This document shows, piece after piece, positions 1-64,000 of a stretch of 64,000 nt of DNA. This stretch comes from a virus. The position numbers were made by a program, and so were the translations under genes. The stretch spans positions 170,632 through 234,631 of the IMG/VR virus record IMGVR_UViG_3300029258_003221. One strand, 5' to 3'. Numbering within the stretch: the stretch's first letter is position 1; every line of letters begins with the position of its first letter. Under the pieces are notes generated by a model that was not told the DNA's origin, searched no databases, and worked only from the letters and a program-made list of their open reading frames with translations.

Positions 1-222
1 TGGTTGAATTTCGGATGGCCAAAACTCTGGTTTATCGGGCCAAGTTGTCTTACAAATCTCTGACCAGACTCTGAGTATTGCTTGATAAAGCGGTTCTCCG
101 TCCTTCGGCTTGTGCCAGTTGTTGTAGTCAAGCACAAATCTGAATCGATCTTCTTCAAGAAGATAATAGACCGATTCAGTTCGTCCGTCGTTGTATTTAA
201 TTCGGGTTGTGTGTTGAATCAT
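1..222 (-). CDS. hypothetical protein, N-terminal part (runs off left edge)
   Basis: The frame starts at an ATG at 222 and stays open for 74 codons to the window edge, so only the N-terminus is visible. It begins MIQHTTRIKYNDGRTESV and is rich in aromatic and charged residues. The start overlaps the TGA of the upstream gene as ATGA, which fixes the start and implies coupled translation. No family recognised. Confidence 0.75.
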   Translation of the reverse strand, partial: MIQHTTRIKYNDGRTESVYYLLEEDRFRFVLDYNNWHKPKDGEPLYQAILRVWSEICKTTWPDKPEFWPSEIQP

Positions 223-497
223 GCTTCACTCACAGGTGGGTTCCGTCTTGAGATAAGTCTCATTTCAGATATGTGGGTGTCACAAGTGACATCACCCCAC
301 CAAACCACATAACAATCGGGATCACCTTCCCGTGGTCCGTCTCCGTCAACAAAGGTCACATCAGGATTGTAATAATCAACATCGCTTCGTCTTCGGACTT
401 CGCCCAGTGTTCCCAACGGAACTTCCATGTCAGAATTAGGGTCTTCACTGACCAACCTTTGTGTGGCTTTGACGATATCGCCAATTTGGTATTGCAT
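219..497 (-). CDS. hypothetical protein, possible SH3/KOW-like barrel
   Basis: This 92-aa protein opens with QIGDIVKAT and has GTLGEV at residues 29-34. That GDxV ... GtxGxV spacing is common in small SH3-like barrels, so the fold is a guess from pattern only. An Asp-Thr pair near residue 73 is encoded by GACACC, one of the recurring GGGTGTC sites (275-281). It sits 2 bp from the next upstream gene and overlaps the downstream start by 4 bp. Function unknown. Confidence 0.7.
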   Translation of the reverse strand: MQYQIGDIVKATQRLVSEDPNSDMEVPLGTLGEVRRRSDVDYYNPDVTFVDGDGPREGDPDCYVVWWGDVTCDTHISEMRLISRRNPPVSEA

Positions 498-499
498 AT

Positions 500-736
500 T
501 TATCCCTCTGCTGGAAAACCCTGAGCCAACAAAACTTCAGCTACTTTTTTAGAGATCCTCAAGCCTTTGGATTCACCATCATGGTAAACGACATTAAGTC
601 GGCAACCATTGAATCCGGGCGGGAGACCCACTGTCACATGCTGCATTTTTGGAAGAATGCGAACGCCATCTGTGTGACAGGCATGTTCTGAGCTTGTTGA
701 AGGGAGGTTTTCATTCGGTTCAAACATTTGAAACAT
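500..736 (-). CDS. hypothetical protein, 78 aa
   Basis: This is a small soluble protein with no recognised family; its C-terminus (GLRISKKVAEVLLAQGF) looks like a short basic helix. The ATG at 736 has GGAG 8 bases upstream. A GGGTGTC site (759-765) lies between this gene and the stop of the upstream gene, so that copy is not coding. Confidence 0.65.
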   Translation of the reverse strand: MFQMFEPNENLPSTSSEHACHTDGVRILPKMQHVTVGLPPGFNGCRLNVVYHDGESKGLRISKKVAEVLLAQGFPAEG

Positions 737-771
737 TTTTACTTCTCCAAAGGTAGAAGGGTGTCAAGAAA

Positions 772-1311
772 TTAAATTGCTACTTTGTCCCACCATTGAA
801 CATAAGTGCCATCAAGCATAGCGTTCCAGTCACGCCATGCAGCAGGATCAATTCTTTTGGACCATGCCATGCTTTCAGGTCCAGTTTTGAGAAAAGCCCG
901 GTACTTGGCGTAATTGTACTTCTCCTGTGCCAATTCCTCAACAGTTTTGTTGAGTGCTTTTTTGGCACCCTGTACTGAGATTGTGCAGGCCCGACTTTTC
1001 CAATTTGGATCAGCAAGATTGGTTTTAGATAATTCGATTTCTCGTTCAGCACGTTCAACAAAGTAATGCCAGACCTTTGCTTTATCGGCAGCTTGCTTAT
1101 CTGCTTCGGCAATTGCTTCACGAACTGTTCGGAATGCACCGATTGTTGACATTCCTTCACGGAGGACACAACGCTGATCTTCAGTCAGATGCCAGAGTTT
1201 ACGTTTGTCAGATAGTTTCGGTGTAATGATCGTGAAGTTTTCACATTCACTACGTCGAATGACGATCTCACAATTCTTTGTTTTCTCTTTCGCAGGCTGA
1301 CTGAATTTCAT
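772..1311 (-). CDS. hypothetical protein, 179 aa, helical and basic
   Basis: A Lys/Arg- and Glu-rich protein, probably mostly helical in its central part (residues 60-140), with a Trp-rich C-terminus (WRDWNAML, YVQWWDK). The start ATG at 1311 is preceded by GGAG at the end of the structured gap 1312-1435. No domain recognised and no membrane segment. A phage-specific accessory protein is the most that can be said. Confidence 0.7.
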   Translation of the reverse strand: MKFSQPAKEKTKNCEIVIRRSECENFTIITPKLSDKRKLWHLTEDQRCVLREGMSTIGAFRTVREAIAEADKQAADKAKVWHYFVERAEREIELSKTNLADPNWKSRACTISVQGAKKALNKTVEELAQEKYNYAKYRAFLKTGPESMAWSKRIDPAAWRDWNAMLDGTYVQWWDKVAI

Positions 1312-1339
1312 GTCAAAAGTTCTCCATTTGTTGCCAAGG

Positions 1340-1436
1340 GACCGGGTGCGAGCCGGACTGACTTCCCTACTCCCCCCCTGTCTGGGGGAGAGTCATCCCT
1401 ACCATAGTCAGCAATGGTCGCACTAAGGAAGCGGTC
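1340..1436 (-). ncRNA. candidate structured RNA A
   Basis: The gap 1312-1435 is GC-rich and self-complementary. On the minus strand GACCG/CGGTC closes the element (1432-1436 with 1340-1344). Inside are GTGCGA/TCGCAC, CTGACT/AGTCAG and a terminal hairpin CTCCCCC-agaca-GGGGGGGAG. No U-tract follows, so it is not a simple terminator. The outer helix overlaps the TAG stop of the upstream gene. Function unknown; it could be an intercistronic RNA structure or processing site. Confidence 0.45.
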
Positions 1437-1651
1437 TATGCCTCATTCTCAGTGCTTAGGGTTTGTATCTTTTTCTGAATAGCTTCAACCACCTGATCCA
1501 TTGTTGGTGGAAGTGAGTCTTTGTGTTTTGTTGTTATGAAGGTGTCCACAGATGCAACCCATGTCTTCACAGTCCAACCTCCGGTTTGACCATCAGCTCG
1601 AAAGTGAACATCACCCACATTATCTCGTATCCAATCAGAGTGTTTCATCAC
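1436..1651 (-). CDS. hypothetical protein, 71 aa
   Basis: A small protein with Trp residues in its first half and a helical C-terminus. It ends in TAG, an uncommon stop in this window, right at the edge of structured RNA A. If TAG were read through, the frame would continue across the RNA region (one further TAG) to a TGA 3 bp before the next ATG. It overlaps the upstream gene by 4 bp (ATGA). GACACC at 1541-1546 encodes Asp-Thr. No family recognised. Confidence 0.65.
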   Translation of the reverse strand: MMKHSDWIRDNVGDVHFRADGQTGGWTVKTWVASVDTFITTKHKDSLPPTMDQVVEAIQKKIQTLSTENEA

Positions 1652-1995
1652 TTTGCCTCTGGTTTCAAAATCACTTCAAAGTGCTTCAGAACATCTTTCA
1701 CCTTTTCAGGTGTCAAACCTGTCTTCTCAGCGACTTTGTTGATTCTTTTGTCATGAATTTCATTTAGGCTATTCATGTAGCCTTCATCAATGATGGTTTC
1801 AACATCAATGTCTTCTCCACCATATTCAGTTGGATGGTGAACAGAAGATGAATTCATCCACTGTTGAACTCCAGCATCACAAAGTGTTTTACCCATATTC
1901 AGACAACCCTCACGAGTGCAAGGGAATACCAGCTCAGGTTCACCACAATGGATTTTACCATCTTCAACGTCAAGGTAAGAAAACATATCACTCAT
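1648..1995 (-). CDS. hypothetical protein, 115 aa
   Basis: An acidic protein with two cysteines close together near residue 30 (CTREGCLNMG), which could be a half metal site. Its ATG lies exactly three codons behind, and in phase with, the TAG stop of the upstream gene (2005-2007). The spacing suits TAGGA acting as the Shine-Dalgarno sequence. A GGTGTC copy at 1709 lies out of the Asp-Thr frame. Function unknown. Confidence 0.7.
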   Translation of the reverse strand: MSDMFSYLDVEDGKIHCGEPELVFPCTREGCLNMGKTLCDAGVQQWMNSSSVHHPTEYGGEDIDVETIIDEGYMNSLNEIHDKRINKVAEKTGLTPEKVKDVLKHFEVILKPEAK

Positions 1996-2004
1996 ATCAC
2001 TATC

Positions 2005-2562
2005 CTAATCCCGTGTTTGTTCTGAGACATATACGTGGGCACGTCGCCCAACGATGATGCGTTCGTTCTTTCCCGGAAATCTCAACGGAGGATGTGTTTC
2101 GTGAAAGATGAACTGCTTGTCATGATCTATCAGGTGTCCTTGAGGAAGTTCAGGGAACTTCGGTCCACGACCTTTAACAAGGGCAATGTCCCCCTGTCGC
2201 TGAACGATGTTGTTTGCTCGACCATTCCAAATCCATTGAAGAGCCGAAAACACTTGTCTACAATCAGAGGGAACACAATGTGAAAAGTAAGTCCCTGCCT
2301 CGTTTCTCCCAACGAGAAATACAGACTGTGAATGGTGAGGGCCGAACTTATAACTTCTGGCATAAATCCTCTTGCGATGAACGGCAATGAGACCTAACCC
2401 TGCGCCGCCCATATCACAAAATGGTGCCGACTCCGCTTTCTTGGGGGCAACAAAGTCAAGAGCCTTGGTTGTGTGATAATCACCCTTTGCACTTCCATGT
2501 TCATCATAGAATTGTTCTGCAAGACGAGCCAGCTTTAGTGTCCGTTGAACAGCAGTTGCCAT
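2005..2562 (-). CDS. hypothetical protein, 185 aa
   Basis: A basic soluble protein of unknown family, with an N-terminal helix (TLKLARLAEQFYDEHG) and many His and Gly residues. It ends in TAG, and the TAGGAT doubles as the ribosome site of the next gene, which lies in the same frame. Suppression of this TAG would give a fusion of about 300 residues. No RBS is obvious before the ATG at 2562 beyond a weak AGGAAAT. Confidence 0.7.
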   Translation of the reverse strand: MATAVQRTLKLARLAEQFYDEHGSAKGDYHTTKALDFVAPKKAESAPFCDMGGAGLGLIAVHRKRIYARSYKFGPHHSQSVFLVGRNEAGTYFSHCVPSDCRQVFSALQWIWNGRANNIVQRQGDIALVKGRGPKFPELPQGHLIDHDKQFIFHETHPPLRFPGKNERIIVGRRAHVYVSEQTRD

Positions 2563-2612
2563 GATATTTCCTTAGACAAAAATTTTGATTAGTCACTGAA
2601 TGATGATTTCCA

Positions 2613-2849
2613 TCATTCTCTTGACAAAATGAGATCCGTTCCATCATCCACCAATACGGTGTCTTTGCCATACTTAGCTTGGAGTCGTTCTTTAACTTCA
2701 TCAAAGTCTAAGTGAACACACATCTCTGCGGTAAATCCACCAGTGTAGCCAGTAACGAACTGGTATTTCCCATTGTTTCTGTAGTCAGGAGTAATCCGGG
2801 TCAATTCGCCGCCGAATAGACGGTCCATCGTGAGTTGTCTTTCACTCAT
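2613..2849 (-). CDS. hypothetical protein, 78 aa
   Basis: The start is taken at MSERQLTM (ATG at 2849), directly after the stop of the upstream gene at 2851; the longer open frame upstream is a shadow of that gene. The C-terminal half (VKERLQAKYGKDTVLVDDG) suggests an alpha/beta fold. GACACC at 2658 encodes Asp-Thr. No family recognised. Confidence 0.65.
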   Translation of the reverse strand: MSERQLTMDRLFGGELTRITPDYRNNGKYQFVTGYTGGFTAEMCVHLDFDEVKERLQAKYGKDTVLVDDGTDLILSRE

Positions 2850-2850
2850 A

Positions 2851-3438
2851 TCACTCTCCAAGAATGAGCATTTTGTTGTCGATAGGAATAAATCCGGGAA
2901 TACCAACATCTTCAGCAACCCACCTGTAAATGGGTTCTGCCAGATTTCCCAGATGGTGAAGAGGCTGACTGGCAATCCAGCCAACACGTTGAGCACACAG
3001 GGTGTCATCATCTGTTTCAAACACAGACTGACAGTATGCTTTAACTGGCCCTTCAGGCAGCTTGTATTGATTTTGTTCCGGTGCGTGTGGTGGTGGAGGG
3101 AGCATGAATACTTCTTTCAGCCTATTACTTCCAAAGTCGTAGTTGGTATTGTTGGCTGTGTCCACAAAGATGTAGGGTTCAACATCCTCAAAGACCCATC
3201 GTGTAGGATCAACAAGGGTGTCCCCATCGATGATCCAACCATGATGATGAAACTCAAACCTGCCAAATCGGGAAGTTGGAGCAATCGGCCCACAATACTG
3301 ACCATAGACTGCCTTGCCGGGAATCAACTTGTGTTTGACCAGTTGACAGGCAATGCCGTAGCAATTGCCTGCCCACTCATCTAATGGCCAGCCGATAAAC
3401 TCAGCAGCTTTAGCTGGATTCAATGGGTGCTTTGACAT
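2851..3438 (-). CDS. hypothetical protein, possible NlpC/toxin-like fold
   Basis: This 195-aa protein has WAGNCYGIACQLV near residue 22 and a FHHHGWIIDGDTLVDPTRWVFED stretch near 70. A Cys followed by a His-rich strand and Asp recalls papain-like or transglutaminase-type folds seen in phage and polymorphic-toxin proteins, but no catalytic triad can be proved by eye. Two GGGTGTC sites (3000, 3216) both encode Asp-Thr. It sits tightly between its neighbours. Confidence 0.65.
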   Translation of the reverse strand: MSKHPLNPAKAAEFIGWPLDEWAGNCYGIACQLVKHKLIPGKAVYGQYCGPIAPTSRFGRFEFHHHGWIIDGDTLVDPTRWVFEDVEPYIFVDTANNTNYDFGSNRLKEVFMLPPPPHAPEQNQYKLPEGPVKAYCQSVFETDDDTLCAQRVGWIASQPLHHLGNLAEPIYRWVAEDVGIPGFIPIDNKMLILGE

Positions 3439-3441
3439 AAC

Positions 3442-3624
3442 TCAGATTCCATCTTCTTTTAGAGTTTCGTAATCTTTTCGCAAATTTTCTGCGTCTGTTT
3501 CAAAACCGTTTTTCAACGATGGAACTTTGAACTTGCGTCTTTGTTTTGGAGGAAACAACGTAAATGTTGCCATGCCCTCCATAATCGAAGCCATGCCTTT
3601 GAGGATGAACCGAAACCAATTCAT
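3442..3624 (-). CDS. hypothetical protein, 60 aa
   Basis: A short basic protein with an amphipathic N-terminus (MNWFRFILKGMASIMEGM) and a charged C-terminus. The ATG at 3624 overlaps the stop of the upstream gene as ATGA, which supports it as a real small gene. The first 20 residues could lie along a membrane. Function unknown. Confidence 0.55.
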   Translation of the reverse strand: MNWFRFILKGMASIMEGMATFTLFPPKQRRKFKVPSLKNGFETDAENLRKDYETLKEDGI

Positions 3625-4208
3625 GCAATTGCCTTGCCGTCATGAAGTTGTTGAACATGAGCAGCAAATCGGAACTGATAATCATCAACCTGAATCAGAA
3701 CCAGATCAGCCGGGTTTTCAGCACTGTCGGCACAATACTTTTCACCCAAACAAAGTTCAGCATACTTTTCAGCAACTTGTTCGTCGTTCAACTTAGTGAT
3801 ATTGGGAATGAAAGAATCCAATTTTCCACAACGAACAACCTCAAGAGTGTTCTGTGGATCGTTGACAAGAACATCTCGCCAAAACTCAACCAACTCTGTT
3901 TTTGCCTGAGTAAGTGTGAGGATCTTGGTGTTTTTGAAGGATCGTCTTTCCTGAGCTTTCAGGAATTCATCCCAATTGTCGTAGTCTTCCAGTTCGATCT
4001 GGAAGGGGCCATCCCAGTCACGTATCCACTGAGGGGTGCAACCTTCGTTACGAAGAGCATTACGCCGCTCATGTTCTTCGTGAAAATCGAAGTCGATAAC
4101 ATTGACTGGCACAGACCAGATCAGGCATCTGTCGCCACCGGGGGAGACAATAGCCTTGTTTTCGGTCTCCCATGCTTGGGGAATGAATCGAAGTCGGATG
4201 GTGTTCAT
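3621..4208 (-). CDS. hypothetical protein, 195 aa
   Basis: An acidic soluble protein, rich in Asp, Glu and Trp in its first 100 residues, followed by a helical region. AAAGGA lies about 9 bases before the ATG at 4208. A GGGTGTC copy (4253-4259) lies in the intergenic space before this gene, so it is under no coding constraint. No family recognised. Confidence 0.7.
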   Translation of the reverse strand: MNTIRLRFIPQAWETENKAIVSPGGDRCLIWSVPVNVIDFDFHEEHERRNALRNEGCTPQWIRDWDGPFQIELEDYDNWDEFLKAQERRSFKNTKILTLTQAKTELVEFWRDVLVNDPQNTLEVVRCGKLDSFIPNITKLNDEQVAEKYAELCLGEKYCADSAENPADLVLIQVDDYQFRFAAHVQQLHDGKAIA

Positions 4209-4260
4209 GTTAATTTATCCTTTTGATAAAAGTGATTCGATGTTTGTTAGATGGGTGTCA

Positions 4261-4533
4261 TCAATAGTCGCTGGGCATCAAAATCGTAGTCACGCTTCGA
4301 TCCCATTCTGTGATGATCCATAGAGTGCCACCACTGGTATCAAAAGATGACATGACACGTGACCCATTTTCAAGAGCAGCATCGTTTAGCTTGATATCGC
4401 CTGTACTTTGATTGCCCCAATCACCAGCAAAATGACGATTGAGAAGTTCCCTTCCATCAATGCTGTGTTCTTCCATGAAGTCAACAGCATTGGATGTTGC
4501 CACAGTTTGTTCGGATGTGAATTTTGGAATCAT
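4261..4533 (-). CDS. hypothetical protein, 90 aa
   Basis: A small soluble protein whose second half (LNDAALENGSRVMSSFDTSG) looks like beta strands. Its ATG overlaps the TGA of a possible 19-codon gene upstream. The stop at 4261 is followed at once by the non-coding GGGTGTC copy. Function unknown. Confidence 0.6.
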   Translation of the reverse strand: MIPKFTSEQTVATSNAVDFMEEHSIDGRELLNRHFAGDWGNQSTGDIKLNDAALENGSRVMSSFDTSGGTLWIITEWDRSVTTILMPSDY

Positions 4534-4589
4534 GCTGCTTTTTCCGCTGCTTTAGTTCTTTCAAGTCGGTGAAAAACTTTGATGTGCAT
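4530..4589 (-). CDS. possible 19-aa leader or microprotein
   Basis: The 57-bp space between two genes is filled by ATG-MHIKVFHRLERTKAAEKAA-TGA. It begins 1 bp after the upstream stop and ends in an ATGA overlap with the next start. The fit to the tight packing style suggests a translated coupling peptide, but 19 codons can occur by chance. Confidence 0.3.
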   Translation of the reverse strand: MHIKVFHRLERTKAAEKAA

Positions 4590-4590
4590 T

Positions 4591-4848
4591 TTAGTTCACC
4601 AAAATAGCGTTACAGAAATTGAGAGCAACTCGTTGTTGGGTGTCCGTTTCCGGTGCATGGTAGTCAACAACAAGAAATTCATCCTTGCCATCAAACTCTG
4701 GTCCTTTGACCTTGCAGACCTTTGGTGCAATGCTGGTGACTTTACCAACCATACCGGGCTGGAACACGATTTTGGGAGTGATCCCATAACCGCTGTAATA
4801 TCCTTCCACGGGCAGCTTGCATGTCACTTTGTCACCAACACCAATCAT
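4591..4848 (-). CDS. hypothetical protein, possible SH3/KOW-like barrel
   Basis: This 85-aa protein begins MIGVGDKVTCKL and has FQPGMVGKVTSI near residue 29, the GDxV ... PGxxGxV layout of small SH3-like barrels; compare the gene at 219-497. The start overlaps the upstream TAA (TAATG). GACACC at 4638 encodes Asp-Thr. The role is unknown. Confidence 0.65.
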   Translation of the reverse strand: MIGVGDKVTCKLPVEGYYSGYGITPKIVFQPGMVGKVTSIAPKVCKVKGPEFDGKDEFLVVDYHAPETDTQQRVALNFCNAILVN

Positions 4849-5351
4849 TATTCTGCCTTTATCAAAGTTTTGATGTCATCGGGAACGTGCTGGATTTCTT
4901 CATCAATCCAAACAGACAATGACCATTCAGGCATTGTCGCTTTCACGTATTCTTCATAGGTGTCGTAACTGTTCGTTTTAGGCTTTGTTTCACCAACACC
5001 ATCATCGATGATTCTGGCATCAAAATGAACAGCCAGTGGTTCCCTTAGCTCACGTTCAACCCACCATAGAAAATTCCAGTTGTGACCATGCTGGAATTCA
5101 ATACAGGGCATCTCTGTGTAATCCTCAGCTTCCTGATATTCTTCATCAGGATTGAATGTCTTGCCTGTCCAGAACTGGAGAGCGATATGCTGTTCCAGCT
5201 TGTGTCGGAGGGTCCAGATTGTATAGGTTGGTTTCTCGTGACGAACCAACATGAATTGAGGGAACTTCTTACGAACGATGCCCTCGATGAATGAGTGAAT
5301 TTCATCATCAGAGGGCATCGTTTTTGGAATCACAGCAGCAAGATTTGCCAT
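4848..5351 (-). CDS. hypothetical protein, 167 aa
   Basis: A soluble acidic protein with several aromatic pairs (FLWW, WTLRHK) and an N-terminal helix after PSDDEIHSFIEGIV. It starts 1 bp after the upstream stop. AGGTGTC at 4958 encodes Asp-Thr. No family recognised. Confidence 0.7.
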   Translation of the reverse strand: MANLAAVIPKTMPSDDEIHSFIEGIVRKKFPQFMLVRHEKPTYTIWTLRHKLEQHIALQFWTGKTFNPDEEYQEAEDYTEMPCIEFQHGHNWNFLWWVERELREPLAVHFDARIIDDGVGETKPKTNSYDTYEEYVKATMPEWSLSVWIDEEIQHVPDDIKTLIKAE

Positions 5352-6119
5352 TTAGATATTCAGATCGAAGCCTGAAAACTCCTCAGAGTAAACTTCGTTT
5401 CCGTCCTTTCCTTCTTTTTCCTGTTCGGCGAGATACTGATCTCGTGCCCAGATGACGAACCAACTCTGAGCAATATCGGTCAGTCTCATCTCAAAGTAGT
5501 TCTCACCGTCGATGACAAAACTCACCAGTCGCTTTTTGACCTTAGCAATTCGTTCATCATCAACGAACTCATTACCTTTCATCTGGGTGTCAACAACTTG
5601 TTCCAAGGTGTTCTTGACGGCTTCTCGGAACTCTTCGTTATCGCCGTAATCACGGTCGTGACAAGCATTGTGAACAACCTGACCTGCCAATGGCAAAGAA
5701 TCCAACAGGTCACCATAACCATCGTCACCTTTGTCCTCGACCACATTAAACAGAGGCTTGTACAAAGCTCGTTTGTAATGCTCCCATGTCTTAGCGAAGC
5801 GAAGTGCTTCATCAAAGGTGTAGGGGCATTCTTCGTAGCGATAGCCGCCTCTGGAATCCCAGACCTGAACCTTGCCAGCAGCACTCTGCACTCGGAAAAA
5901 CTCTGAGATAGCATCCTTTGCTGCATCCTGTCGGGTGATTCGTTCGACAACGAGCGGTCGGAAATACTTCTCAAGGATTTCCCAAAACCGATCACCATCC
6001 AACACAGGCAGTTCTTCCATGTAGTGGCGAAAGGCTTTACCAAACTTGGCACCGACACGGTTGTATTCCAGTGCCAGTTCCTGTGCATCGATTGTTTCCA
6101 TATCAAACAGTTTGGTCAT
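5352..6119 (-). CDS. hypothetical protein, 255 aa, helical
   Basis: An acidic, largely helical protein without membrane segments or a recognised domain. The central part carries a HNACHDRDYGDN stretch (about residue 150) rich in possible metal ligands. It overlaps the downstream gene region by 17 bp at its start. GGGTGTC at 5585 encodes Asp-Thr. Confidence 0.7.
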   Translation of the reverse strand: MTKLFDMETIDAQELALEYNRVGAKFGKAFRHYMEELPVLDGDRFWEILEKYFRPLVVERITRQDAAKDAISEFFRVQSAAGKVQVWDSRGGYRYEECPYTFDEALRFAKTWEHYKRALYKPLFNVVEDKGDDGYGDLLDSLPLAGQVVHNACHDRDYGDNEEFREAVKNTLEQVVDTQMKGNEFVDDERIAKVKKRLVSFVIDGENYFEMRLTDIAQSWFVIWARDQYLAEQEKEGKDGNEVYSEEFSGFDLNI

Positions 6120-7071
6120 TGTTTTCCTCTCTTAGTTTGAATCGTGAATAGATGAATTCGCTGCCACTAAGCTTTTCATAATCAGGAAAATCATAGTAGT
6201 GCTCGAAATCCCAAGTGCCATGAGGAACATTCAGCTTCACAGTGTCCTGTTTGCTCTTCACTTCCTTGTACCGGGTGTCACCAATAGTATTGAGATCAGC
6301 GGCTTCCCATCGCCAGACATCAAGACAAAGTTCGCCAATCTTCTCATGCCCTTCAATCAGTCCGTATTCTTCCTTTTGATCTTCTGTAAGATCATTATAT
6401 TCCTCTTGAGACATATTATCGAAGATTTGATCCTGTTTGTAACAACACCCCATAATAATTGATGTAGAGTCATTAGGGTGCGTATAGATACCAACACTCA
6501 TGTTGCCCATTTGACCACAGGCTACATTTTGATCGGCTTTGTATTTTGTGACATTGATTCGGCCACGGATTGCGTTAAGAGACCAATCCTCAGTGTATTT
6601 CTTGTCCTTCGGACAATCATCAACGATTCTGAAAATGTTAGCAAATATCAACGGACTCTGAACATTGATGCTGCCAGTGAGTGGTCTTGGCTCATGCAAT
6701 TCACAAAGGGTGTCTAAAGGCACCTTCAGATGCTCTCTCTTTTCTGGATCGAAGTAACCACGAAGAGTCAATCTATCGCCATCAAAAACCCATTTGAGAT
6801 GACGCCCACAGTTAAAGCAAAAAACGCCATCTGAAGCCCAGTTTTCCTTAACTTCATCTCCCTCTTGCACCTGCTTGTCTAAAAGAAGCTGATAGTGTGA
6901 ACGCATCTGAGCATCAGATACATTTCTCCAATTGCCATCATTAGATCCATTTGCTAAAGCTACAGTGTCATCACAGTCTTCAATGAACCGCAATGGATTG
7001 ATGTTGTGACCTTGGGTGTCAAGAACAATAGAACCATCCTTGACTTTCTCAGCTATTTCCTGAAACCTCAT
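6103..7071 (-). CDS. hypothetical protein with a CxxC pair, 322 aa
   Basis: The start chosen is MRFQEIAEKV (7071), where GAGG sits 5 bases upstream; an earlier ATG at 7104 lacks a good site. A FCFNCGRHLKWVFDGD segment suggests half of a zinc ribbon, and a GCC pair plus another Cys follow later. Three GGGTGTC copies (6273, 6708, 7014) all read Asp-Thr. The family is unknown. Confidence 0.7.
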   Translation of the reverse strand: MRFQEIAEKVKDGSIVLDTQGHNINPLRFIEDCDDTVALANGSNDGNWRNVSDAQMRSHYQLLLDKQVQEGDEVKENWASDGVFCFNCGRHLKWVFDGDRLTLRGYFDPEKREHLKVPLDTLCELHEPRPLTGSINVQSPLIFANIFRIVDDCPKDKKYTEDWSLNAIRGRINVTKYKADQNVACGQMGNMSVGIYTHPNDSTSIIMGCCYKQDQIFDNMSQEEYNDLTEDQKEEYGLIEGHEKIGELCLDVWRWEAADLNTIGDTRYKEVKSKQDTVKLNVPHGTWDFEHYYDFPDYEKLSGSEFIYSRFKLREENNDQTV

Positions 7072-7097
7072 ACAAGCCTCGCTTTTCATTTTCCATG

Positions 7098-7619
7098 TTA
7101 CCAATCCTCGTGATAGTCGTAATCACATTCGAGTTCAATGTCGTGAATCTGATCAGTGTAGAAGTCAAACAACTGCTCACCGACCTCCTTTGTCAGTTGA
7201 AGGGTGTCCCCATCGCATGTCGTGACATACGCATCGTCATACAATCTCTCATCATCCCCTTCTGGTGGATAACCTAGATTATCTGGACCACCATACATAC
7301 TTCCGGGATCGTTGAACCCGGAACTCAGAAAGTCGATGGTCAGTTCACCTTCAACAACAGGTGTGTGACAACGAAGTAGAGAGTTGGCGAGTCGCCTAAT
7401 CCAACTTTTGGATTGGAGGCAAGGTGACACAAAGTTGATTTCATTCCCATCAACATCGAACACCTTACCGTTGCCAATCATAGTGATTTCGATATTGAAC
7501 TGTCCCGATACGTTACGCCATTGAGTTTTCATCTTCCTGTCCTTTCGTAGTAGGATAGGATTGTATTGGGTGTCTTGTTTTAGGAACAGTTCTATTGTTG
7601 ATGGCATAAACTCACCCAT
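7098..7619 (-). CDS. hypothetical protein, 173 aa
   Basis: A soluble acidic protein with a very acidic tail (DIELECDYDYHEDW). The start at 7619 overlaps the upstream TGA by 8 bp; an in-frame ATG at 7607 is an alternative. Two GGGTGTC copies (7202, 7568) read Asp-Thr. No family recognised. Confidence 0.65.
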   Translation of the reverse strand: MGEFMPSTIELFLKQDTQYNPILLRKDRKMKTQWRNVSGQFNIEITMIGNGKVFDVDGNEINFVSPCLQSKSWIRRLANSLLRCHTPVVEGELTIDFLSSGFNDPGSMYGGPDNLGYPPEGDDERLYDDAYVTTCDGDTLQLTKEVGEQLFDFYTDQIHDIELECDYDYHEDW

Positions 7620-8238
7620 TAGGGTGATAGATGACTTGAAGAGCCTCCAGAATCTGTGTGCCTGTCAGTACGTCACCATAGTTTGCTCCGGTGACTTCAC
7701 GAAAAGACTTACAAGACCCTGATTCGTATCGTTCGCCCCATACTTTGAGTTCATATTGTGACTCTTTGCCCCAAATAGGACTTTCAGCAAGACTAAACTT
7801 ACCATTTCCTTCAAGAGAAATCACTTCAAACATATACAAAAATATACCATCGCCTGAGACAGCAACATAATTGTCGCCCAACTCATAACGAATAGCAGAA
7901 GCACATGGATAGGAGATTGACCAAATGCCAATCTTCTCAGAAGTAGAGATCGTCTCGTGCCACTGTTTCAGGATTGATGGATAATTGTTTACCCTTTCTT
8001 TGAACCACTTATCGTGGTCATCCATTCTTTGTTTGAAAGCAAGTTCTTTTTTGGCACTCAACCCAAAGTCTGGATCATCTTTGAGTTGTTCCAGAAGATC
8101 ATAGCGATCTGCCAAACCAAGTTGATCTGTGATTTCTTCAACGAAATCTTGAGGCGTTCCAGCAAGGTCCATGACTTTCTGTAAAGTCAAAGATTCGTCG
8201 CTGTAAATCGCATCAATAAATTCTTGGTTCAACTCCAT
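7612..8238 (-). CDS. hypothetical protein, 208 aa
   Basis: The N-terminal 60 residues are acidic and helical; the rest looks like mixed beta. The start codon lies in the first unit of a 13-bp triplet repeat (8228-8266), so ATGGAGTTGAA is repeated three times and the real start may be any in-frame copy; only the one at 8238 reads into the full frame. No family recognised. Confidence 0.65.
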   Translation of the reverse strand: MELNQEFIDAIYSDESLTLQKVMDLAGTPQDFVEEITDQLGLADRYDLLEQLKDDPDFGLSAKKELAFKQRMDDHDKWFKERVNNYPSILKQWHETISTSEKIGIWSISYPCASAIRYELGDNYVAVSGDGIFLYMFEVISLEGNGKFSLAESPIWGKESQYELKVWGERYESGSCKSFREVTGANYGDVLTGTQILEALQVIYHPNG

Positions 8239-8266
8239 TTTTCAACTCCATTTTTCAACTCCAAAA
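8228..8266 (-). repeat. three tandem 13-bp repeats over a start codon
   Basis: The plus strand reads TTCAACTCCATTT at 8228-8240 and 8241-8253, with a third copy at 8254-8266 that differs only at its end. On the coding strand this repeats AAATGGAGTTGAA, so the start codon and its GGAG are triplicated. This looks like replication slippage and may change translation initiation. Confidence 0.85.
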
Positions 8267-8451
8267 ATGACACTGGCAGGACTGGTTACCTGCAATGCTT
8301 CTGGTGGACGTAGCTATCGTCATGTATATACCCTCCAGCTCCGCCTGTCATTGACGTTCTGGATTGTGGGGCAGCGACCCCCTTTGCACCTCCACAAACC
8401 TCTTCTCTGGATTTCTCCTCCAAGTGCGTTAGGTTTCCGCCACAGTGTCAT
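8267..8451 (-). ncRNA. candidate structured RNA D
   Basis: The 220-bp gap between 8239 and 8458 is closed by a perfect 9-bp long-range helix ATGACACTG/CAGTGTCAT (8267-8275 with 8443-8451) and holds further GC-rich pairings. It contains GGGTCGCTGC (8371-8380, minus strand), a 10-mer also present in candidate RNA B. The minus strand leaves the closing helix into TTTTT. A 97-codon plus-strand frame here lacks coding character. Confidence 0.5.
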
Positions 8452-8458
8452 GTACGCA

Positions 8459-8674
8459 TTATGTCGAATGAACGATTGCGATGCAACCCTCTCCGATCTC
8501 CATCACCCCATCATCAAGGGCAATTTCCAATTCATCTTCAGTCACATCAGGATTAACTGAACGGCACCACTGTCGAAACAGTGCTTGTGCCACCTGCACG
8601 TTTTCCGGGGTGTCCTCATAGGACACAAGTTCATCGATCAAAAAAATTCTCACTGTTCCTACAGTCAATAACAT
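8459..8674 (-). CDS. hypothetical protein, 71 aa or shorter
   Basis: An acidic helical protein (ENVQVAQALFRQWCRSV). The ATG at 8674 overlaps a small upstream gene by 44 bp; a GTG near 8623, just before SYEDTPEN, would remove the overlap and is a plausible alternative. GGGTGTC at 8608 encodes Asp-Thr. Function unknown. Confidence 0.55.
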   Translation of the reverse strand: MLLTVGTVRIFLIDELVSYEDTPENVQVAQALFRQWCRSVNPDVTEDELEIALDDGVMEIGEGCIAIVHST

Positions 8675-8759
8675 TGACTGTGCTGATTCGCTTGGCTGTC
8701 ACTTGATTGTCTCCTGATTCACTTCTTGGATTGAGAGCAATATCCCACAAAACATTCAT
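8631..8759 (-). CDS. hypothetical small protein, 42 aa
   Basis: ATG at 8759 overlaps the upstream TGA as ATGA, and the frame runs 42 codons (MNVLWDIALNPRSESGDNQV...) to a TGA. The coupling and the residue mix support a real gene, though it overlaps the longest version of the next gene by 44 bp. No family recognised. Confidence 0.5.
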   Translation of the reverse strand: MNVLWDIALNPRSESGDNQVTAKRISTVNVIDCRNSENFFDR

Positions 8760-9163
8760 GAAACGATCTCCTGAACTCGTCTACCTGAAACAAGGTAGTC
8801 TTTCTTGTAGTAACGGACATACTGTCGTCGGTTATGACGAACACGCTGGTCTGCAATTTTGATGAGTGATTGCAGTTCGTTGATTCTATCTGAATCAATT
8901 TCAAACTCAATATGACAACCACCCATCATCAAACCAGAAGTTGCCTCAACTCGTATGCCATGTTCTTTAAGAACTTCATCCCGAAACATGGCTTCCAGCA
9001 TGTTGTCAACTGATTCAGTAGTGGGTGTTCTTGTTTTGGCAATACGATCACCTTGGAATGATGAACCAAGCTCCGTATACACCACATCCACGTCGGATTC
9101 AGGCCAAATCACATGCAGCTTGAAACCGATGTTGCCGAGTGTTGTTTGAACTGGTTTAGTCAT
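8756..9163 (-). CDS. hypothetical protein, 135 aa
   Basis: The start is MTKPVQTT at 9163, in an ATGA overlap with the upstream gene; the longer frame to 9199 only shadows that gene. The protein looks alpha/beta with a basic, Tyr-rich C-terminus (RRQYVRYYKKDYLVSGRR). Function unknown. Confidence 0.7.
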   Translation of the reverse strand: MTKPVQTTLGNIGFKLHVIWPESDVDVVYTELGSSFQGDRIAKTRTPTTESVDNMLEAMFRDEVLKEHGIRVEATSGLMMGGCHIEFEIDSDRINELQSLIKIADQRVRHNRRQYVRYYKKDYLVSGRRVQEIVS

Positions 9164-9750
9164 GCTGCGAAATCCAATGGGAAGTAGTATCGATGACAAG
9201 GATTGCCCCAGTCAAACCTCTGACGAGGGAGTTTGTATTTAGCTTTCAGCTTCCTGAACAACACTTTGTTGGGCGCTGTCCTCATGTTAGACAGATAAAA
9301 CTTCATGCCTTTGTTGCGATAGTATTCCGCAGCATAAAGCAACATCTGTTCCGCCAGTCCCTGACGACGAAATGGCTCATCGACACTGATGAATTCTTCA
9401 AAAGGTTTGTCCACGAAAAAATTCTGGAATGAACGAAAGTCATCTTGATGATGTTTGTTCATGTAAGCTAATGCTTCTTCACGGGACAGTTCCTTCCTGT
9501 GGTTAATCCATCCCCAGTATTCCGGCTTTCCACTTTCAAACTTTTCGACAGCACCACACCAGCCATTGACCTTATCCAAAAAGCTGACAATTCCAAGAGG
9601 ATAAAACTTGGGAATGTTCTCGTGAGGAATGTATGAGCACTTCAGATAGGCAATTTCTTCACCTTCATGGTGAACACTAACCCGATCCACAACCCAACCT
9701 CGATTGGGACGTTCTGTATCAAGTTTTATTGAGAAGTCATACATCAACAT
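9160..9750 (-). CDS. GNAT-like acetyltransferase
   Basis: The protein has a GNAT core in its second half: ISVDEPFRRQGLAEQML (about residues 117-133) fits motif A, the acetyl-CoA pyrophosphate loop (Q/RxxGxG/A), followed by a helix and a strand with NMRTAPNK and a Phe-Lys-rich end. The substrate is unknown. It is coupled to a second GNAT-like gene upstream. ATG at 9744 (TGATG overlap) is an alternative start. The family call rests mainly on the RRQGLAEQML loop. Confidence 0.6.
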   Translation of the reverse strand: MLMYDFSIKLDTERPNRGWVVDRVSVHHEGEEIAYLKCSYIPHENIPKFYPLGIVSFLDKVNGWCGAVEKFESGKPEYWGWINHRKELSREEALAYMNKHHQDDFRSFQNFFVDKPFEEFISVDEPFRRQGLAEQMLLYAAEYYRNKGMKFYLSNMRTAPNKVLFRKLKAKYKLPRQRFDWGNPCHRYYFPLDFAA

Positions 9751-10301
9751 TTCCTCAGTGGAAAAAGTGAATAATCAACATCAACCCAAGTGATTTCGAT
9801 ATGAGGCACAAAGAACTCAGTTTCATGAGGGAAGATTTTGATCAATTTTCTCCACAGTGCTTGTGCTTCTGTTGTGGCACTGTGATATGATGTTTTCAGT
9901 TTGCCGTACTTTTTCAGTATGGTGCTGTAAGCCTTTGTTCCAATCCCACGACCAATTAGTCGGGTGTCATAAATGTCTGAGTGAATAAATCCACCACACA
10001 CTTCAAACAGACCAACCACGGATCGAAATCCTTTCGGGCATTTACCATCCTGAAACTGAAGCTGGAAAGACTCTTCATCTTCATGGTCAAGTTGAACCAA
10101 CTCTAACCGTTCCATGAAATCGTCCACCAAAGGCTTATACCTCACCTTTGGTGGACGCAATGAAGTGAAGCGGATTTTTTGACTCTTCAACCATTGACGG
10201 CACTCTGCTTTTGTGAAGAAGTACCTTGGTTGATCTTCAGTGACAAACCAGTCTTTGCCTGATTTGTATGACCAAAGATGTGATTCTCGAAAAGCCTTCA
10301 T
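9744..10301 (-). CDS. GNAT-like protein, second of a tandem pair
   Basis: A C-terminal stretch RLIGRGIGTKAYSTILKKYG (about residues 122-141) is a good motif A of the GNAT fold (RGIGT), and the downstream helix ATTEAQALWRKL matches the usual motif B. The N-terminal 100 residues are basic and unlike standard GNATs, so a fused targeting or DNA-contact domain is possible. GGGTGTC at 9962 encodes Asp-Thr. Donor and acceptor are unknown. Confidence 0.6.
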   Translation of the reverse strand: MKAFRESHLWSYKSGKDWFVTEDQPRYFFTKAECRQWLKSQKIRFTSLRPPKVRYKPLVDDFMERLELVQLDHEDEESFQLQFQDGKCPKGFRSVVGLFEVCGGFIHSDIYDTRLIGRGIGTKAYSTILKKYGKLKTSYHSATTEAQALWRKLIKIFPHETEFFVPHIEITWVDVDYSLFPLRKC

Positions 10302-10310
10302 GATCCACCT

Positions 10311-10961
10311 TCAACAAAAGTCATTGATGTACTGGCAGATGGTCCATCCTTCAGCGCCTTTCAACGGGAAGTATTCATCGTAGGCATGAGTTTGCGTTCC
10401 GAATCCTTCTTCCCATGTGATGTTGCCGCCATCTTCAATAAACTTTTCAACAGCAGCAACAACCTCTTTAGGAGGCAGGTCTTCATCGGGCCATCTTATA
10501 TCGCCCCACGTATTGTGAAATCCCCAAGATTCGCCCTCTGGACTTTTGAGACAAAACCAATCGGAATTGTCACGCTCCCAGAGATAAGCAGCCTCTTGGT
10601 TTACTGCTTCAACCAAATCCCAGAAGTCTTTGGTTGTCGCATTATCATGTAGGGTGTCACCGGGAACTTCGGCATCCGATCCCTCGACAATTGAGGAAAC
10701 AGAAACACCCACTATTTCTTGTCCAGCGGCACGCATATCATCAAATGACCCAAGTTTCCCAAGATCATCGCAGTACAACCATATCGGATCATCTGCTTTC
10801 GGTCCATCACTGTAACACGGTCGTGCTGGGTGATCTCCCGGAAGGTTCTTGATCAGAAATCCGATACTTGGTCCACAGTCTGTGTATTTGTAGACCGTGC
10901 GGTAAATGTACCAAAGGTTGTCTGCACCAAATTCTTCAGCTAAATCCTGTACAAGTTTCAT
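10311..10961 (-). CDS. hypothetical protein, 216 aa
   Basis: An acidic soluble protein with many Trp and Asp residues. It is the first gene after candidate RNA B, and its start has GGAGAAAAGAC before the ATG at 10961. No membrane segment and no recognised family. GGGTGTC at 10652 encodes Asp-Thr. Confidence 0.7.
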   Translation of the reverse strand: MKLVQDLAEEFGADNLWYIYRTVYKYTDCGPSIGFLIKNLPGDHPARPCYSDGPKADDPIWLYCDDLGKLGSFDDMRAAGQEIVGVSVSSIVEGSDAEVPGDTLHDNATTKDFWDLVEAVNQEAAYLWERDNSDWFCLKSPEGESWGFHNTWGDIRWPDEDLPPKEVVAAVEKFIEDGGNITWEEGFGTQTHAYDEYFPLKGAEGWTICQYINDFC

Positions 10962-10975
10962 GTCTTTTCTCCAAT

Positions 10976-11202
10976 GTTAGGTGTTGAGCCTAACGGTGGA
11001 GAACCGCTATTAACATTAGCAGCGACCCACAAACTGTACCGTGGTCCGTCCTTGCAAGCAGAGGGACTGCAACCATTGATCGGCCTTTATTTGCTCACCG
11101 GACTTTGGACTCTTTCGTTCCGATTTCCAGTGAATCCCCACCGATTCGGCAGGGACGGGAAGACTAGCGAGTGCGAGTGATCATAGTCATGGCATGTCTC
11201 CT
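10976..11202 (-). ncRNA. candidate structured RNA B
   Basis: The 293-bp gap 10962-11254 has no credible reading frame and is richer in GC than its neighbours. It holds GTTAGG/CCTAAC (10976-10994), GCTA/TAGC and a longer pairing CCGTCC(c)TGC/GCA(a)GGACGG. It shares the 10-mer GGGTCGCTGC (11019-11028, minus strand) with candidate RNA D. A piece resembling GAAAGTCCGG of RNase P was noted but the rest does not fit. A GGGTGTC copy lies outside it at 11246. Confidence 0.45.
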
Positions 11203-11254
11203 ATGGGTTTGAGTTTGGAAGTTGATCAATATCTGGTTTGTTGTTGGGTGTCGC

Positions 11255-11443
11255 TTATTGCACTTTTCTGGCAATAGAAACAGCTACTTGTCGATTGGCC
11301 TCGGCAAGATTGTTCAATGATTCACTTATTTGCGAACCAGCCACAAGTAATGCTGCCGCTATGATCCTTGAATCTGATGACGCTATCGAAATTTTTTCAG
11401 AGACATGCTGATATGCCTCATCGAAATCATCTTTTTTAATCAC
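11255..11443 (-). CDS. hypothetical protein, 62 aa, GTG start
   Basis: The best start is GTG at 11443, which overlaps the TAA of the upstream gene; the longer frame to 11518 shadows that gene. The protein is small and helical, with alternating Ala and Ser (SRIIAAALLVAGSQISESLN), possibly a coiled coil or a weak membrane helix. No family recognised. Confidence 0.55.
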   Translation of the reverse strand: MIKKDDFDEAYQHVSEKISIASSDSRIIAAALLVAGSQISESLNNLAEANRQVAVSIARKVQ

Positions 11444-11930
11444 TATCAACCTCCCCTTCGATCTCTGGAACACCAACAAGCAACTCCCTGATTTGTTCCT
11501 GAGAGACTTTGATGTCAATTACCTTGAAAACCCCTTCCCCTTCCAGCTTTTCCTTTTCTTGTTTTTGCTTTTCAATGAACCACTCGGGACTTTCTTCATT
11601 AGTGTATTCATCAACGACAGCAAGTGCTTCAGGAGCATATTCGCCATCGTATGATTCATTGCGTTGGAAAAACAGAACGTGGAGTTTCATTGTTGGTTCC
11701 TCGTCTTCTTCGATAGGCGTTAGAAACGGGTCTTCTGTGTAAGCATGTTGCTCTCCCTCATCCAACAATGCTATCATGCCAACCATAAGAGCATGAAGAG
11801 CATGATGCTCTGGCTCCCTTTGTTTCCTAGTGAGTTGATCAAAAACCTCTTTCATTTGCACCAAATGATCATGGGCATCATGTTGGGTTTTGACGTACCC
11901 CATTGGAGTTTTAAGAAGTCTTGATTTCAC
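11436..11930 (-). CDS. hypothetical protein, 164 aa
   Basis: An acidic protein with a helical N-terminus containing HHALHALMVGMIALLDEGEQH and a Glu-rich end. Its ATG overlaps the upstream TGA by 4 bp. No domain recognised. Confidence 0.65.
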   Translation of the reverse strand: MKSRLLKTPMGYVKTQHDAHDHLVQMKEVFDQLTRKQREPEHHALHALMVGMIALLDEGEQHAYTEDPFLTPIEEDEEPTMKLHVLFFQRNESYDGEYAPEALAVVDEYTNEESPEWFIEKQKQEKEKLEGEGVFKVIDIKVSQEQIRELLVGVPEIEGEVDSD

Positions 11931-12352
11931 ACCATGACTCCACTTGGGATGTATCTGTCACAAACATCAGAAAGCATTGATGCCCAGCGTGCAGCCTCCA
12001 TCTCATCTGCACGTTCATTTGCGTTTTGACGTTGCAGGATTTTAAGCTGCACTTCCTCAAGTTCACGTCTGCGTTCTGAATCCGAAACAGCAAACTTTGA
12101 TTGATCTCTTGAGATCTCAAGCTGTACACGTTCCTGATCTTCTCTGAGTTGCTGAAGGGTGTCTATTTGTTTAAGACGCCTTTGAACCAGCTCATTTAAC
12201 TCAGATTGAATCTGTTGACAGGCATCATGCCAATGTCCTGCCTCACGAACAAGTCGAAGATTTGCTCGAATGTATTTGACCTGTGGATAGAAGGTCAAAT
12301 TTTCAAAAGCTATCCGATCCTGTTCGTCTTCCAGTTCTTCTTCTGTCATCAA
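11927..12352 (-). CDS. coiled-coil protein, 141 aa
   Basis: Residues 45-115 are a run of Glu, Gln, Arg and Leu (ELNELVQRRLKQIDTLQQL ... RRRELEEVQLKILQRQ), a clear long coiled coil. It is coupled by ATGA to its neighbours on both sides. It may act as a scaffold or partner of adjacent proteins. GGGTGTC at 12157 encodes Asp-Thr. Confidence 0.65.
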   Translation of the reverse strand: MMTEEELEDEQDRIAFENLTFYPQVKYIRANLRLVREAGHWHDACQQIQSELNELVQRRLKQIDTLQQLREDQERVQLEISRDQSKFAVSDSERRRELEEVQLKILQRQNANERADEMEAARWASMLSDVCDRYIPSGVMV

Positions 12353-13488
12353 TCAACTCCATCAACACTCACGCTACGAAGTGCAGTATTTTTGTGCAAA
12401 GCATACCAACCTTCAGGCTTCACGGTTGCATGATCATCGTGTTCCATCCTTGGATCGTGACAATAAATCGTGCCTTCATGAACCATGCCTTCGCCGAAAA
12501 GATAATGCCTGTTCGCATTTTCATCATCAATTGGCATAATGATGCTTTCTTCAAATAGAGCATCGCAACCAACTTCAGATGGCAAATTCTTTCTGGAAAC
12601 AGGAACAAAGAACCATTCACCTTGCCTCAGAACATTTCCTTTACGTGCTTCCGGTGGTTTCAAACACTCATAGGCATCTTCAACAGATGTAACTCGCTCA
12701 GGCAGAACACAACCGAAGTAAGTCCCTTCGTCCTGACCAATCAAATAAGTTTCGTCATTTTTGTTATTGTAAAGAACGACTGTTGCTGAACAGTGCCAAC
12801 AGTGACTAAGCAATGTAAAGCCCTGTTTAGGTGGCTTTAATTTGTATTCTGGCTTACCTGCTTTTAGATGTTCCTTGTCAGATTTACGGAGGTCAATTCT
12901 CTGATCAGGGATGTATGCAAGAATTGTCAATTCCATTGACCGCAACATCTTAACAACATCTTCAACATGGGCACCTGTCAGTTCGGAAAGACAACGAAAA
13001 CTAACAGTGGGCATAGCTTCCAATCCACTGTCTTCGGCAATGGGGTACTTACAGGAATTCTCTTCCATAGCCCCATCCCAACCTTCTTCTTCAGCGTCCC
13101 CATTGAGAACAACAACATGCTTGTGTTTCTTGTTGAATTTATTGACGGGGTATTCTTTGAGCAAAACAGCACTCGGGACTTGATCAAAAGACAATTCAAA
13201 GTCGCCATATTCAAATCCATAGAAAGCCCCATCGTACAATGCAACCAAATAATTGTCAGTAAGGTAAACAGGATAAACTGGTCCTTTTTGTTCTCGGTAG
13301 GGCCTCATTGCTAAATTGGTTGAAATATCTTCCAGCAGAAATCGCCCAAGATTCGTTCTCTTGTAAAGTTCCCTTCTCATGTCATCTGTGATATTACGAT
13401 AAACAAGCATCATCCCTTTATCACTGAGAACAAAAGGGTTTGATGTGAAAATGTCATGTTGTTTTTCGGCTTTTGTCAGACGTGGCAT
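12349..13488 (-). CDS. hypothetical protein, 379 aa
   Basis: One of the larger proteins of this block; mixed alpha/beta, no membrane segment. A segment LSHCWHCSATVVLYNNKNDE (about residue 225) has a CxxC and nearby His that could bind metal. SELTGAHVEDVVKMLRSMEL looks like a helix-turn-helix-type or winged segment near residue 165. The family is not recognised. It lacks any GGTGTC copy, unusual for a gene of this size here. Confidence 0.7.
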   Translation of the reverse strand: MPRLTKAEKQHDIFTSNPFVLSDKGMMLVYRNITDDMRRELYKRTNLGRFLLEDISTNLAMRPYREQKGPVYPVYLTDNYLVALYDGAFYGFEYGDFELSFDQVPSAVLLKEYPVNKFNKKHKHVVVLNGDAEEEGWDGAMEENSCKYPIAEDSGLEAMPTVSFRCLSELTGAHVEDVVKMLRSMELTILAYIPDQRIDLRKSDKEHLKAGKPEYKLKPPKQGFTLLSHCWHCSATVVLYNNKNDETYLIGQDEGTYFGCVLPERVTSVEDAYECLKPPEARKGNVLRQGEWFFVPVSRKNLPSEVGCDALFEESIIMPIDDENANRHYLFGEGMVHEGTIYCHDPRMEHDDHATVKPEGWYALHKNTALRSVSVDGVD

Positions 13489-13499
13489 GATGAATGTCC

Positions 13500-14168
13500 T
13501 TAAAGTTGAATGTTTTTTGAATTTCCAATGAGTTCAAACGGCATAACCACGTTATCCGTCCACCCTTTGAGTTCACGCTCGGTGTCCAATAACAATTGGT
13601 CAAAAGAATAAGCTTCAAACCTCAGAGTTTTTTCTCCTATGAAACTCTGTCCGCTGTTATTTTTTGTGCATTTTATAGACGTGCCTCTTCCCCCGCTTCC
13701 GGGAAAGATAAGAAGACTGGACTCATAGAAGTCATATCGTTCACCGACCTTTGATTTCCAAAAGACAGTAACTCCTCTGTCAGTGACATAATCATCAATT
13801 CGTTGATCAGGCACAAATTGAACAAACGCATCCGAATAAAAAATGAACCATCCATGTTCAACAAAAATGTCGAATGAATTTCCTCTGACAATCAAGCTGT
13901 CAATGCCTCTGGACTCATCCCCATATTCACCAGTGAGATAATGAGTTTCAATTTTCCCATAGACATCTTTGTATGCACGACCACCGGCTTTTACATCATC
14001 TTCAAGAATGCGTAACGCTTCCTCAAAGTTAATGGATTCCCCATAGTATTTTTCTGATTCTCCCTCTTTCTCCAAAGAAAGGACACGAAGACCTCCACCA
14101 GAGCGGAATCCGTGCAACTTAAAGCCATCAAAGAGAGCGACTTGAATTGATTCACGCTTCGATTGCAT
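13500..14168 (-). CDS. hypothetical protein, 222 aa
   Basis: Start taken at MQSKRESIQV (14168), which overlaps the upstream stop by 17 bp; the ATG at 14225 would overlap by 74. The protein looks rich in beta strands, with Gly-Gly turns (GFRSGGGLRV, GSGGRGTS). CGGTGTC at 13580 encodes Asp-Thr. Function unknown. Confidence 0.65.
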   Translation of the reverse strand: MQSKRESIQVALFDGFKLHGFRSGGGLRVLSLEKEGESEKYYGESINFEEALRILEDDVKAGGRAYKDVYGKIETHYLTGEYGDESRGIDSLIVRGNSFDIFVEHGWFIFYSDAFVQFVPDQRIDDYVTDRGVTVFWKSKVGERYDFYESSLLIFPGSGGRGTSIKCTKNNSGQSFIGEKTLRFEAYSFDQLLLDTERELKGWTDNVVMPFELIGNSKNIQL

Positions 14169-14580
14169 CAAGTTCAAAATCCTCCAGAACGTGTTCATCC
14201 ACAGCATCAGTGCGGATTTGTCCATTTGGGAACACGTTCAAAATGTAGAAGGTGTCTTCTTTGTGCAATTCTGATTGCATTAGATATGCCACCTGCTTGA
14301 CTGCATCTTCGTAGGAAAGGTGAGGGTATTCAGTGTCACCATCAATGCCCCACTGCATCAACTCACCAGAGCCACAGGCAGCAGCAACCCAAAATCCAAC
14401 CTGACCACAATCAGTCTGGTCAAGACAATCTTCTTCAAGATTGTGAGCAAAGACTTCTTCACAGTGGCCTTGATCTTCCCTGATCTCAATACAGGGAGCA
14501 ACTGTACTAAACTGAATGCCTTCGTCAACATCAATGTATGCCAAAAGGTGACCTGTATTGGTGCAAATCTTGAGTTTCAT
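14152..14580 (-). CDS. hypothetical protein, 142 aa
   Basis: An acidic protein with several Cys (CTNTG, DCLDQTDCGQVG, AAACGSG) spread over the first 90 residues; they are too scattered to call a zinc site. It overlaps the upstream gene by ATGA. AGGTGTC at 14250 encodes Asp-Thr. No family recognised. Confidence 0.65.
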   Translation of the reverse strand: MKLKICTNTGHLLAYIDVDEGIQFSTVAPCIEIREDQGHCEEVFAHNLEEDCLDQTDCGQVGFWVAAACGSGELMQWGIDGDTEYPHLSYEDAVKQVAYLMQSELHKEDTFYILNVFPNGQIRTDAVDEHVLEDFELDAIEA

Positions 14581-14852
14581 GCTACTGCCTTTTTGGTCAA
14601 AAGTTCAGCCACACCATAAGCGTATTTTGAAGTGTAATCAACGTGGCCTGATGAAGTGGTTTCAATGCGAAACAAATCTTCGACAGATGGGGGTTTCACC
14701 CCATTTTGTTCTGCCCATTTAATCGCAGCTTGATGAATGGCGTTTCTTTCATTTTCAATCCATTCATCGGACTCACATACTGAACGATACTCCTGTTCCG
14801 CAACAAGAGCATCGTACAAAGTCCGTGCTGGTTCAAAATGAGGACGGAACAT
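14577..14852 (-). CDS. hypothetical protein, 91 aa
   Basis: Start taken at MFRPHFEPARTL (14852); the longer frame to 14966 runs across the upstream gene. It is a helical protein (LYDALVAEQEYRSVCESDEW). Its TGA overlaps the next ATG. Function unknown. Confidence 0.6.
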   Translation of the reverse strand: MFRPHFEPARTLYDALVAEQEYRSVCESDEWIENERNAIHQAAIKWAEQNGVKPPSVEDLFRIETTSSGHVDYTSKYAYGVAELLTKKAVA

Positions 14853-14862
14853 AGTTTTTCTT

Positions 14863-15237
14863 TCAGGCAACTTTGTCGTAAACGGCATCCAAAGCAGTTT
14901 CGATAGCCTCTTCGACAACCAGTTTGATATGACCTTCAACGGGTGTCCCCTTTTGTTCAAAAGCATTTACTAAAGCAAGAGTGAAACTCTCAATGGTGTT
15001 GAGAGCCGTGTTGTATTCAGCACGGGCGATAATTTCATCTTCAGATTCACTTGCTGAAGGATTGTATGCGTCGTGGGTATATTCAGCTTTTGATCCATCA
15101 CAACTGTAAAAACAATTTGATGTATCACAATGAGGGCAAACTTCACGATCCAAATCACTGACGATGGAACCGCCACCTTCGCCATCAGTGTCAATTGTCA
15201 GAGTCATGCCATGGCAGGAAAGGTTAATGATCTTCAT
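14863..15237 (-). CDS. zinc-ribbon-like phage protein, 124 aa
   Basis: Residues 33-46 read VCPHCDTSNCFYSC, a Cys cluster that probably binds zinc. It is followed by an acidic linker and a helical segment (ALNTIESFTLALVNAFEQKG). This layout resembles a common family of phage hypothetical proteins known from memory, not checked. Role unknown. GGGTGTC at 14941 is read as Gly-Thr-Pro, so that copy is not tied to Asp-Thr. Confidence 0.65.
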   Translation of the reverse strand: MKIINLSCHGMTLTIDTDGEGGGSIVSDLDREVCPHCDTSNCFYSCDGSKAEYTHDAYNPSASESEDEIIARAEYNTALNTIESFTLALVNAFEQKGTPVEGHIKLVVEEAIETALDAVYDKVA

Positions 15238-15288
15238 GTTGTACTCCTTGTGAGAATTAAGTCATCAAGATCCATTAAATGGGTGTCT

Positions 15289-15729
15289 TCAAGCGTTGTT
15301 CACAATGTCGAGCAGCGGATTCTTCAACGGTTCAATTTCACGAACATCCTTCAGGTAATCCAACCACTCTGGTCGGTCATGGTTTCGGACATTCAGTTTG
15401 TTGTCTACCCATTTGGCAGCATCTTCCAATACCTGTTCTTTTGTGTCTACGAGATTCCATCCGGTGTCATGAATGAGACAATTGCTTTTGAAACGCCAAC
15501 CCCAACAGGTTTTGCGTTCTACGACCTGCGGGACAGAATCCCCAATGGATCGCTTGGGCAACTTAAAGTCAATTTGACAAACTTCGTCGCCAGCAGCGAT
15601 GACAATAAATGCTGGTTCAATGTGAATCCCAACTTGACTCTTTCGCTCATCGCTCATGTCAGCATCGACATAACCCCAGCGAACCCATTCACCATGTTTG
15701 ATCTGGATGTGCCAACCGTCTTCATTCAT
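15289..15729 (-). CDS. hypothetical protein, 146 aa
   Basis: A soluble protein with an N-terminal aromatic region (WHIQIKHGEWVRWGYVDAD) and a helical C-terminus. It overlaps the upstream, apparently frameshifted gene by ATGA. A GGGTGTC copy (15281-15287) lies just past its stop codon and another (15462) encodes Asp-Thr. No family recognised. Confidence 0.65.
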   Translation of the reverse strand: MNEDGWHIQIKHGEWVRWGYVDADMSDERKSQVGIHIEPAFIVIAAGDEVCQIDFKLPKRSIGDSVPQVVERKTCWGWRFKSNCLIHDTGWNLVDTKEQVLEDAAKWVDNKLNVRNHDRPEWLDYLKDVREIEPLKNPLLDIVNNA

Positions 15730-15952
15730 GGTTTTTCCACGTTTCCTCGTCGAAAGATTGCATCAACTTTTTCATCATCGACGAAAGTTTTGGTCACTGA
15801 AATGCCACGTTGTTTTCGGTATTCCTGAATGTCAAGAACAGCCTGTCGCCAACGTGGATAAAGTGGATCGGGGCGGCATAGCCTATCTTGAGCATCGTGC
15901 CAATAAACGCTGTTGCATTGGCACAGGCTGAAATGAATGTTCTTCGTTTCAT
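15726..15952 (-). pseudogene. small gene with an apparent 1-base deletion
   Basis: An ATG at 15952 is coupled to the upstream stop (ATGA), and a coding-like frame ends in a TGA at 15726 that is coupled to the next ATG. The two ends are in different frames. The downstream frame (NIHFSLCQCNSVYWHD ... FRRGNVEKP) has no ATG, GTG or TTG near its start. Adding one A to AGAAC about 12 bases after the ATG joins them into one protein of about 75 residues with CxC. This is a real indel, a frameshift site or a sequence error. Read without correction, the ATG gives a 52-aa frame. Confidence 0.55.
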
Positions 15953-16230
15953 GTCACGATTTCCTTAACTTGTTCCCAGTTGTATGGGGAGTCGCCAATA
16001 AAAATTGTCAATTCATCTTCCTGAATTTGACACAAAAGATTGTCAAGAACGATGTTATTACGACGATCTTCCATGATCAACCGAAGAACATCAAGATCAT
16101 CATCTGGAATTGAATCCCAGAGATTTCCATAGGCTGATCCGTAGTCATCGTAAATCCGATAACCAAAGGAAACATGCCCTGTTCTCACGTCTTCAAATTT
16201 AGTTGGCTCAATGCAAAGTCGGTTACTCAT
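15949..16230 (-). CDS. hypothetical protein, 93 aa
   Basis: An acidic soluble protein with a probable alpha/beta fold (IPDDDLDVLRLIMEDRRNNI). The stop overlaps the next ATG by 4 bp. No family recognised. Confidence 0.65.
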   Translation of the reverse strand: MSNRLCIEPTKFEDVRTGHVSFGYRIYDDYGSAYGNLWDSIPDDDLDVLRLIMEDRRNNIVLDNLLCQIQEDELTIFIGDSPYNWEQVKEIVT

Positions 16231-16246
16231 TCAGATAGCTCCTGAT

Positions 16247-16519
16247 TTAGATTTTAGGCGAACGAGTTGTTACAGGAACACCTTTGAATTTCTTCTCAGT
16301 GTTCTTTGGAAGAATACCTGAAGTGATCAACTGATCTTCAATGTCTTCAAGCATGGAATCTATTTGATCGTCCATGTCGTTGTAGAAGAGAACACCACTC
16401 TCAATAACATCATGATTCAGATTGCCATGAATCTCTTCAATTTGATCTTGCGAGAGATTTAAACCATGTGCATCAGTGACAATCTGAATATCATCGATTG
16501 TAGTTTCCCAAGCTGACAT
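16247..16519 (-). CDS. hypothetical protein, 90 aa
   Basis: An acidic N-terminal two-thirds, probably helical (LSQDQIEEIHGNLNHDVIES), and a short basic tail (TEKKFKGVPVTTRSPK). Function unknown. Confidence 0.6.
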   Translation of the reverse strand: MSAWETTIDDIQIVTDAHGLNLSQDQIEEIHGNLNHDVIESGVLFYNDMDDQIDSMLEDIEDQLITSGILPKNTEKKFKGVPVTTRSPKI

Positions 16520-16537
16520 AAATTTCTCCTATTCTGA

Positions 16538-16693
16538 TTATCTGATCCCATCAAGCTTTTCTTGAAGAATGATTCTTTCTTTTTCGTATTCACCAATAGT
16601 CGCTTTATGTGATTGAGTTTTCACAAACAGCAACACAATGATTACAGCCAGCACAAGGATGAACAGGACATTTGATTTCAGCCAATTCCACAT
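16538..16693 (-). CDS. single-pass membrane protein, 51 aa
   Basis: The frame starts MWNWLKSNVLFILVL; residues 8-24 are one hydrophobic helix, followed by a charged, helical tail (IGEYEKERIILQEKLDG). Its ATG lies three codons in phase behind the TAG of the upstream gene, and TAGGAG serves as its ribosome site. The length and layout recall small phage membrane proteins such as spanin or lysis partners, but nothing specific ties it to lysis. Confidence 0.65.
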   Translation of the reverse strand: MWNWLKSNVLFILVLAVIIVLLFVKTQSHKATIGEYEKERIILQEKLDGIR

Positions 16694-16702
16694 TGTTTTC
16701 TC

Positions 16703-16966
16703 CTATGCAACTGCGAGTTTTCTTACAAACTCTTCACGGGTGTCCCCAACTGTTTCCCAAAAAGACCGACCTTCAAATGAATCAAGTCTTTCTTTGACAC
16801 TGACGTTCTCAACATCAGACATCTTCAACCAACGACCGACAACATTTGCGTGTTCTTCAGATCGTGTCACAACACAAACAAAACGATCATTTGTGATATT
16901 GACAGCAACAACTGGAACACAGTTATCCAGCAAACATTTAAGTTTCAGCTCTGCAACCTGTGGCAT
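16703..16966 (-). CDS. hypothetical protein, 87 aa
   Basis: An alpha/beta protein (PVVAVNITNDRFVCVVTRSE). It ends in TAG, which forms TAGGAG, the ribosome site of the following membrane-protein gene in the same frame. GGGTGTC at 16738 encodes Asp-Thr. Confidence 0.6.
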   Translation of the reverse strand: MPQVAELKLKCLLDNCVPVVAVNITNDRFVCVVTRSEEHANVVGRWLKMSDVENVSVKERLDSFEGRSFWETVGDTREEFVRKLAVA

Positions 16967-17009
16967 CTTGCCTTCTTTCAGTTAAAGTTTCCAAAACAAA
17001 AGGAATAGA

Positions 17010-17108
17010 CAACCGATGGCTTTGTTCTACCCGCTACGGCAGTTTTAACTATCTGGACTAGCCCTTTAGCATCAGGCACTGCTTACTTCATCCAGTTTTG
17101 CACGGTTG
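17010..17108 (-). ncRNA. candidate structured RNA C
   Basis: The gap 16967-17117 has no reading frame. On the minus strand CAACCG/CGGTTG (17103-17108 with 17010-17015) closes a domain of about 99 nt. Inside are CTGGA/TCCAG, a GCA-GTGCCTGA-TGC hairpin and CCG-TAG-CGG. The nested layout suggests a folded RNA. It follows the gene at 17118-17855 in the same transcript. Function unknown. Confidence 0.45.
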
Positions 17109-17117
17109 CTGATTCCA

Positions 17118-17855
17118 TTACGATTCTTCATCAGGTGTCTCATTTGGACCTTCCAGCTTCCCCTGATCATCGACATGAGGAAGCAGGAATTGCTCCAACT
17201 GATCTTTCAGGGCCTCAAGACCGAGTGCTTCAACCTTGCTGGTAAAGAACCCTTCAACCTCACCTTTTGCTTCAGTTACAGTTCGATCAATCGCCTCATT
17301 GAACTGACTCTGAATGAAAGGAACAGTTGATCGCAGCTTAGAGACAACAGCACCAACCATTCTGCGAAGTTCTTCTTTGTCTGCCTTCTTGATGGTGCCT
17401 TTTCGCTCCAGCAATTCAGCAATCTGAACCTCAAGTTCCATGGCCTGTTGTGTTGCTTCCTTAACGGTTGCGTCAAACTCGTCCTCGAATTTCTTACGCT
17501 GATTGGTGTCAGGACAATCATCAATCTTTTCACCATTCAGCCGATGAATGGTGCAGGGGATTCCATCTCCCATGTTGGGAGAGGTAATCAGGTCAATCAA
17601 CTGAGTGCCACTGATCAGCACTTCAATGTGAGGGTTCCGTTCGCCATAGTACCTGTCACTATTGAGATTTCGATACTTTGATGCAGGACGAATGGTCAGG
17701 CTGAAGACATTGGAGTGAGGAATAGACGATCCGAAAAGAATCGTTCCACCGGGATGAGTCTGGCGATTCAGACCGATCATCCCATAACATGGATGAGTCT
17801 CTTTAACACCCAACACATCAGCGTCTTCCTGAACCGGATCAATCTTGTTCGCCAT
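17118..17855 (-). CDS. hypothetical protein, 245 aa, C-terminal coiled coil
   Basis: The start is MANKIDPVQEDADV (17855), 17 bp inside the upstream stop. The N-terminal 110 residues look beta-rich with a HPGGTILFGSS turn; residues 130-230 are helical and charged (ATQQAMELEVQIAELLERKG). Two GGTGTC copies lie in it (17133, 17514). It is translated with the five-repeat protein upstream, so the two may work together. Confidence 0.65.
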   Translation of the reverse strand: MANKIDPVQEDADVLGVKETHPCYGMIGLNRQTHPGGTILFGSSIPHSNVFSLTIRPASKYRNLNSDRYYGERNPHIEVLISGTQLIDLITSPNMGDGIPCTIHRLNGEKIDDCPDTNQRKKFEDEFDATVKEATQQAMELEVQIAELLERKGTIKKADKEELRRMVGAVVSKLRSTVPFIQSQFNEAIDRTVTEAKGEVEGFFTSKVEALGLEALKDQLEQFLLPHVDDQGKLEGPNETPDEES

Positions 17856-19353
17856 CGCTATCATCACCTTCCTGATAACAAGCCCCAATGGACTCATAAA
17901 TCAAATCTTTGTTGTTTTGGATATGTTCCTTGGCCAGATCGTAATCTTCCGAGAAAACATCGTAAAAATGACTAACAAAGTAATTCAAAGCTGTTGGTGC
18001 CATCAGTCGATCTGATGTGAAACACGTTTCCACAACCTTCGTAGCCCAATCGACTACAGCATCTTCTTGGGTGTCTGAAAGTTTATGAGGGCATGAACCA
18101 GCAGGAGCGAGCACAAAATATGTCCCTCTGGTGGGACGTGGCACCCCTGCATTCAACGGGTCAGGCCGATCATAAATGTTCGGTTCGTGATTTTCTTCAG
18201 ATTCACTGCGTCTACGTCGCTTCTTGACCTTGGTTTCAATACCAAGTCGTTCAGCCTGTTTAGCAGCAGTCTGTGCTTTGAGTGGACGTGGCTGGAGATT
18301 CTTGGCCCAGTCTGTCTCCTCAATAGCAGCCCACAATTCACTCTGCCTGTTGAATTCCTGCTTGCTCTCAAGGTCATTGACAACCTGCTGAAACTCATCT
18401 TTGTCAACTTCGACTTTGGTGATGCCTTTGGTGCCTTTTGTCTTGACTTCAATGCCAAGTTCTCGGGCACGCTGATAAGCTACACCAGCAGTCAAAGGAC
18501 GTGGCTTGAGGTTCTTGGCCCAATCTGTTTCTTCAACTGCTTTCCAAAGACTTGAAAGCTTTTTGAATTCACGCTTGCTTTCAAGATCATTGACAACCTT
18601 CTGAAACTCATCTTTGTCAATGACGAGTTTTTCTTTAACGCCTCTGCCCTTGGAACTTTTGGTTTTGGTTTCAATGCCAAGTTCTCGGGCACGCTGATAA
18701 GCCACACCAGCAGTCAAAGGACGTGGCTTGAGGTTCTTGGCCCAATCAGAGTCTTCAACGGCCTGCCAAAGATCTGAAGCTTTGGTAAAGCTATGCTTAT
18801 CTTCCAGATCGTTGACGACCTGCTGAAACTCATCTTTATCGAGGACCAATTTTTGTTTTCCCCGACCAGCACCACCTTTACCTTTGGCACTTTTGGTTTT
18901 GGTTTCAATATCAAGCTCTCTTGCTCTCTGAATAGCAACGGCAACAGTCAACGGACGTGGCTGGAGATTCTTCGCCCAGTCTGTTTCTTCAACTGCTTTC
19001 CAAAGATCTGAAAGCCTTGTGAATTCCTGTTTGTCTTCCAGATCATTGACAACCTTCTGGAATTCATCTTTGTCGATGACGAGTTTTTGCCTTCCACGAG
19101 ACATGGAGTTTTTATTCTCGCCATTTCTCGGCTTAGCACTTTTGGTTTTAATCTCAATGCCAAGCTCCTGTGCTCGTTGAGAAGCAACAGAAGCAGTCAA
19201 CGGACGTGGCTCAAGATTTTTAGCCCAGTCTGTTCCTTCAACTGCTTTCCAGAGTTTGGAGAGCGTAGAAAAATTCTCAGACGATTCCAGATCACTGACG
19301 ACTTTCTGAAATTCATCTTTGTCAATAACCAGTTTTTGTCTTCCACGAGCCAT
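17839..19353 (-). CDS. five-repeat protein, possible DNA binding, 504 aa
   Basis: The protein starts MARGRQKLVIDK with GAGG 9 bases upstream. It holds five tandem units of about 75-85 residues. Each unit contains a variant of DKDEFQKVVNDLE, then LWKAVEETDWAKNLKPRPLT, then AYQRARELGIETKTK. Units are joined by basic linkers (KPRNGENKNSMSRGR, KGKGGAGRGK). A short helix-turn-helix-like unit repeated with basic linkers suggests DNA or RNA binding along a repeated site, as inference. The C-terminal about 150 residues are non-repeated and acidic, after an RRRRR patch. No family recognised. Confidence 0.75.
   Translation of the reverse strand: MARGRQKLVIDKDEFQKVVSDLESSENFSTLSKLWKAVEGTDWAKNLEPRPLTASVASQRAQELGIEIKTKSAKPRNGENKNSMSRGRQKLVIDKDEFQKVVNDLEDKQEFTRLSDLWKAVEETDWAKNLQPRPLTVAVAIQRARELDIETKTKSAKGKGGAGRGKQKLVLDKDEFQQVVNDLEDKHSFTKASDLWQAVEDSDWAKNLKPRPLTAGVAYQRARELGIETKTKSSKGRGVKEKLVIDKDEFQKVVNDLESKREFKKLSSLWKAVEETDWAKNLKPRPLTAGVAYQRARELGIEVKTKGTKGITKVEVDKDEFQQVVNDLESKQEFNRQSELWAAIEETDWAKNLQPRPLKAQTAAKQAERLGIETKVKKRRRRSESEENHEPNIYDRPDPLNAGVPRPTRGTYFVLAPAGSCPHKLSDTQEDAVVDWATKVVETCFTSDRLMAPTALNYFVSHFYDVFSEDYDLAKEHIQNNKDLIYESIGACYQEGDDSDGEQD
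17839..19353 (-). repeat. five tandem in-gene repeats of about 230-260 bp
   Basis: The DNA of the five protein units is itself similar: the segment matching ACGTGGCTTGAGGTTCTTGG on the plus strand recurs with few changes around 18272, 18499, 18720, 18953 and 19201. This points to repeated duplication and makes the gene a likely site of unit gain and loss. Confidence 0.8.
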
Positions 19354-19364
19354 GGTGTTTTTCC

Positions 19365-19592
19365 TCAAATTGGAAAGTCATTGAATTCAGAACGAGTTTC
19401 ATCCTGAACATCAAGAACTTCAATGTGATTGTGACCTGTTGATTCAATACAGATGCAAGTGCCATCAGTGAATCGAATGTTCAAACAATTTGATGACCGA
19501 TCAGTAGCTTCAATTGTTTTCCCTTCAAGGAAATCAATGGTGTCTGAACTGTACGGAACCATCTTGTATTTGTAAAATTCTGAGGGTTTCAT
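19365..19592 (-). CDS. hypothetical protein, 75 aa
   Basis: A small, probably beta-rich protein (CLNIRFTDGTCICIESTGHNH). It resembles KTSC-like small phage proteins in outline (FYKYKMVPYSSDTIDFLEG), but this was not verified. TGGTGTC at 19538 encodes Asp-Thr. Confidence 0.6.
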   Translation of the reverse strand: MKPSEFYKYKMVPYSSDTIDFLEGKTIEATDRSSNCLNIRFTDGTCICIESTGHNHIEVLDVQDETRSEFNDFPI

Positions 19593-19670
19593 TTAAGCTT
19601 CCTGATGACCACATGAATTACAGAAACCATCATCATCACAACTGGTCAAATGTTGATTTGATGTGCGACA

Positions 19671-19850
19671 TTAACTAATGTCCATGTAGCTGTCACAACC
19701 GGTTTCTTCCTCTGCCTGTGTTCTGAGAAAATCCTCAAAGGCAGAGTCAGAGTTTTGGTTTTCGATATACTGAAGACACAGTGACAGCTTAGAACTGTCA
19801 TTCCAGCCCTGTTCTTCGCCGATCTCATCAAGAATTGTTTCAGCGGACAT
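19671..19850 (-). CDS. hypothetical small acidic protein, 59 aa
   Basis: ATG at 19850 opens 59 codons: MSAETILDEIGEEQGW, then an acidic helical stretch ending CDSYMDIS and TAA. It resembles short phage proteins of the pattern ILxELGEEQGWN ... FxDFLxxQAEEE, from memory. The same frame stays open for 25 codons past the TAA with a CDDDGFCNSCGH motif, so readthrough or a separate tiny zinc peptide cannot be excluded. Confidence 0.65.
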   Translation of the reverse strand: MSAETILDEIGEEQGWNDSSKLSLCLQYIENQNSDSAFEDFLRTQAEEETGCDSYMDIS

Positions 19851-19861
19851 AGTGGTTCCTT

Positions 19862-20452
19862 TCAGCAGGTTTGTAGTTGTCTCTTCCCAGTAAGGTGTCT
19901 AAGACGGTCAAACCATGCTTTTTGAAAAGCATCAAAAGAGTGAGTAGTTTGGCTCAAGCCATCGACTTCTTCTGCCAACGCAGAAAGTCTGGACTTGTCA
20001 TCGCCTATTTTTAAAGATGATCGTTTGTAGATAGTGAATGCTGGCAGCCAAACAGCAGAAGCTACCACTTCAGAAACATTTGTTTCCAGTCCATAGTGAC
20101 GCATCAGAGAAATCTGGTACGCCCAACATCGTCCTTCACGAACCACGGATTGATCTGTTTGTGGCTCGTAACCCCAACTTGTCCCAATTTGCCAGAATTG
20201 GCCCTGTCCATAGCCCCAGCCACCATTGGGAAATTCTTCCAGCTTATCTTTTTCACGGTCAGCAAAGTGTCCCATTTCATGGAACAAATTTGGCATCTCT
20301 GGCTCTGGCCCAGCCCAAGGGCCAATAATGTAACGACCTTCATCATCAATTTCCTGTCCCTCAATCGATAAATCAATCTGAATTGCTGAATCAGATGGAA
20401 AGAAATCTCGTTTCACTTGAGAGACAAGAGGATGATTGAATGAGCGTGTCAT
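19862..20452 (-). CDS. putative metallopeptidase-like protein (HExxH)
   Basis: Residues 57-64 read FHEMGHFA, the HExxH zinc-peptidase signature with Glu as general base (H58, E59, H62). A REGRCWAYQISLMRHYG helix follows about 45 residues later and could supply the third ligand. The remainder does not match a family that can be named. It is coupled to its neighbours by ATGA. Substrate unknown; a structural rather than catalytic zinc site is also possible. Confidence 0.55.
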   Translation of the reverse strand: MTRSFNHPLVSQVKRDFFPSDSAIQIDLSIEGQEIDDEGRYIIGPWAGPEPEMPNLFHEMGHFADREKDKLEEFPNGGWGYGQGQFWQIGTSWGYEPQTDQSVVREGRCWAYQISLMRHYGLETNVSEVVASAVWLPAFTIYKRSSLKIGDDKSRLSALAEEVDGLSQTTHSFDAFQKAWFDRLRHLTGKRQLQTC

Positions 20453-20727
20453 GATGTTTCATATATGTTGTTTAGTTGAATTGGAAAGGGACAAAACTCT
20501 TTGATGTGTTTCCACACACGTTCGGCATCAGTTTTGTTTCTAAACTTATACTGGACATCACGGCGTCCAAACCCCATTCCCGAACCAAGTCTTTCTGGTT
20601 CAGGAAACAAATCATCGACTAAACTATCAATGATCTGGTCTGGATGATCTGATTGATGGGTGTCTATATCTTCACCGGGATTACCATAGTACAGTTCAGC
20701 TTCGTAGCTGACAGATAGAGTAGCCAT
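20449..20727 (-). CDS. hypothetical protein, 92 aa
   Basis: A small soluble protein (TLSVSYEAELYYGNPGEDIDT). The stretch FRNKTDAERVWKHIKEFCPF looks like a helix. ATGA overlap with the next gene. GGGTGTC at 20658 encodes Asp-Thr. No family recognised. Confidence 0.6.
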   Translation of the reverse strand: MATLSVSYEAELYYGNPGEDIDTHQSDHPDQIIDSLVDDLFPEPERLGSGMGFGRRDVQYKFRNKTDAERVWKHIKEFCPFPIQLNNIYETS

Positions 20728-20735
20728 GTTTGCTC

Positions 20736-20909
20736 TCAGTGGGTGTCACCAAATGTTCTTGTTGCTTCGATCTTAAATTTCGTATTCATATCAGGGTTGA
20801 TGTGACTATCGATCATCCAGTCTTTTTCGACATAAACTCCGGTAGTCACAGTGCAACCCTGCATCATAGCAATAAGCATTACGCCGCCACAAAACATCCT
20901 TGAGAGCAT
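20736..20909 (-). CDS. putative lipoprotein, 57 aa
   Basis: The frame MLSRMFCGGVMLIAMMQGC has a short basic start, a hydrophobic stretch and a Cys at residue 19, a loose lipobox. The mature part would be about 38 residues. Its ATG is in phase three codons after the TAG of the upstream gene (TAGGGA site). The GGGTGTC copy at 20741 encodes Asp-Thr near its C-terminus. Confidence 0.55.
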   Translation of the reverse strand: MLSRMFCGGVMLIAMMQGCTVTTGVYVEKDWMIDSHINPDMNTKFKIEATRTFGDTH

Positions 20910-20918
20910 GTTGTTTCC

Positions 20919-21425
20919 CTACGAAAAAGGTTTATCGAGCAAGATACCAAAGAATTCTTTGATCTCTTTGTAGACCTTGCCGCTGGTACTGAAGCCAAAT
21001 CGACCAGTGGCTCGCTTTTTCACCCAATCCATTACATCACTGCCAAATTCAGATGATCTGGCTTTCCAGTCACAAACCATTTCAGCAACATAAACACGGG
21101 GCATTTCTTCAATGCCGTTCCATGCTTCTGGATGATGAAGGTTTGTAGTTGCATGAGACAACCAAGCAGCTTTAAATTCAGGAGTTCCCACCTGATCGTC
21201 ACGCAAGTGTTTGAATTCAAGCTGATTGTGGATTTTACTGGCATCATGGATCAACCCAAGTCCAATCAGGTCGATCCCCAATTGTGTTTCCCCGCCTTCA
21301 ATCAAACGAGTTCCCAACAGGTATGTGTCTTCACGAACACGATTGATGTGACGTAATACATTATGCAGGTGTCGAACATCTTCGACCGATTGATCGATCA
21401 GTTCTTCTTGAATGTCAGTTGTCAT
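20919..21425 (-). CDS. DUF5662-like (HD-like) protein, 168 aa
   Basis: Start taken at MTTDIQEELI (21425); longer versions cross the upstream gene. It has RHLHNVLRHINRV, then LGLIHDASKIHNQLEFKHL and SHATTNLHHPEAW, the spaced His/Asp ligands seen in DUF5662 phage proteins, which look like a small HD-type metal fold. That would suggest a phosphohydrolase-like site, as inference. It ends in TAG, which starts the ribosome site of the next gene. Family call from memory. Confidence 0.6.
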   Translation of the reverse strand: MTTDIQEELIDQSVEDVRHLHNVLRHINRVREDTYLLGTRLIEGGETQLGIDLIGLGLIHDASKIHNQLEFKHLRDDQVGTPEFKAAWLSHATTNLHHPEAWNGIEEMPRVYVAEMVCDWKARSSEFGSDVMDWVKKRATGRFGFSTSGKVYKEIKEFFGILLDKPFS

Positions 21426-21780
21426 TAGATTTCTCCGACCAAGGATGAGGGGAATCAAAATGCCTTTCCCACCATTCCTTACCACGAATATCAAAGCCAA
21501 GGATGCTGTTGTCGTCCAAAACAACCTGTGCTTCTTCACAAAGTTCAACGAGCGATTCGTATTCCTCAACAAGTTGTTTGCCAATATCATCGGCAATTAA
21601 AGACTTGTCTTTCTCTGTTGCCTTCATGAAGGGTGTCAACTCTTTGATTCGATGGCGTGCAAATCCAGTAAAGCTACGGAGACTTGATTTGTCCCCGTAG
21701 CCTTCATTGGTGCCATTGCGAACACTGTCAATTCGATAGCGAAGTTCTTCAGGCATTGTCATAGCAAGGTTCTTTGACAT
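21415..21780 (-). CDS. hypothetical protein, 121 aa
   Basis: The ATG at 21780 has a strong AAGGAG seven bases upstream, which lies inside the 3' end of csrA, so the two genes overlap by 32 bp. The protein is helical and basic at the start (MPEELRYRIDSVRNGTNEGYG). GGGTGTC at 21631 is read Leu-Thr-Pro. Function unknown. Confidence 0.65.
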   Translation of the reverse strand: MSKNLAMTMPEELRYRIDSVRNGTNEGYGDKSSLRSFTGFARHRIKELTPFMKATEKDKSLIADDIGKQLVEEYESLVELCEEAQVVLDDNSILGFDIRGKEWWERHFDSPHPWSEKSNDN

Positions 21781-21925
21781 CCTGAAGCTCCTTTCTCATA
21801 ACAGTTACATTCTTTGGTGCTTCAATGCCAATTTTTACCTGACTGTTTGTTGATCGAATCACAGTGATGACAATATCATCACCAATGACGATCCTTTCTC
21901 CGGCTTTTCTTGAAAGAACGAGCAT
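21749..21925 (-). CDS. csrA: CsrA, post-transcriptional regulator
   Basis: A 58-aa protein that matches CsrA/RsmA along its length: MLVLSRKAGERIVIGDDIVI, then KIGIEAPKNVTVMRKEL, with the RNA-binding residues L4, R6 and R44 in their known places. CsrA dimers bind GGA motifs in mRNA leaders and change translation or decay. Its own leader has TTTGGATAAGGAGATC just before the ATG, giving two GGA sites over the Shine-Dalgarno, so autoregulation is plausible. A terminator hairpin lies about 34 bp upstream of the ATG. Phage-borne csrA genes are known and are thought to retune host regulation. Confidence 0.92.
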   Translation of the reverse strand: MLVLSRKAGERIVIGDDIVITVIRSTNSQVKIGIEAPKNVTVMRKELQDVKEPCYDNA

Positions 21926-21958
21926 TTGTGATCTCCTTATCCAAAGGAAGTTGTTCAC

Positions 21959-21991
21959 CAAAAAATAAGGCCCGGTTTTGACGCCGGGCCT
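21959..21991 (-). terminator. intrinsic terminator before csrA
   Basis: On the minus strand AGGCCCGG-loop-CCGGGCCT (8 bp) is followed by TATTTTTT. It ends transcripts from 22078-22869 and upstream. It lies only about 34 bp from the csrA ATG, leaving no room for a normal promoter between them, so csrA must rely on readthrough or on a signal inside the hairpin region. A second hairpin, TGCGATGG/CCATCGCA, precedes it (about 21996-22025). Confidence 0.85.
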
Positions 21992-22077
21992 CTGATGCGA
22001 TGGGCAAAGTTCCAATCCATCGCACATGACCCTATTTATGCTTCAGTCAGCCAACTTATCGGCTTTACAACCAAAAG

Positions 22078-22869
22078 TCAAGAATCTGTTGCACCATTCA
22101 CAACCGTTTCTCGCTGTTCTGCAAGAATCGTGTCAAGAATCGGCAATTCATTTGGTGGGTGTCCAATTCGGTTTTCAACATAAACCTTACCTTTGCTGCT
22201 CACATCCTTTTCGTAAACAGCACCTTCTGCCCCATTTTCCTGTTTGGCAAAAATGGTCACAGAGTATCCACCTGATGCTTGTGGGCATCCTTTGACAAAT
22301 TCCTCAGACGCACTGATCGCTGCATCTAAATCAGAAAATTCTTTAGTATTCTTTTCAGGTGGAGGACCAACCATTTCATGTTGACGACGTTCCATTTCTG
22401 CATAATCAACATCTTTGTAGTCAACACCTTCCCACAGCTTATCAGAAGCTTCTTCTGCTCGCTTCTTCCAAGCCTCCTGATCCTGCCAGCCTGTTGGAGT
22501 CAGATACCACTCATATTTTTGACCAAGTTCCATTGGATCATCGGACTTATCACGAACAATGATTCTGATCATGTCCACAATGTACGGCTGTTCTGGATCG
22601 TACTTTTCAACAAACTCCAGCTTGGTTGCACCAAAACCCTGATTAGGAGCATGTTCACTCGGAGTTTCATCCAGACGTTCTTCTGGCGTAGCTTTGAGGT
22701 AGCAAGAATTGTGCCATGCAGATGGGTCATACACGTCGCTGTGTCCAGCGTCAAAACCACCAGCGCAGCCAAACCCATCATAAGTACCACGGCAACCATT
22801 TAGACGAACTTCTTCACCTTCACAAAGTTCATGTCCACAACCTTTGCATTTCCAACTGAAGTAACCCAT
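22078..22869 (-). CDS. zinc-binding hypothetical protein, 263 aa
   Basis: The N-terminus MGYFSWKCKGCGHELCEG carries CxxCxxxxC, with more Cys at about residues 26 and 35 (GCRGTYDGFGCAGG), a likely treble-clef or ribbon zinc site. The start MGYFSWKC recurs in many phage and bacterial proteins of unknown role. The rest is acidic with a helical middle. GGGTGTC at 22157 is read Gly-His-Pro. Confidence 0.65.
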   Translation of the reverse strand: MGYFSWKCKGCGHELCEGEEVRLNGCRGTYDGFGCAGGFDAGHSDVYDPSAWHNSCYLKATPEERLDETPSEHAPNQGFGATKLEFVEKYDPEQPYIVDMIRIIVRDKSDDPMELGQKYEWYLTPTGWQDQEAWKKRAEEASDKLWEGVDYKDVDYAEMERRQHEMVGPPPEKNTKEFSDLDAAISASEEFVKGCPQASGGYSVTIFAKQENGAEGAVYEKDVSSKGKVYVENRIGHPPNELPILDTILAEQRETVVNGATDS

Positions 22870-22920
22870 GATATTTTCCTTAGAAAGAAGATTCGAGTTT
22901 TAATGCTTGGTCACAGGGTG

Positions 22921-23418
22921 TCAGATATTGGCCATGCAACCAGTTTTCAGCCATGTTCTCATATAAGTAACAAGCAAAGAGACTTCAGCTTTGTTAAGAG
23001 AGACTTCTCTCGTCCCAATTAACATTGCATCACCCTGTTGCCGAAGAATGTTTTGTGTTCCATGTTTTGGCAAATAACAACGCCATTCAAGAGCTTGGTT
23101 ATCTGACCAATTCCATTTTTCCAAAGCATCAACAAGTTCTGCAATTTCTTCACGATTCAAATGATGATCGTCGCCAACCCACAAAAAACTACTACCGGGT
23201 CTATCAAAAGAATCTTCGTAATCACCGATAGCAGAAGATTGTGCAACAACACGCCACCCATCAAAGCCATCACCTTTCATGAGGTACTCGAAATGACGAT
23301 CACTTTCGAGAAGAACCATGTCTATTTCAAGTTCTGTTGTTTCGGTATTGCGTGTTTTTGCAGCAGCAACGACACACAACAAAACTATCATGGCAACAAT
23401 AAGTGGTTCAATCGACAC
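22921..23418 (-). CDS. membrane-anchored hypothetical protein, 165 aa
   Basis: Residues 6-19 (LIVAMIVLLCVVAA) form one N-terminal membrane helix or an uncleaved signal, and the rest is soluble and outside by the positive-inside rule only weakly. No domain recognised. The GGGTGTC copy at 22916-22922 covers its stop codon. Confidence 0.65.
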   Translation of the reverse strand: MSIEPLIVAMIVLLCVVAAAKTRNTETTELEIDMVLLESDRHFEYLMKGDGFDGWRVVAQSSAIGDYEDSFDRPGSSFLWVGDDHHLNREEIAELVDALEKWNWSDNQALEWRCYLPKHGTQNILRQQGDAMLIGTREVSLNKAEVSLLVTYMRTWLKTGCMANI

Positions 23419-23429
23419 AATAATTCCCT

Positions 23430-23588
23430 TCAGAACATAGAGTGCATTGGATTTCGACTGCGATTAGATTCTGCCGCAGACAGAAATTTATTGATTGCTT
23501 CATCAAAGTCTGCTTGACTCACTCCCAAGTCTGCACAGATATCTGCTGCCCGATAACATGACAGAGCAATCAAATCACCGCTCATCAC
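23430..23588 (-). CDS. hypothetical protein, 52 aa (start uncertain)
   Basis: The C-terminal coding part ends NRSRNPMHSMF. The start is set at MSGDLIALSCYRAADI (23588), which overlaps the upstream stop by 14 bp; ATGs at 23630 and 23642 give up to 70 residues. Helical; no family recognised. Confidence 0.5.
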   Translation of the reverse strand: MMSGDLIALSCYRAADICADLGVSQADFDEAINKFLSAAESNRSRNPMHSMF

Positions 23589-23931
23589 ATTCTCTGTTAA
23601 ACCTTGCAGGAGGGACAAAAGGATCACCATGTTTGTCCGCATTTTCTCGGAGGATTGCTCGTCGATCAGCGTTGAAAAGGGTGCTGGTACATCCCTGTCC
23701 AAACGCTGGACAGAGGTACCAGAGTGGTTGCTTAACGATCTCGTCGTAGATTCCGCATCCGAATCTGGGGTTTTCTTCTTCATCGGATGTGATCTCCACC
23801 AAATGCTTGCAAGCTGATTTATCCTCATTCCACTCACCGTATGGACATGGTGCTGTACGACAGCACATCCCTGATCCAACACATGACTGGACGAGGACAT
23901 CAAGATTCAAGGGATTCCTCGAACTGGTCAT
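23575..23931 (-). CDS. Cys-rich, YkgJ-like protein, 118 aa
   Basis: Start taken at MTSSRNPLNL with GAGG six bases upstream. Residues 20-45 hold CVGSGMCCRTAPCPYG and a further Cys (SACKHLVE), and Cys pairs follow at FGCGIY and LCPAFGQGC. The C..CC...CP layout resembles the YkgJ-type metal (zinc or iron) chelating family. No enzymatic role can be inferred. The gene overlaps neighbours on both sides. Confidence 0.6.
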   Translation of the reverse strand: MTSSRNPLNLDVLVQSCVGSGMCCRTAPCPYGEWNEDKSACKHLVEITSDEEENPRFGCGIYDEIVKQPLWYLCPAFGQGCTSTLFNADRRAILRENADKHGDPFVPPARFNRECDER

Positions 23932-24439
23932 ATTGTGCCTCAAATTCCAAAGGAGTCAGTGCAGCAGCCCATTGCGGCATTCCCTCCCAAGAATAAGTGC
24001 AAGGCCATGGCATTCCTTTGCCGTTCTGAATTCCCTCTATTCCATGAATGAACAAATTATCAGTATCGTATTGTGTCCCACAACCACTGGTTTGTGGCTC
24101 TGGAAGTTTGGGGTCGGTGTCATAGAATTTGCCATTCAGATCTACCCAACCTGCCCGATCAAATTCTTCACCGCCAATCATATCGCCTTTACCAACAGCA
24201 AAGGCATAGTCTCTATACTCACGTTCCTCGATTTTAACAAGGTGTCCGTAAGTATCGTTGTCAGCAAATTCATCAATTGCATCACTGGGTGAATCAGCTT
24301 CAACAACAAAGTATGAAGCTTCAAAACCCATGCTTACGGCAATCAACCATGTTTTGCCAAACCAGTCACCGGGGTTGATGACTGGAGCTGTAATCTTCTG
24401 GCCGTTGAGCGTGCCGTGGGCTGTAACTGGTCGAGACAT
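23900..24439 (-). CDS. hypothetical protein, 179 aa
   Basis: A soluble acidic protein. AWLIAVSMGFEASYFVVEAD-type and DAIDEFADNDTYGHLVKIEE segments match the small alpha/beta protein type found often in phages. It overlaps the upstream gene by 74 bp in another frame. CGGTGTC at 24115 encodes Asp-Thr; AGGTGTC at 24240 does not. Confidence 0.65.
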   Translation of the reverse strand: MSRPVTAHGTLNGQKITAPVINPGDWFGKTWLIAVSMGFEASYFVVEADSPSDAIDEFADNDTYGHLVKIEEREYRDYAFAVGKGDMIGGEEFDRAGWVDLNGKFYDTDPKLPEPQTSGCGTQYDTDNLFIHGIEGIQNGKGMPWPCTYSWEGMPQWAAALTPLEFEAQYDQFEESLES

Positions 24440-24641
24440 TGGGCTTCCCTTTCCATCCTTCCAATTGACGCTTCAACTGCATTTTGAGTGCAAACAGTTG
24501 CTTGTCGTCAAGCATGTTAGATTGGTCAATAGCAAAGACCAATTTCTCTGCCATCTCATAGTTGAGTGAAAGATTGATATCGAGTGGTGTTTCGATATTG
24601 AACCTTGGATTTTCTCGATCTCTATCGGTAGTCATAATCAT
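24366..24641 (-). CDS. hypothetical protein, 91 aa
   Basis: A helical centre (SLNYEMAEKLVFAIDQSNML, then KQLFALKMQLKRQL) between polar, disordered ends. Its 3' end overlaps the next gene by 74 bp; both frames look coding. Function unknown. Confidence 0.6.
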   Translation of the reverse strand: MIMTTDRDRENPRFNIETPLDINLSLNYEMAEKLVFAIDQSNMLDDKQLFALKMQLKRQLEGWKGKPNVSTSYSPRHAQRPEDYSSSHQPR

Positions 24642-24643
24642 TT

Positions 24644-24999
24644 TTAGCTTTCAAGGGATCTTTGTACTGCTCCGGGAGTCAGTTGATCGGAATTGGAATC
24701 GAGTACCAGTCCCTCAGTGTACCCGAATGGAAATTTGTGTTGGGTGTCCTTGATGACAAAAAGATGATACTGATTTGAAGTGTCAACTACCCGACTTTGT
24801 GCCGGGTACAATTCAACAGCTTCATTCTCTTCGCCAATCAACTCATTCTTGATTTTCATCATATGCCGCCAATCATGTCGTGGATGACGATCCATTGACT
24901 TAATTGACAACCACCACATTTCAGGCCAACCCTCCGAGATCGGCTGAAGAACACTGGCACACCGTTTGAACACTCCGTAGAGACCATTTTCATCTAATT
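24644..24999 (-). pseudogene. 3' part of DUF7694-like gene split by the IS element
   Basis: The frame is open from the IS junction to a stop at 24644 and has no good own start (only a GTG at 24973). It reads LDENGLYGVFKRC, then MWWLSIKSMDRHPRHDW, KNELIGEENEAVELYPAQSR and DTSNQYHLFV, the conserved core of DUF7694 phage proteins (from memory). Joining it to 26398-26523 across the shared TAATT restores one frame (DDVEYCQ-LDENGLYG) of about 160 residues. It may still be translated from the GTG. Confidence 0.8.
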
Positions 25000-26402
25000 T
25001 GCGGGCAGGAAACCCCTACGGCGAAGCCGCTAGGTTGCAAAGCGAGTGAGCGTAGCGAACGAGACTGCAACCTAGCCTCTTTAGGGTAGTGGGAGGAATG
25101 CCCGCCTCCAAAATAATTAGGACAAAATTGAAATAATTTACGGCAAAATCTGTTTCTACCTACTCTATATAAGAGTGGTATATGAAACAGATAAGAACCG
25201 TTAAACTGCAATTGAAAGTTGATAGCACAATGTTCAAGCCAACGCTTGAGGCATACACCAATGCTTTCAACTATGTATGTCAAACTGCTTGGGACAACCA
25301 AGAGTTTAACGGAGTTCGTCTGCACCACCTGACCTATCACCAAGTCCGTCAAAATACAGGACTTAAAAGCCAACTTGCCATTTCTGCCAGAGTCAAAGCA
25401 ACTGAAGCACTTGCGGCAGTCCAAGCAAGAAAGAAGAAAGGAAAGAAAGTTTCCTGTCCTCAAAGTAAATGCTCGGCAATTCGCTATGATGACCGAAGTT
25501 TGACGATTGACTTTGCTAAACGAACCATCAACATCTTGACGCTGGACGGCAGAGTCAGACTTCCCATCTTTGTTCCCAAATACTTTGAGCAATATCTTAC
25601 TTGGAAACGCTGTTCGGCAGACCTTTTCCAAGTCAAAGGTAAAACATTTTTGCATATTGTATTTGAGAAAGAAACCGAAGATGTTGTGCCTAACGGGAAG
25701 TTCGTGGGGATTGATCGTGGCATTAAAAAGATTGCTGTGGTTAGTGATAATAGGTTCTTCGGTGGTAGAAGAATTAAACAATTGAGTGAACGATATGAGA
25801 GGTTGAGGGGACAACTTCAAAGCAAGAAGTCCCGATCCGCAAAAAGACACTTGGCTAAAATCAGTCGAAGCGAACGGCTTATGCGGAAGGACATCAACCA
25901 TTGCATTACCAAACAAATTGTTGAAGGTCTTGAAGAAGGAACAACCATTGTTCTTGAAAAACTGACTGGTATTCGTGGTGGAGCAAGGAAACTTAACCAA
26001 GAACAAAGACTTGAAGGTAAAAAAACTTTGCGAAAACCACAACGCAAGGAAGTGAACAAGTGGAACTTCTTTCAGTTTGAGCAATTCCTTGCTTACAAAG
26101 CGATGGCTAAGAATTGCCAAGTTGTGTTTGTTGACGCACGATACACCAGCCAACGCTGTAGCAAGTGCGGACACATACACAAAGGCAATCGCCATAAGCA
26201 AAGTAAGTTCAAGTGCAGGAATTGTGGTTTCCAACTGAATGCAGACCTCAACGCTAGTAAAAATATCGTACTCAAATATCTGGACGCTACAAGCTATCCA
26301 GATTGGGCAACTGTCAATTTGCCTAACGGCGGCTTAACGGCTGCTAATGTTCCCGCTTAAAGTGGTGCAACAAGCCCCGCCGTCTTTAGCGGCGGGGTAA
26401 TT
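25000..26402 (+). mobile_element. IS200/IS605-family element with tnpB only
   Basis: The element is bounded by TAATT at 24995-24999 and at 26398-26402; boundaries are ambiguous within these five bases. The left end (25001-25105) folds as GCGGGCA/TGCCCGC with an inner CTAGGTTGCA/TGCAACCTAG. The right end has CCCCGCCG-tctttag-CGGCGGGG (26375-26397). Such subterminal hairpins, lack of inverted terminal repeats and of target duplication are typical of IS200/IS605. There is no tnpA, so it depends on a transposase elsewhere. It has none of the GGTGTC copies that mark the surrounding DNA, which suggests a late arrival. Confidence 0.88.
25182..26360 (+). CDS. tnpB: TnpB RNA-guided nuclease
   Basis: A 392-aa TnpB of usual length. 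The RuvC residues are in place: D178 in GKFVGIDRGIK, E259 in IVLEKLTG and D355 in NADLNAS. The zinc ribbon is CSKCGH ... CRNCGF (C326, C329, C345, C348). It should therefore be an active nuclease guided by an omega RNA made from the right end of the element; the guide would be copied from the flank after 26402. It is transcribed opposite to nearly all genes here. A 414-codon frame on the other strand is only its shadow. Confidence 0.93.
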   Translation: MKQIRTVKLQLKVDSTMFKPTLEAYTNAFNYVCQTAWDNQEFNGVRLHHLTYHQVRQNTGLKSQLAISARVKATEALAAVQARKKKGKKVSCPQSKCSAIRYDDRSLTIDFAKRTINILTLDGRVRLPIFVPKYFEQYLTWKRCSADLFQVKGKTFLHIVFEKETEDVVPNGKFVGIDRGIKKIAVVSDNRFFGGRRIKQLSERYERLRGQLQSKKSRSAKRHLAKISRSERLMRKDINHCITKQIVEGLEEGTTIVLEKLTGIRGGARKLNQEQRLEGKKTLRKPQRKEVNKWNFFQFEQFLAYKAMAKNCQVVFVDARYTSQRCSKCGHIHKGNRHKQSKFKCRNCGFQLNADLNASKNIVLKYLDATSYPDWATVNLPNGGLTAANVPA

Positions 26403-26523
26403 GACAATACTCTACATCATCTGGCAGGATCATAGGGTTGCCATCAAGATAAACAACCCTTTCCCTTTCAAACAGTTTCCAATGAAGTCCTTTGGGTTTT
26501 TTCTTTTTGCCACGACGTGTCAT
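26398..26523 (-). pseudogene. 5' part of DUF7694-like gene split by the IS element
   Basis: The start is MTRRGKKKKPKGLHW at 26523. The frame reads KLFERERVVYLDGNPM and DDVEYCQL, then runs into the IS right end and stops there after three foreign codons (at 26386). It is the N-terminal half of the gene whose remainder lies at 24644-24999. Confidence 0.8.
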
Positions 26524-26531
26524 GTTGTTCC

Positions 26532-26903
26532 TCAATAAAAAAGTACAGCAATCAGAACCATGACAATGCAACCAAAAAAACAAACAGAAAACACCATTTT
26601 TGAATCAGAGTCTATTTCAAACTTAGAAACTGTTTCAGAATTAAACGAAGCTGTTTGGTAGCCTCTTTCCAAAAGCTGTTTGAATTTTATCGTGCGAATT
26701 TCTTCTTCTGGAATTCGAGAAATGATATGAGCATTGTGTGCTGGTGCGTCCCAGTCAGGAACAGGTGACCAAAGTTGAGTTTTTAAATAAATGTCCCACC
26801 AAGGATATTCAAATGGATCATAATCAGTGAGATCTTCAGGAACTTCAATCAATGCTGCTTCAGCATGAGGCACCAATAATTCCGGGTGCGTGATCATTGT
26901 CAC
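26532..26903 (-). CDS. C-terminally anchored membrane protein, 123 aa
   Basis: About 100 soluble acidic residues with Pro and Trp clusters (YPWWDIYL) are followed by one C-terminal membrane helix (MVFSVCFFGCIVMVLIAVLF). This tail-anchor layout is unusual among its neighbours. ATGA overlap with the upstream gene. Function unknown. Confidence 0.6.
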   Translation of the reverse strand: MTMITHPELLVPHAEAALIEVPEDLTDYDPFEYPWWDIYLKTQLWSPVPDWDAPAHNAHIISRIPEEEIRTIKFKQLLERGYQTASFNSETVSKFEIDSDSKMVFSVCFFGCIVMVLIAVLFY

Positions 26904-27499
26904 TCCTTAGTAGGTGTAACAACACGAACTCCCTTCCGGGTTGAATGGTAGTAAATTGATTCTGCAAATTCCTTTGCTGTGTAGTCTGTGAAAGTGCCCC
27001 CTGCTTTCTGTAAAAAATTCCTTGCCATGGTTAAACTCGGCATTGGTTCAGTACCTTCAGTCTCAGTGGCAAGAATACAAACGATTTCCCATTCACAATC
27101 AGTAGATCGCTCACCGCCATTTTCCACAAGGGCCTTAGCACTGTAACAAACGATTTCACAGAACTTAGCAGGTGTCCCCGTGAAACCAAGTGCCTTTGCA
27201 TCATCAAGGGTGATGTATGTTTCAATATACGGATCTTCCCCTTTCTGTCGATAGGTCACCCGTGCTTGAACAGGCATTCCTTCCCGAAGGGGCATACTTG
27301 GAGGACAGAAAAACCCATCAGCTTCAATAGGCACAAGCACCTTTCGGTGTATGCCAGTTTCACCTGTACCGGGAATTCTCTTATCGAAATTCTGCTGAAT
27401 TCGATCAATGACTTCATCTTCTGAGATAGTGAAGTAAGAATGACCTGAACTCGGCTGATGTCGATCACGAGCAAATTGTGACCATCCGATAGTTTGCAT
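26900..27499 (-). CDS. DUF3228 family protein
   Basis: A 199-aa protein with the pattern of the bacterial DUF3228 family: EIVCYSAKALVENGGERSTD, CEWEIVCILA, MPSLTMARNFLQKAGG and the end FAESIYYHSTRKGVRV. The family is widespread in bacteria but its function is not known. It is the first gene after a strong terminator (27516-27547). The match is from memory. Confidence 0.7.
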   Translation of the reverse strand: MQTIGWSQFARDRHQPSSGHSYFTISEDEVIDRIQQNFDKRIPGTGETGIHRKVLVPIEADGFFCPPSMPLREGMPVQARVTYRQKGEDPYIETYITLDDAKALGFTGTPAKFCEIVCYSAKALVENGGERSTDCEWEIVCILATETEGTEPMPSLTMARNFLQKAGGTFTDYTAKEFAESIYYHSTRKGVRVVTPTKE

Positions 27500-27515
27500 A
27501 TTTTTCTTTCGTGTT

Positions 27516-27547
27516 AAACAAAAGGGGGCAGGCTGCCTGCCCCCTTT
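27516..27547 (-). terminator. intrinsic terminator
   Basis: On the minus strand GGGGGCAGG-CAG-CCTGCCCCC is extended by AAA/TTT pairing and followed by TTTTGTTT. It ends the transcript of the gene at 27568-27984. Confidence 0.9.
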
Positions 27548-27567
27548 GTATGACCAACCGGCAAATG

Positions 27568-27984
27568 TCAGGCAACTCCCTTGAGCTGTTCCTGAACAGA
27601 TTCCACCGTCTCAATGAGACCCTGAAGCTCAGTGATCCGTGAGCGGACAGCACTGATGCCACCCATGCTCTTGACTTCGGCCAGAGCCTTGCCGAAATCA
27701 GTCACGGGATTTGTTGCAACAACCTGACGCCGACGACGAGTGGTCGTTGTCTTGGTTGACTTACCCGGCTTCCTGCCACGCTTGCCAATTGGCATGTTGC
27801 GTGACTTCTTCCAGTCGTTCTTGAACGAATTGAAGCGATTTGTTCCCTTTCCATGGTCACCATAGAAATACTCGTAAACAGTCTTGCCCTTCTTCTTCAG
27901 ATGGGATTCTGCTTCACTGCGGGTCAGATCGCCCTGAGCATCGAGTACGTCGAACAGAGCTTGCGTTGTTGGGCCTTTGGCCAT
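27568..27984 (-). CDS. basic, putative DNA-binding protein, 138 aa
   Basis: Start taken at MAKGPTTQALFDVL (27984, GAAGG upstream). The N-terminal 60 residues look like a winged-helix-type unit (DLTRSEAESHLKKKGKTVYE). A very basic linker follows (IGKRGRKPGKSTKTTTTRRR), then a helical C-terminus (RSRITELQGLIETVESVQEQ) that could dimerise. The gene has its own strong promoter and terminator, so it is probably made in quantity, as for a nucleoid-type protein. That role is inference. Confidence 0.65.
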   Translation of the reverse strand: MAKGPTTQALFDVLDAQGDLTRSEAESHLKKKGKTVYEYFYGDHGKGTNRFNSFKNDWKKSRNMPIGKRGRKPGKSTKTTTTRRRRQVVATNPVTDFGKALAEVKSMGGISAVRSRITELQGLIETVESVQEQLKGVA

Positions 27985-28079
27985 AATTACACCTTCGCTT
28001 TCTGATGCGAATTTTCGTGGAACCGCCACGATAAACGGGCCGCTGTCCAACATTGGTCACGGCGTCAGGTTCTCTCAAC

Positions 28080-28107
28080 ATTCTACGATAGTGGTTTTGA
28101 TTGTAAA
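28080..28107 (-). promoter_or_regulatory. sigma70-type promoter, GCTTTACA / TAGAAT family
   Basis: On the minus strand TTTACA (28102-28107) and TAGAAT (28080-28085) are 16 bp apart, with CG before the -10 element. The predicted start near 28073 leaves a leader of about 90 nt before the gene at 27984. Same pattern as six other promoters after 36 kb. Confidence 0.75.
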
Positions 28108-28206
28108 GCAAAACTCACTAAGATTTTCACCAAGAAGACATAAGTTGTAATTCTACAAGAACTTACAGGAGTAAGAATTCTTAGTGATTTTCTCTTGTGT
28201 TAGATT

Positions 28207-28602
28207 CTACAAGGGTGTCTTATATGGGAAAGTTTCATCGTCCCAAGTATTTGTTCCGTAAATGATTCCCTGATGAAACTTTTCGATAGCCCACGCACTC
28301 CATCTTTGGAAATAAGCAAACGCTTCTTCCATCGAATCATAGCGACAGCTTTCAATGAATTCATCAGTCCTCGACGAAGGCATTGGCTCATATTCCCAAC
28401 ACCCATCTTTGGCAAGACAAAGACTACCATACTTTTTGATAGCCCAAAGATCATCGCCTTCACGTTGTTTGTAGCGATCAATCGTCACCTCTTCACGATA
28501 CTCTTCTGAACATTCAGTGGCGAGCTTTCCGTGCGTCACAGGCATATGGCCTGCTATGAGGCTTTTGATTCGATCTTCAATGTTGGGAATCATCAAAATC
28601 AC
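28207..28602 (-). CDS. hypothetical protein, 131 aa
   Basis: A soluble protein with a helical C-terminal part (SMEEAFAYFQRWSAWAIEKF). MIPNIEDRI at 28593 is an alternative start. The 150 bp after it carry two ATTCTACAAG copies, a 12-bp palindrome TAAGAATTCTTA and the promoter of the next gene. GGGTGTC at 28213 is read Lys-Thr-Pro. Confidence 0.6.
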   Translation of the reverse strand: MILMIPNIEDRIKSLIAGHMPVTHGKLATECSEEYREEVTIDRYKQREGDDLWAIKKYGSLCLAKDGCWEYEPMPSSRTDEFIESCRYDSMEEAFAYFQRWSAWAIEKFHQGIIYGTNTWDDETFPYKTPL

Positions 28603-28810
28603 CTCCAGAGACTTTCTTTGTAACCAATCTCAATCCAATCAATGCGACTGAAAGAAAGATTAGAAAAGAGTCAAAGAGAAAAACAAAACCCAAAATCGCT
28701 TTATCTTGTCGAGATTGAATTTTGATCTCTTCGACATTGACCTGCATATAAAAAAGCAAGCCAATCATAATGAACACGGAAATGCCCAGAATGGCAAACA
28801 GTTGTTTCAT
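28577..28810 (-). CDS. two-helix membrane protein, 77 aa
   Basis: Two hydrophobic segments (residues 4-22, LFAILGISVFIMIGLLFYM, and 41-62) are joined by a charged loop with IQSRQDK. The ends are basic. Holin-like proteins have this size and layout, but no lysis gene is next to it. It overlaps the macro-domain gene by 4 bp. Confidence 0.65.
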   Translation of the reverse strand: MKQLFAILGISVFIMIGLLFYMQVNVEEIKIQSRQDKAILGFVFLFDSFLIFLSVALIGLRLVTKKVSGGDFDDSQH

Positions 28811-29337
28811 CGGTCAAGCTCCCAAACAGTCACATTAACGATGTCGGAAACCCATTGGTCTTGAACCATTTCTTCTATGATCGCCCAGTCGCCTCCCGCA
28901 AGGCCACTCCCAAATTTGGGAGTGATGACCTCGATGTTGTGAACTGGGTAATGCTGATTGGAGAAGTTTCTCAGCATCATTCCAATCCCTTCGATACACT
29001 TGTAGAGCGGACCATATTTCACTGGCTTAGGATTGTCAGAGCTGACCGTGTCCCGTTGACCAATCATGTTGATGGCATAAGTCAGCGAGAACAAATCATC
29101 TCCACGCACCTTGACGGTCTGAAACTGTCCCAGCTTAAAAGGCTTACCGCTTTCAATGTCGATGCCCAAACGATGCCAATCATGATATCGTTGCTTGACC
29201 TGTGGCCAATGCTTAGCAACTGCACCAGCAAAGCCTGAGCCAAATCGGTCAACGTCATTACAACAATGAGGAACCAGTTTAATTGTTGGCGTGGTCCAAT
29301 CTGTTGAAAACAGATCGCCTTGTTTGTATTCAATCAT
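28807..29337 (-). CDS. macro-domain protein (ADP-ribose binding/processing)
   Basis: Start at MIEYKQGDLFSTD (29337, TGATG overlap). The typical macro-domain elements are visible: GDLF, then LVPHCCNDVDRFGSGFAGAV in the place of the usual NAAN/GGGVAGA region, and a late VITPKFGSGLAGGDW that matches the phosphate loop of ADP-ribose-1''-phosphate phosphatases and terminal ADP-ribosyl hydrolases (PxxGxGxGG). It would bind or hydrolyse ADP-ribose products. A WGR-PARP gene lies 20 kb away in the same genome, which gives it a plausible counterpart. Confidence 0.8.
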   Translation of the reverse strand: MIEYKQGDLFSTDWTTPTIKLVPHCCNDVDRFGSGFAGAVAKHWPQVKQRYHDWHRLGIDIESGKPFKLGQFQTVKVRGDDLFSLTYAINMIGQRDTVSSDNPKPVKYGPLYKCIEGIGMMLRNFSNQHYPVHNIEVITPKFGSGLAGGDWAIIEEMVQDQWVSDIVNVTVWELDR

Positions 29338-29906
29338 CAGCTTTCTCTCCGTTCCATGGGCATTGTGGGTTGATGAGGATCTCCCGACCAATCAGGATCA
29401 TTATAATCCTCATCATACCCTTCGTCATAATCGTCGTAGTCATCATAATGGATGGGAACGCCATTTTCATCATAATCAACATAGTCACAGCCACCCCATC
29501 TTACGATTTTGGAATCCGGGTTAAAAGGCCAAGGTAAGTAATGGTCCCAAAATGGAGACCCACCTTCTTCCAGAAACTGTTGCCACCCGGCATCGTTTTT
29601 CATTTCAACAGTCGATACCAGATGAAAGAAAAACCATGGAATGGTAAGTGTCAAAAACGAACCAATCAGAGGGGCAATAATGCCAACGCCGATAACCATG
29701 TCAATTTGATCTTCCAGAGTACAAACCCCATCAGTATAGCTCCAACCGACTTTTCCCTGTGGGGGCATAATCATGTAAGTCCAAAGTCCACAAATTAGAA
29801 ATCCGGGCACACAACATCGCAGGAACATCACGATACGTGGTGTCCGATTGCGACGACCAGAATAACCATTGTGGTGACCATAGTCACGTTGATTAAGCCA
29901 AGACAT
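29337..29906 (-). CDS. membrane protein with acidic tail, 189 aa
   Basis: Start MSWLNQRDYGHH (29906, ATGA overlap). It has an Arg-rich N-terminus and two membrane helices (about residues 27-46 and 71-98). A long Asp/Tyr-rich tail follows (YDDYDDYDEGYDEDYND). The acidic tail could bind cations or basic partners. No family recognised. Confidence 0.65.
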   Translation of the reverse strand: MSWLNQRDYGHHNGYSGRRNRTPRIVMFLRCCVPGFLICGLWTYMIMPPQGKVGWSYTDGVCTLEDQIDMVIGVGIIAPLIGSFLTLTIPWFFFHLVSTVEMKNDAGWQQFLEEGGSPFWDHYLPWPFNPDSKIVRWGGCDYVDYDENGVPIHYDDYDDYDEGYDEDYNDPDWSGDPHQPTMPMERRES

Positions 29907-30262
29907 TATGATACCTCTTTTAACTCCGACCAATCAATACCCAAAAGTGCAAAGTTCTGAGTATTGTTTTGATTGTAATCCAAATACAAACGAGCAGCTT
30001 TCATCATGAAGACTTGAAGTCCGATCAAATCCACTGGATCATCACCGAAAACTTCTACTTCAACTGGTGCTACAAACTTACGAGGTGTCCCATTTGGATT
30101 GATGATTTCTTTTAAATCGATAGTTCTTGGATCTGAAATGAGCATTGCGTCGTCTTCATTCATAGACCAACCATGACCAGTCCAAAACTCATTTTCATTT
30201 GCTGCAAGAATGAATCGACGATGCTGCAAACTTCCTTTAGGGACCAAAGACAGTGATTTCAT
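29906..30262 (-). CDS. hypothetical protein, 118 aa
   Basis: A soluble protein, beta then alpha (HRRFILAANENEFWTGHGWS; LQVFMMKAARLYLDYNQN). It resembles small phage proteins of unknown role. Coupled at both ends by ATGA. AGGTGTC at 30083 is read Gly-Thr-Pro. Confidence 0.65.
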   Translation of the reverse strand: MKSLSLVPKGSLQHRRFILAANENEFWTGHGWSMNEDDAMLISDPRTIDLKEIINPNGTPRKFVAPVEVEVFGDDPVDLIGLQVFMMKAARLYLDYNQNNTQNFALLGIDWSELKEVS

Positions 30263-31761
30263 ATGTTGTTCCTTCTTTCAAATCTTGATGCGAAACCATG
30301 GAATTTCTCTGGTTGGTCGAGTGCCAGACGCTTGAGCTTAGCTCCCAGAGAGCAACACTCCTCGTGAAAATCATCTGTTGCATGATTTTTCACCTTGTCA
30401 TGTGCAAGCTCATGAATAATAAGCCCGTCAAGACGAGGCGTGAAGCCTTCTTCAAAGAACTTGTTGCCCATGGTGAACTTGTTGTAGTCCAGCACATTAT
30501 CGCCATAACAGGCAATCCATGATCTGCCAACAAAACTATGACACATCACAAACCGAACAATGATACCATGGTCCAGCAATTCTGAACCCAACCATCGAGT
30601 GTATTCCTCGATTAAACCCATAGCAGGTGTCCACTTTTCCCTTGGGATCACTTCCACTGGGGTTGCATTTGGGTCATCACTGTACGCTCCTTTGCCCTCC
30701 ATGGGAAAAGCCTGAGAACTGCTGAAAAGGGCACCTGCCATCTTGGCATTAGCTCGCTGACCTTTTGTCAGTCCATGTGACGAAATCATATTGTATCCAG
30801 CCGTAATGGCTGCACCGTTTGCATCCGGGTTAGTTGGGTCAATCGATACCCTCTTAGGCCCAAACCGTTTAGTCATAAACGAATGTGTGGCCTCATCTGA
30901 ACACCGTTCATCACTGGACGCTTCATTGACCCAAGCTTCAGTGGTATCATCCTGTTCAATTTTTTCATGCATTTCATTGAGCACATGAGTACGAACAGCT
31001 TTAAGATAAGAAGGGGTCACATTGTCACGATCTACATTCAGAGGAACTTTCTGCTGAATGCTGTAATGCCATTTATCCCCAGTTTCTACAACCGGAATAC
31101 CCAATTCATAGAGACTCGGCACCTCATCAGGAAGAACATCAAAAATCTGAATTTCACACTTTCGTGCAGATGTACGAAGATCTTCACCGATCTCAGTGAA
31201 AAGAGTTTGCTCAAAAGTGTGAATTGGCTTTCTGCCTTTGATTTCATCACCATTAACAAACAGTTTTAGACCGGGACGAACAATGATTTTGTTCATGTAC
31301 TCAATAAGTTCAGTGTACTGCTGACGAGTACATTCCATGAGTGCCCAGAACTCTGTTCCATTGTCTCGCTTCCGACGAGGGTATTCATGTCGCCCTTCAT
31401 CATTGAATTCAACTGTGCCGCTTGTTGTGTGAACACGAGCTTCTTTGCAGAAAGCCAGAGCCATCTTACAGCCGACATTGAACCGACCAGCTTTAGTAGG
31501 ATCATCTTTCTTCTCAGATGGAGCATAGACTGTCCAAGCATGAGACAGATCAGTGTAACCCGGACCATTGTCAATGACGCTGATTTCAATCAATGGCTTT
31601 CCGGGGATTATCGCCACCTTGATATGACATTCAGTTGCCTCTGTGTCCATGACGTTTTGATAAAGTTCTGCCCCGATGATCCCAAAAGAACGTCTTTCAA
31701 CGAGTCGCTTGGCGACCATACGAAGACCATCTTTGTGTGCCGTAAACCAATTCTTACTCAT
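30259..31761 (-). CDS. GHKL ATPase with C-terminal HExxH region
   Basis: A 500-aa protein. The N-terminal half has the Bergerat fold motifs: N box ELYQNVMDTEA (E32, N36), G1 box VIDNGPGY (D64, G66, G68) and G2-like AGRFNVGCKMALAF (92-105), as in Hsp90, MutL and histidine kinases. Near the end, LIIHELAHDKVKNHA gives H450-E451-xx-H454 and H460, the HExxHxxxxxH spacing of zinc peptidases, though the usual Gly is missing. An ATP-driven conformational part is thus joined to a possible protease or zinc site. Start MSKNWFTAHK overlaps the upstream stop by 8 bp. Confidence 0.8.
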   Translation of the reverse strand: MSKNWFTAHKDGLRMVAKRLVERRSFGIIGAELYQNVMDTEATECHIKVAIIPGKPLIEISVIDNGPGYTDLSHAWTVYAPSEKKDDPTKAGRFNVGCKMALAFCKEARVHTTSGTVEFNDEGRHEYPRRKRDNGTEFWALMECTRQQYTELIEYMNKIIVRPGLKLFVNGDEIKGRKPIHTFEQTLFTEIGEDLRTSARKCEIQIFDVLPDEVPSLYELGIPVVETGDKWHYSIQQKVPLNVDRDNVTPSYLKAVRTHVLNEMHEKIEQDDTTEAWVNEASSDERCSDEATHSFMTKRFGPKRVSIDPTNPDANGAAITAGYNMISSHGLTKGQRANAKMAGALFSSSQAFPMEGKGAYSDDPNATPVEVIPREKWTPAMGLIEEYTRWLGSELLDHGIIVRFVMCHSFVGRSWIACYGDNVLDYNKFTMGNKFFEEGFTPRLDGLIIHELAHDKVKNHATDDFHEECCSLGAKLKRLALDQPEKFHGFASRFERRNNI

Positions 31762-32134
31762 TTTCAATCCTTTTCCAATCATCTGGACCTAATGCCTTGA
31801 TTTCTTCAAGCAGTGTCAACACTTGTTCGTTGACGCTTTTGTAACATCCGGTGTCATGTTTCCACTCAAAGATACACATTCCATACACTGTGGAACAATG
31901 ACCTTCCTCATCAATTGAACCTATGACATATGGATGAATCTTAATTGATCCGACATACAAAATATCATAGGGTTCTCCGATACACAGCATCAATCTTTTA
32001 ATGTATCTCAGAGCGTCCATGACCACATCATTCAATTCATCAGAATTTGTGGCGTAGAGCTGATCAAATGATCTCCCACGAAGCCCCATATCTGTTTGAT
32101 GCACAGCCTCAACGCTGAGTTCGTATGTGTTCAT
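31754..32134 (-). CDS. hypothetical protein, 126 aa
   Basis: A soluble acidic protein with an alpha/beta pattern (ALRYIKRLMLCIGEPYDILY). It precedes and overlaps the GHKL gene. A GGGTGTC copy lies between its start and the upstream TAG. No family recognised. Confidence 0.65.
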   Translation of the reverse strand: MNTYELSVEAVHQTDMGLRGRSFDQLYATNSDELNDVVMDALRYIKRLMLCIGEPYDILYVGSIKIHPYVIGSIDEEGHCSTVYGMCIFEWKHDTGCYKSVNEQVLTLLEEIKALGPDDWKRIENE

Positions 32135-32145
32135 TATTGGGTGTC

Positions 32146-32814
32146 CTAAACAGTTTCAGCTAAACAGATCGAAAACCCTTCGTAACAGTATCCATTCCGA
32201 CCTTCCAAAAAGACCTTGGCACCATGGTAGTCCTGATCAGACAGGATGCGTTCTAACTCTTCTTCCTGTCTCATACTTTCCCTGTGTGAAGCTAATTTTT
32301 GGCGGTAATCACCCCACTGCTCTTCCACAGTCTTCTTGAGATGAGGATCATCCTCAAATTCATCTGGCCTGTGTTTTGGTTGCTCTGGTTCTTCGCTATA
32401 AGATTCGTAGTACCCTTCTTCTTTTCTCTCCTGAATTACTTTCAAGCAAGCACGACCAATATGCTCAGTGGTGTTCGCTGCAAAGTATCGTTCGCCATGT
32501 TTTTCTCGCAGAACGATAATGTACTGTCGATGCAAAGCCGAAACCAAATTGTCCCACTTCTTCTGAGAGAGAACCAACTTATCATCTGTAAGCGGATCTT
32601 TATTAGAAGATTGAAAATTAAGGAGTGAAGGGACAGGAACACATATGCGTACCCACTTGTCTGCTATTGGACAAAATTGCTCAAGCTTAAACCGACGAAC
32701 GTGATGTTTGTTATGTCGAACGTATGGATCAATTTCAACAAGACGAAACTTACCACTTTGATTTTCATTAAATTCACTGATCGTCATTCCAGCACTCCTA
32801 AAGGCATTCGCCAA
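32146..32814 (-). CDS. hypothetical protein, 222 aa
   Basis: A basic N-terminal part (RHNKHHVRRFKLEQF) and a charged helical C-terminal part (QKLASHRESMRQEEELERIL). MTISEFNENQ at 32787 is an alternative start. It ends in TAG, where TAGGAC begins the next gene's ribosome site. No family recognised. Confidence 0.65.
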   Translation of the reverse strand: MANAFRSAGMTISEFNENQSGKFRLVEIDPYVRHNKHHVRRFKLEQFCPIADKWVRICVPVPSLLNFQSSNKDPLTDDKLVLSQKKWDNLVSALHRQYIIVLREKHGERYFAANTTEHIGRACLKVIQERKEEGYYESYSEEPEQPKHRPDEFEDDPHLKKTVEEQWGDYRQKLASHRESMRQEEELERILSDQDYHGAKVFLEGRNGYCYEGFSICLAETV

Positions 32815-32840
32815 TTTACTTCGATTTCATTGGGTGTCCT

Positions 32841-32867
32841 AAAAGAAGGGGCAGGTTTCCCTGCCCC
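32841..32867 (-). terminator. intrinsic terminator after RuvB-like gene
   Basis: On the minus strand GGGGCAGG-GAAA-CCTGCCCC with a stable GAAA loop is followed by TTCTTTT. It sits 6 bp after the stop of the AAA+ gene. Confidence 0.88.
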
Positions 32868-32872
32868 TTAAA

Positions 32873-34033
32873 TCATGCAGAATGTTTGGCGTATCGCCGC
32901 TCATCCATATATTCTGCTGTCACCTGATCACCGGCATGTTCAATGCCACGTCGATCCAGTTCGGCAAGCCCCGCTCTTGTTAGTGTGATACCACGACTGG
33001 TAGATACAACATACGGACCATTGCCTGCAACAGACATCAATGGAGGCAGAATCACACGCTCTAACGCCTCTGCCTTACAGTTTGCCACTCTTTGGAGATT
33101 ATCCTTGGAGATTGGACGACTGCCCAATGCTTCAAGAATCTTGACTTCTCGACGGTCCATGCCGAACTCATCAAGTCCCAGATTGTCAGCAACGATTCTG
33201 GCAGCAGTCTGCCAATCATTGCCGTGCTGATTTTTAGTCATCTCCATAAGTCGAGCGAAATCCTTCGCCAAACGAGGAACAATTCGATATTTGGCAACTG
33301 CGTTACACGCTTCTTCGGAGAAGTGCGGGTAATTAAGCTTGATGATCTGAGCGATCTCTTTCTTACCAGCAGGTTGCCATCTCAAAGTTGTACCCAATCG
33401 CTGTGCGAAAGCATCGAACAACTTACCTTCCTCAGTGGTAGCACCGACCCAACAAATTTCTCGGCAGTCCACTTTGAAAGTTCTAGTTTTCTTTCCTGTG
33501 CCGGTCGTGATCTTCATCCAACCGTCACCATACTCCATGCCGTTCAGAAGACCACCCTGCATGAGTGATTTACTTAAAGCATGTGCCTCATCAAAGAACA
33601 GAATACACGGAGGAATCTGATACTCATCTTTGGCAACTTCAACGATCTTGATGCCCTTCTTAGCAAAGGTTTCACAGATCAATTGAAACAAGTTGTAGGT
33701 GCTGGAAAGAGCATCCGCCTGTACAAAGACAAACGGAATACCAATAGTTTCGGCAAACTGCCGAACAATAAAAGTCTTACCTTGGCCAGATGTCGCATAA
33801 ATTGCAAATGACATCCCACGACAACTGTGATTCGGAAGACCAAATGCGTTGAATGCAAATGTCTTGAGGGTGCTCATATTACCCTCATTTTCCTTACTCA
33901 CAATTACTTTGTTGAGTGGACATTTTGGATGAGCCAAGGCTTCACGGATTTCTTCATCAGTTGGCCTATCTGGAAAGCCGCCCGGATTGAAGAACTGAAT
34001 TTGAAGCTGCTTAGCATATTTTTTCATTAACAT
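32873..34033 (-). CDS. RuvB-like AAA+ ATPase
   Basis: A 386-aa AAA+ protein. Walker A is TSGQGKTF (81-88), Walker B ILFFDEAH (144-151), and sensor 1 lies in WVGATTEEGKL. The C-terminal 100 residues (GMDRREVKILEALGSRPISK ... ERVILPPLM ... STSRGITLT) match the winged helix of RuvB. RuvB drives branch migration of Holliday junctions. No RuvA or RuvC is seen in this window. The start MLMKKYAKQL at 34033 is preferred over a TTG at 34081. Confidence 0.82.
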   Translation of the reverse strand: MLMKKYAKQLQIQFFNPGGFPDRPTDEEIREALAHPKCPLNKVIVSKENEGNMSTLKTFAFNAFGLPNHSCRGMSFAIYATSGQGKTFIVRQFAETIGIPFVFVQADALSSTYNLFQLICETFAKKGIKIVEVAKDEYQIPPCILFFDEAHALSKSLMQGGLLNGMEYGDGWMKITTGTGKKTRTFKVDCREICWVGATTEEGKLFDAFAQRLGTTLRWQPAGKKEIAQIIKLNYPHFSEEACNAVAKYRIVPRLAKDFARLMEMTKNQHGNDWQTAARIVADNLGLDEFGMDRREVKILEALGSRPISKDNLQRVANCKAEALERVILPPLMSVAGNGPYVVSTSRGITLTRAGLAELDRRGIEHAGDQVTAEYMDERRYAKHSA

Positions 34034-34089
34034 CCCTTTCTGTCGTTGAAACTTTCTTGTTACGACTTTGATGGGTGTCAACTATAGAT

Positions 34090-34965
34090 TTAGGCCACTT
34101 TCTCCTTAGCAAACACGTCTTTCACTTTTTTCAGTGCTCGATCATAGGCGTAAGTTGATGCCATGCGGCTCACAGAATGCTTCTTGGATACTTCTGATTT
34201 TTTGCCGCCACCCAGAACAGTATAAAGAACATCACGCTCCAGTTCTGACAAACCGACTTCTTCAATCACAGCTCGGACCTGATCGATTTCCATGGTCACT
34301 TCGCCATCGAAACTGCTGTAACTGTAACTTGATACAAAATCTTCCCAAGCTACCTCTGGCCCATCAACTGCCACGGCTAACGCTGAAAAGCATTCTTCAC
34401 GATCAGAATCATTGATCTCCAGTTTATTTGCGGCCTGCTCAAAAGAAAGACCTTTAGACATAAGGTCTCGCAGATCTGGGAGCATACGAAGAATTCGTTT
34501 TTTGACGCTTGAAAGGAAATGATCAGTGCGAATGTAATCGATCATTCGATTCCGAATGGCATTACAGGAATATGTATCAAATTTCGCATTGCCGCTATAG
34601 GCAAACATCGAATCGGAGATTGCCCAAATCCCCTCTTGAATGAAATCTTCAATATCGACAGCACGATGACGTAATCTGTGTGCTTTGTAGAAAGGCAGAA
34701 CAATACCGGGCACAAGGCGACAATAACCCTGAAGGACAGGATACTCAATTTCTTTGACAGAGTCCATCGTCTGTTTGACGTAATCTGTCAAAGTCTGAAG
34801 AGTTCCATTGTGATATCTACGCCGAAACTCTTTGATAGAGGGATTTTCGGTGTCAAATTCTTTTTCTGCCGCCGCACGAATAATTGGCTGTGCGTCAGCC
34901 ATAATTGAAGAATATTTCTGTTCTTCTTCTTCTGAGAGAGTACGAGGTTTAATACACCCAATCAT
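34090..34965 (-). CDS. sigma-70 family RNA polymerase sigma factor
   Basis: A 291-aa protein. Region 2 is clear: VDIEDFIQEGIWAISDSMFA, then AKFDTYSCNAIRNRMIDYIR, for core binding and -10 recognition. Region 4 is LSELERDVLYTVLGGGKKSE followed by a helix-turn-helix (SVSRMASTYAYDRALKKV). Region 1.1 is absent, as in alternative sigma factors. It may read the GCTTTACA/TAGAAT promoters of this genome, though these also fit a host housekeeping factor. Start MIGCIKPRTL (34965) or ATG at 34983. Confidence 0.85.
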   Translation of the reverse strand: MIGCIKPRTLSEEEEQKYSSIMADAQPIIRAAAEKEFDTENPSIKEFRRRYHNGTLQTLTDYVKQTMDSVKEIEYPVLQGYCRLVPGIVLPFYKAHRLRHRAVDIEDFIQEGIWAISDSMFAYSGNAKFDTYSCNAIRNRMIDYIRTDHFLSSVKKRILRMLPDLRDLMSKGLSFEQAANKLEINDSDREECFSALAVAVDGPEVAWEDFVSSYSYSSFDGEVTMEIDQVRAVIEEVGLSELERDVLYTVLGGGKKSEVSKKHSVSRMASTYAYDRALKKVKDVFAKEKVA

Positions 34966-35113
34966 GAGGAGATTCCCTTTCATCGATTACGGAAGTTATT
35001 TTCTTGATGGGTGTCTGACATGACAAACGCTGGCCATGTTCACATGGATCACCACATTCATAGAAAACTGTCTTCGAGTCGATTTACAGGGTGTCCTCTT
35101 TTGCACCAAATAG

Positions 35114-35152
35114 AAAAAGCCGCCAACCAGTTTCCCAGTAGACGACTTTTTC
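35114..35152 (-). terminator. intrinsic terminator after parB-like gene
   Basis: On the minus strand AGTCGTC ... GGCGGCT (7 bp with two G-T pairs, extended by AAAA/TTTT) is followed by TTTTT. The space from here to 34984 holds two GGGTGTC copies (35009, 35089) and a Cys-rich open frame without a start codon that was not called. Confidence 0.7.
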
Positions 35153-35169
35153 TCGGGGTGACGTTCCCT

Positions 35170-36363
35170 TTATTTCTTACGAACCCGAAGAGTTTTCGCT
35201 TCTTCCGCCTGAATCCTTTTTTCGGATTCTTCGCAAGCCTGTTCATACGTGATGTTCATACAGGCTGCCACACCTTTGCGGAATTCAGCATTGTCTTCAT
35301 CTGTCTGGTCGAACAATTTTTGCATTTCCTTGAGCGGAATCGGTTTCGCACGAGTTGATTGGCGTGCAGTTGATTCGCTGTAATGCTGCTCACCCAGAGC
35401 TTTTCGTGTAGCAGCAGTTAAGGTCATGCGACCAGATTCCAAATCAGCCCGGTCTTTATCTGTAAGACCAGTTGCTGGTTTGATGACTTCACCTGTTTCT
35501 TCGTCGATCCTTGCTTCTTTTCGAGGACGAAGCAGAGCCTCACGGTTTCTGACCGTGCCTTTCTTCTTCTGTCCGGGATAAAGATACTCAGCAATTTCTG
35601 TTAGGGTCCACTTCTTACCAGAAGCAGGATTGATTCTGGATCGGAAGTTTTTGTAGATCGCCGCTTCCTGAAGAGCAGTCAATCGTTTGTTGCTGAGATT
35701 TTCTTCGACTGAAATCAGGAAGCCTTCATCATCATTCACCTGTTTATTGGTGGCGATGACTTCTGCTGGATAAATTTTGGCACCTTCAACTTCATCCGCA
35801 ACATCAACACGACTTTTTGCGTGGTTGTACAAAGTTGCTGATGTTCGTCGATTTCCTGCCAACAGAGTGAAGTTGTAATTACCATCACTCAGTTTATTGC
35901 CTTTACGCACCATTACCGGATGGAACTGCCCATAACGGGCAAGACGACGTGCAAATGCAACAATAGATGAAGCAGGTGGGGTCACCTGTTTGGAATCTTC
36001 GTCCTCTACCGTTGCCACGTCCAGTTCCATTGGCTCACATTCATGTGTTTCAAACAGACTGACAACTTGTCGAACCACTTCAATGTCTTCTGACAGAGCC
36101 ATGTGGATCAGTGAATGTTCTTTGTCTGAAGAATCAACCAGCTTGTAACCAAGAGCAAACAGATTTTCTGGTTCATTCCGACAGTTATCCACTGCTGTGA
36201 TTCTTGACAGTGGAATCGTCCAATGGTCAATTTTGACCTGCTTGGCCTTTGGACGATTGTCAGATTTCTTTGTTCTTGTCTTAGCTGGCTTCTTCGTTTC
36301 GTCAGCTTGTTGGGTGTCAACAACTGTTTCTTCAGCAGGAGCTTCAGCGGTTTCGGCAGCCAT
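35170..36363 (-). CDS. ParB/Srx-like protein, 397 aa
   Basis: Start MAAETAEAPAEETVV (36363), with an Ala/Lys-rich flexible N-terminus. The ParB-type nuclease/CTPase fold shows as ARYGQFHPVMVRK, then FTLLAGNRRTSATLY (GxRR motif, about residues 155-175). A helical ParB-like middle follows (SVEENLSNKRLTALQEAAIY, LTEIAEYLYPG, a helix-turn-helix). Such proteins segregate plasmids or act as phage DNA-binding or nuclease proteins; no ParA is seen nearby. It has its own promoter and terminator. Confidence 0.78.
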   Translation of the reverse strand: MAAETAEAPAEETVVDTQQADETKKPAKTRTKKSDNRPKAKQVKIDHWTIPLSRITAVDNCRNEPENLFALGYKLVDSSDKEHSLIHMALSEDIEVVRQVVSLFETHECEPMELDVATVEDEDSKQVTPPASSIVAFARRLARYGQFHPVMVRKGNKLSDGNYNFTLLAGNRRTSATLYNHAKSRVDVADEVEGAKIYPAEVIATNKQVNDDEGFLISVEENLSNKRLTALQEAAIYKNFRSRINPASGKKWTLTEIAEYLYPGQKKKGTVRNREALLRPRKEARIDEETGEVIKPATGLTDKDRADLESGRMTLTAATRKALGEQHYSESTARQSTRAKPIPLKEMQKLFDQTDEDNAEFRKGVAACMNITYEQACEESEKRIQAEEAKTLRVRKK

Positions 36364-36442
36364 TGCGGCAAATCTCCATGAGATGTTTTGATGAAAACTA
36401 CACAGTGCCACAAAAAACGACACACCGTGTCACACGGCTGTT

Positions 36443-36470
36443 ATTCTACGTCAGTTCCGTGGTCTGTAAA
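36443..36470 (-). promoter_or_regulatory. promoter of parB-like gene
   Basis: TTTACA (36465-36470) and TAGAAT (36443-36448) are 16 bp apart on the minus strand, again with CG next to the -10. The start would be near 36436, leaving a leader of about 73 nt. Confidence 0.75.
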
Positions 36471-36484
36471 GCGTAAATCCAAAA

Positions 36485-36586
36485 TTACTTGGCAGATTTG
36501 ACCCGAAGTTTGTATCCAGAGCGTTTCACCCCTTTGGAGACTGTGCCCAAAAGCCTCAAAACAGCCATGGCTTCATGACGTTTCAT
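36485..36586 (-). CDS. possible 33-aa basic peptide
   Basis: An ATG at 36586 opens 33 codons, MKRHEAMAVLRLLGTVSKGV, with a basic end (KRSGYKLRVKSAK). The frame is also open upstream without a start (KFTLDLRQ). It could be the tail of a degraded gene. It lies between the divergent plus-strand gene and the parB promoter. Confidence 0.3.
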   Translation of the reverse strand: MKRHEAMAVLRLLGTVSKGVKRSGYKLRVKSAK

Positions 36587-36660
36587 TTGACGTAAATCTA
36601 GGGTGAACTTGGACTTTTCTTTTTGCAGTGGATTTTCCCTCGCAATAATTTGCAGTGAGT

Positions 36661-37410
36661 ATGTATGTTAAAACAATGGAGAATACAGTGAAAAACAAGC
36701 CCCTTGTGAGATTTACGATAGGATCAGTCACTAAATTTGGTTTTGACTGCTTAAAAAGAGCAATAAAACAAATACAAAAGTTGTATCCATGCGATATCAC
36801 TGTTTGTTTCAACTGTGATAAAAAACACGTTAAATATTTAAAAAAAGAATTAAACGTCTTTCTTTTTGATCAATCCGTACACCTAAACGATGACCTCACC
36901 CCAATGGGGGTAGCTTGGAAACTTTATCCTCCAAGGCTTGATATCAACCGTCATGAGATCATTATTGATAACGATATCATTTTGGAGTCAACAATCGATG
37001 AAATCGATGATTTTCTCTCTTGTGACGATCATTGTCTCATGCTTCAGGGAATCTCACGTACCTACGGGAGATTTGAAAAACACGTACCTGCCAATCTGAT
37101 GATCAACAGTGGTTTATTTGGTTTGCCGCCCGGATTCGATTTTGCGACTTATGTAAAAAATCACGCAGGAAATAATTGGGAAGAGAATGCTACGGGAATT
37201 CACTCTGAAAGTGTGACTTTTGACGAACAGGGACTTGTTGCTCTGATTTTATCAAACCAGAAACATTTTCTGATTCCCAACACAACAATTACAAATTGCG
37301 AAAGAAAACTTATGAGAGGAAAGGGAATGCACTTTATCGGTCTCAATAGATGGAAACGACATGAGCCATATTCAGAATGGCTCATGTCGCAACAAAAATT
37401 TCACCTTTAG
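36661..37410 (+). CDS. glycosyltransferase-like protein
   Basis: The only plus-strand gene besides tnpB. The 249-aa protein has RHEIIIDNDIIL (a DxD-type motif), LMINSGLFGLP and a Trp-rich end, the outline of GT-A fold sugar transferases that work on nucleotide sugars and Mn2+. Its base composition is lower in GC than its neighbours. The start is uncertain (GTG 36655, ATG 36661 or ATG 36676; no strong ribosome site). It overlaps the convergent gene's stop by 4 bp. Its orientation and composition suggest separate acquisition. Confidence 0.6.
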   Translation: MYVKTMENTVKNKPLVRFTIGSVTKFGFDCLKRAIKQIQKLYPCDITVCFNCDKKHVKYLKKELNVFLFDQSVHLNDDLTPMGVAWKLYPPRLDINRHEIIIDNDIILESTIDEIDDFLSCDDHCLMLQGISRTYGRFEKHVPANLMINSGLFGLPPGFDFATYVKNHAGNNWEENATGIHSESVTFDEQGLVALILSNQKHFLIPNTTITNCERKLMRGKGMHFIGLNRWKRHEPYSEWLMSQQKFHL

Positions 37411-37988
37411 GGCTTCTTGACAAATTCGTGGATGCGATCCAAATCTTTCTGTGAAAATCGAATGTTGTCCGGTCTTTTATCAAGTTTCCAAGGACTGCCT
37501 TCAACATACACATAACGATTTACTCGCTGACCTTTATGGAACTGACGATCTGCCTCTTTGTTAATAGAAGTATTTTGATTTGCCTGAAGGCCCAAGACAT
37601 GAGTTCGATGCATCAATTCTTTGTACCCATCTTCAAGGGCACCAATTCTTTTCTCGGTTTGAGCATCAATACTTGGTCTCAAATCATAACTTTCAGGTTC
37701 TGAATATGGCTGTGTGTATGATTGAGGTGGTTGTTGTGCATACAATTCATTTGAATTGTCTTTGTTCATGAGTGACCAAATTCCAAAAATGGTCGCCAAA
37801 GACAACATGGTTGCAAATGCTCCCAAAAACACTGTTGCACTATTGGACCCACTAGACCCACTAGACCCACTCTGTTCTGGCTGTGATTGTGCATAAACAG
37901 GTGCCGTAAACCTACGTGGCTGACTTGGCCTCGTTCCTGCTCTCACACCATTTTTGATCGTTTCTAAATCTTGTTGACTAAGTTTCAC
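37407..37988 (-). CDS. membrane-anchored hypothetical protein, 193 aa
   Basis: A Ser/Gly linker (SGSSGSSGSN, encoded by 9-bp repeats at about 37841-37871) is followed by one membrane helix (VFLGAFATMLSLATIFGIW, residues 53-71). Then come a Pro/Gln/Tyr-rich linker and a helical C-terminus. The layout suits a phage or cell-envelope tether. No family recognised. Confidence 0.65.
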   Translation of the reverse strand: MKLSQQDLETIKNGVRAGTRPSQPRRFTAPVYAQSQPEQSGSSGSSGSNSATVFLGAFATMLSLATIFGIWSLMNKDNSNELYAQQPPQSYTQPYSEPESYDLRPSIDAQTEKRIGALEDGYKELMHRTHVLGLQANQNTSINKEADRQFHKGQRVNRYVYVEGSPWKLDKRPDNIRFSQKDLDRIHEFVKKP

Positions 37989-38654
37989 CTATCCTCCTTT
38001 GGTCATTTCTTCTCGCCTAGTATTTATGAGATCTCGAAGCTCTTTTCTTGGCAACTTATCGTGATTGTTATGAAGACGCCTCAATTCCCTGCAATTTTCT
38101 AAACTTATGTCGTAAGCTCCCTTGAGGTTATTACAAACACTACACATTGTTTGGTAATTTCGTAATTCATCTTTGCCACCACGACTTTTTGCAAGAATAT
38201 GATCTTTTGTCATCAGGACCAATCGACTATTCTCTTCAGCATACAAATTAAAATGTGGAGATTGGTCACCGGGATTAATATCCAAGATCATTTTTGTGCC
38301 TTCCAAACCACATGAAACACATGAAGTATTGTCTCTAAACACAAAATAACGATCTGAATTCATTCGCACTTGGTAGATTTGTCCATCTACTTCGTACTCT
38401 TTTTTTACATCTTCTTCGGTAATGTAGGGAAAGACTTCATCGACACTGTAAGTCGCCAGATGTTCCAGCTTCTTACGTTCCTTCATCTTTGCTATGTCGA
38501 GTTGAACACCAAAACCTTCAAAATCATCCCCGTGTGGTTCACATTCGAGTATGCTTTCAAGTAATTTTTTGGCGTGCTTGAGACATTCAGCACGAGGTTT
38601 GTCTGAGTCGAATCTCCACGTTATCGTAGCTATAGCCTTGTAACTGGTCATCAC
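37989..38654 (-). CDS. HNH endonuclease
   Basis: A 221-aa protein with an HNH core in its second half: CVSCGLEGTKM, then LMTKDHILAKSRGGKDE (the D-H pair) and TMCSVCNNLKG; two CxxC pairs bind the structural zinc. HNH proteins cut DNA and in phages act as homing or packaging nucleases. There is no intron or intein next to it. Start MMTSYKAIATITW; the stop is adjacent to the next ATG. Confidence 0.85.
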   Translation of the reverse strand: MMTSYKAIATITWRFDSDKPRAECLKHAKKLLESILECEPHGDDFEGFGVQLDIAKMKERKKLEHLATYSVDEVFPYITEEDVKKEYEVDGQIYQVRMNSDRYFVFRDNTSCVSCGLEGTKMILDINPGDQSPHFNLYAEENSRLVLMTKDHILAKSRGGKDELRNYQTMCSVCNNLKGAYDISLENCRELRRLHNNHDKLPRKELRDLINTRREEMTKGG

Positions 38655-38723
38655 TACTATCTATTCCATTAGAAAAATATTTGCATCCTTGCGAACAGTA
38701 TATACAAAAACTTAGTTTTGAGC

Positions 38724-38760
38724 AAATAAAAAGCACCGGATGACTTGCACCCGGTGCTTT
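38724..38760 (-). terminator. intrinsic terminator
   Basis: On the minus strand GCACCGG-loop-CCGGTGC is followed by TTTTTATTT. It ends a transcript that includes the gene at 38920-39129 and candidate RNA E. Confidence 0.9.
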
Positions 38761-38890
38761 CAACTTCTTTTGTGTTTGACACACATTCCGGGTCAAGCCC
38801 GTCCCGAGTGAAGTGGCCTCGGGGGAAGCGTGGTCCGAAGACCATCACCGCACCGCCACTCTGTGAGAAGGCACAGAGAACCTAATTACA
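38761..38890 (-). ncRNA. candidate structured RNA E with terminator
   Basis: Directly before the terminator the minus strand holds four hairpins in a row: CTCTGTG/CACAGAG, TGGTC-TTCG-GACCA (a stable UUCG loop), CCCGAG/CTCGGG and CGGG-cttga-CCCG. There is no reading frame. The series of hairpins plus a terminator looks like a small RNA or a stabilised 3' end. The 264-bp gap 38655-38919 otherwise holds nothing that I can identify. Confidence 0.5.
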
Positions 38891-38919
38891 ATAGTAATCA
38901 CCAAGCATAATCTTGATAA

Positions 38920-39129
38920 TTAAGTCATTGCAAGAGCGTTAGAAGGAATTATAGCTGGAGTTTTGGGCCTTACGAAAAGACCAAAAGCTGCATGTGCAAC
39001 CACGCCACTTAAACAAGGTGTGGGCTCCCAATTTCGACTTACAGACGAGTAATAAACATCGCCCATTTGAATCATTTCGCCAACATTCAGAACTCTGAAT
39101 CCTTCCGGGCATTCTGGCACTTGGCTCAT
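38920..39129 (-). CDS. hypothetical protein, 69 aa
   Basis: A small protein that starts MSQVPECPEGFRVLNVGEMI and continues with a probable beta pattern and a Pro-rich end. Many phages carry similar short proteins of the ExxPEGxRxLxxGExI type, from memory. Upstream of candidate RNA E. Confidence 0.6.
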   Translation of the reverse strand: MSQVPECPEGFRVLNVGEMIQMGDVYYSSVSRNWEPTPCLSGVVAHAAFGLFVRPKTPAIIPSNALAMT

Positions 39130-39138
39130 TTTGTTCCT

Positions 39139-39624
39139 TTACGTGTCAATGATTTTTACTCCGGGGAAAATTCCACCCAGAGAAATGTTGGAGATACATC
39201 TTGGAAATTCACCATGCATAACGCCCTCATAAAGAACTTTATGCATTTGACTTGCCGCAACTATGGCAGGAAGATTTTTACTTCGAGCCGATATCTGAAA
39301 TCCACCCCAAAAGCTGAATTTCCCCACAGAAACTTTATCTTCTACAACATCCATGTTCTCTTGGTTGGCATTGATGGACCAATTAAGAGAATTTTTATCT
39401 TCACTGTTCGTTGGAAAGAACACATGAAGATTGTCTTTGGGACTGTAAACACACGTCATGCCACTCTCTTCAATAGTGGCAATCATTCCATGTGTCAAAA
39501 TCTGGTGTCTTCGCAATGGCCATCCGCAACCGGGAATGAAAGACAGAAGCTTATAGAATCTGCCAATCAAATACCAAGTTGCAAAGATGGCATATGCAGC
39601 GGAATACTGTAGAAGTTTCTTCAT
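39139..39624 (-). CDS. membrane-anchored hypothetical protein, 161 aa
   Basis: The N-terminus MKKLLQYSAAYAIFATWYLIG and following residues form one membrane helix or signal anchor, followed by a soluble beta-rich domain. TGGTGTC at 39503 is the only GGTGTC copy between 36.4 and 49.8 kb. No family recognised. Confidence 0.65.
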   Translation of the reverse strand: MKKLLQYSAAYAIFATWYLIGRFYKLLSFIPGCGWPLRRHQILTHGMIATIEESGMTCVYSPKDNLHVFFPTNSEDKNSLNWSINANQENMDVVEDKVSVGKFSFWGGFQISARSKNLPAIVAASQMHKVLYEGVMHGEFPRCISNISLGGIFPGVKIIDT

Positions 39625-39627
39625 GAT

Positions 39628-40188
39628 TTACTTCTTGTTGTAAATTCTTGAAGCACGATCCATCATCTCATGAATTGCTGGAACCATCGTGTGAGGAATG
39701 GATTTGTTGTTCATCAAATTCTTCTGAACTACCCTTACGGACTCAGCATGATCAATTGCCTTCCTGATGCCAACATGTCGGCTGAACTTGTCGTTCGGAT
39801 GGCACATGCTCCATCCAATAACAGCATCTATTTCAGACGGACCTGTATTGATGGAAATGACCACGCCAACAATTGGGGATCGACGTGAACGCCAATTTCG
39901 CCTGACAGAAGTGAAAGCCTTATTGAAGGCTGCTTCGTCTTTGAAGCTATCTTCACCAGACAGAATGGGTTCGAGAAGACGTTGAGCCACAGCGACACTC
40001 AAAGTGTCACCAAAAGAATTCAAAATCCCCCTGATGGCTTGTGTTTGTGCTGCATTGCAACCTTCAATTGGCCTTGATCGTTTTGCACGAACATAATTCA
40101 CGAGCATTCGTTTGCTCTGTGAATCAAAATGTTCACGAACAATGCGGCGACAATCTTCGATGTACTCTGAACGTGTATTTTGCGTCAT
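39628..40188 (-). CDS. hypothetical protein, 186 aa
   Basis: A basic, mainly helical protein (EYIEDCRRIVREHFDSQSKR; FTSVRRNWRSRRSPIV). The charge suggests contact with nucleic acid, but no domain is recognised. It follows a Cro/CI-type regulator gene. Confidence 0.65.
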   Translation of the reverse strand: MTQNTRSEYIEDCRRIVREHFDSQSKRMLVNYVRAKRSRPIEGCNAAQTQAIRGILNSFGDTLSVAVAQRLLEPILSGEDSFKDEAAFNKAFTSVRRNWRSRRSPIVGVVISINTGPSEIDAVIGWSMCHPNDKFSRHVGIRKAIDHAESVRVVQKNLMNNKSIPHTMVPAIHEMMDRASRIYNKK

Positions 40189-40227
40189 TAGGATACCCTT
40201 CCTCGAAAAAAGAAAAACACGCAGAGC

Positions 40228-40500
40228 TTAACCGGCCTTGCGTTTAAATTCTGCTGGCGAGATCAACTGATAGTTGAGGCCAACAGCTTTAGCCATTTTC
40301 CAGATAGTCATGTGTCTCGGATAACGAGTCTCACGTTTACCCAGTTTGGCCACAGTTGAATATGAGAGACCTGCTGCTTTTGCAAGTTCGCCCCATGTCC
40401 AATCTTTTACATCACAAGCTGCGATGAAGATTTCATCTGTCTTTTTGTGCAGGTCACGAAACTTTTTGTCCTGAACACTTCCAACAACTCGAAGAGTCAT
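40228..40500 (-). CDS. Cro/CI-type HTH regulator, 90 aa
   Basis: Residues 33-75 form an XRE/Cro-type helix-turn-helix: WTWGELAKAAGLSYSTVAKL is the scaffold plus recognition helix, then RHMTIWKMAKAVGLNY. It would bind DNA as a dimer and could repress its own promoter, which lies about 40 bp upstream. It is the first gene after the tRNA and its terminator. Confidence 0.8.
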   Translation of the reverse strand: MTLRVVGSVQDKKFRDLHKKTDEIFIAACDVKDWTWGELAKAAGLSYSTVAKLGKRETRYPRHMTIWKMAKAVGLNYQLISPAEFKRKAG

Positions 40501-40541
40501 GTCGTCTCCTTGGTAATCAAACGGACTTCACACCATCACAA

Positions 40542-40569
40542 ATAGTAACGATGCTTTTTTGATTGTGCA
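40542..40569 (-). promoter_or_regulatory. probable promoter of the HTH regulator gene
   Basis: TGCACA (40564-40569) and TACTAT (40542-40547) on the minus strand are 16 bp apart. This is a weaker relative of the TTTACA/TAGAAT family. It leaves a leader of about 35 nt. Confidence 0.5.
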
Positions 40570-40585
40570 ACCGAGTTTTGATAAA

Positions 40586-40653
40586 TGCTCGTGAGGGGAA
40601 TCGAACCCCTTGACTACACGAATTTAGAATTCGCTGTCTATCCATCCACGAGC
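40586..40653 (-). tRNA. tRNA-like gene, anticodon CTA (amber suppressor type), reduced D-arm
   Basis: The minus strand has a 7-bp acceptor stem GCTCGTG/CACGAGC, a T-arm AGGGG-TTCGATT-CCCCT and an anticodon stem GCGAA/TTCGT with loop TTCTAAA, so U33 is followed by CTA, which reads UAG. Only 12 nt lie between the acceptor and anticodon stems (normally about 19), so the D-arm cannot form normally. CCA is not encoded. Total 68 nt. It may be a minimal suppressor tRNA or a decayed one. The 5' end abuts a terminator (40654-40698). Confidence 0.7.
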
Positions 40654-40698
40654 TAAAACTCCCTGCCATCTCATCGTCCGTATAGAAATGGCAGGGAG
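40654..40698 (-). terminator. intrinsic terminator directly before the tRNA
   Basis: On the minus strand CTCCCTGCCAT ... ATGGCAGGGAG (11 bp) is followed by TTTTA, and the tRNA begins at the next base. It should end transcripts of the gene at 40713-41021, so the tRNA needs readthrough or its own promoter. Confidence 0.88.
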
Positions 40699-40712
40699 CG
40701 GGCCGAATGCCA

Positions 40713-41021
40713 TTAGTTTTCCAATACTTCGATCACCTCAGATCGAGAAAATTCGACAATGTCACAACAAGTAATATCCATTTCAAATCGAGGGATATTG
40801 TCCAAAATTCCACGCAGTTCTTCGTCGTTGTTTTCAGCTATGCTAGTGACAAGCACCCACATGTATTCACACTTACCACATTTCGTCGGAAACGAAAGTT
40901 TAACATGCTTACCGGCAAAGAAATCCAAAGATTGTTCAACAAAGCGAGGATCAGGTGGCCTTGTGCCTTCAGAGACAATTCCAATATTGAATGCTGGTTC
41001 AATCAAGGGAACCTCCTTCAA
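40713..41021 (-). CDS. hypothetical protein with CxxC, 102 aa
   Basis: An acidic protein; KCGKCEYMWV gives one CxxC and DITCCDIVEF a Cys pair later, together perhaps one zinc site. It overlaps the upstream gene by ATGA. No family recognised. Confidence 0.65.
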   Translation of the reverse strand: MKEVPLIEPAFNIGIVSEGTRPPDPRFVEQSLDFFAGKHVKLSFPTKCGKCEYMWVLVTSIAENNDEELRGILDNIPRFEMDITCCDIVEFSRSEVIEVLEN

Positions 41022-41779
41022 TCAATCAGGTGAGAACTGGCAATGCGACGACCACGAAGAAGAATGTCCACAAGGCGATCATCTCCCATTGCCCTAACAC
41101 GACTGATGATTTCTTCCAGATCACGTTCGATAGCAAGGTAGCCATCTGTATCTGATTCGTTGTGAATCAGTGATCGACCAGAAATTCGTTTGCTTTTACC
41201 AGCACCGGCTCTTGGCCCTGTATGCTGATTGGGATCAGGAGAATCCTTCATCTTTGAACGAACGCCCCTGACCAACTCAGGCTTCACCTCAAGACCATCC
41301 AATGCACAATATTCAATGATCTTTTTGGTTGAAAGATTCGGCTTTATTCGCATAGCACGCTCAACCATCGCTGACAGATTCAGCTTGCCGTTGTGTTCAG
41401 GAATTGGATCGTTTCCGTATCGCTTCCTGATTTGATTCTTGGCAAGATAGATCTCCTGCTTCTTCAACGGATTATTTGCATTCAGTTCACTCCAAATGCT
41501 GATCAATGTGTCATTGTCAGCATGAAGATTGTGAAGAACAAGATATCGAACCAACTTCGATTTGCTGTCTTTTCCTTTAGTCTTTCTCCCTGACTTGTTC
41601 AAAGAAGCTGCCGCACGATGCACGGTAGAAATATGAACTTTGTAAAACATAGCCAATTTTTGGCGACTGACTTCGGGAGTTTTCTTTAGGACATCCCGAA
41701 TCAACTGGGTTTTATTAGCACCCGGCTTTGCCTCTGGAAAGAAAAACCCAGTTTCATTGTCGTCTTTTGGGAAATGCAT
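41018..41779 (-). CDS. HTH-rich protein, 253 aa
   Basis: Residues 24-60 (TQLIRDVLKKTPEVSRQKLA, then HISTVHRAAASLNKSGRK) look like a helix-turn-helix of the replication or transposase type. A second similar unit is seen near 130-165 (LSAMVERAMRIKPNLSTKKI). The rest is basic and helical. A DNA-binding role is likely from this pattern only. Confidence 0.6.
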   Translation of the reverse strand: MHFPKDDNETGFFFPEAKPGANKTQLIRDVLKKTPEVSRQKLAMFYKVHISTVHRAAASLNKSGRKTKGKDSKSKLVRYLVLHNLHADNDTLISIWSELNANNPLKKQEIYLAKNQIRKRYGNDPIPEHNGKLNLSAMVERAMRIKPNLSTKKIIEYCALDGLEVKPELVRGVRSKMKDSPDPNQHTGPRAGAGKSKRISGRSLIHNESDTDGYLAIERDLEEIISRVRAMGDDRLVDILLRGRRIASSHLID

Positions 41780-41793
41780 TTAAACACCTTTCG

Positions 41794-41970
41794 TTACATG
41801 CACCATTGACTATTGGCGTAAAATGTAGGCGATTCAATCCAACAACAAGCTTCCTCTCCAAGAATCTTGCGTTGTTGATCAGTCAGGTTTATTTGGTCAT
41901 ATAAACCCTGTTTCCGAAGCTGCCTCTGTTCCTCTGTCAACAAAGACAGTGCCTGTTGCTTGTCGAACAA
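41794..41970 (-). CDS. hypothetical protein, 58 aa, TTG start
   Basis: The frame from TTG at 41970 has AGGAG seven bases upstream, in which TAG of the preceding gene forms part of TAGGAG. It reads FDKQQALSLLTEEQRQLRKQ, then TDQQRKILGEEACCW to a TAA at 41794. Helical, with a CC pair. No ATG exists in the frame before the last residue, so it is easily missed. Confidence 0.65.
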   Translation of the reverse strand: MFDKQQALSLLTEEQRQLRKQGLYDQINLTDQQRKILGEEACCWIESPTFYANSQWCM

Positions 41971-41981
41971 TCGACCAACTC

Positions 41982-42857
41982 CTAAGCAGCGACAGTCAGG
42001 AATTTCTTGACTGACTCTTCCATACGTGCAGCACGCTTTTCTGGCTCTTCGCCAATAGCGAACTCAAAGTTCTGACACACGATGGTGATTTTGACAAATC
42101 GCAGCAGGTTTCGCAACTGTTCGACATTCTCACAGTAGCTGCAAGCTCGCTCCATGAAACCGTCCTTGATTTTCAGGACTTTATCCATAACGAGCAACCC
42201 ACGCTCTTCATCTGTGATAGGAGGCAGACTGACATTCTTTCTGCCTTTAGCGGGACTGGCATTAAAGTAACCAAGCAGTTTTTTTGCAAGGCCCTTCTCT
42301 GTCTCATCTTTGCTGTAGTAAAGCTTGTCGAAGCTTTTGATGAGATTAAGCTGACTTTCAATGATGAACTCAGCATCGCTTTCATCACCAGATTCAGCAA
42401 CGATCTTTTCAGCAGTCTTCTGAGAAAGACCCACAAGATCACTGGTGAGAGCAGCAATCACCACACTTTCAGGTGTTTCATCTTCCTGAAGTTCATCAGG
42501 TTTAGGGATGAAAGACGCAAGAGCGTTAGTTCGAAATTTCACCATGAAGAGAAACGACATGTCTCTCACCACGGCAGAATCTTTTTGAACGACAATTCGA
42601 GGATTTGGTGGAAGCTGTTTGTCATTCCACATAGCCTGCGTCCATCTTTCAAAAAGCTTGTTGCCAACAACAGCTTTCTTTTGCTTGACCACAGGATCAA
42701 TGACTTCTGCCACTGCTGCCGAACTGATCAGATCCCTGACATCATCAATCAATTCTGTGTCTGGGTTCCAAACAGTCTCGTTCTTCTTTTTAACGTCTGA
42801 AGACTTCTTCTTTGTTGCTTTGGAAGCAACCTGTTGCAGCAAATCCGGCTTTGCCAT
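41982..42857 (-). CDS. hypothetical protein, 291 aa
   Basis: An acidic, mostly helical protein with a lysine-rich start (ASKATKKKSSDVKKKNE) and an acyl-carrier or death-domain-like middle of unknown family. It is the last long gene of the run that includes the Mpa-like ATPase but has its own promoter at 42903-42931. Ends in TAG. Confidence 0.65.
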   Translation of the reverse strand: MAKPDLLQQVASKATKKKSSDVKKKNETVWNPDTELIDDVRDLISSAAVAEVIDPVVKQKKAVVGNKLFERWTQAMWNDKQLPPNPRIVVQKDSAVVRDMSFLFMVKFRTNALASFIPKPDELQEDETPESVVIAALTSDLVGLSQKTAEKIVAESGDESDAEFIIESQLNLIKSFDKLYYSKDETEKGLAKKLLGYFNASPAKGRKNVSLPPITDEERGLLVMDKVLKIKDGFMERACSYCENVEQLRNLLRFVKITIVCQNFEFAIGEEPEKRAARMEESVKKFLTVAA

Positions 42858-42902
42858 TTTTCAACCCTCTTTCGTGAATGTTTGAAACTTGTTTACCCCA
42901 AC

Positions 42903-42931
42903 ATTCTACGGAAGATTTTTTGGGTTGTAAA
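42903..42931 (-). promoter_or_regulatory. promoter, GCTTTACA / TAGAAT family
   Basis: TTTACA (42926-42931) and TAGAAT (42903-42908) on the minus strand, 17 bp apart, CG next to the -10. It drives the gene at 42857 with a leader of about 39 nt. Confidence 0.8.
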
Positions 42932-42938
42932 GCAAATG

Positions 42939-43421
42939 TCAATTTTCAGACAAGAATTTTTGGTAATGATCCCAAACGCCCAAGTCTTTGATGAAGTGTT
43001 CGGCAAGATCCAAACTTTTCTTTGCTTCACTTTCGGGGACTTCTGTCTTTGGTGTTACATCCTTTTCTTTCTTGGGAGCAACCTCTTCGGTTGTTGTATT
43101 GGATGCAAAATCAAAGAGTTGATCAATTGCCAATTCCTGTCTGGCCAACATCAGTTTGGCTTTCAACATAACCGCTCTTTCCTGACACAGTTTACGTGTG
43201 TCAATGATGTCACGTTCACGTTGACGGAATTGATTTTTGATATCAAGCATCATGTCATAAGCTTCATGATCTTCAGGTGGCATTGGTGCCGACTTGATCA
43301 TTTCCATGAGATGATATTCTTGATTCCGACTGAGTTCCCAGTCGGTCAATGAATCAATGAGAGTTTCAATGTCTTCTCTTGAAAATGTAGATTCAAGCGA
43401 GGCCATCCTTGGTCCTTTCAA
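42939..43421 (-). CDS. coiled-coil protein, 160 aa
   Basis: Residues 55-105 form a basic and acidic helix (MMLDIKNQFRQRERDIIDTR ... KAKLMLARQELAIDQ). It starts 7 bp after the Mpa-like ATPase gene stop, so it is co-transcribed with it and may be an adaptor or substrate-binding partner; that is inference. The C-terminal part is acidic. Confidence 0.65.
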   Translation of the reverse strand: MKGPRMASLESTFSREDIETLIDSLTDWELSRNQEYHLMEMIKSAPMPPEDHEAYDMMLDIKNQFRQRERDIIDTRKLCQERAVMLKAKLMLARQELAIDQLFDFASNTTTEEVAPKKEKDVTPKTEVPESEAKKSLDLAEHFIKDLGVWDHYQKFLSEN

Positions 43422-43427
43422 AAATAT

Positions 43428-45128
43428 TTAAGCAGCACCGAAACAACGAGTCACAGTCATGTCTTTAGACTGCAAATGGTGCTTTTCTGCAAAGTCATGT
43501 AGGTCGTAAGCGTGATTCAGTCCCTCCTGCTCTTTGTAGGCTTCCTGAACAGCTTGTCGGAAGTCCATGATGTCCACACCAGTTGATGTGCCTTCAAGAA
43601 CATCCCGTTTCAAAGCAATCATCTTGGCACTTTCTGAAATCTGCTTCAGCATAGCACCATTGATCGTATCGGCAAATGAGAAGTCATGTTCATTGTTGAT
43701 ACGATACAACAATCGACTTCTACTAAAGATATCAGCAACTGTTACTGCTAATACCTGCTTCTTATCACCTTTGAACGGTGTATTAGAAGTATGAATCGCC
43801 ATTATGTCAAGAGCAGCATCTTCATCAGGACGATCAATTTTGATGTGATGAGAAATTCTTTCAGCACGAATCACTGCCGGGTCCAAAATATCGATTCTAT
43901 TCGTCATCAAAATGACAATTGGATTTTCTTTTGTTTGCTCTTCGTCCACGCCATCCATCTCACCCAAAAACATGGGGACCAATGTGTCGGCAATATCACT
44001 GGAACGACGTGTACCACGTTGTGGCATAATTGCATCAGCTTCATCAATGGCCAACAAAGCTGGATAACCATGTTGCCTGTAATGTTCACGTCCTCTGGCA
44101 AACAATCCACGAATTTCACCTTCAGAATTCCCCACATACATGTCAAGGATTTCCGGGCCTTTGACAAACAGATAACCTGTATCGATCACCTCTTTGCCAT
44201 GCACTTCAGCAATCAACCAAGCACAAAGACGAGCCAATAAAGTTTTTCCACAACCCGGTGGCCCATGCAAAACTGCACCTTTGGGTCTGCTCATCCCATA
44301 ATGTTCAAAAAGCTCAGGCTGAGAATAAGGCAACTCCAAAAACTCTCTGATCATTTCTTTTGGACGTTCCAGCCCACCAATACTGTCCCAATTGATGTTT
44401 GACTGATGGCCAAGCGTATATCTTTTTCGATTGTCTTTATTGAGCTTTTTGACAACCATCAAATAACCAGAGTCAACAGCTATTTTATCTCCATCTTTCA
44501 GTTCAATACCTTGTGGATTATACACAAGGTAGCGTTCACCTTTGTTGTTTATTTCGACACACTGATCAACCACGCCTTCAACAGTGCATATGGGACCACT
44601 GTTGAGATCATATTCAGCATGACCCACAATTTGGTTTTTTTCGTTTACTTTAACGAAATCACCGGGAGACAGGTCATAAGCAGGATGTTCCAACTCCCAA
44701 AGTTTCCCATCAACAATAGCAACAACAAACCGCCCATCTGATTTTTCTGCTAGATGAATTTGCTGAGGCTCATTGAGACCTATGCTGTATTGACCTGAGC
44801 CATCTTCAAAAGCAACAGTGGCTATTCCATCATTAACCTCTGTAATAGAACCAACTTTTTTGTAGTTGGGAGCTTCCTCATCGATAACCATCACTCGATC
44901 ATCTGGTTGGAAGGCAGTAACATCTACTTTGTTGTGAACAGTATGAACAACAGCGTAGCGATAAGGAACAGAACCCAATTGTTGGATAACTTCATGTTGT
45001 TCAATTAGCTTATCTTGCTGTTCCTTCAAAATAGCTCTTAAAGAGGCGACTTCTTCATTATGACGCCTTCGTTCGCTGGAGAGCTTTCTCTGTACTTCAC
45101 GTTCAATATGTTGCTGTTGTTCGTCCAT
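43428..45128 (-). CDS. ARC/Mpa-like proteasomal AAA ATPase
   Basis: A 566-aa protein laid out as the proteasomal ATPase ARC/Mpa: an N-terminal coiled coil (residues 1-50), two OB-like beta domains (about 55-235) and one AAA module. Walker A is GPPGCGKT (289-296) and Walker B ALLAIDEAD (357-365). The pore loop lies in YLFVKGPEILDMYVG, and an arginine-rich sensor region follows. ARC/Mpa unfolds proteins for the 20S proteasome. The C-terminus ends CFGAA without the hydrophobic-Tyr-X gate-opening motif, and no proteasome gene is in view, so it may be a stand-alone unfoldase or use another protease. Confidence 0.85.
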   Translation of the reverse strand: MDEQQQHIEREVQRKLSSERRRHNEEVASLRAILKEQQDKLIEQHEVIQQLGSVPYRYAVVHTVHNKVDVTAFQPDDRVMVIDEEAPNYKKVGSITEVNDGIATVAFEDGSGQYSIGLNEPQQIHLAEKSDGRFVVAIVDGKLWELEHPAYDLSPGDFVKVNEKNQIVGHAEYDLNSGPICTVEGVVDQCVEINNKGERYLVYNPQGIELKDGDKIAVDSGYLMVVKKLNKDNRKRYTLGHQSNINWDSIGGLERPKEMIREFLELPYSQPELFEHYGMSRPKGAVLHGPPGCGKTLLARLCAWLIAEVHGKEVIDTGYLFVKGPEILDMYVGNSEGEIRGLFARGREHYRQHGYPALLAIDEADAIMPQRGTRRSSDIADTLVPMFLGEMDGVDEEQTKENPIVILMTNRIDILDPAVIRAERISHHIKIDRPDEDAALDIMAIHTSNTPFKGDKKQVLAVTVADIFSRSRLLYRINNEHDFSFADTINGAMLKQISESAKMIALKRDVLEGTSTGVDIMDFRQAVQEAYKEQEGLNHAYDLHDFAEKHHLQSKDMTVTRCFGAA

Positions 45129-45169
45129 CCTTGGACTCCTTTAGAGAGTGGACTTTATTAGACAACAGC

Positions 45170-45198
45170 ACTCTAAGTTTGATACTTAAAAAGGTCAA
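45170..45198 (-). promoter_or_regulatory. probable promoter of the Mpa-like ATPase gene
   Basis: On the minus strand TTGACC (45193-45198) and TAGAGT (45170-45175) are 17 bp apart. It lies just after the terminator of the preceding gene, the only place a promoter for the ATPase could be. Leader about 40 nt. Confidence 0.55.
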
Positions 45199-45212
45199 GA
45201 TGAATCTTAGAA

Positions 45213-45249
45213 CAAAAAAAGGGAATAGGCCAAAAACCTATTCCCTTTT
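45213..45249 (-). terminator. intrinsic terminator
   Basis: GGGAATAGG-loop-CCTATTCCC on the minus strand, followed by TTTTTTTG. It ends the transcript of 45266-46000. Confidence 0.93.
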
Positions 45250-45265
45250 GAAAACTCATTGAAAT

Positions 45266-46000
45266 TTACGGCTCGGTGATTTTTACACCATTGTCCGTAT
45301 TTTCAATATTGAATGAATCACCAGTCATATTGGCTTCATGGAGAGTCCTACGAGCAAGTCGAAGATCACCATTTCTTTCAATCTTTCGCTGATCAATAGA
45401 AAGGTAACCCTGAAGCCCACTTGTGATGTTTGTCAGCAGGATTTCACCGTCGTTGATCACAACATTGACAGTGTCATTTGGCTCAATTTCAGCTTCACGC
45501 AGAAATTGCGTTCGGATGAACAAACCACCTCGGCAATTGGTCTTATAGGTGCCATCATCCTGCTCACCGCCAACATCATCTGCATCGTCATCAGAACCAA
45601 GCGGGCTGCTACCGCTGATTCCTGCTGGTGCAGACGTACAAACTGTCGGTGAGGAAGTTTGAGCTGCGACAGGTGATGAAGTTGATTGACCTTTGGAGTA
45701 TGAATCGGCCATTGGCTCATACTGTGAAAGATCATAGCCATTTGGGTGATAAACAAGGACTTGCGTGCCATTATGCAGCGAAGTCAGTGTTTTGTCCCAA
45801 TCACCGAAATCATCACAAAGTTCAATGAGACTGGGAATTTCATGAATCCCCTGACGATTGGGACCATGACGCATTTGAACACCTTCCCGACGACGAGTCT
45901 CAACAGTGAGATCGTAACCACTGAAAGGTCTGCCCTGCTCAACAAAGGCATCGATTGTTTTTTCGTACAAAGCTTCAATATTTGAATCTAAACGGCACAT
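45266..46000 (-). CDS. hypothetical protein, possible AbrB-like C-terminus
   Basis: A 244-aa protein. A Ser/Thr/Ala-rich linker (about residues 100-140) and an acidic DDDADDVGGEQDD patch join an N-terminal domain to a C-terminal one. The C-terminal part reads GGLFIRTQFLREAEIEPNDT, then VVINDGEILL, the swapped-hairpin pattern of AbrB/SpoVT DNA-binding domains. It has its own promoter and terminator. The call is tentative. Confidence 0.6.
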   Translation of the reverse strand: MCRLDSNIEALYEKTIDAFVEQGRPFSGYDLTVETRRREGVQMRHGPNRQGIHEIPSLIELCDDFGDWDKTLTSLHNGTQVLVYHPNGYDLSQYEPMADSYSKGQSTSSPVAAQTSSPTVCTSAPAGISGSSPLGSDDDADDVGGEQDDGTYKTNCRGGLFIRTQFLREAEIEPNDTVNVVINDGEILLTNITSGLQGYLSIDQRKIERNGDLRLARRTLHEANMTGDSFNIENTDNGVKITEP

Positions 46001-46066
46001 TTGGTTTCCTCCATTAGAGTTTCTTTGTTATCGACAAGAGCAGGCAATTTCTGTAGGACTTCTTAC

Positions 46067-46095
46067 ATTCTACGACCAAAAAATTAAATTGTAAA
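46067..46095 (-). promoter_or_regulatory. promoter, GCTTTACA / TAGAAT family
   Basis: TTTACA (46090-46095) and TAGAAT (46067-46072), 17 bp apart on the minus strand, with CG beside the -10. Leader of about 60 nt to the ATG at 46000. The -35 region overlaps the tail of the upstream gene's intergenic space. Confidence 0.8.
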
Positions 46096-46106
46096 GCAAC
46101 ATAGAT

Positions 46107-46379
46107 TCATTTAGATGATTCTACAACAAACTGGAGAGCATCTAACGCCTTTTGTTTGTTGCCTTCACAAACCTCAATTAACCGTTCTGCCGCTTTAATT
46201 CGTCGATTATGGGGCGTTGCACCCACCCCTCTCATTTTACTCCAAGCAACCTGAAAAGCTCGTTTACGTCCTATAAACTGAGGGTATGTTTGCACAAGGC
46301 AATTCCAAGCATCATTGGCATGAATAATTGATTTGTCTTTAAGGATATTTCTCAACCCTTCAGCAACACTCTTTGCCAT
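46107..46379 (-). CDS. hypothetical protein, 90 aa
   Basis: Start MAKSVAEGLRNILK (46379, TGATG overlap with the Nudix gene). A basic, helical protein (RRIKAAERLIEVCEGNKQKA) that could bind nucleic acid. No family recognised. Confidence 0.6.
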   Translation of the reverse strand: MAKSVAEGLRNILKDKSIIHANDAWNCLVQTYPQFIGRKRAFQVAWSKMRGVGATPHNRRIKAAERLIEVCEGNKQKALDALQFVVESSK

Positions 46380-46927
46380 CACTGAATCCAATTCATTTGA
46401 TTCACTAAATCATCAAGTTCCATACCAGCAGTTGCTTTGAAGTTATTCTGACGAAAAGCCTCAAAACCGCTATTTGGACCATAGTTCATGATATGAACAA
46501 GCACACTCCCCGAATTCTCTGAATCAATGTGTTCGCCGGTCAAAGAACACATGCGAATTCTCTTGAGTTCTTCGTATGGAACATGAATCCCAAAACAATG
46601 CTGACACATCTTACGCTCTTTGGTGCTGTAAGAGCCAACAAGATGCACTTTGTCGATAAGGTGCTGAATGTTATAATTGACTTCCTCTTGCACTTCCCGC
46701 ACCAAAGCTTCCCGCAAAGTCTCTTCCCCATCGACTTTGCCACCGGGAAAACCAAACGTGCCATCCCACCGCAACTGCATCATCACCGTGGGAATAACTG
46801 TATTTCGGTGGTTCTCAGAAACATCTTTGTAGTTCCTGTAAGGTTTGCCATCTTCTGCATAGAAGGCTGCAAAGACACAATGAAATGCACCGGGAACCAT
46901 TTCTTCATTGCCAATCCTTATGTACAT
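46379..46927 (-). CDS. Nudix hydrolase
   Basis: A 182-aa protein with a complete Nudix box: G63, E69, R77-E78-V79 and E81-E82 fit Gx5Ex7REUxEExGU. Upstream FGFPGGKVDG is typical. The family cleaves nucleoside diphosphates linked to X, such as ADP-ribose, NADH or RNA caps. In T4-like phages Nudix proteins act on ADP-ribose and on 5' RNA ends, so it may belong with the PARP and macro proteins. The substrate cannot be read from the sequence. Confidence 0.88.
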   Translation of the reverse strand: MYIRIGNEEMVPGAFHCVFAAFYAEDGKPYRNYKDVSENHRNTVIPTVMMQLRWDGTFGFPGGKVDGEETLREALVREVQEEVNYNIQHLIDKVHLVGSYSTKERKMCQHCFGIHVPYEELKRIRMCSLTGEHIDSENSGSVLVHIMNYGPNSGFEAFRQNNFKATAGMELDDLVNQMNWIQ

Positions 46928-47289
46928 CAGAAATTTGCTCCGCTACGGTGAAGTTTGTCGTAGAGATCGTTCCAGTCAATTTTATGAAACCGCTCCAAAT
47001 GATCGACAACACCATCACCCAATTTTTCCATATCGGGCATTTCACCATTGCGAATTCGATAAGCAGGTGTAGCCACAAGGCTGCAAACTTCAGCAAGTGC
47101 CGTTTGCTGATAAGAAGACAGGATCAATTGTCCAGCCAGAGCCATTTTGATCTCACGAGCAAAAGCGTTCAACACAGCCATTGCCGTGCGGAGTTCTTGT
47201 GCCTCCATCTCACCTGCATGAAGCAAGACCTCCTGCTCATTGGTCCATCGTTCAATGACTTTGTCGATCTCAGTTATGTCTTTTGACAT
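46927..47289 (-). CDS. hypothetical protein, 120 aa
   Basis: A helical protein with Ala-rich segments (ELRTAMAVLNAFAREIKMAL) and no recognised domain. Its stop overlaps the Nudix start by 1 bp. The 72-bp space upstream holds a GTTTTTAGTTA/TAACTAAAAAAC inverted repeat. Confidence 0.65.
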   Translation of the reverse strand: MSKDITEIDKVIERWTNEQEVLLHAGEMEAQELRTAMAVLNAFAREIKMALAGQLILSSYQQTALAEVCSLVATPAYRIRNGEMPDMEKLGDGVVDHLERFHKIDWNDLYDKLHRSGANF

Positions 47290-47361
47290 CGAAGCACCTG
47301 TAGAAAAGATTGACGGGGTGTTGGGGTTTTTTAGTTACACAAGCGAAGCAGCAACCCCTAA

Positions 47362-47757
47362 CTAAAAACTACTCTGATTAGTCAAACCCGCCAATCTCAA
47401 AGTTTCATTGATTTGAAAAAAGCTGTTTCTGAAATTGATTGACTCTATGGGAAATGCCAACTCTCTCAAATCGATACCGACTGTTTTCTTATCTTGTGAG
47501 ATTGACACTTTCCGAAAAACAAGATGCAACTCAGTTTCCTGTGGCAAACAGGCCACAACTCCACGAGGTGGTTTTTTGAGAAAACCTAAGAACAATCCAC
47601 GAAATGTCACAGTCTTTGAATCATCAAAACCAAACTGTTCTCTAAACCATGGGATGATCGTATTCTCTTCGTTGACAACTTCAAACTCAGCCCACTTGTT
47701 GATGTACTTCTTATAATGACCATATAGCCAACCAAGAGATGGAGCATTAAAAGTCAT
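47362..47757 (-). CDS. hypothetical protein, 131 aa
   Basis: A beta-rich protein (KTVTFRGLFLGFLKKPPRGV; ETELHLVFRKVSIS). It ends in TAG within the inverted repeat. ATGA overlap at its start. Function unknown. Confidence 0.6.
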   Translation of the reverse strand: MTFNAPSLGWLYGHYKKYINKWAEFEVVNEENTIIPWFREQFGFDDSKTVTFRGLFLGFLKKPPRGVVACLPQETELHLVFRKVSISQDKKTVGIDLRELAFPIESINFRNSFFQINETLRLAGLTNQSSF

Positions 47758-47978
47758 TCGGCGTTTAACTTTCTACTTGTCCAATCATGGAGCCAAAAGG
47801 TAAATCGATGAGGAAATAGACCAATACACATGTGTGCAAAACAGTTGTGAAACAACCACCAACAGTGGTGTTGGATCAGTGGAAACCGTTTCCCTTTGGC
47901 TCTGAATTTGTCGATACGTTTGTAGAAACGGCCCCAACTGCCGAGTTCTTCCGCTTCTTCTTCCTCAAACCCAAACAT
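47754..47978 (-). CDS. hypothetical protein rich in His and Trp, 74 aa
   Basis: The C-terminal part (HHCWWLFHNCFAHMCIGLFP and HDWTSRKL) resembles a short motif, WxxHNxxAHpLxG ... HDxTxxxL, found in many phage hypothetical proteins from memory. The His and Cys residues suggest metal binding. Overlaps the upstream zinc-ribbon gene by 14 bp. Confidence 0.65.
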   Translation of the reverse strand: MFGFEEEEAEELGSWGRFYKRIDKFRAKGKRFPLIQHHCWWLFHNCFAHMCIGLFPHRFTFWLHDWTSRKLNAE

Positions 47979-48153
47979 TGATTTTTCCCTTCACCGATTT
48001 TCCTGATTGCAATCGACTTTCGAGTCGCTTGACAACACAAGTGCCACAAAGTGGACCACCATCTGATGTTTTGATTCTATTCCATGTCTCATCAGAAACA
48101 ACAACGCTGACTTTGTAAGTCTTGCCACAGTTCTCGCATCGATGATCACTCAT
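47965..48153 (-). CDS. zinc-ribbon protein, 62 aa
   Basis: ATG at 48153. CENCGKTYKVSV and LCGTCVVKRL give two CxxC pairs about 30 residues apart, a clear zinc ribbon. It sits 3 bp after the PARP stop and is co-transcribed with it. Nucleic-acid or protein binding is possible. Confidence 0.7.
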   Translation of the reverse strand: MSDHRCENCGKTYKVSVVVSDETWNRIKTSDGGPLCGTCVVKRLESRLQSGKSVKGKINVWV

Positions 48154-48156
48154 CAA

Positions 48157-49809
48157 TTATCTCCAAGAAACTTCTGCAAGATATTTGATCATGTGACGAC
48201 CCTTTTTGTAGATAATGAACTCGTTATTGGCAAGGTAGCCACCACTCATGCCGCCCTTACCAAACACGTGGTGAGTTCCTTTGCTGGCTGTCATACTTCT
48301 GCCGCCACCTGTACCTGCAATATCCGGCATTCCAAGACAAACATCACAAAGCATCATAAAAGAATGACGACCAGAAATTCCACCATCACCAGCATACATT
48401 GAACCCGATGCTGAACAATACTGCGAAGATTTCTGCCAGTCGTCAGCAAAGTAAATTCCCTGACCAAATGCAGCACCATTTGTAGCTACATTGACAAGTT
48501 CCTGTGGGAATCGGAAATTCTCTCTCAAGATACCAGCAACATTTACCGAACGAGTTCCGTGGAACAAAGCGGCAGTATTGGTTTCCCAATACTTTCTCCG
48601 TTGAGCTGGAGTCAAATCAGGACGCTTTTTGTCCTGATGTAACGGACGATCACCATCAGAAAGCTTTTTCATTTCTGATTTAATTTGATCCTGTGACTTT
48701 GTGAAAGTCTTGTCATCGCCATGACGAAGGACTTCCCAAAGATGATGAACGGTCAAAGAACCACGACCACCATATCTATTTTTGGTAGCTTCTTTCCACC
48801 AAGCATAAAGATACTTGCCAATTTCTGAAGTCTTAGAAATATGCTTCATATCCAAAGGCATTCCCGCCATCGGATCATTACCATCATCTTCAATGGTGAA
48901 ATCGCCAGTCTTCAAAGCAGATTCAAAAGCATCAATTTCAAGTTCCCACTCATTGATGTTATTCGCTGAAAGAATCCATGAGCTTTCATGTGCATTGAGC
49001 GGTTTGATTTTAGGAATCAACCCATACAAAGCATAAGTGATCTGCTTCAATTCCTGATCATTGACCTGATTGTCAACATCACCACCAACTTTGCCAACAC
49101 GTTTAAGTGCAGCCTGAAGCAAATCTCGACCCTGATCCAGTGCTTTCTGTGACGGAACAGTGCCTCCTTGAAGTGTGGTACGAGCGTGCTGAATCGTACC
49201 GCCAAGAAGATCACGCATTAGTTTTGAGGTTTCAATATCGCAGCGATTTTTGCTCTTGGCTTTGGTTTTCTTTTTAGAACCGTTAGATGAAGCAGAAGAT
49301 TGAGTAGAACCATCGTCAGCAGAAAGATTACGGGCATCTGGAAGACCCGTATCACGTGAGACGAGCGGCCTCACAGCGTACAGATCTTTCAGCTTACCCT
49401 TGCTATCTTTCTTTGGCACGAACATATCGATGCCGCCAACTTTATCCCATACACCTCGGGATGTATTCTTGGATTTACACTGCTTGACAAAAGCAGCCAT
49501 TGCCTCATCTTTGCTGGAGCATTGCGTAAACTGGAATGTAGGATTATTTCCCACACGACCAAACTCAACATAAAGATACCAGTCCCCATCTGGATCACTC
49601 ACCACAGCAGCGTGATAAAATTTATTTGAATCAACCTTACGAGCGCTGCCATCTTTGGAAACACCCTTTTCTTCCTGCTGAAAACAGCCCATATCGGCCA
49701 GCATACAGCCTTCAAACTTTGTATCTTCAGTGGCGACAGGACCATGACACTTAAAGTCATCAGGACCAAGACCTTTTGGGTATTCTTTTTTGTCGAGTTT
49801 AGTAGCCAT
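48157..49809 (-). CDS. PARP1-like WGR-PARP ADP-ribosyltransferase
   Basis: A 550-aa protein. A WGR domain lies at about residues 62-125 (KFYHAAVVSDPDGDWYLYVE, then GRVGNNPTF), followed by a Ser/Lys linker, a helical PARP regulatory domain (about 195-330) and the catalytic domain. The H-Y-E triad is present: H417 in LFHGTRSV, Y453 in GQGIYFAD and E530 in NNEFIIY, which predicts NAD+-dependent poly- rather than mono-ADP-ribosylation. In eukaryotes WGR senses DNA breaks. Bacterial and phage PARPs are known but uncommon. The target could be phage or host DNA-bound proteins. A macro protein, a Nudix and a deoxyribosyltransferase-like gene lie in the same window. Confidence 0.9.
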   Translation of the reverse strand: MATKLDKKEYPKGLGPDDFKCHGPVATEDTKFEGCMLADMGCFQQEEKGVSKDGSARKVDSNKFYHAAVVSDPDGDWYLYVEFGRVGNNPTFQFTQCSSKDEAMAAFVKQCKSKNTSRGVWDKVGGIDMFVPKKDSKGKLKDLYAVRPLVSRDTGLPDARNLSADDGSTQSSASSNGSKKKTKAKSKNRCDIETSKLMRDLLGGTIQHARTTLQGGTVPSQKALDQGRDLLQAALKRVGKVGGDVDNQVNDQELKQITYALYGLIPKIKPLNAHESSWILSANNINEWELEIDAFESALKTGDFTIEDDGNDPMAGMPLDMKHISKTSEIGKYLYAWWKEATKNRYGGRGSLTVHHLWEVLRHGDDKTFTKSQDQIKSEMKKLSDGDRPLHQDKKRPDLTPAQRRKYWETNTAALFHGTRSVNVAGILRENFRFPQELVNVATNGAAFGQGIYFADDWQKSSQYCSASGSMYAGDGGISGRHSFMMLCDVCLGMPDIAGTGGGRSMTASKGTHHVFGKGGMSGGYLANNEFIIYKKGRHMIKYLAEVSWR

Positions 49810-49866
49810 AGTAATTCTCCTTTGTCGCCATTATCGAATGATCAGGTGTCAAACTTTACTGGTTTA

Positions 49867-50334
49867 TCAAGAAACCCGATCAACCGCCTGCTCAATAAGT
49901 GCTTTTAAAGTGTTACAAGGTGTCTCGTTCGTTCTTTTTTCATACATGCGATCAAGATACCTTGTTTTAGGAGCACCATCAGGGCGACCATAAACAAATC
50001 GACCACAATTCAAATACATGCCAAATTCCACATTGGTAGTGAAAGCTGGCATGTTTTCCAATTCTCGTGGCACCCAAGCAGCAATGCAGCCTCTTTGAGA
50101 AGACAAAACCAGTGCCGCATCTTCCCAATCAACTTGGTCAATGTAAGTTTGAACAACCATTCCAAAAACCTCTGGGACAAACACGGTTCCCTTGAACCCC
50201 GTTTCTTCCAAAAGTTTAATTGCCTCTGGTCTCCATGATGGCACGCTTGGGCTTCTTGGTGTTGGCCCTACCAAGAAGATACAAGGCATCTGTTCGTCGT
50301 CAACCAAATCGCCGGGACAGATAATTCTCATCAT
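49867..50334 (-). CDS. nucleoside 2-deoxyribosyltransferase-like protein
   Basis: A 155-aa protein with IFLVGPTPRSPSVPSWRPEA, VDWEDAALVLSS, AAWVPRELENMPAFTTNVEF and a Gly-rich end, the pattern of the nucleoside deoxyribosyltransferase-like 2 family. These enzymes, or relatives, cleave or swap the base of nucleosides; N-glycosidic cleavage of NAD-like molecules is also found in the wider superfamily. It lies next to the PARP gene. The Glu in NVEF would be the catalytic one. Confidence 0.75.
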   Translation of the reverse strand: MMRIICPGDLVDDEQMPCIFLVGPTPRSPSVPSWRPEAIKLLEETGFKGTVFVPEVFGMVVQTYIDQVDWEDAALVLSSQRGCIAAWVPRELENMPAFTTNVEFGMYLNCGRFVYGRPDGAPKTRYLDRMYEKRTNETPCNTLKALIEQAVDRVS

Positions 50335-50957
50335 GATCCACCACCCACATTCCCATCGACATCAAGGTAACGACCGGGTTTGCCACGTTTGCCCTTGAAG
50401 TGTTCATTGATTTCACGATAAGCCACCCAAACATCCTGATCGTAGAATTCAGTTATCGCTTTGTGAAAGAAGGGAACAGCTTTGTTTAACACATGTGGTC
50501 GAAAGTGGTTGACATCCACTCCTACGTTGAATGAGTTCAATTGAACTTTCCAAGCTGAATGAATGTGTCCAACGAGATTGAAACGGTCGGCTCGGCCCTG
50601 TGTTGGATAGTGCGTAATCCAACAAGGAACACCTTCTACATCAATTTCAAGACCATCGCCTTCAGCAACGATTTCATCGAAATATTTTGATAGCTGTTCG
50701 TCGGTAAACACTCGGTCATGATTTCCTCGAAAGAGGATTTTCCGACCATTGAAATGACTCACCTGTGAGAGAAATTCAGGCGTGTTTAGATTTACAGCAT
50801 CGCCAACGACGTAGACTGTATCATCAGGTTCAACGAGTTCATTGTGCAGGAAAATAAATTCATCAACCATGTGCTGGGCACTTACAAAACCCGGACGCCC
50901 CATGATTTCAAATCGATCTTCGCCAAGATGCCAGTCAGAAGTAATGAAATCTGTCAT
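50331..50957 (-). CDS. metallophosphoesterase
   Basis: Start MTDFITSDWHLGED (50957). The calcineurin-type motifs are in order: SDWHLGE (DxH), VVGDAV (GD), FRGNHDR (GNHD), THYP and GHIHSAW (GHxH). It is a two-metal phosphoesterase of the kind phages use on nucleotides or on 2',3'-phosphates; the substrate is unknown. ATGA overlap with the deoxyribosyltransferase-like gene. Confidence 0.85.
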   Translation of the reverse strand: MTDFITSDWHLGEDRFEIMGRPGFVSAQHMVDEFIFLHNELVEPDDTVYVVGDAVNLNTPEFLSQVSHFNGRKILFRGNHDRVFTDEQLSKYFDEIVAEGDGLEIDVEGVPCWITHYPTQGRADRFNLVGHIHSAWKVQLNSFNVGVDVNHFRPHVLNKAVPFFHKAITEFYDQDVWVAYREINEHFKGKRGKPGRYLDVDGNVGGGS

Positions 50958-50958
50958 A

Positions 50959-51165
50959 TCAACCCCGATAATCCCATTCCCATCGTTCATCTACGAGTTG
51001 ATTGCCATCCTTGCGACAGGAGTAACAAGCCATGGCACCATAGTCTCCTTTGAGACTTTTGGCTTCTTTGTTGCTGTCGGCAGTGTCGAAAACAGATGCA
51101 TCTTCTGTCCCCTGATCACCGCAAGCACGACTGTCATACAGAATGTATGTTCTTTCTTCAGGCAT
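50959..51165 (-). CDS. hypothetical protein with CxxC, 68 aa
   Basis: Start MPEERTYILYDSRACG (51165, 8 bp overlap); longer frames shadow the upstream gene. MACYSCRKDG gives one CxxC, perhaps with RACGD the second half of a zinc site. Many phages have a similar short protein (ERTYILYDxRAxxxGTxDA), from memory. Confidence 0.65.
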   Translation of the reverse strand: MPEERTYILYDSRACGDQGTEDASVFDTADSNKEAKSLKGDYGAMACYSCRKDGNQLVDERWEWDYRG

Positions 51166-51388
51166 GTTTTGATCTCGGTTCCTCAAACTTGTTGCGAAAC
51201 TCTTCATACTCACGGTAGAGCGTTTCGTGAATTTCATCGTGCCTATCGGTGTTGCGATAGACATCCATATACCATTCGTCAATCTTCTCTGGAGTGGGGT
51301 CAAACTCCGAATCGAGATTGTAGAAAATCCACCATGTGACCAGATCACGTATCTGTGGCCAAAGCTTCATCTTTGCTGCTACTGCCAT
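51158..51388 (-). CDS. hypothetical protein, 76 aa
   Basis: A helical protein rich in Glu, Arg and aromatic residues (KIDEWYMDVYRNTDRHDEIH). First gene after the promoter at 51425-51453. No family recognised. Confidence 0.65.
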   Translation of the reverse strand: MAVAAKMKLWPQIRDLVTWWIFYNLDSEFDPTPEKIDEWYMDVYRNTDRHDEIHETLYREYEEFRNKFEEPRSKHA

Positions 51389-51424
51389 GATATCTCCTAC
51401 AAACTTGAAGTTAAATCCAAGAAC

Positions 51425-51453
51425 ATTTTACGAACGAAAAGTTGGCTTGTAAA
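51425..51453 (-). promoter_or_regulatory. promoter, GCTTTACA / TAAAAT variant
   Basis: TTTACA (51448-51453) and TAAAAT (51425-51430), 17 bp apart on the minus strand, CG beside the -10. Leader of about 30 nt. The promoter lies inside the 3' end of the interrupted gene 51411-51791. Confidence 0.8.
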
Positions 51454-51533
51454 GCAAACTGAAGCGTCACATTCCATTTTTCATCACATGAAGCCTCATG
51501 AGTGATTCGCAGATGAAGATCGCTGCCTCTTTT

Positions 51534-51572
51534 GTGAACTACCCCGACCCTAAAGAGGTCGGGGTAGTTCAC
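51534..51572. repeat. perfect 16-bp inverted repeat with 7-nt loop
   Basis: GTGAACTACCCCGACC is repeated inverted after a 7-base loop, giving a strong hairpin inside a coding-like frame (VNYPDLFRVGVVH). It has no U-tract on either side, so it is not a normal terminator. It could be an inserted element, a protein-binding palindrome or an RNA stabiliser. Confidence 0.85.
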
Positions 51573-51783
51573 CCAATCCGGCCTCATATCAGGCTTGCCA
51601 TCTTCAATCCATAATGACAAAGCAAAACAAATGCCTTCACCAAAATCACCATCGCCACCAAATTTGATATCGAATTACGGCTCAAGATATCTGGCTAATG
51701 CATAAGCAATGTGCATTGCTTCTTCATTGTGTTCAACTCCATTTTCCCAACGATCTTCAATGCGTTTAGCATAAGATTCTTTT

Positions 51784-52377
51784 TTAGCCATTATGATACC
51801 AATCAGTGTATGCTTTGATTGTTGTGTTCTTTGTGTTTCTTACAGAAGAAAGTCCTCTACATGGCATTTCATCATCATTATGACAAGATAAAGAAACGCC
51901 TTCTTCATCGAACAGTTTGATCATATTTCTTGCAGATGGCAAACAACCTAAATTTTGAGCCACTGTCGCATCTTTGTTTTCACCATCTCTAAAAGGACAA
52001 GCTTGACATCGCCTTAATGAAAATCCCTTGGATTCAATACGTTCAATAATAAGACGACGAGCTTCTGTGGTTGGTGACCAATTGTTCATTTGTTTATCAG
52101 GAATTTCACGAAAAGCACCGCCCATCCATGTTACATTGAAATCACGATCTTCACATTCAAGAAAAATTTCTAAGTAACGTGTGAGCAAGTAACCAATTTT
52201 ATCGTAAAAAAACCGTACATGTCCGGTGCCAAGCGTGAAATCCTTTGGAATTTTTCCTTCAAGGACTGCACGTCCTGAACGCACAGCATTTGGAATACGA
52301 ACAATTTCACGATGTTCTGCAAGAAGCAATTTATCTGGAAGTTCAAAAGGATGAACCCCAGCATTGATGCGTGTCAT
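51784..52377 (-). CDS. denV: DenV-like pyrimidine dimer DNA glycosylase
   Basis: A 197-aa protein; its first 80 residues match T4 endonuclease V: MTRINAGVHP, LAEHREIVRIPNAV, FTLGTGHVRFFYDKIGYLLT. The catalytic Thr2 and Glu24 (E23 in T4) are present. T4 DenV excises UV-induced pyrimidine dimers and nicks the abasic site. Here the enzyme has about 60 extra C-terminal residues with several Cys (RRCQACPFRDG ... SLSCHNDDEMPCRGL) that could bind zinc or an Fe-S cluster. The stop overlaps the next ATG. Confidence 0.8.
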   Translation of the reverse strand: MTRINAGVHPFELPDKLLLAEHREIVRIPNAVRSGRAVLEGKIPKDFTLGTGHVRFFYDKIGYLLTRYLEIFLECEDRDFNVTWMGGAFREIPDKQMNNWSPTTEARRLIIERIESKGFSLRRCQACPFRDGENKDATVAQNLGCLPSARNMIKLFDEEGVSLSCHNDDEMPCRGLSSVRNTKNTTIKAYTDWYHNG

Positions 52378-52387
52378 GACTTCCCTT

Positions 52388-52657
52388 TCATGTCACAGAG
52401 AGAATTTCCTCAATCGCCTGTTTGTGGTTCATTGCATTTTTCCACTCAGTGCGAACGAACTCTTTGTTTTCTTCTCGTTTAGTGGGTGTCACATTTTGCC
52501 GACCTCCACAAAAAGACCAGCCACACCCTCCACAAATCCATGTGGAGGGGTGCCAGCCATATACTTTCACCAAAAATCGCCTTTTCTTTCTACATGTCGT
52601 GCATTTGCGAACAGCACGAGCCACAAAAGATTTTGGGCGATAAATGTAAAGATTCAT
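52388..52657 (-). CDS. zinc-finger hypothetical protein, 89 aa
   Basis: RKCTTCRKKRR and WICGGCGWSFCGG form two CxxC pairs, a zinc ribbon in a basic protein, so nucleic-acid binding is likely. A GGGTGTC copy at 52484 is one of only two full heptamers after 36.4 kb. Confidence 0.65.
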   Translation of the reverse strand: MNLYIYRPKSFVARAVRKCTTCRKKRRFLVKVYGWHPSTWICGGCGWSFCGGRQNVTPTKREENKEFVRTEWKNAMNHKQAIEEILSVT

Positions 52658-52929
52658 GCCTGTTCCTCGATAACCAAAGATTCGGATTGCTCTTCGGCCT
52701 CATTTGCCCAAGAATGTAAATTCTCAGCAAAATTTCTAGCTGTCTCAGTTGTCATCTGAAAACGAATTGTATTCGTGCGTTCAACATTCACCATGCTTCC
52801 ACCATGAAATTCCATTGCTTTATCAAATGTCGTGAGCACAGCTTCAATTTCTGGAACAGTCTTTTTGCCTTCTTTCGTCTCAATCATTGTGTGACGAATA
52901 TTTCTGGCAACAGTCATCAAAGATTCCAT
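52654..52929 (-). CDS. hypothetical protein, 91 aa
   Basis: A helical small protein with a beta segment (TNTIRFQMTTETARNFAENL). The fold recalls small phage proteins that clear or bind nucleotides, but no motif supports this. ATGA overlap with the zinc-finger gene. Confidence 0.6.
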   Translation of the reverse strand: MESLMTVARNIRHTMIETKEGKKTVPEIEAVLTTFDKAMEFHGGSMVNVERTNTIRFQMTTETARNFAENLHSWANEAEEQSESLVIEEQA

Positions 52930-52939
52930 TAGTCGTCTT

Positions 52940-53227
52940 TCATTCTTCAGTTTCGTCTTTGTCGTCTTCCAGTGGAATGTATTTGCTCAAGTTATACTTG
53001 CGATATGCAAAACAAAAGATCACTGCACCGATAATCGAAAACAGCAATCCTGCTGGACCAAATGAACCACCAGCAATCAACCAGTTAATCATACCACCTA
53101 TGAAACTTCCTGCAACCCCAATCACCAGAGTAGCAATTAAGCCACCCGGCTCAGGCCCCGGATGTATAGCTTTCCCAATCAGGCCCGCTACGAAACCAAT
53201 CACCAAAATCCAAATCAAATAAAACAT
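52940..53227 (-). CDS. GlsB/YeaQ/YmgE family membrane protein
   Basis: Start MFYLIWILVIGFVAGLIGKA (53227) with GGAG upstream. Three hydrophobic helices with Gly-rich turns (VIGVAGSFIGGMINWLIAGG, SIIGAVIFCFAY) are the signature of the transglycosylase-associated protein family. It is a small inner-membrane protein often linked to stress in bacteria, with unclear function. The C-terminus is acidic. Confidence 0.85.
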   Translation of the reverse strand: MFYLIWILVIGFVAGLIGKAIHPGPEPGGLIATLVIGVAGSFIGGMINWLIAGGSFGPAGLLFSIIGAVIFCFAYRKYNLSKYIPLEDDKDETEE

Positions 53228-53228
53228 A

Positions 53229-53339
53229 TTAACTCTCCTTGTTGTTTTGAACCACTTTATTTTTGGTCCATGTATATAGATCTTTCGCCACCGCACAGCA
53301 TACAACGAGAACCATGCCTTTAACTATGTCTCTTATCAT
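53229..53339 (-). CDS. small membrane peptide, 36 aa
   Basis: ATG at 53339 has AAGGAG about six bases upstream, inside the end of the C39 gene. The frame MIRDIVKGMVLVVCCAVAKD has one short hydrophobic stretch (residues 9-18) and a basic tail. It ends just before the ribosome site of the GlsB-like gene. Confidence 0.55.
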   Translation of the reverse strand: MIRDIVKGMVLVVCCAVAKDLYTWTKNKVVQNNKES

Positions 53340-53988
53340 ATGCTCTCCTTGGGGCTATCAAAGTGAACTCAAAAACATCTGATATTTTGAGTGCCCACTT
53401 CCAGTGATCCGAGCCAAACTCATTGCCACGTAAATCACCTGTGAAAGACCATGCTTTCATGAATATATCTAGGGCTACTATTCTCTCTTTGCCATATCCG
53501 GGATCTGCCAATGTGATTTTTTGCTCGTCATAACCAACAACCACAACATAATGCCATGTGTTCAAGCCACTCCTCACAAGTACAATAGTTGGACGATTTT
53601 GACTGACATAGTATTTCAAGTGGCCAATGTTGGATCTTTGAAGTTTGGCAGGTACACCAAAATCCTTAACTGTTCTTTCAACAAAGTCTGGAGAAGTCAT
53701 TCCTACAGACTTTTCTCCATATTTAAACCACTCTGTCTTGGCGTTTTTTGCTGCATCTTCGATGCTGACATCTTTGCCATAATATTGCAACAACATAGCA
53801 CATGAAGTTGGGCCACAGGTAATCCCATCAGGTTGTTTAAAAATCGGCGAAAAATCAATATGATGAGATGATGGATAATCAACTAAAACAAACTGTTCGT
53901 AATTTATTAAGACCACAAAAAACAAAAGCATTGTAGCCAATATGCTCCATTTCTTTCGTTTGAAAAAGTCTATAAAAAAAGCGTTCAT
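53320..53988 (-). CDS. C39-like cysteine peptidase, membrane anchored
   Basis: A 222-aa protein. One N-terminal membrane helix (residues 15-33) is followed by a papain-like domain with Q52, C58 in DGITCGPTSC, H146 in NTWHYVVVVGYD and D162 in LADPGYG, the C39 catalytic set. C39 enzymes cleave double-glycine leaders; here no transporter is fused. It may process a peptide at the membrane. The start codon sits in a terminator-like hairpin (53974-54014). Confidence 0.8.
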   Translation of the reverse strand: MNAFFIDFFKRKKWSILATMLLFFVVLINYEQFVLVDYPSSHHIDFSPIFKQPDGITCGPTSCAMLLQYYGKDVSIEDAAKNAKTEWFKYGEKSVGMTSPDFVERTVKDFGVPAKLQRSNIGHLKYYVSQNRPTIVLVRSGLNTWHYVVVVGYDEQKITLADPGYGKERIVALDIFMKAWSFTGDLRGNEFGSDHWKWALKISDVFEFTLIAPRRAYDKRHS

Positions 53989-54014
53989 TCCTTATTTAGA
54001 AACGAACGCTTTTA
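53974..54014 (-). promoter_or_regulatory. terminator-like hairpin over the C39 start codon
   Basis: On the minus strand AAAGCGTTC ... GAACGCTTT (9 bp) is followed by TTTTATAG, and the ATG lies inside the loop side of the 3' arm (ATGAACGCTTT). This would terminate or block translation unless relieved, so it may be an attenuator. The plus strand also reads as a terminator. Confidence 0.55.
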
Positions 54015-54033
54015 TTCCCCCGCCACCATTGAT

Positions 54034-54360
54034 TTAATCAGGCATATCTATGTCTTTTGTTGAAATCGAATTGTAAACTTCATACATCATAGATGATACT
54101 ATTTTCGACATACGATAAATTTCCGGGTCCATCAAAATTGCTGGGTGATTTTGAACATAATGTTCCCAGTTTTCTGCAACCATAAAACTTCTGTCAACTG
54201 CCTCGTGACAACCGAAAGTGTTTTTGCCAAAAAGCCTTTTGATTTCATCTTCTGAATCATATGTCTCCAGAGCTTTCTGGAGATCTTCCATTCGTTCCGC
54301 TTCAGCGTATTTAATTGCGGATTGTATAACTGATTGTTCTCGTTGAGAAAGTTCCATCAT
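54034..54360 (-). CDS. hypothetical protein, 108 aa
   Basis: A helical, acidic protein (REQSVIQSAIKYAEAERMED; KIVSSMMYEVYNSIS). ATGA overlap with the upstream gene. No family recognised. Confidence 0.65.
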   Translation of the reverse strand: MMELSQREQSVIQSAIKYAEAERMEDLQKALETYDSEDEIKRLFGKNTFGCHEAVDRSFMVAENWEHYVQNHPAILMDPEIYRMSKIVSSMMYEVYNSISTKDIDMPD

Positions 54361-54629
54361 TCACTTCCTAATGATTCTGTTGTTTTCAAATCCATTGTGC
54401 CCAATTTTTGCAAATCACCACATTCAGGACAATACATTTCAACTTTAGTATGCGGAAGCATGTAGTGTCGAACTCGCACATGAGTGTGCTTAATGTAATA
54501 AACAAGCAGTTCATTTTCAATAAAAGCAGGCTCTATTTTTTCATGTCTTGCTTTGATTTCAAAATGACCATAAGCATTGATGCCAATCAATGCAAAAATG
54601 AGCATAACTGAAATAATATATTTAACCAT
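54357..54629 (-). CDS. membrane-anchored zinc-site protein, 90 aa
   Basis: An N-terminal membrane helix (YIISVMLIFALIGINAY), a helical stretch with many His, then MYCPECGDLQ with a CxxC. Similar in layout to the next gene upstream (54639-54917), which has an N-terminal helix and CERCKEE; the two may be partners or distant duplicates. Confidence 0.65.
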   Translation of the reverse strand: MVKYIISVMLIFALIGINAYGHFEIKARHEKIEPAFIENELLVYYIKHTHVRVRHYMLPHTKVEMYCPECGDLQKLGTMDLKTTESLGSE

Positions 54630-54638
54630 ATGACCTCC

Positions 54639-54917
54639 TTAGTCATTGTTTTCGACATAATCCTTTATGTCAGCTTGAAATCTCATGTATTCTTCTTTGC
54701 ATCTTTCGCACTCAGGAAACAACCCTTCATGTTTAGCAGCAAGATGCCAAGTAATCATCTCTGTTTGCATTACTGTGCCAAATTGATTGTTTGAAACCGT
54801 GATGAAATCTTCAATGAAATCTTCACGTTCAAGTTGCTGGTGTAAATTCCAGCCAGTCCATGCAACAGCAGTTATCTGCAAACAAATAAACAACAACCAT
54901 CCTATGGTTTTCTTCAT
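54639..54917 (-). CDS. membrane-anchored small protein, 92 aa
   Basis: Signal-anchor helix IGWLLFICLQITAVAWTGW at residues 4-22, then a soluble helical part with HEGLFPECERCKEEYM (CxxC). Acidic C-terminus. No family recognised. Confidence 0.65.
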   Translation of the reverse strand: MKKTIGWLLFICLQITAVAWTGWNLHQQLEREDFIEDFITVSNNQFGTVMQTEMITWHLAAKHEGLFPECERCKEEYMRFQADIKDYVENND

Positions 54918-54970
54918 GTTTACCTCCGTGTAAACTTAAATTTTAGTTAACTGTGATTAGAAGATCAAGA

Positions 54971-55570
54971 TCAATAAGAAACAGATTTCAGAACCGTTTC
55001 GATTCTTTGTCTGATTTTTTCAAACACAGGTCTTCCAAACTCAGCAATGATTTCGTCTTTTCTTGCCTCAAAAGCTTCAAACAGACCCTTTGCTCTGTAG
55101 AAATACTTTCGTGCATAACGCTTATCGCCAGAATTCAAATAATCTCTGACATTGCAAAGTCTGTCAGCAATCTTCACAACTAATGCAACAAGACTCTTGT
55201 TGATAAAATCTGCAAGATGCTCTGACTTTTCTTTCTGATAATCCTGTGGCGATTCATCAGGAAGACGATCTCGAAAAGTAAGCTCACCAACGTAATCAGC
55301 CACTTCTCTATTAAGCAAATCAGCTATCACTGATAGATCTTGATCTGTACCCTCATCGACATCGTGATTAAGAGCAGTAAGCCAAATATTGAGGTGCCGA
55401 GCATCTCTGATTCCGAAATGAAAAATCTCACGCATCACATCAAGCGGATGAATAAGATACGGAACCCTTAAATCGCCTTCACCGTTTCTGAAATCGCCAC
55501 CATGCGCTTTGGCAATAAAATCAATTGCAAAGGAAATGGCATCTTGTGGTGTGTTAAACTCTGTACTCAT
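54971..55570 (-). CDS. SpoT/MESH1-like HD hydrolase
   Basis: Start MSTEFNTPQDAISF (55570). The 199-aa protein matches the HD domain of RelA/SpoT hydrolases: AKAHGGDFRNG, VPYLIHPLDVM, ALNHDVDEGTD with the HD pair, then VVKIADRLCNVRD. These cleave the alarmone (p)ppGpp. There is no synthetase domain, so it fits a small alarmone hydrolase that could switch off the host stringent response. Its mRNA is probably leaderless, since the predicted start falls on the ATG. Confidence 0.82.
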   Translation of the reverse strand: MSTEFNTPQDAISFAIDFIAKAHGGDFRNGEGDLRVPYLIHPLDVMREIFHFGIRDARHLNIWLTALNHDVDEGTDQDLSVIADLLNREVADYVGELTFRDRLPDESPQDYQKEKSEHLADFINKSLVALVVKIADRLCNVRDYLNSGDKRYARKYFYRAKGLFEAFEARKDEIIAEFGRPVFEKIRQRIETVLKSVSY

Positions 55571-55576
55571 GTTTGC

Positions 55577-55605
55577 ATGGTACGGCAAAAAGATTTGGCT
55601 GTAAA
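55577..55605 (-). promoter_or_regulatory. promoter with start at the ATG (leaderless mRNA)
   Basis: TTTACA (55600-55605) and TACCAT (55577-55582) are 17 bp apart on the minus strand. Seven bases beyond the -10 is 55570, the first base of the HD hydrolase ATG, so the message should have almost no leader. Confidence 0.65.
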
Positions 55606-55606
55606 G

Positions 55607-56722
55607 TCAGGACTTCAAAGAAATTTGAACCAATTCATTTGGCGATCTGGCATTTTCCACTGGAGGAGGAACGCAATTGAATGGCTTTGGGTAAGTAAGA
55701 GGAACATTCAAATCAATTGCTCTCTGCATCGCCTTATCTGCATTTCGTTCGAAAATCTCCACATTTTTATGGTTCAAAAGAATCTCGCCAAGAGAAACAT
55801 TGCCATTCTGATCATGTGTTGGAAGCATCACCATCTTGTCCACACCCAAATCAGCGGCAGTTTCCACCATATCTGTCATCTCGGAAACATTCAACAAATT
55901 GATGTTATTCCAAATTGTAGTGATATGTCTCTCTTTGCCTCCATGTTCTTCACGAAGTTCCATATAGTTTTTGATATTTTTGATGATGTTGTTGTAAGCA
56001 TCAATTCGACGTATCTTAATGAAAGTATCTGGTGTCGCTGCATCAATTGAAAAACTGATATCTGACCAACCAACTTCTGCAAAGAATCGTTCATTTATTT
56101 TTGGAATCAACAGAGTTGCATTAGTGTTAGTTTCAAACCTGATTTGATCACGATAACGTGGAAACTCCAACCATTCAAAAACCTGAAAAACCTGATCTTT
56201 CCAAAATGGCTCAGCGATACCCAAAACACACAGGTGCTTAAGAAAAGGCATAATCGGCCTTGCTTTATCACAAAGAAAACCAGTTAAATCTTCTTGCTTA
56301 GGTTTTCGATGGTTTCTGATGCACATAATGCAAGCCGGTTTTTCATCTGATGGAATCAACCCACCGATGTTGCAATGTGAATCGGGAAGACAAATTTCAA
56401 GATATGTTGGATAAGTAAACTTCTTGTAAGCTTTGAATGGCACTGGTTCCTTTTCTCTAACAAGAAAAGGACAAACATTCCAACTCTTGCAGATTGAATG
56501 CAATTCACCTTTCATTGTAGATTCACGAATGGCCTGAGCACGAGGGCTGTTCCAAATGTCTAAAATTTCATCGTCTATCAAACTACCAAGTTGTTCCAAT
56601 TGATAGCAACACGTTGAAACATTCCCATCTGCATTCAATATGCATTTCGTAAAAGGCAACCCACAGAAAGCTTGATGCTCAACAATATCTTCATGATGTA
56701 CTGGGTTTATTTTGAAGGTCAT
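55607..56722 (-). CDS. radical SAM protein with N-terminal SPASM-like domain
   Basis: A 371-aa protein. The first 90 residues look like a SPASM/twitch domain: C20, C27, C38-C39 (ILNADGNVSTCCYQ), LDIWNSPRAQAIR, then C78 and C84. The radical SAM part follows, with C117, C131 and C134: CX13CX2C instead of the usual CX3CX2C, so the cluster loop has a 10-residue insert. The barrel continues through FSIDAATPDTFIKIR. SPASM-first order is known in twitch-type phage proteins. The same arrangement occurs in its paralogue at 57447-58520. The substrate is unknown. Confidence 0.78.
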   Translation of the reverse strand: MTFKINPVHHEDIVEHQAFCGLPFTKCILNADGNVSTCCYQLEQLGSLIDDEILDIWNSPRAQAIRESTMKGELHSICKSWNVCPFLVREKEPVPFKAYKKFTYPTYLEICLPDSHCNIGGLIPSDEKPACIMCIRNHRKPKQEDLTGFLCDKARPIMPFLKHLCVLGIAEPFWKDQVFQVFEWLEFPRYRDQIRFETNTNATLLIPKINERFFAEVGWSDISFSIDAATPDTFIKIRRIDAYNNIIKNIKNYMELREEHGGKERHITTIWNNINLLNVSEMTDMVETAADLGVDKMVMLPTHDQNGNVSLGEILLNHKNVEIFERNADKAMQRAIDLNVPLTYPKPFNCVPPPVENARSPNELVQISLKS

Positions 56723-57450
56723 ATGAACAAGGTGTCCTCAAAATAATGTGCCAAATCTGGACGATTTTCCATAACATATGAATACAACTCACGATAATTA
56801 CTGATCACTTCGCTTTGTCTTTTAGTTTGCTGTTTCACCATTGGTATCTTCAAAGCCTTGGGTTTTACTTCAAGAAAATACTGAACTTCATTGAAAATAC
56901 CTTGTGGAGATTCATCCATGTCTTCGTAAGTCACTTCCAATATCGGCACACCCTTCATCTCTTCACGTAAGTTTTGTTGCCATTCTCTGCTGCGATTCCA
57001 CGCAAACAAAAAATGCTCTGGAGTAATTTCAACAGTTGTTTTGTATTCTTGAAAACTCCAATTGTTCTCCTGATCAGCTAACAGTTGTGATGTCATTCTG
57101 TTTAACAAATTATTACGTGTGAGATGAATTACACTCCATTGTTCTTCACGCACGTGATCCCATAAACAACGCCAATCGGGTTTTCTCGCACAAACGTAAT
57201 TCAACTTAAACCCAACCGCTCTCAAGCCTTTGTTTTTTGCGTATGTAGACAGAACGTTTTTTATGTAATTGACAGGGTTACCATTGTCTTCCAAAACAGG
57301 TATTTGCTGATTGAATAAGCTCTTTTTTCTTATTGCTTTGTCGCTACCAAATATTTCTCCAAAACAAAAAATACCGGGATGAGAGTTTAAAGATGTCGCT
57401 AACATCTGATAACCCGAACGCAATTCAGCAACAATAACAAAATTTTTCAT
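56719..57450 (-). CDS. sulfotransferase-like protein (Stf0-like)
   Basis: A 243-aa protein. VAELRSGYQMLATSLNSHPG is the 5'-phosphosulfate loop of sulfotransferases (R-SG at the start of the fold) and VIHLTRNNLLNRMTSQ the 3'-phosphate site of PAPS, as in trehalose sulfotransferase Stf0. It would transfer sulfate from PAPS to a hydroxyl or amine group. It lies between two radical SAM genes, overlapping both by 4 bp, so the three are one translation unit. Confidence 0.75.
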   Translation of the reverse strand: MKNFVIVAELRSGYQMLATSLNSHPGIFCFGEIFGSDKAIRKKSLFNQQIPVLEDNGNPVNYIKNVLSTYAKNKGLRAVGFKLNYVCARKPDWRCLWDHVREEQWSVIHLTRNNLLNRMTSQLLADQENNWSFQEYKTTVEITPEHFLFAWNRSREWQQNLREEMKGVPILEVTYEDMDESPQGIFNEVQYFLEVKPKALKIPMVKQQTKRQSEVISNYRELYSYVMENRPDLAHYFEDTLFI

Positions 57451-58520
57451 AACGTAATCTGAACCAATCTATCAGTCAGTCCCATATCCAGTGGTCTTAA
57501 AAAGTTGTACGGCACACCTAGTTTTTCACACTTCTCAATGATGTCTTCCTGTGCCTTTTTGAATTTGCCGCAATTCTTTTCGTTAACGAGAATAACGTGA
57601 TTAAAACCATCTGTGGGATTAAATTCTATGTATTCTACATTAGCCTTGGCAGCGATGTTAACCATATCCAAAACCTCATGTAAATTCATGACGTTGATAT
57701 TATTGTGGATTCTAAGGAACTGCCGCTCTCTGACACGAGCTTTTGAAAAAGCATAAAGGTGTTCCAACACAGTGTCAAAAACAGGAAGAATGCGAATCCC
57801 TTGATATGTTTCAGGGCTGGCTGCATCTATTGAAAAATTGGTGATAGAATATGGAGCACGTTTCAACCACTCTTCTCTTCTTTTTTTATTGAGGGGTATT
57901 CCATTGGTCGTTGTGCTCATTGTGATGCCATCAGAATATTTGTCATATTCAATTGCATCCATCATTTCGAAAATCATATCTTTCCAAAATGGCTCAGCAA
58001 TTCCTTGTATGTGTATTTGGTGTAAATTTGGAACAATGTGTTTAATTCGTTCCATCACTTCCATGATCCGATTTTCTTCGGGCTGGAACAAAGGGTTAGC
58101 ACGCTCGCACATTACACATGCTGGATGTTCTTCATTTGGATTTTGAAGCCCAACATTACAGTGTGTATTTGGAAGATCCACTTCAAGAAAATTTGGATAT
58201 TCATTGTACGTTATATTTTCTTTCGGATAAGGCAACTTCATCTTAGTGAACGGACAACCGGGAACCTGACAAAGAGAATGCAATTCTCCTTCCAGCGTTT
58301 TCTCCCTTATTTCTTCCGCTAAATCACCAAACCAAATTTCATCAAATGGTTGATCAAATACATTTCCAATATAAGGCGATTGAGGCGCATTGTTTGTTTT
58401 CAAATGCACTAAACCAGCATCAACACTGGGAGGACGCTGAAAACAACAAAAGGCCACATTGCCTTCGGCTGTGACTCTTGCACGATTAAACGGATATGGG
58501 CAGTAAGCTTCTACATACAT
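57447..58520 (-). CDS. radical SAM protein, paralogue with N-terminal SPASM-like domain
   Basis: A 357-aa relative of the protein at 55607-56722. C7, C25-C26, C84 and C89 form the N-terminal SPASM-like part (YCPYPFNRARVTAEGNVAFC, EIWFGDLAEEI). The radical SAM cluster Cys are C121, C135 and C138, again CX13CX2C (THCNVGLQNP ... PACVMC). FSIDAASPETYQGIR is the typical barrel strand. The two copies differ enough for different substrates or for a heterodimer. Confidence 0.78.
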   Translation of the reverse strand: MYVEAYCPYPFNRARVTAEGNVAFCCFQRPPSVDAGLVHLKTNNAPQSPYIGNVFDQPFDEIWFGDLAEEIREKTLEGELHSLCQVPGCPFTKMKLPYPKENITYNEYPNFLEVDLPNTHCNVGLQNPNEEHPACVMCERANPLFQPEENRIMEVMERIKHIVPNLHQIHIQGIAEPFWKDMIFEMMDAIEYDKYSDGITMSTTTNGIPLNKKRREEWLKRAPYSITNFSIDAASPETYQGIRILPVFDTVLEHLYAFSKARVRERQFLRIHNNINVMNLHEVLDMVNIAAKANVEYIEFNPTDGFNHVILVNEKNCGKFKKAQEDIIEKCEKLGVPYNFLRPLDMGLTDRLVQITL

Positions 58521-58542
58521 GCTTTAATATAGATATCCATAT

Positions 58543-58911
58543 TCAAAACTGAACTTCTTCTTTGGGCACTTCCAAGCCACAATATGGACAATGCTTCCAA
58601 TCCAATTCAATTTCCCCTTCGCAGCCTGAACAAGTCGGGTCGGCATCATCGTGCCAATGATCTTTTCGATGATAGAATATCTGGAGCAAAATAATTAAAA
58701 CTGGAACAAAAGAGGCAACTTGCTTCACGATAAAAAGAGTTGATGAATCATGCCAAGCTCTGATAAACAACAGAGAAAACCCAATCAAAAGAAAGATGTG
58801 GTATGTTATGGAAAGGTCACGAACTTCTCGATGTACGTGAATCTTCCAAACCTGCATGAAATAACCACCTGACAAAAATAATATTGCTAACCAAGGTAAG
58901 TATTCCCACAT
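58543..58911 (-). CDS. PQ-loop (SemiSWEET-like) membrane protein with zinc ribbon
   Basis: Start MWEYLPWLAILFLSG (58911), after a strong AGGAGG. Three membrane helices; GGYFMQVWKIHVHREVRDLS resembles the PQ-loop of SemiSWEET/MtN3 carriers. The C-terminus adds CSGCEGEIELDWKHCPYCG, a zinc ribbon not normally found in this family. A dimer could transport a small solute, perhaps a sugar. Confidence 0.65.
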   Translation of the reverse strand: MWEYLPWLAILFLSGGYFMQVWKIHVHREVRDLSITYHIFLLIGFSLLFIRAWHDSSTLFIVKQVASFVPVLIILLQIFYHRKDHWHDDADPTCSGCEGEIELDWKHCPYCGLEVPKEEVQF

Positions 58912-58925
58912 CTTATCCTCCTGAA

Positions 58926-59687
58926 TCATTCTCGCATGTTTTGCAAGAAGTCTTTATCTAAATCTATATGCTTCATTTTATCCACGCATATGTAACGAGT
59001 GTAATATTTCTTGTCTTCTGGAAGACAATCATCTGGCATCACTTCGCCATTGGTTGCATCAACATAACAATCAAAATCAACGTGATAATGACCAAAGAAA
59101 TGAATTTTAGGACGATGAAACGCAGCCATTACCTGTAGCAATTGAGCTGTTTTGGTTTTAATTACTGAATTAGAAAAGCCGAAATTAAATGCTATTCTGG
59201 GATTCGTCACATAAGGCACGACATTCAAAGGAGCATCATGTGAGATAACAAAATCAGGTTTGACTTCTTTGTAAAGCTTTAAAGCTTCCTCTCCCTGCTC
59301 TACAGTCAATTCTTCTTCTTCCCACCAATCAACACCAAGACTACGATTTACTTTATCTATGCTAAATGCACCTCGAATAAAAAACACATCACCAAATTCA
59401 GGGATTGTATGAACTCCAAAATCCCCCAAGAAATGAGGATAGTTTCCCATGATAGCATAGTTATCATGGTTGCCAGCTAACACTTTATGGTGCTGTGGAT
59501 CAAGTTCATCCAAAACATTATACATAAAACCCAAATCACCTATCTGAATGGTGTATTCGGGTTCGGATAAACCACTGGGGCTATGTCCTTTTGTTAATCT
59601 TCTATACCACTTATGATAGCCATGAATATCCCCGACGATGCGGAGAAAAGAAGTCTTATCATGGCTGAGAGTTCGATTGATTGTCAT
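58926..59687 (-). CDS. metallophosphoesterase
   Basis: A 253-aa calcineurin-type enzyme: VGDIHGYHK (DxH), IQIGDLGF (GD), AGNHDNY (GNHD), ISHDAP and FFGHYHVDF (GHxH). The layout resembles symmetrical nucleotide phosphatases or PrpA/PrpE-type phosphatases. Its start overlaps nothing upstream except 4 bp. Second phosphoesterase of the window after 50331-50957. Confidence 0.85.
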   Translation of the reverse strand: MTINRTLSHDKTSFLRIVGDIHGYHKWYRRLTKGHSPSGLSEPEYTIQIGDLGFMYNVLDELDPQHHKVLAGNHDNYAIMGNYPHFLGDFGVHTIPEFGDVFFIRGAFSIDKVNRSLGVDWWEEEELTVEQGEEALKLYKEVKPDFVISHDAPLNVVPYVTNPRIAFNFGFSNSVIKTKTAQLLQVMAAFHRPKIHFFGHYHVDFDCYVDATNGEVMPDDCLPEDKKYYTRYICVDKMKHIDLDKDFLQNMRE

Positions 59688-59977
59688 TTTTTCCTTTTCA
59701 CAGTTCTCTGTGTTGCCTTTCTTTTCTTCTTAGTTGGTTTTTCTTCTGGTTCATCAATTTTAGCATCTTCTAATGGTTTGAGTCTATACGGATCGCTTAG
59801 ACCATTTTCACGATCAATAATATGAACCATACGTTTCTTTCCATGTTGTTCAAACATTTCATCTGCTTTAGATTTTGCCTCGGCCAGCTTCTCTGTTTCA
59901 AATTCATACGTTGAACAACACAAATCATCCAATTTCTGTAAACAGACAACGTATCGAGGCCCATCCTGAGTAGCCAT
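59684..59977 (-). CDS. hypothetical protein with basic tail, 97 aa
   Basis: Start MATQDGPRYVVCLQKL (59977, GGAGG upstream). An alpha/beta domain (TEKLAEAKSKADEMFEQHGK; MVHIIDREN) is followed by a Lys/Arg-rich tail (KPTKKKRKATQRTVKRKK) that could contact nucleic acid. ATGA overlap with the phosphoesterase gene. Confidence 0.65.
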   Translation of the reverse strand: MATQDGPRYVVCLQKLDDLCCSTYEFETEKLAEAKSKADEMFEQHGKKRMVHIIDRENGLSDPYRLKPLEDAKIDEPEEKPTKKKRKATQRTVKRKK

Positions 59978-59984
59978 GATTCCT

Positions 59985-60016
59985 CCAAAAGAAAAGCCGC
60001 CCAATGGACGGCTTTT
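59985..60016 (-). terminator. intrinsic terminator after clpX
   Basis: On the minus strand AAAAGCCGTCC-ATTG-GGCGGCTTTT with a U-rich end (TTTTCTTTTGG). It lies between clpX and the gene at 59977. Confidence 0.85.
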
Positions 60017-60032
60017 AGCGTCAATTGACAGT

Positions 60033-61295
60033 TTAAGCAGCCTTGGTTTTCTTGAGCAACGGTTTGTCACCCTTCACATGAGCAGCAGTGACACGTAAAG
60101 TTTTATCACCTGTGTACTCAGGAAGTTCAAACAGCCAATCGTTCATTAGTCCTTCAATGACAGACCTGAGTGCTCTTGCACCAGTTCCCTTTTCTTTGGC
60201 AACTCGTGCAATTTCCTCAAGAGCACCATCTGTAAAACTCAAATCAGCACCTTCATAAGCAAATCGCTTTCGATATTGCTTGATCAATGCATTCTTGGGT
60301 TCTGTCATGACTCTAATTAAATCAGCTTCAGACATTTCCTGCAAAGATGTGATCACAGGAAGTCGTCCGATTAGCTCGGGGATCAAACCGAACTTCTCAA
60401 GATCTTCTGGCTCAACTTGCGACATCAAACCAGTAATCTCTTCCTTTTCTGTCTTTGCCTCCTGATTGAAGCCAATGTTCCCACCGCCAACTCGGCGTTG
60501 GATAATTTCTGGAAGATGAACGAATGATCCACCACATATAAACAGCACATTCGATGTATCAAACTGAATGTATTGCTGCTCTGGATGCTTTCGCCCACCT
60601 TGAGGAGGCACATTGGCTACAGTTCCCTCAATGATCTTAAGCAAAGACTGCTGCACGCCTTCTCCGCTCACATCACGTGTGATGGAAACGTTATTATGTG
60701 TACTTCCAATCTTATCGATCTCATCGATAAAAATGATCCCTCGTTGGGCTTTATCGATATCGAAATCGCAAGCATGAAGAAGTTTGAGAAGAAGGTTTTC
60801 AACATCTTCTCCGACATAACCTGCTTCGGTTAATGTCGTTGAATCACCAATCGCAAGAGGAACATCCAGAAACTCTGACAATGTCTTTGCCAATAGTGTC
60901 TTTCCTGTTCCTGTTGGACCCATGAGAAGCACATTGGATTTTTCAATCTCAACATCTCGCAGTTCTTTGTCGGTAATTGTATTCGAATCAAGGTCTCGCA
61001 ACCTTCTGAAGTGGCTTGTTACAGCCACGGAAAGAACACGCTTAGCGTCTTCCTGACCGACAACGTACTGACTGAGGTGATCGTATACTTCTTTGGGCGT
61101 TGGAACGGTGAGAAGTCGGTTTCGAGCAACTGCTCTCTTCCTTAACTCTTCATTCAACACTTCTTCACACTGCTCAACACAATCTGCGCAAATGTGCACA
61201 GATTTCTCTTTTGCAACCTTTGTGCCAAAAATCCCCTCGATCATTGGCTCGTTGGGTTTGCCACAAAAATTGCAATGTTTTACTCGACTTGACAT
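60033..61295 (-). CDS. clpX: ClpX, ATP-dependent unfoldase
   Basis: A full-length 420-aa ClpX. The N-terminal zinc-binding domain has C8, C11, C36 and C39. Walker A is GPTGTGKT (126-133), the pore loop GYVG (159-162), Walker B IIFIDEID (187-194), the RKH loop 235-237, and the IGF loop that docks ClpP 274-276. All parts needed to recruit and feed a ClpP are kept, so the phage could use host ClpP with its own recognition, for example to remove host regulators. No clpP is in view. It has its own promoter and terminator. Confidence 0.95.
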
Positions 61296-61329
61296 GTAAC
61301 CTCCTTTTGGGAAACCCCTGTATGCCTAC

Positions 61330-61358
61330 ATTTTACGTCAAAAATGGGTCTCTGTAAA
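61330..61358 (-). promoter_or_regulatory. promoter of clpX, GCTTTACA / TAAAAT variant
   Basis: TTTACA (61353-61358) and TAAAAT (61330-61335), 17 bp apart on the minus strand, CG beside the -10. Leader of about 28 nt with AAAAGGAGG before the ATG. Confidence 0.8.
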
Positions 61359-61377
61359 GCAGATTCTAAAATCCGAA

Positions 61378-62130
61378 TTAATCAAATTTTTTGTTGTGTT
61401 TATCGATTTTAGCTTGGAGGCTCTCCAGTGTATCTACGGAATTCGATAGAAGATTGACATTTTCGTTCTTCTCTTCGGCCTTTTTCACAGCTTCCAGTTC
61501 ACTTTGTCCAGCTAATGCAATGAAAATTGAAATCGCAATGAGCATCACATGGCCCATCATGAAACCAAAACCGGCAAGCAACACACAGCAAACCTGACCA
61601 ATTCGTGTTGCGTACAGAGTGGCTTTCAAACGAGGCAACTTAAACTGCAATGTTGCCCTCAACAATCTACCTCCATCCATGGGAAATATTGGAAGAAGAT
61701 TAAAGAACAAGATAACGATATTTACTGCTGCAATTTTGACCCAAATGGGTTCTGGTATAAATGGTATCGTTAAAAAAGAGAAAAATGGAATCAACAACAC
61801 GTTAACCAATGGACCCGCCGCAGAAACAACCAACTCCTCTTTTGGAACTGGTTGAAATTCCATGTAAGCTGCTCCCCCAATGGGGTAAAGGTAAATATGA
61901 TGAACTTTCCAGTGATAGTATTGAGCAGCTATACAATGGCCAAATTCATGAAGAATGACAATTAAGAACACGCCCAACAAAATGACTGAATTACTGGAAC
62001 TACTTTTCAAATCCACGAACAACAACAACCCAAAGAAGATGGTCCAGCTCCAATGCAAATAAACCGGAACTTTAAACCACTTCCCAAGAGGGATGGTAAG
62101 GTAATCAAAAATGTTCTTTTTAACTTCCAT
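61378..62130 (-). CDS. site-2 protease family (M50) intramembrane peptidase
   Basis: A 250-aa membrane protein of about six helices. HEFGH (61-65) and LLPIFPMDGGRL (Asp152) are the zinc ligands of S2P enzymes, and AAGPLVN (104-110) is the conserved central motif. No PDZ or CBS domain is present; the C-terminal tail is a short helical cytosolic part. S2Ps cut membrane-bound anti-sigma factors, which would fit control of host or phage transcription. Confidence 0.88.
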   Translation of the reverse strand: MEVKKNIFDYLTIPLGKWFKVPVYLHWSWTIFFGLLLFVDLKSSSSNSVILLGVFLIVILHEFGHCIAAQYYHWKVHHIYLYPIGGAAYMEFQPVPKEELVVSAAGPLVNVLLIPFFSFLTIPFIPEPIWVKIAAVNIVILFFNLLPIFPMDGGRLLRATLQFKLPRLKATLYATRIGQVCCVLLAGFGFMMGHVMLIAISIFIALAGQSELEAVKKAEEKNENVNLLSNSVDTLESLQAKIDKHNKKFD

Positions 62131-63112
62131 GTCTCACTCTTCCTTTTTCGAGATAATCTTTCCATCTGACCTGCATGTATTGATGGTTGAGATCAAACGT
62201 CTTCTTGACATCGATCTCACCTTCCTGTGAAACCTGCTTAATTGTCTTGTTGCCATAATGATGAACCAAAGGTGCGTGCAGGGCATACACTTTCAATCCA
62301 GCTTCTTTGAGCCTCAGACTCAAATCAGCATCCTCACAATATGCAAAAGTCAATTGCTTATTGAATAGACCATGCTCTTCGTAAGTGTCTCTGCTGAGAC
62401 AAAGACACCAACCCATGATGTAATCAACATCATAACCAAAACCAGAATCTACTCCCAATCCTGTTTCATTCAACATTCCGCCAAGCTGGCCCACAACTCC
62501 TACGTCTTCGTGTGTTTGAAGGAAAGCAATCATTGCCGAATCCCAACCTTCAAACACAACAGTGTCGCTGTTGAGAAGAATGATATAATCTCCATCTCCC
62601 CAACCAGCCAATTCATTGTTCGGCTTTATGAAGCCAATATTTTTCTCACTTCGCAACAGCTCGATTTCACCACTGACACTCAATTGTTCAAGATACTCAC
62701 GTGTAGGGGTGTCTGAACCGTTGTCCCAAACAAACAAACGATACTCAACAGTGTGTTCTTTGATGGACTTCAAACAATTTTGAACATATTCCAGTTGATC
62801 TTTGACAACAACAATGATGTCTTTAGTTGCAACATTATTATCCATCCACTCTGCTGTCAGGTCTAATTCTTCTCTAATTTGGCGTCCGTACAGAGCATAA
62901 GTGTTTTGTCTGGTTATTTCAGGCGATTCCGCAGCATTATCTTTCCACAAAGCTGTCCCGCACTCTTCACTACAAACTAATTTGTTGAGGACTTTATCTT
63001 TCCAACGTGTAAAACTTTGGCAATGATCACAAGCTCCCAAATCGCCTCTGACCATTACCGTATGACCAAAATCATGTGAACCTCCATCGGGATATCTCTG
63101 TTCAAACTTCAT
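62120..63112 (-). CDS. family 2 glycosyltransferase
   Basis: A 330-aa protein. The N-terminal 60 residues carry CDHCQSFTRW and VCSEECG, a small zinc finger. A GT-A domain then starts at DIIVVVKDQLEYVQNCLKSI, with YIILLNSDTVVFEGW (the DxD site) and a later Glu-Asp acceptor region (YCEDADLSLRL). It would use a nucleotide sugar and a metal to add a sugar to a protein, lipid or DNA base. The start overlaps nothing; its end overlaps the S2P gene by 11 bp. Confidence 0.85.
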   Translation of the reverse strand: MKFEQRYPDGGSHDFGHTVMVRGDLGACDHCQSFTRWKDKVLNKLVCSEECGTALWKDNAAESPEITRQNTYALYGRQIREELDLTAEWMDNNVATKDIIVVVKDQLEYVQNCLKSIKEHTVEYRLFVWDNGSDTPTREYLEQLSVSGEIELLRSEKNIGFIKPNNELAGWGDGDYIILLNSDTVVFEGWDSAMIAFLQTHEDVGVVGQLGGMLNETGLGVDSGFGYDVDYIMGWCLCLSRDTYEEHGLFNKQLTFAYCEDADLSLRLKEAGLKVYALHAPLVHHYGNKTIKQVSQEGEIDVKKTFDLNHQYMQVRWKDYLEKGRVRHGS

Positions 63113-63884
63113 TGTTCCTCCAACTAAACCACTTTCCTTTTCCCTTACGCTGTTCTCTCACCTTTTTGAATTCTTCAAGTGGATCAATGTTTGGGTCGAT
63201 TTCCTCTTCTATTGTCTTATCGAAAGCATTTGTGATGGCAGAAAAACAAGCCATAAAAATAGCCAAGCCAACAACCATAAAGCCCATCACAATCAAACGA
63301 CCACCAACTGTAGCTGGAGAATGATCTCCATACCCAACAGTCGTTGCTGTTGTTTCCAAGAAGTAAAGCACAGTGAATAAATCACGAAACTCTTCCTGAT
63401 GTGGTCCTTCCACTTCATAAAGAGCAAACATGGTAAACATCACGACAATAAAAGTAGTGAACAACAGAGGCTTTAAATTAAACCACGATCTGTAAAACCC
63501 GAGAGCCATCAATTGAAGTGATCGGCTGTAACGGAAGAACTTGAGCATTCTCAGACATCTGAGTGTACGCACTAAGTGCAAAGAGCTTTGTGATGCAAGA
63601 AAGAATCCTGCCCAGAATGGCACAATAGATATCAGATCAATGATTCCAAAAGCAGAAAGCGGGTATTCAAGAAATTTCCCGCTTTTCTTCCATCGTAAAA
63701 CATATTCAATAGTCATTACACCTGCGACAAATCGCTCTGACCAAAGAAAAAACCAGTGTGATTCATGACTTGTTTCAGCACCGGCGTGTATTTCCAAGAA
63801 AAGCATGATGACTGAATACCAAACCAATGGCTTAGTCACTAATGCGATGTAATCAATAACCTTATCTCTTTTAGAAGTAGTCAT
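63102..63884 (-). CDS. voltage-gated potassium channel
   Basis: A 260-aa six-helix channel subunit. S4 carries regularly spaced charges (R106, R109, R112, K115, R118 in LVRTLRCLRMLKFFRYSRS), the mark of a voltage sensor. The selectivity filter is TTVGYGD (181-187) between S5 and S6. It should form K+-selective tetramers in the cell membrane. The cytosolic tail is short and basic. Genuine Kv channels are unusual in phages, though algal viruses carry smaller K+ channels. Confidence 0.92.
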   Translation of the reverse strand: MTTSKRDKVIDYIALVTKPLVWYSVIMLFLEIHAGAETSHESHWFFLWSERFVAGVMTIEYVLRWKKSGKFLEYPLSAFGIIDLISIVPFWAGFFLASQSSLHLVRTLRCLRMLKFFRYSRSLQLMALGFYRSWFNLKPLLFTTFIVVMFTMFALYEVEGPHQEEFRDLFTVLYFLETTATTVGYGDHSPATVGGRLIVMGFMVVGLAIFMACFSAITNAFDKTIEEEIDPNIDPLEEFKKVREQRKGKGKWFSWRNNEV

Positions 63885-64000
63885 GATCTATTTCTGTCTC
63901 CGTGCCGGAATACAACATGTTCCCGGCTTTGTGGAATTTGACTTTAGAGAAAAACACATCGTCATCTTCATGTTTTTCACACCAATGTTTGTATTTTCGA
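63871..64000 (-). CDS. hypothetical protein, C-terminal part (runs off right edge)
   Basis: The frame enters from the right edge and ends at TAA (63871-63873), overlapping the K+ channel start by 14 bp. Visible residues include KYKHWCEKHEDDDVFFSKVK and AGNMLYSGTETEID. The alternative frames stop early. No family recognised. Confidence 0.6.
   Translation of the reverse strand, partial: RKYKHWCEKHEDDDVFFSKVKFHKAGNMLYSGTETEIDHDYF

Follow-up and report, generated by a model that had tools for sequence, protein, structure and literature searches.

A strand-biased motif in an array of small genes

Why should a short word, GGTGTC, recur about once every 650 b on one strand of a viral DNA, in any reading frame and almost without its complement? 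The question was raised by the window analysed here, a stretch of 64,000 nucleotides corresponding to positions 170,632-234,631 of its parent IMG/VR virus contig (G000; 234,631 b). Over the window GGTGTC occurred 62 times on the plus strand and once on the minus strand, and positions 1-36,318 held 55 and 0 copies, against 8.1, 7.1 and 12.0 expected under Markov models of order 1, 2 and 3. The original prediction was therefore right about the number of copies (about 55 in the first 36.3 kb, although it expected 5-6 where we obtain about 7-12), the mean spacing over 1-36,318 and the near-absence of the complement (GACACC on the plus strand of this part: 0 observed vs 6.8 expected). Its reading of the coding copies, in all three frames with Asp-Thr the commonest, also agrees with ours (window copies in frames 0, 1 and 2: 31, 5 and 12, GAC-ACC being the most frequent), as does the lack of copies in the TnpB insertion (24,990-26,400, plus strand). 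Nine copies had been placed between genes; copies do lie there, but they number 14 by our own gene calls, which were made with our own script and give approximate gene starts. The heptamer GGGTGTC, proposed as the recurring unit, does recur (36 plus and 0 minus in the window, 34 of them in 1-36,318) but is not universal, as the full heptamer makes up only about 60% of the copies.

The feature is present at 275-36,318, as predicted, but these coordinates cut it off. In the whole contig GGGTGTC was found 118 times forward and never in reverse, with an abrupt onset at G000 128,842 and only three copies to the left of 128.8 kb. From about 15 per 5 kb at the onset, the densest part with one motif per ~270 b, the density declines until, near 207 kb, about 3 remain per 5 kb. 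Chance would give much less even spacing than that seen at 128-165 kb (CV 0.38-0.42). Since a second contig, G020, crosses the same onset with identical spacing, the onset is not an error of a single assembly, although both contigs possibly represent one population. The window holds just the tail of this array (275-36,318; 55 GGTGTC on the plus strand), and the remainder extends leftwards to G000 128.8 kb. Between 128.8 and 207 kb lie about 160 small genes, all on the minus strand, and the motif is always on their sense strand, so that its sense form is GACACC(C). Whether the motif follows gene direction, a check that had been proposed, can thus be answered with yes.

The excess does not stem from codon or dipeptide usage

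With Asp-Thr as the commonest reading, the motif might be a by-product of codon or dipeptide usage. The null model here was the shuffling of synonymous codons within the G000 array genes. Sense copies in frames 0, 1 and 2 numbered 72, 13 and 31, against 12.7, 4.1 and 7.1 in the shuffles, and antisense copies 0 against 8.9. Of the 123 Asp-Thr pairs in these genes, 72 were written GAC-ACC where 13 were expected, so the excess holds given the Asp-Thr count. Genic copies in G000 were five times as frequent as expected (103 vs 21.5), and intergenic copies across the array also exceeded expectation (54 vs 3.7). With an excess in the other frames and between genes, and no antisense copies at all, a by-product of coding is ruled out by the shuffles and has, in our judgement, practically no chance of being correct. 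The original claim of selection on DNA or RNA instead of protein was upheld.

A longer element, spelled differently in related phages

GACACC proved to be the core of a longer pattern. Its sense reading, (T)GACACCC-A-C-TAA-C....(C)AT-CAACAAC, leads into a Shine-Dalgarno sequence and ATG; the positions conserved are +6, +9 to +11 and +17 to +26. On the coding strand of G000 the element, of ~27 nt, can be written TGACACCCACTAAC....CATCAACAAC...SD-ATG.

The G000 phage has a T4-like portal and is a member of a large huge-phage group. When its portal relatives were searched for the G000 element by exact word no excess was seen; the relatives' own elements were revealed by de novo word counts. Equivalent arrays are present in four related huge phages, each with its own spelling of the element: TGACACCG in G005, GATACCAACTA in G011 (459 kb) and the ~87%-identical G022, AGCTGTAC in W01 (LR756511, 595 kb) and AATTGTAC in G006. 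The arrays of G011/G022, G005 and W01 are sense-only and stop sharply; at their dense end the small genes have about one element each. In G000, G011 and W01 the element density is graded, and GC content climbs in parallel toward the dense end. Outside the G005 array TGACACC is depleted (2 and 1 observed vs 9.6 and 11 expected). Two arrays in W01 converge on one spot as mirror images, near a skew switch; the G011 boundary has no skew switch. In G006, AATTGTAC occurs 20 times sense and never antisense in a plus-strand block (0-55 kb), with ATTGTAC just upstream of 11 genes vs 3.1 in controls; the element is sparse in this phage, preceding ~11 of 95 genes.

Word excesses in G003, G008, G002, G015 and G006 (440 kb) were set aside, as their short regular spacings are typical of tandem coding repeats, and the G011-type word TTGATACCAACTAG was too unspecific for scanning collections. 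In the literature searched we found no account of such an element array.

Elements lie before start codons, also inside the upstream gene

A typical full intergenic element of the window (GACACCCATCTAACAAACATCGAATCAC..AAAGGATAAATTAACATG; 4,253-4,259, minus strand) lies 51 nt before a start codon, and two other intergenic elements on the same strand lie 50 nt (15,281-15,287) and 51 nt (32,832-32,838) before theirs. Exactly one element was present in 35 of 43 start-to-start intervals in G005, 25 of 36 in W01 and 101 of 159 in G000; all gene intervals within 20 kb of the boundary contained an element, as did 63-91% of those farther out. At a distance of 20-110 nt upstream of the start, an element was found for 41 of 44 genes in G005 (shifted controls 11), 28 of 37 in W01 (shifted controls 9), 24 of 105 in G011, whose GC-rich end is under-called (controls 8), and 57 of 160 in G000 (shifted controls 34). 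Within the single-element intervals of G000, the copies by decile toward the next start numbered 1, 2, 3, 9, 9, 9, 11, 19, 21 and 17, and this pile-up holds even for copies inside the upstream gene.

Where there is no gap between two genes, the copy falls within the 3' portion of the first, and the stop codon is often overlapped by the element. Homologous protein stretches that contain genic copies align straight through them (for example NEDTYN vs NDETFD), which indicates that these copies were made by substitution; insertion junctions are ruled out by the same continuity. Placement before the next start, inside the upstream gene by substitution, accounts for the frame independence and for much of the regular spacing. 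The end of an upstream gene is not required, since the array of G011, like that of G022, opens with an element placed 42-45 nt before the ATG within a divergent gap, and in W01 three copies are preceded by a gene on the opposite strand. The window encodes near the array head a conserved HATPase-like protein of 500 aa (30,259-31,761, minus strand), whose G011 homologue, 57% identical, is the first array gene and has the element before it in the divergent gap.

Elements also adjoin tRNA and tmRNA genes; in W01 a tRNA-Leu gene starts 3 nt after a degenerate element. Some G000 genes contain several internal copies.

A sigma-70 family protein is encoded with the array

Proteins with sigma-70 region 2 are encoded in all six records searched, and several of them resemble one another and, by our reading of an alignment, form a late, gp55-like family. 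A second family, which we call array sigma, has members in G000 (window 34,090-34,965, minus strand; 291 aa), G011 (266,969), G022 (127,406) and W01 (152,574). The gene sits in the array or at its head, and the lineage's element precedes the sigma gene or its operon; in the window two elements lie upstream of the sigma start codon on the minus strand, at 50 nt (35,009-35,015, sense GACACCC) and 130 nt (35,089-35,095). Besides the Pfam assignment to the sigma-70 family, a profile built from three members matched SigA/RpoD chains in the PDB from region 2 through region 4, PHROGs assigns the protein as a sigma factor, and the best Foldseek matches of its AlphaFold model (mean pLDDT 73, pTM 0.51) were sigma factors.

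Searching with this family uncovered a fifth member in G006, where AATTGTAC words lie at 1,873 and 1,934, beside the array-sigma start; the sense-only G006 element had been predicted from the proposed pairing of sigma and element and was then observed. When the collection was scanned with the sigma alignment, the matches listed all came from G011. In G005, a fragment, array sigma was not seen and only a gp55-like sigma was found. Array sigma is most likely the reader of the element.

A probable promoter signal of a phage sigma regulon

The elements are sense-only, number about one per gene, are associated with gene 5' sides, differ between lineages, and are accompanied by related sigma proteins with the element at their own gene or operon. 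From this we infer that the element is probably a promoter-type signal of a phage sigma regulon, and on this rest its promoter identity, its reading by array sigma, the use of the host polymerase and any timing of expression. The small genes of a long array, all pointing one way, would nearly all be preceded by a transcription-initiation element of ~27 nt, and the array-encoded sigma-70-family factor would recognise it and direct the host RNA polymerase to the array genes and to the sigma gene itself. Between genes that leave no gap, base substitutions would have created the element within the 3' portion of the preceding gene; this would explain the copies in all three frames. Antisense copies would be avoided because they would fire backwards, and the lineage-specific spelling would follow from sigma and promoter diverging together.

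Were this correct, the array would be a very large set of promoters of a single class for a phage, written into coding sequence and served by a dedicated sigma. It would open the regulation of hundreds of unknown huge-phage genes to study directly from sequence and provide natural sigma/promoter pairs for studies of specificity, and a route to such arrays in metagenomes.

Some observations speak against a promoter: the inverted repeats that start within elements in G011, the last elements without an array gene, the W01 tRNA-Leu 3 nt after its element, the G005 fragment with a gp55-like sigma only, the multi-copy G000 genes and the sparse G006 element.

Comparison with known systems

This kind of system is already known from phage sigma factors and PeSLs; what is new is the scale, the lineage-specific spelling, the embedding in coding DNA and the graded layout. 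The T4 late promoter used by gp55 is TATAAATA, and gp28 of SPO1 directs transcription from middle promoters. As in these cases, a phage sigma-70-family protein goes together here with a probable promoter class that differs from the host's and is found sense-only at phage genes. Array sigma is not gp55, as gp55-like factors are separate genes in the array phages, and the T4 gp55 late promoter is ruled out by the absence of TATAAATA before array genes (G000 0/136, W01 0/151, G011 0/101). The element also departs from both promoter types in its C-rich sequence in G000, its much higher density and its variation between relatives.

The promoters in PeSLs are early ones, served by the host enzyme. 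PeSLs, described in T4-like phages, unite promoter and terminator in one composite motif (Arbiol et al. 2010; Comeau et al. 2014; both as cited in PMC4503421); gene-shuffling breakpoints have been reported at PeSL cassettes (cited in PMC4503421), and PMC4503421 terms its own case host-like. As in PeSLs, a short promoter-type motif goes with a stem-loop between variable-region genes in some of the arrays, for example in the W01 order of hairpin with T-run, element and gene, and the G011/G022 alignment breakpoints are enriched at elements (below), which is compatible with a promoter role. They differ in their lineage-specific spelling, dedicated sigma, copies embedded in coding DNA and an array graded over 80 kb, and in G000 a stem-loop is usually missing from the element.

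The portions of a jumbo-phage survey that describe its 'group 2' list a gp23-type capsid, no RNA polymerase of their own and phage sigma factors, which are proposed to work with the host polymerase (PMC7824862). The array phages are similar in their T4-like portal and several sigma-like proteins, and in that no RNA polymerase of their own was found: a search for the multi-subunit phage enzyme (PF00562) gave none, and one for a single-subunit T7-type gene also gave none, its positive control being equally silent. An element array is not described in those portions of the survey (PMC7824862).

Integron arrays share with ours the small same-strand genes, a short site overlapping stop codons, a conserved boundary and, in G011, inverted repeats at the site. 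Here, however, genes point toward the boundary, copies lie inside genes, and the tyrosine recombinase PF00589 was absent from the six records (G000 and G005 being fragments) while control genomes were positive, on which ground an integron is ruled out.

The array boundary and alternative readings

An identical 16-mer, GATACCGCACCACCCT, with an AT-rich stretch after it, marks the array ends of both G005 and G011, and G000 has a related sequence. A search of IMG/VR with a combined boundary pattern, which includes the element core, matched these phages and their duplicate contigs and no others; among bacterial and archaeal genomes there was one match, by eye in an archaeal feoB-like gene, which we took as chance, and an Rfam search at the boundary returned nothing relevant. 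The last elements before the boundary have no following array gene in G011, G005 and G000. In G011 thirty elements, most of them no more than 20 kb from the boundary, pass directly into perfect inverted repeats that vary in sequence. Many of these repeats start inside the element (AACTAGGGG..CCCCTAGTT), an arrangement suggesting that a portion of the element is itself present in the RNA or acts as a DNA hairpin. Hairpins lie upstream of the element in W01, downstream in G011 and G005, and are rare in G000.

The inverted repeats and the gene-less last elements leave room for a role in RNA or one like that of gene cassettes. GACACC(C) and its counterparts might be read in the nascent transcript as a 5'-leader signal for antitermination or pausing, processing or translation, a possibility already raised as an RNA-level mark, which stays live as an alternative but is unlikely and not the reading we favour. 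The sense-only, 5'-associated placement would fit it, as would the G011 hairpins that would form in RNA, the last elements without a gene, and the neighbouring tRNA and tmRNA genes; yet a cleavage site is not expected to be enriched within genes, as the element is in G000 (103 vs 21.5), the accompanying hairpin is absent as a rule in G000, W01 has none besides the upstream ones, and a dedicated sigma accompanies the array. We rate as rather improbable that the elements are recombination linkers or cassette boundaries (PeSL-like or integron-like), at which genes are swapped or added with the newest at the sharp end. The sharp, conserved boundary, the parallel rise of density and GC content toward it, the frequent overlap with stop codons and the few boundary-near genes with homologues point that way, together with the G011/G022 alignment breakpoints, of which 8 of 48 in a small sample lay within 25 nt of an element vs 2.5 expected (p 0.002). 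Against it stand the genic copies inside continuous homology, the failure to find a tyrosine recombinase, and the single element type per phage despite genes shared between phages; such a role would also be compatible with a promoter rather than replace it.

The two DNA-level functions of the original prediction fared worse. For a Chi-like, KOPS-like or packaging polarity site acting from the boundary one can cite the strict polarity relative to that boundary, the density gradient and the mirror-image W01 arrays about one point near a skew switch. But in every array the element follows gene direction, at about one copy per gene on the 5' side, is tied to starts and stops and has a long conserved context, the G011 boundary lacks a skew switch, and neither Chi nor KOPS needs one copy per gene, which makes such a site very unlikely; a Chi site in the sense of an oriented site independent of gene direction and starts is ruled out, since the element follows both. 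A T7-type primase start is more improbable still: GTGTC is a T7-type primase site, and a fork moving away from the boundary would have the plus strand as its lagging template, but GATACCAACTA, AGCTGTAC and AATTGTAC occupy the same places in relatives, and a primase has no need of a position on the 5' side of genes, before start codons.

A more speculative proposal, possible though doubtful, is that the array is a one-ended zone of gene accretion. Small foreign genes would join at the conserved boundary (GATACCGCACCACCCT..TTATA), each fitted with a sigma-specific promoter or linker; the gradients of density, GC and conservation would record gene age over 80-100 kb, and the sigma/element pair would diverge between lineages like lock and key. 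The conserved boundary and the parallel gradients raise the question of where huge phages acquire genes, and few of the genes near the boundary have homologues in relatives.

Conserved sequence and base composition at the array boundary

Where the arrays of small one-directional genes carrying the element end sharply, we found a conserved sequence, GATACCGCACCACCCT..TTATA, located in G000 at contig position 128,757, to the left of the window, and in the related huge phages G005 and G011 at positions 17,518 and 358,835, respectively. The 16-mer at this boundary is exact between G005 and G011, two phages with widely different genome GC (0.58 and 0.35), and within IMG/VR the boundary sequence was confined to these phages.

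GC content is highest at the array boundary and declines steadily with distance from it, both overall and in GC3 and intergenic DNA (G000, contig 128-234 kb; G011, 260-359 kb; the related phage LR756511, 0-105 kb). In LR756511 the cumulative skew reaches its maxima at 18.7 kb (AT skew) and 30.9 kb (GC skew), close to where the two arrays of elements in this phage meet.

Inverted repeats, RNA genes and protein genes

In G011, thirty perfect inverted repeats (305,544-358,677) immediately follow an element; their stems differ in sequence, many having the base AACTAG..CTAGTT, and a T-rich tail follows 9 of the 30.

Within the G000 array lies a short tmRNA-like gene (contig 134,420-134,560, minus strand; Rfam RF00023, 53.7 bits), with an element immediately 3' of it. 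G000 also encodes a tRNA with a CTA anticodon, of the amber suppressor type (contig 5,677-5,751, plus strand), called by ARAGORN as tRNA-Pyl; stop codons may possibly be recoded.

Among the minus-strand protein genes of G000, those for the portal (contig 46,804-49,329) and an actin-like Volactin (68,676-70,673) contain intein domains. Also on the minus strand, the window encodes a phage protein that has both a PARP catalytic domain and a WGR domain (window 48,157-49,809), as well as two adjoining SPASM/radical-SAM proteins (window 55,607-58,520).

Follow-up and report, generated by a model that had tools for sequence, protein, structure and literature searches.

A WGR-domain PARP of huge phages with a recurrent FTAY/AbrB partner gene, a proposed downstream ADP-ribose eraser and relatives in planctomycete type XIII retrons

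The window analyzed here, a stretch of 64,000 nucleotides, forms the last part of an IMG/VR record of 234,631 bases. We assign the record, as an IMG/VR entry that encodes a T4-type portal protein (phrog_213, E 6e-72), to a tailed phage of jumbo size or larger. An open reading frame on the minus strand, running from its ATG start at position 49809 to position 48157 and preceded at about 8 nt by a good ribosome-binding site (AAAGGAG), encodes a poly-ADP-ribose polymerase (PARP)-like protein (Table 1). The frame is real, as originally predicted, and is on the minus strand; a chance reading frame is excluded because full-length relatives with 31-46% identity are found in huge phages and relatives also occur in Planctomycetota. 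Downstream lie genes for a NUDT16-like Nudix hydrolase and for a protein with a domain that we denote FTAY, followed by a hairpin that is possibly the end of the transcript and by the gene of an AAA ATPase. On the other side of the PARP gene, a weakly matching, putative nucleoside 2-deoxyribosyltransferase-like gene is the immediate neighbor, and genes for a phosphoesterase, a pyrimidine dimer glycosylase and a C39-like peptidase lie farther upstream. An Rfam search over window positions 40000-56000 yielded no match.

Table 1. Features of the PARP locus (positions in the window)
Feature	Position	Strand	Basis
AAA ATPase resembling bacterial proteasome ATPase, adjoining the FTAY gene	43428-45128	-	TIGR03689, 2.5e-82, below cut-off
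Terminator-like hairpin, 15 pairs, directly 3' of the FTAY gene	45217-45249	-	Consensus match only
FTAY-domain protein: N-terminal winged-helix-like, C-terminal tandem AbrB-like hairpins	45266-46000	-	
NUDT16-like Nudix hydrolase, proposed ADP-ribose eraser/processor	46379-46927	-	Pfam Nudt16-like, 2.6e-23
WGR-HD-ART PARP, 550 aa	48157-49809	-	Pfam; AlphaFold/Foldseek match to PARP1
PARP/ART catalytic domain, residues 395-548	48166-48627	-	Pfam; triad invariant
Triad codon E530	48220-48222	-	
Triad codon Y453	48451-48453	-	
Triad codon H417	48559-48561	-	
Helical (regulatory) domain, about residues 192-390	48640-49236	-	Model helices; PARP1 HD+ART fragment matches
WGR domain, residues 60-115, motif F83-G84-R85	49465-49632	-	Pfam WGR; G84/R85 conserved
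Nucleoside 2-deoxyribosyltransferase-like gene (weak), directly 5' of PARP	49867-50334	-	Pfam Nuc_deoxyri_tr2, E 0.026, below cut-off
Phosphoesterase, two genes 5' of PARP; end overlaps next gene	50331-50990	-	phrog_547, 1.9e-30
T4 endonuclease V-like pyrimidine dimer glycosylase	51784-52377	-	phrog_1183, 4e-28
C39-like peptidase with N-terminal hydrophobic stretch	53320-53988	-	

Pfam searches with the 550-aa protein identified a PARP domain (E 2.1e-20) and a WGR domain (E 1e-9), both above the curated cut-offs, and the catalytic residues H417, Y453 and E530 show no variation across the 34 aligned phage PARPs, which bears out the original prediction of a WGR domain combined with an intact H-Y-E triad. 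The helical regulatory domain (HD), also predicted, was recovered in the structural model and not by Pfam: PARP_reg gave no match even at E 10, unlike in related phage proteins, where it is detectable. The AlphaFold model, computed with 34 phage PARP sequences as input (pLDDT 80, pTM 0.78), matched the WGR-HD-ART portion of DNA-break-bound human PARP1 (4opx chain C; E 3.5e-19; TM, normalized to target length, 0.72). For PARP1 fragments comprising HD+ART, TM reached at most 0.74. Thus, the model indicates that a helical domain is present, recognizable by structure only. The protein thereby has the features of clade 1 (PARP1/2/3-like) enzymes, namely, an H-Y-E ART domain, WGR and, by structure only, HD.

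Two residues deserve attention. The tryptophan that gives WGR its name is replaced by phenylalanine (F83), with G84 and R85 kept, and residue 447 is alanine, where nearly all relatives have methionine (G-x-M-F-G). The equivalent methionine of PARP1 sits at the acceptor site, and therefore polymer formation by the window PARP cannot be assumed; E530 would fit a polymer-making enzyme, and A447 calls for caution.

The protein matches the H-Y-E PARP profile and lacks the R-S-E motif of T4 Alt/Mod-type enzymes, in agreement with the earlier assignment to a family different from Alt, ModA and ModB. The rarity among phages implied by that assignment was, however, overstated. PARPs of phages Aeh1 and phi4:1 were reported in 2014 (PMC4245714) and that of jumbo phage XacN1 (BBA65562) in 2021 (PMC7824862), and in 2022 PARPs were listed among the frequent viral ART families (PMC9503650). 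Additionally, the annotation of a Klebsiella phage FBKp34 protein (QQV91759) lists a WGR, a regulatory and a catalytic domain. The protein class is thus known, and it is the gene setting that appears to be new.

Querying IMG/VR with an alignment yielded 72 loci with PARP relatives; the same type of scan of viral contigs with a single PARP protein as the query found nothing. Over its full length, the window PARP is matched at six of these loci with 31-44% identity; five are distinct, L018 being a near-copy of L019. Among annotated phages, the only close relative is encoded by the 595-kb LR756511.1 (43-46% identity, 99% coverage). The PARP at one huge-phage locus (L016:7995-9626) contains a direct internal duplication, with KMTIKNLWRVQRRGD present twice, that is absent in its relatives and is either a recent event or an assembly error. 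A sigma-70-like factor is conserved 5' of the PARP gene in huge phages L002, L015, L016 and L017.

Full-length close cellular relatives were found at eleven loci among 84,980 prokaryotic species genomes, all in Planctomycetota (37-44% identity) and including the cultured Neorhodopirellula pilleata Pla100. In the phylogenetic tree, a comparison with bacterial PARPs that the original prediction had called for, the window, huge-phage and planctomycete PARPs form one 16-member clade with 100/100 support. Given that every one of the nearest cellular PARPs is planctomycete and that they fall in one clade with the phage protein, we infer that the host is likely a planctomycete.

The FTAY domain, named here after its conserved FTAYDVT motif, comprises the N-terminal ~100 residues of the partner protein and was modeled with a winged-helix fold (closest PDB structure, PadR-like 3elk, E 5.5e-3), and the C-terminal part was modeled as two AbrB-like hairpin repeats, with weak Pfam matches to MazE in L002 and L015. 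Among the PARP groups studied in depth, 10 of the 11 phage records encode FTAY, each exactly once in record-wide searches and always on the same strand as the PARP gene, 12-2792 bp downstream of it. The PARPs with an FTAY partner belong to four distinct groups in the tree; the record-wide search of L018, which belongs to the same PARP clade as the window, detected no FTAY. A collection scan with one FTAY protein found only the query itself, and a diverse FTAY alignment was unsuited to such a scan; the reverse search was therefore run with two close FTAY sequences. It yielded four new phage loci; in three of them FTAY has a same-strand WGR-PARP no more than 5 kb away, in one case at a distance of only 13 bases. 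At locus L131, FTAY occurs without a PARP within 7 kb, and a NADAR gene is found instead. Most phages with short PARPs have no FTAY and mostly no nearby eraser.

The third component is the candidate eraser. The product of the NUDT16-like gene contains a Nudix box, G..E..REVQEEV, read directly from the sequence, and NUDT16 has been described as a dePARylating enzyme (PMC10926213). We propose that the phage protein may hydrolyze protein-bound ADP-ribose. Searches of the 234-kb record detected no ARH, Macro or NADAR protein, only NUDT16-like or other Nudix proteins, and therefore the eraser is either a Nudix enzyme or lacking there. Nudix, ARH and NADAR proteins all have other substrates too.

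Nine of 10 records have an ADP-ribose-processing gene within 8 kb downstream of the PARP gene and on the same strand. It is ARH in four (L002, L015, L016 and L017; in L015 and L017 a Nudix gene adjoins it), NADAR in L018, L021 and L023, and Nudix in L020 and in the window. Against an expectation of 0.67 in 10, this linkage gives P 3e-11 if records are treated as independent, P 9.6e-10 without the window, and P 8.5e-7 when each synteny group is represented by a single record (5 of 6), values that are too small because related records share ancestry; furthermore, the idea came from the window and L002, both of which are in the tested set. Locus L129, found later, has ARH directly after FTAY and constitutes an independent repeat. 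This locus, which already carries PARP, FTAY and ARH, also encodes a further, weakly similar PARP-like ART (L129:11589-12455, E 4.5e-4).

At five planctomycete loci (L091-L094 and L097), the PARP gene follows a reverse transcriptase (RT), within retron operons ordered HEAT, ncRNA, SWIM, RT, PARP, Macro. In L091, PADLOC identified the genes 5' of PARP as HEAT-ARM_XIII (3e-160), SWIM_XIII (1e-183) and RT_XIII (2e-154), and it agreed with type XIII in L094 and L097, where run; the type assignment is that of the PADLOC profile names. The Macro gene is located 3' of PARP in L091-L094 and overlaps the PARP stop codon in L091. The retron RT has a YADD motif, and its extended N-terminus is a homolog of the phage FTAY domain (E 1e-17 to 1e-25). 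The HEAT and SWIM genes flank a conserved, structured RNA that includes a long hairpin; 18 of the 75 pairs predicted in this RNA are kept with both sides changed, albeit in four sequences only. A second PARP subfamily, accompanied by a different Macro protein, also occurs in type XIII retrons of planctomycete genomes (L108, L111 and L113). These observations suggest that some type XIII retrons use WGR-PARP and Macro as their effector pair; we found no account of this pair as type XIII effectors in the limited literature consulted, and an earlier description is possible.

Two further loci show related arrangements. L114:6178-8796 has SWIM_XIII followed by FTAY-AbrB with no RT, an RT-less relative of the retron operon, and at L095 (G045:C222) the planctomycete retron-type PARP is broken by an in-frame TGA and the RT is cut by the contig end. 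Across 398 Planctomycetia genomes, PARP is present in five and FTAY in seven, with four common to both (P 1.7e-7, likewise too small in view of shared ancestry); in G037, G038 and G040, the two genes are on different contigs. At planctomycete locus L089, PARP is followed by a stand-alone 97-aa FTAY protein without the AbrB part, and there is no RT at the locus.

We considered whether the phage itself carries a retron and rejected this possibility: RVT_1 was detected neither in its own record nor in ten related phage records. SWIM and HEAT profiles had no match in its own record, a 20-base core of the planctomycete ncRNA was absent from the window with three mismatches allowed, and the exact core was absent from all other loci examined. 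PADLOC gave no hit for PARP or FTAY. Acquisition of the phage PARP from a retron is likewise unsupported: the retron-linked PARPs form a monophyletic group (98/100) that does not include the phage PARPs.

In clade 1 PARPs, WGR reads DNA ends, HD restrains ART, and opening of HD switches ART on; ADP-ribose marks can be removed or shortened by Macro, ARH and certain Nudix enzymes. We favor, with moderate confidence, the interpretation that the window PARP is a catalytically competent ART of the DNA-break-activated type and the writer of a reversible cassette of huge phages that also includes the FTAY/AbrB partner and an eraser. WGR would sense a DNA end or an unusual DNA structure, the helical domain would be displaced, and ART would then ADP-ribosylate proteins on or near the sensed DNA. 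The FTAY protein, a PARP-associated domain joined to a nucleic-acid-binding module, could restrain or place the PARP, and the eraser, NUDT16-like here and ARH or NADAR in relatives, could reset the mark. The phage would most likely use the cassette against host DNA-associated proteins or host defense during infection. Modification of DNA-bound proteins and DNA repair, both put forward originally, are possible roles; the accompanying suggestion that the enzyme counters NAD-depleting defense finds no support, considering that a PARP itself consumes NAD+.

More tentatively, and with less than even confidence, FTAY might be an unrecognized PARP-docking adaptor that connects WGR-PARPs to a nucleic-acid module, so that the phage cassette and the retron would be two uses of one ADP-ribosylation switch. 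That module would be AbrB-like hairpins in phages and some planctomycetes, and the RT with its ncRNA/DNA in PARP-Macro type XIII retrons.

With respect to target and benefit, the main rivals are anti-retron action and repair. The phage PARP and FTAY protein could mimic components of the planctomycete type XIII PARP-retron and inactivate it, for instance by tying up its partner or DNA or through modification of its proteins. Kinship of phage and planctomycete PARPs within the 16-member clade, the FTAY domain common to the phage protein and the retron RT, the lack of RT in the phage records and an eraser that could undo a host mark are consistent with such counter-defense. We nevertheless consider it unlikely, given that the phage PARPs are not nested in the retron-linked clade, that the triad is intact although a decoy needs none, and that the PARP-FTAY pair also occurs at planctomycete locus L089, which has no retron.

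DNA repair or genome maintenance, in which a PARP1/2-like response would recruit or control ligase and repair factors on the large phage genome, is in our assessment improbable too. The WGR-HD-ART architecture, the pyrimidine dimer glycosylase in the window, the ATP-dependent DNA ligase adjoining PARP in L002 and the NAD-dependent ligase near PARP in L021, L023 and L025 all point in this direction. Repair genes are, however, common in huge phages, no single one is conserved beside PARP, and FTAY and the erasers are better conserved than any of them.

A toxin-antitoxin-like or superinfection-exclusion module, with PARP as a toxic ART, FTAY-AbrB as a MazE/AbrB-type antitoxin and the eraser as a second safeguard, appears rather doubtful: the AbrB/MazE-like C-terminus of FTAY and the pairing of Macro with PARP in planctomycete retrons speak for it, but several genes separate PARP from FTAY in most records, PADLOC detected neither protein, and L089 has no AbrB part. 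That the gene is a passenger, an ordinary PARP gained by horizontal transfer and without a conserved role, as its patchy distribution might suggest, is very improbable in view of the intact full-length frame, the triad kept invariant at 31-46% identity in huge phages and the conserved neighbors.

Phage PARPs have been known for a decade without a context hinting at how they work. The recurrence of the same partner and eraser with PARP across unrelated huge phages makes the proposed reversible cassette amenable to experimental testing as a unit, and the bacterial PARPs closest to its own are built into retron defense operons. The original prediction did not include the FTAY partner, the downstream eraser or the connection with planctomycetes and type XIII retrons, all of which are apparently new.

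Human PARP1 and PARP2 (clade 1) share with the window PARP the WGR-HD-ART order, the fold and the H-Y-E triad, at ~15-21% identity in the structural alignment; the phage protein differs in having no zinc fingers or BRCT, a ~55-residue N-terminal extension before WGR, and the Trp-to-Phe and Met-to-Ala replacements in WGR and at the acceptor site. The DNA-dependent PARP of Herpetosiphon aurantiacus, which makes a long PAR product (PMC4245714), is by description a bacterial, clade-1-like H-Y-E enzyme and shows that such enzymes can work. The XacN1 and FBKp34 PARPs are likewise phage-encoded and carry WGR, HD and ART, but they belong to another clade, are shorter (~425 aa) and are 30-32% identical to the window PARP over the catalytic domain, and their records, unlike the window phage, encode no FTAY protein. 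For Aeh1 and phi4:1, the likeness, taken from published descriptions alone, is that the PARP is phage-encoded. The uncultured phage LR756511.1 has an FTAY-AbrB protein and a downstream eraser, as the window phage does, but its eraser is ARH rather than Nudix and a DNA ligase lies between PARP and FTAY. The planctomycete WGR-PARPs, that of N. pilleata Pla100 included, are 42-47% identical to the window PARP along its full length and belong with it to the 16-member clade; unlike the phage gene, five of those examined are located in type XIII retron operons, four of them with Macro just downstream. Compared with the planctomycete variant of the type XIII retron, the phage is without RT, SWIM and HEAT, and the ncRNA core is missing from the window; what the two have in common is the FTAY domain and the PARP homolog.
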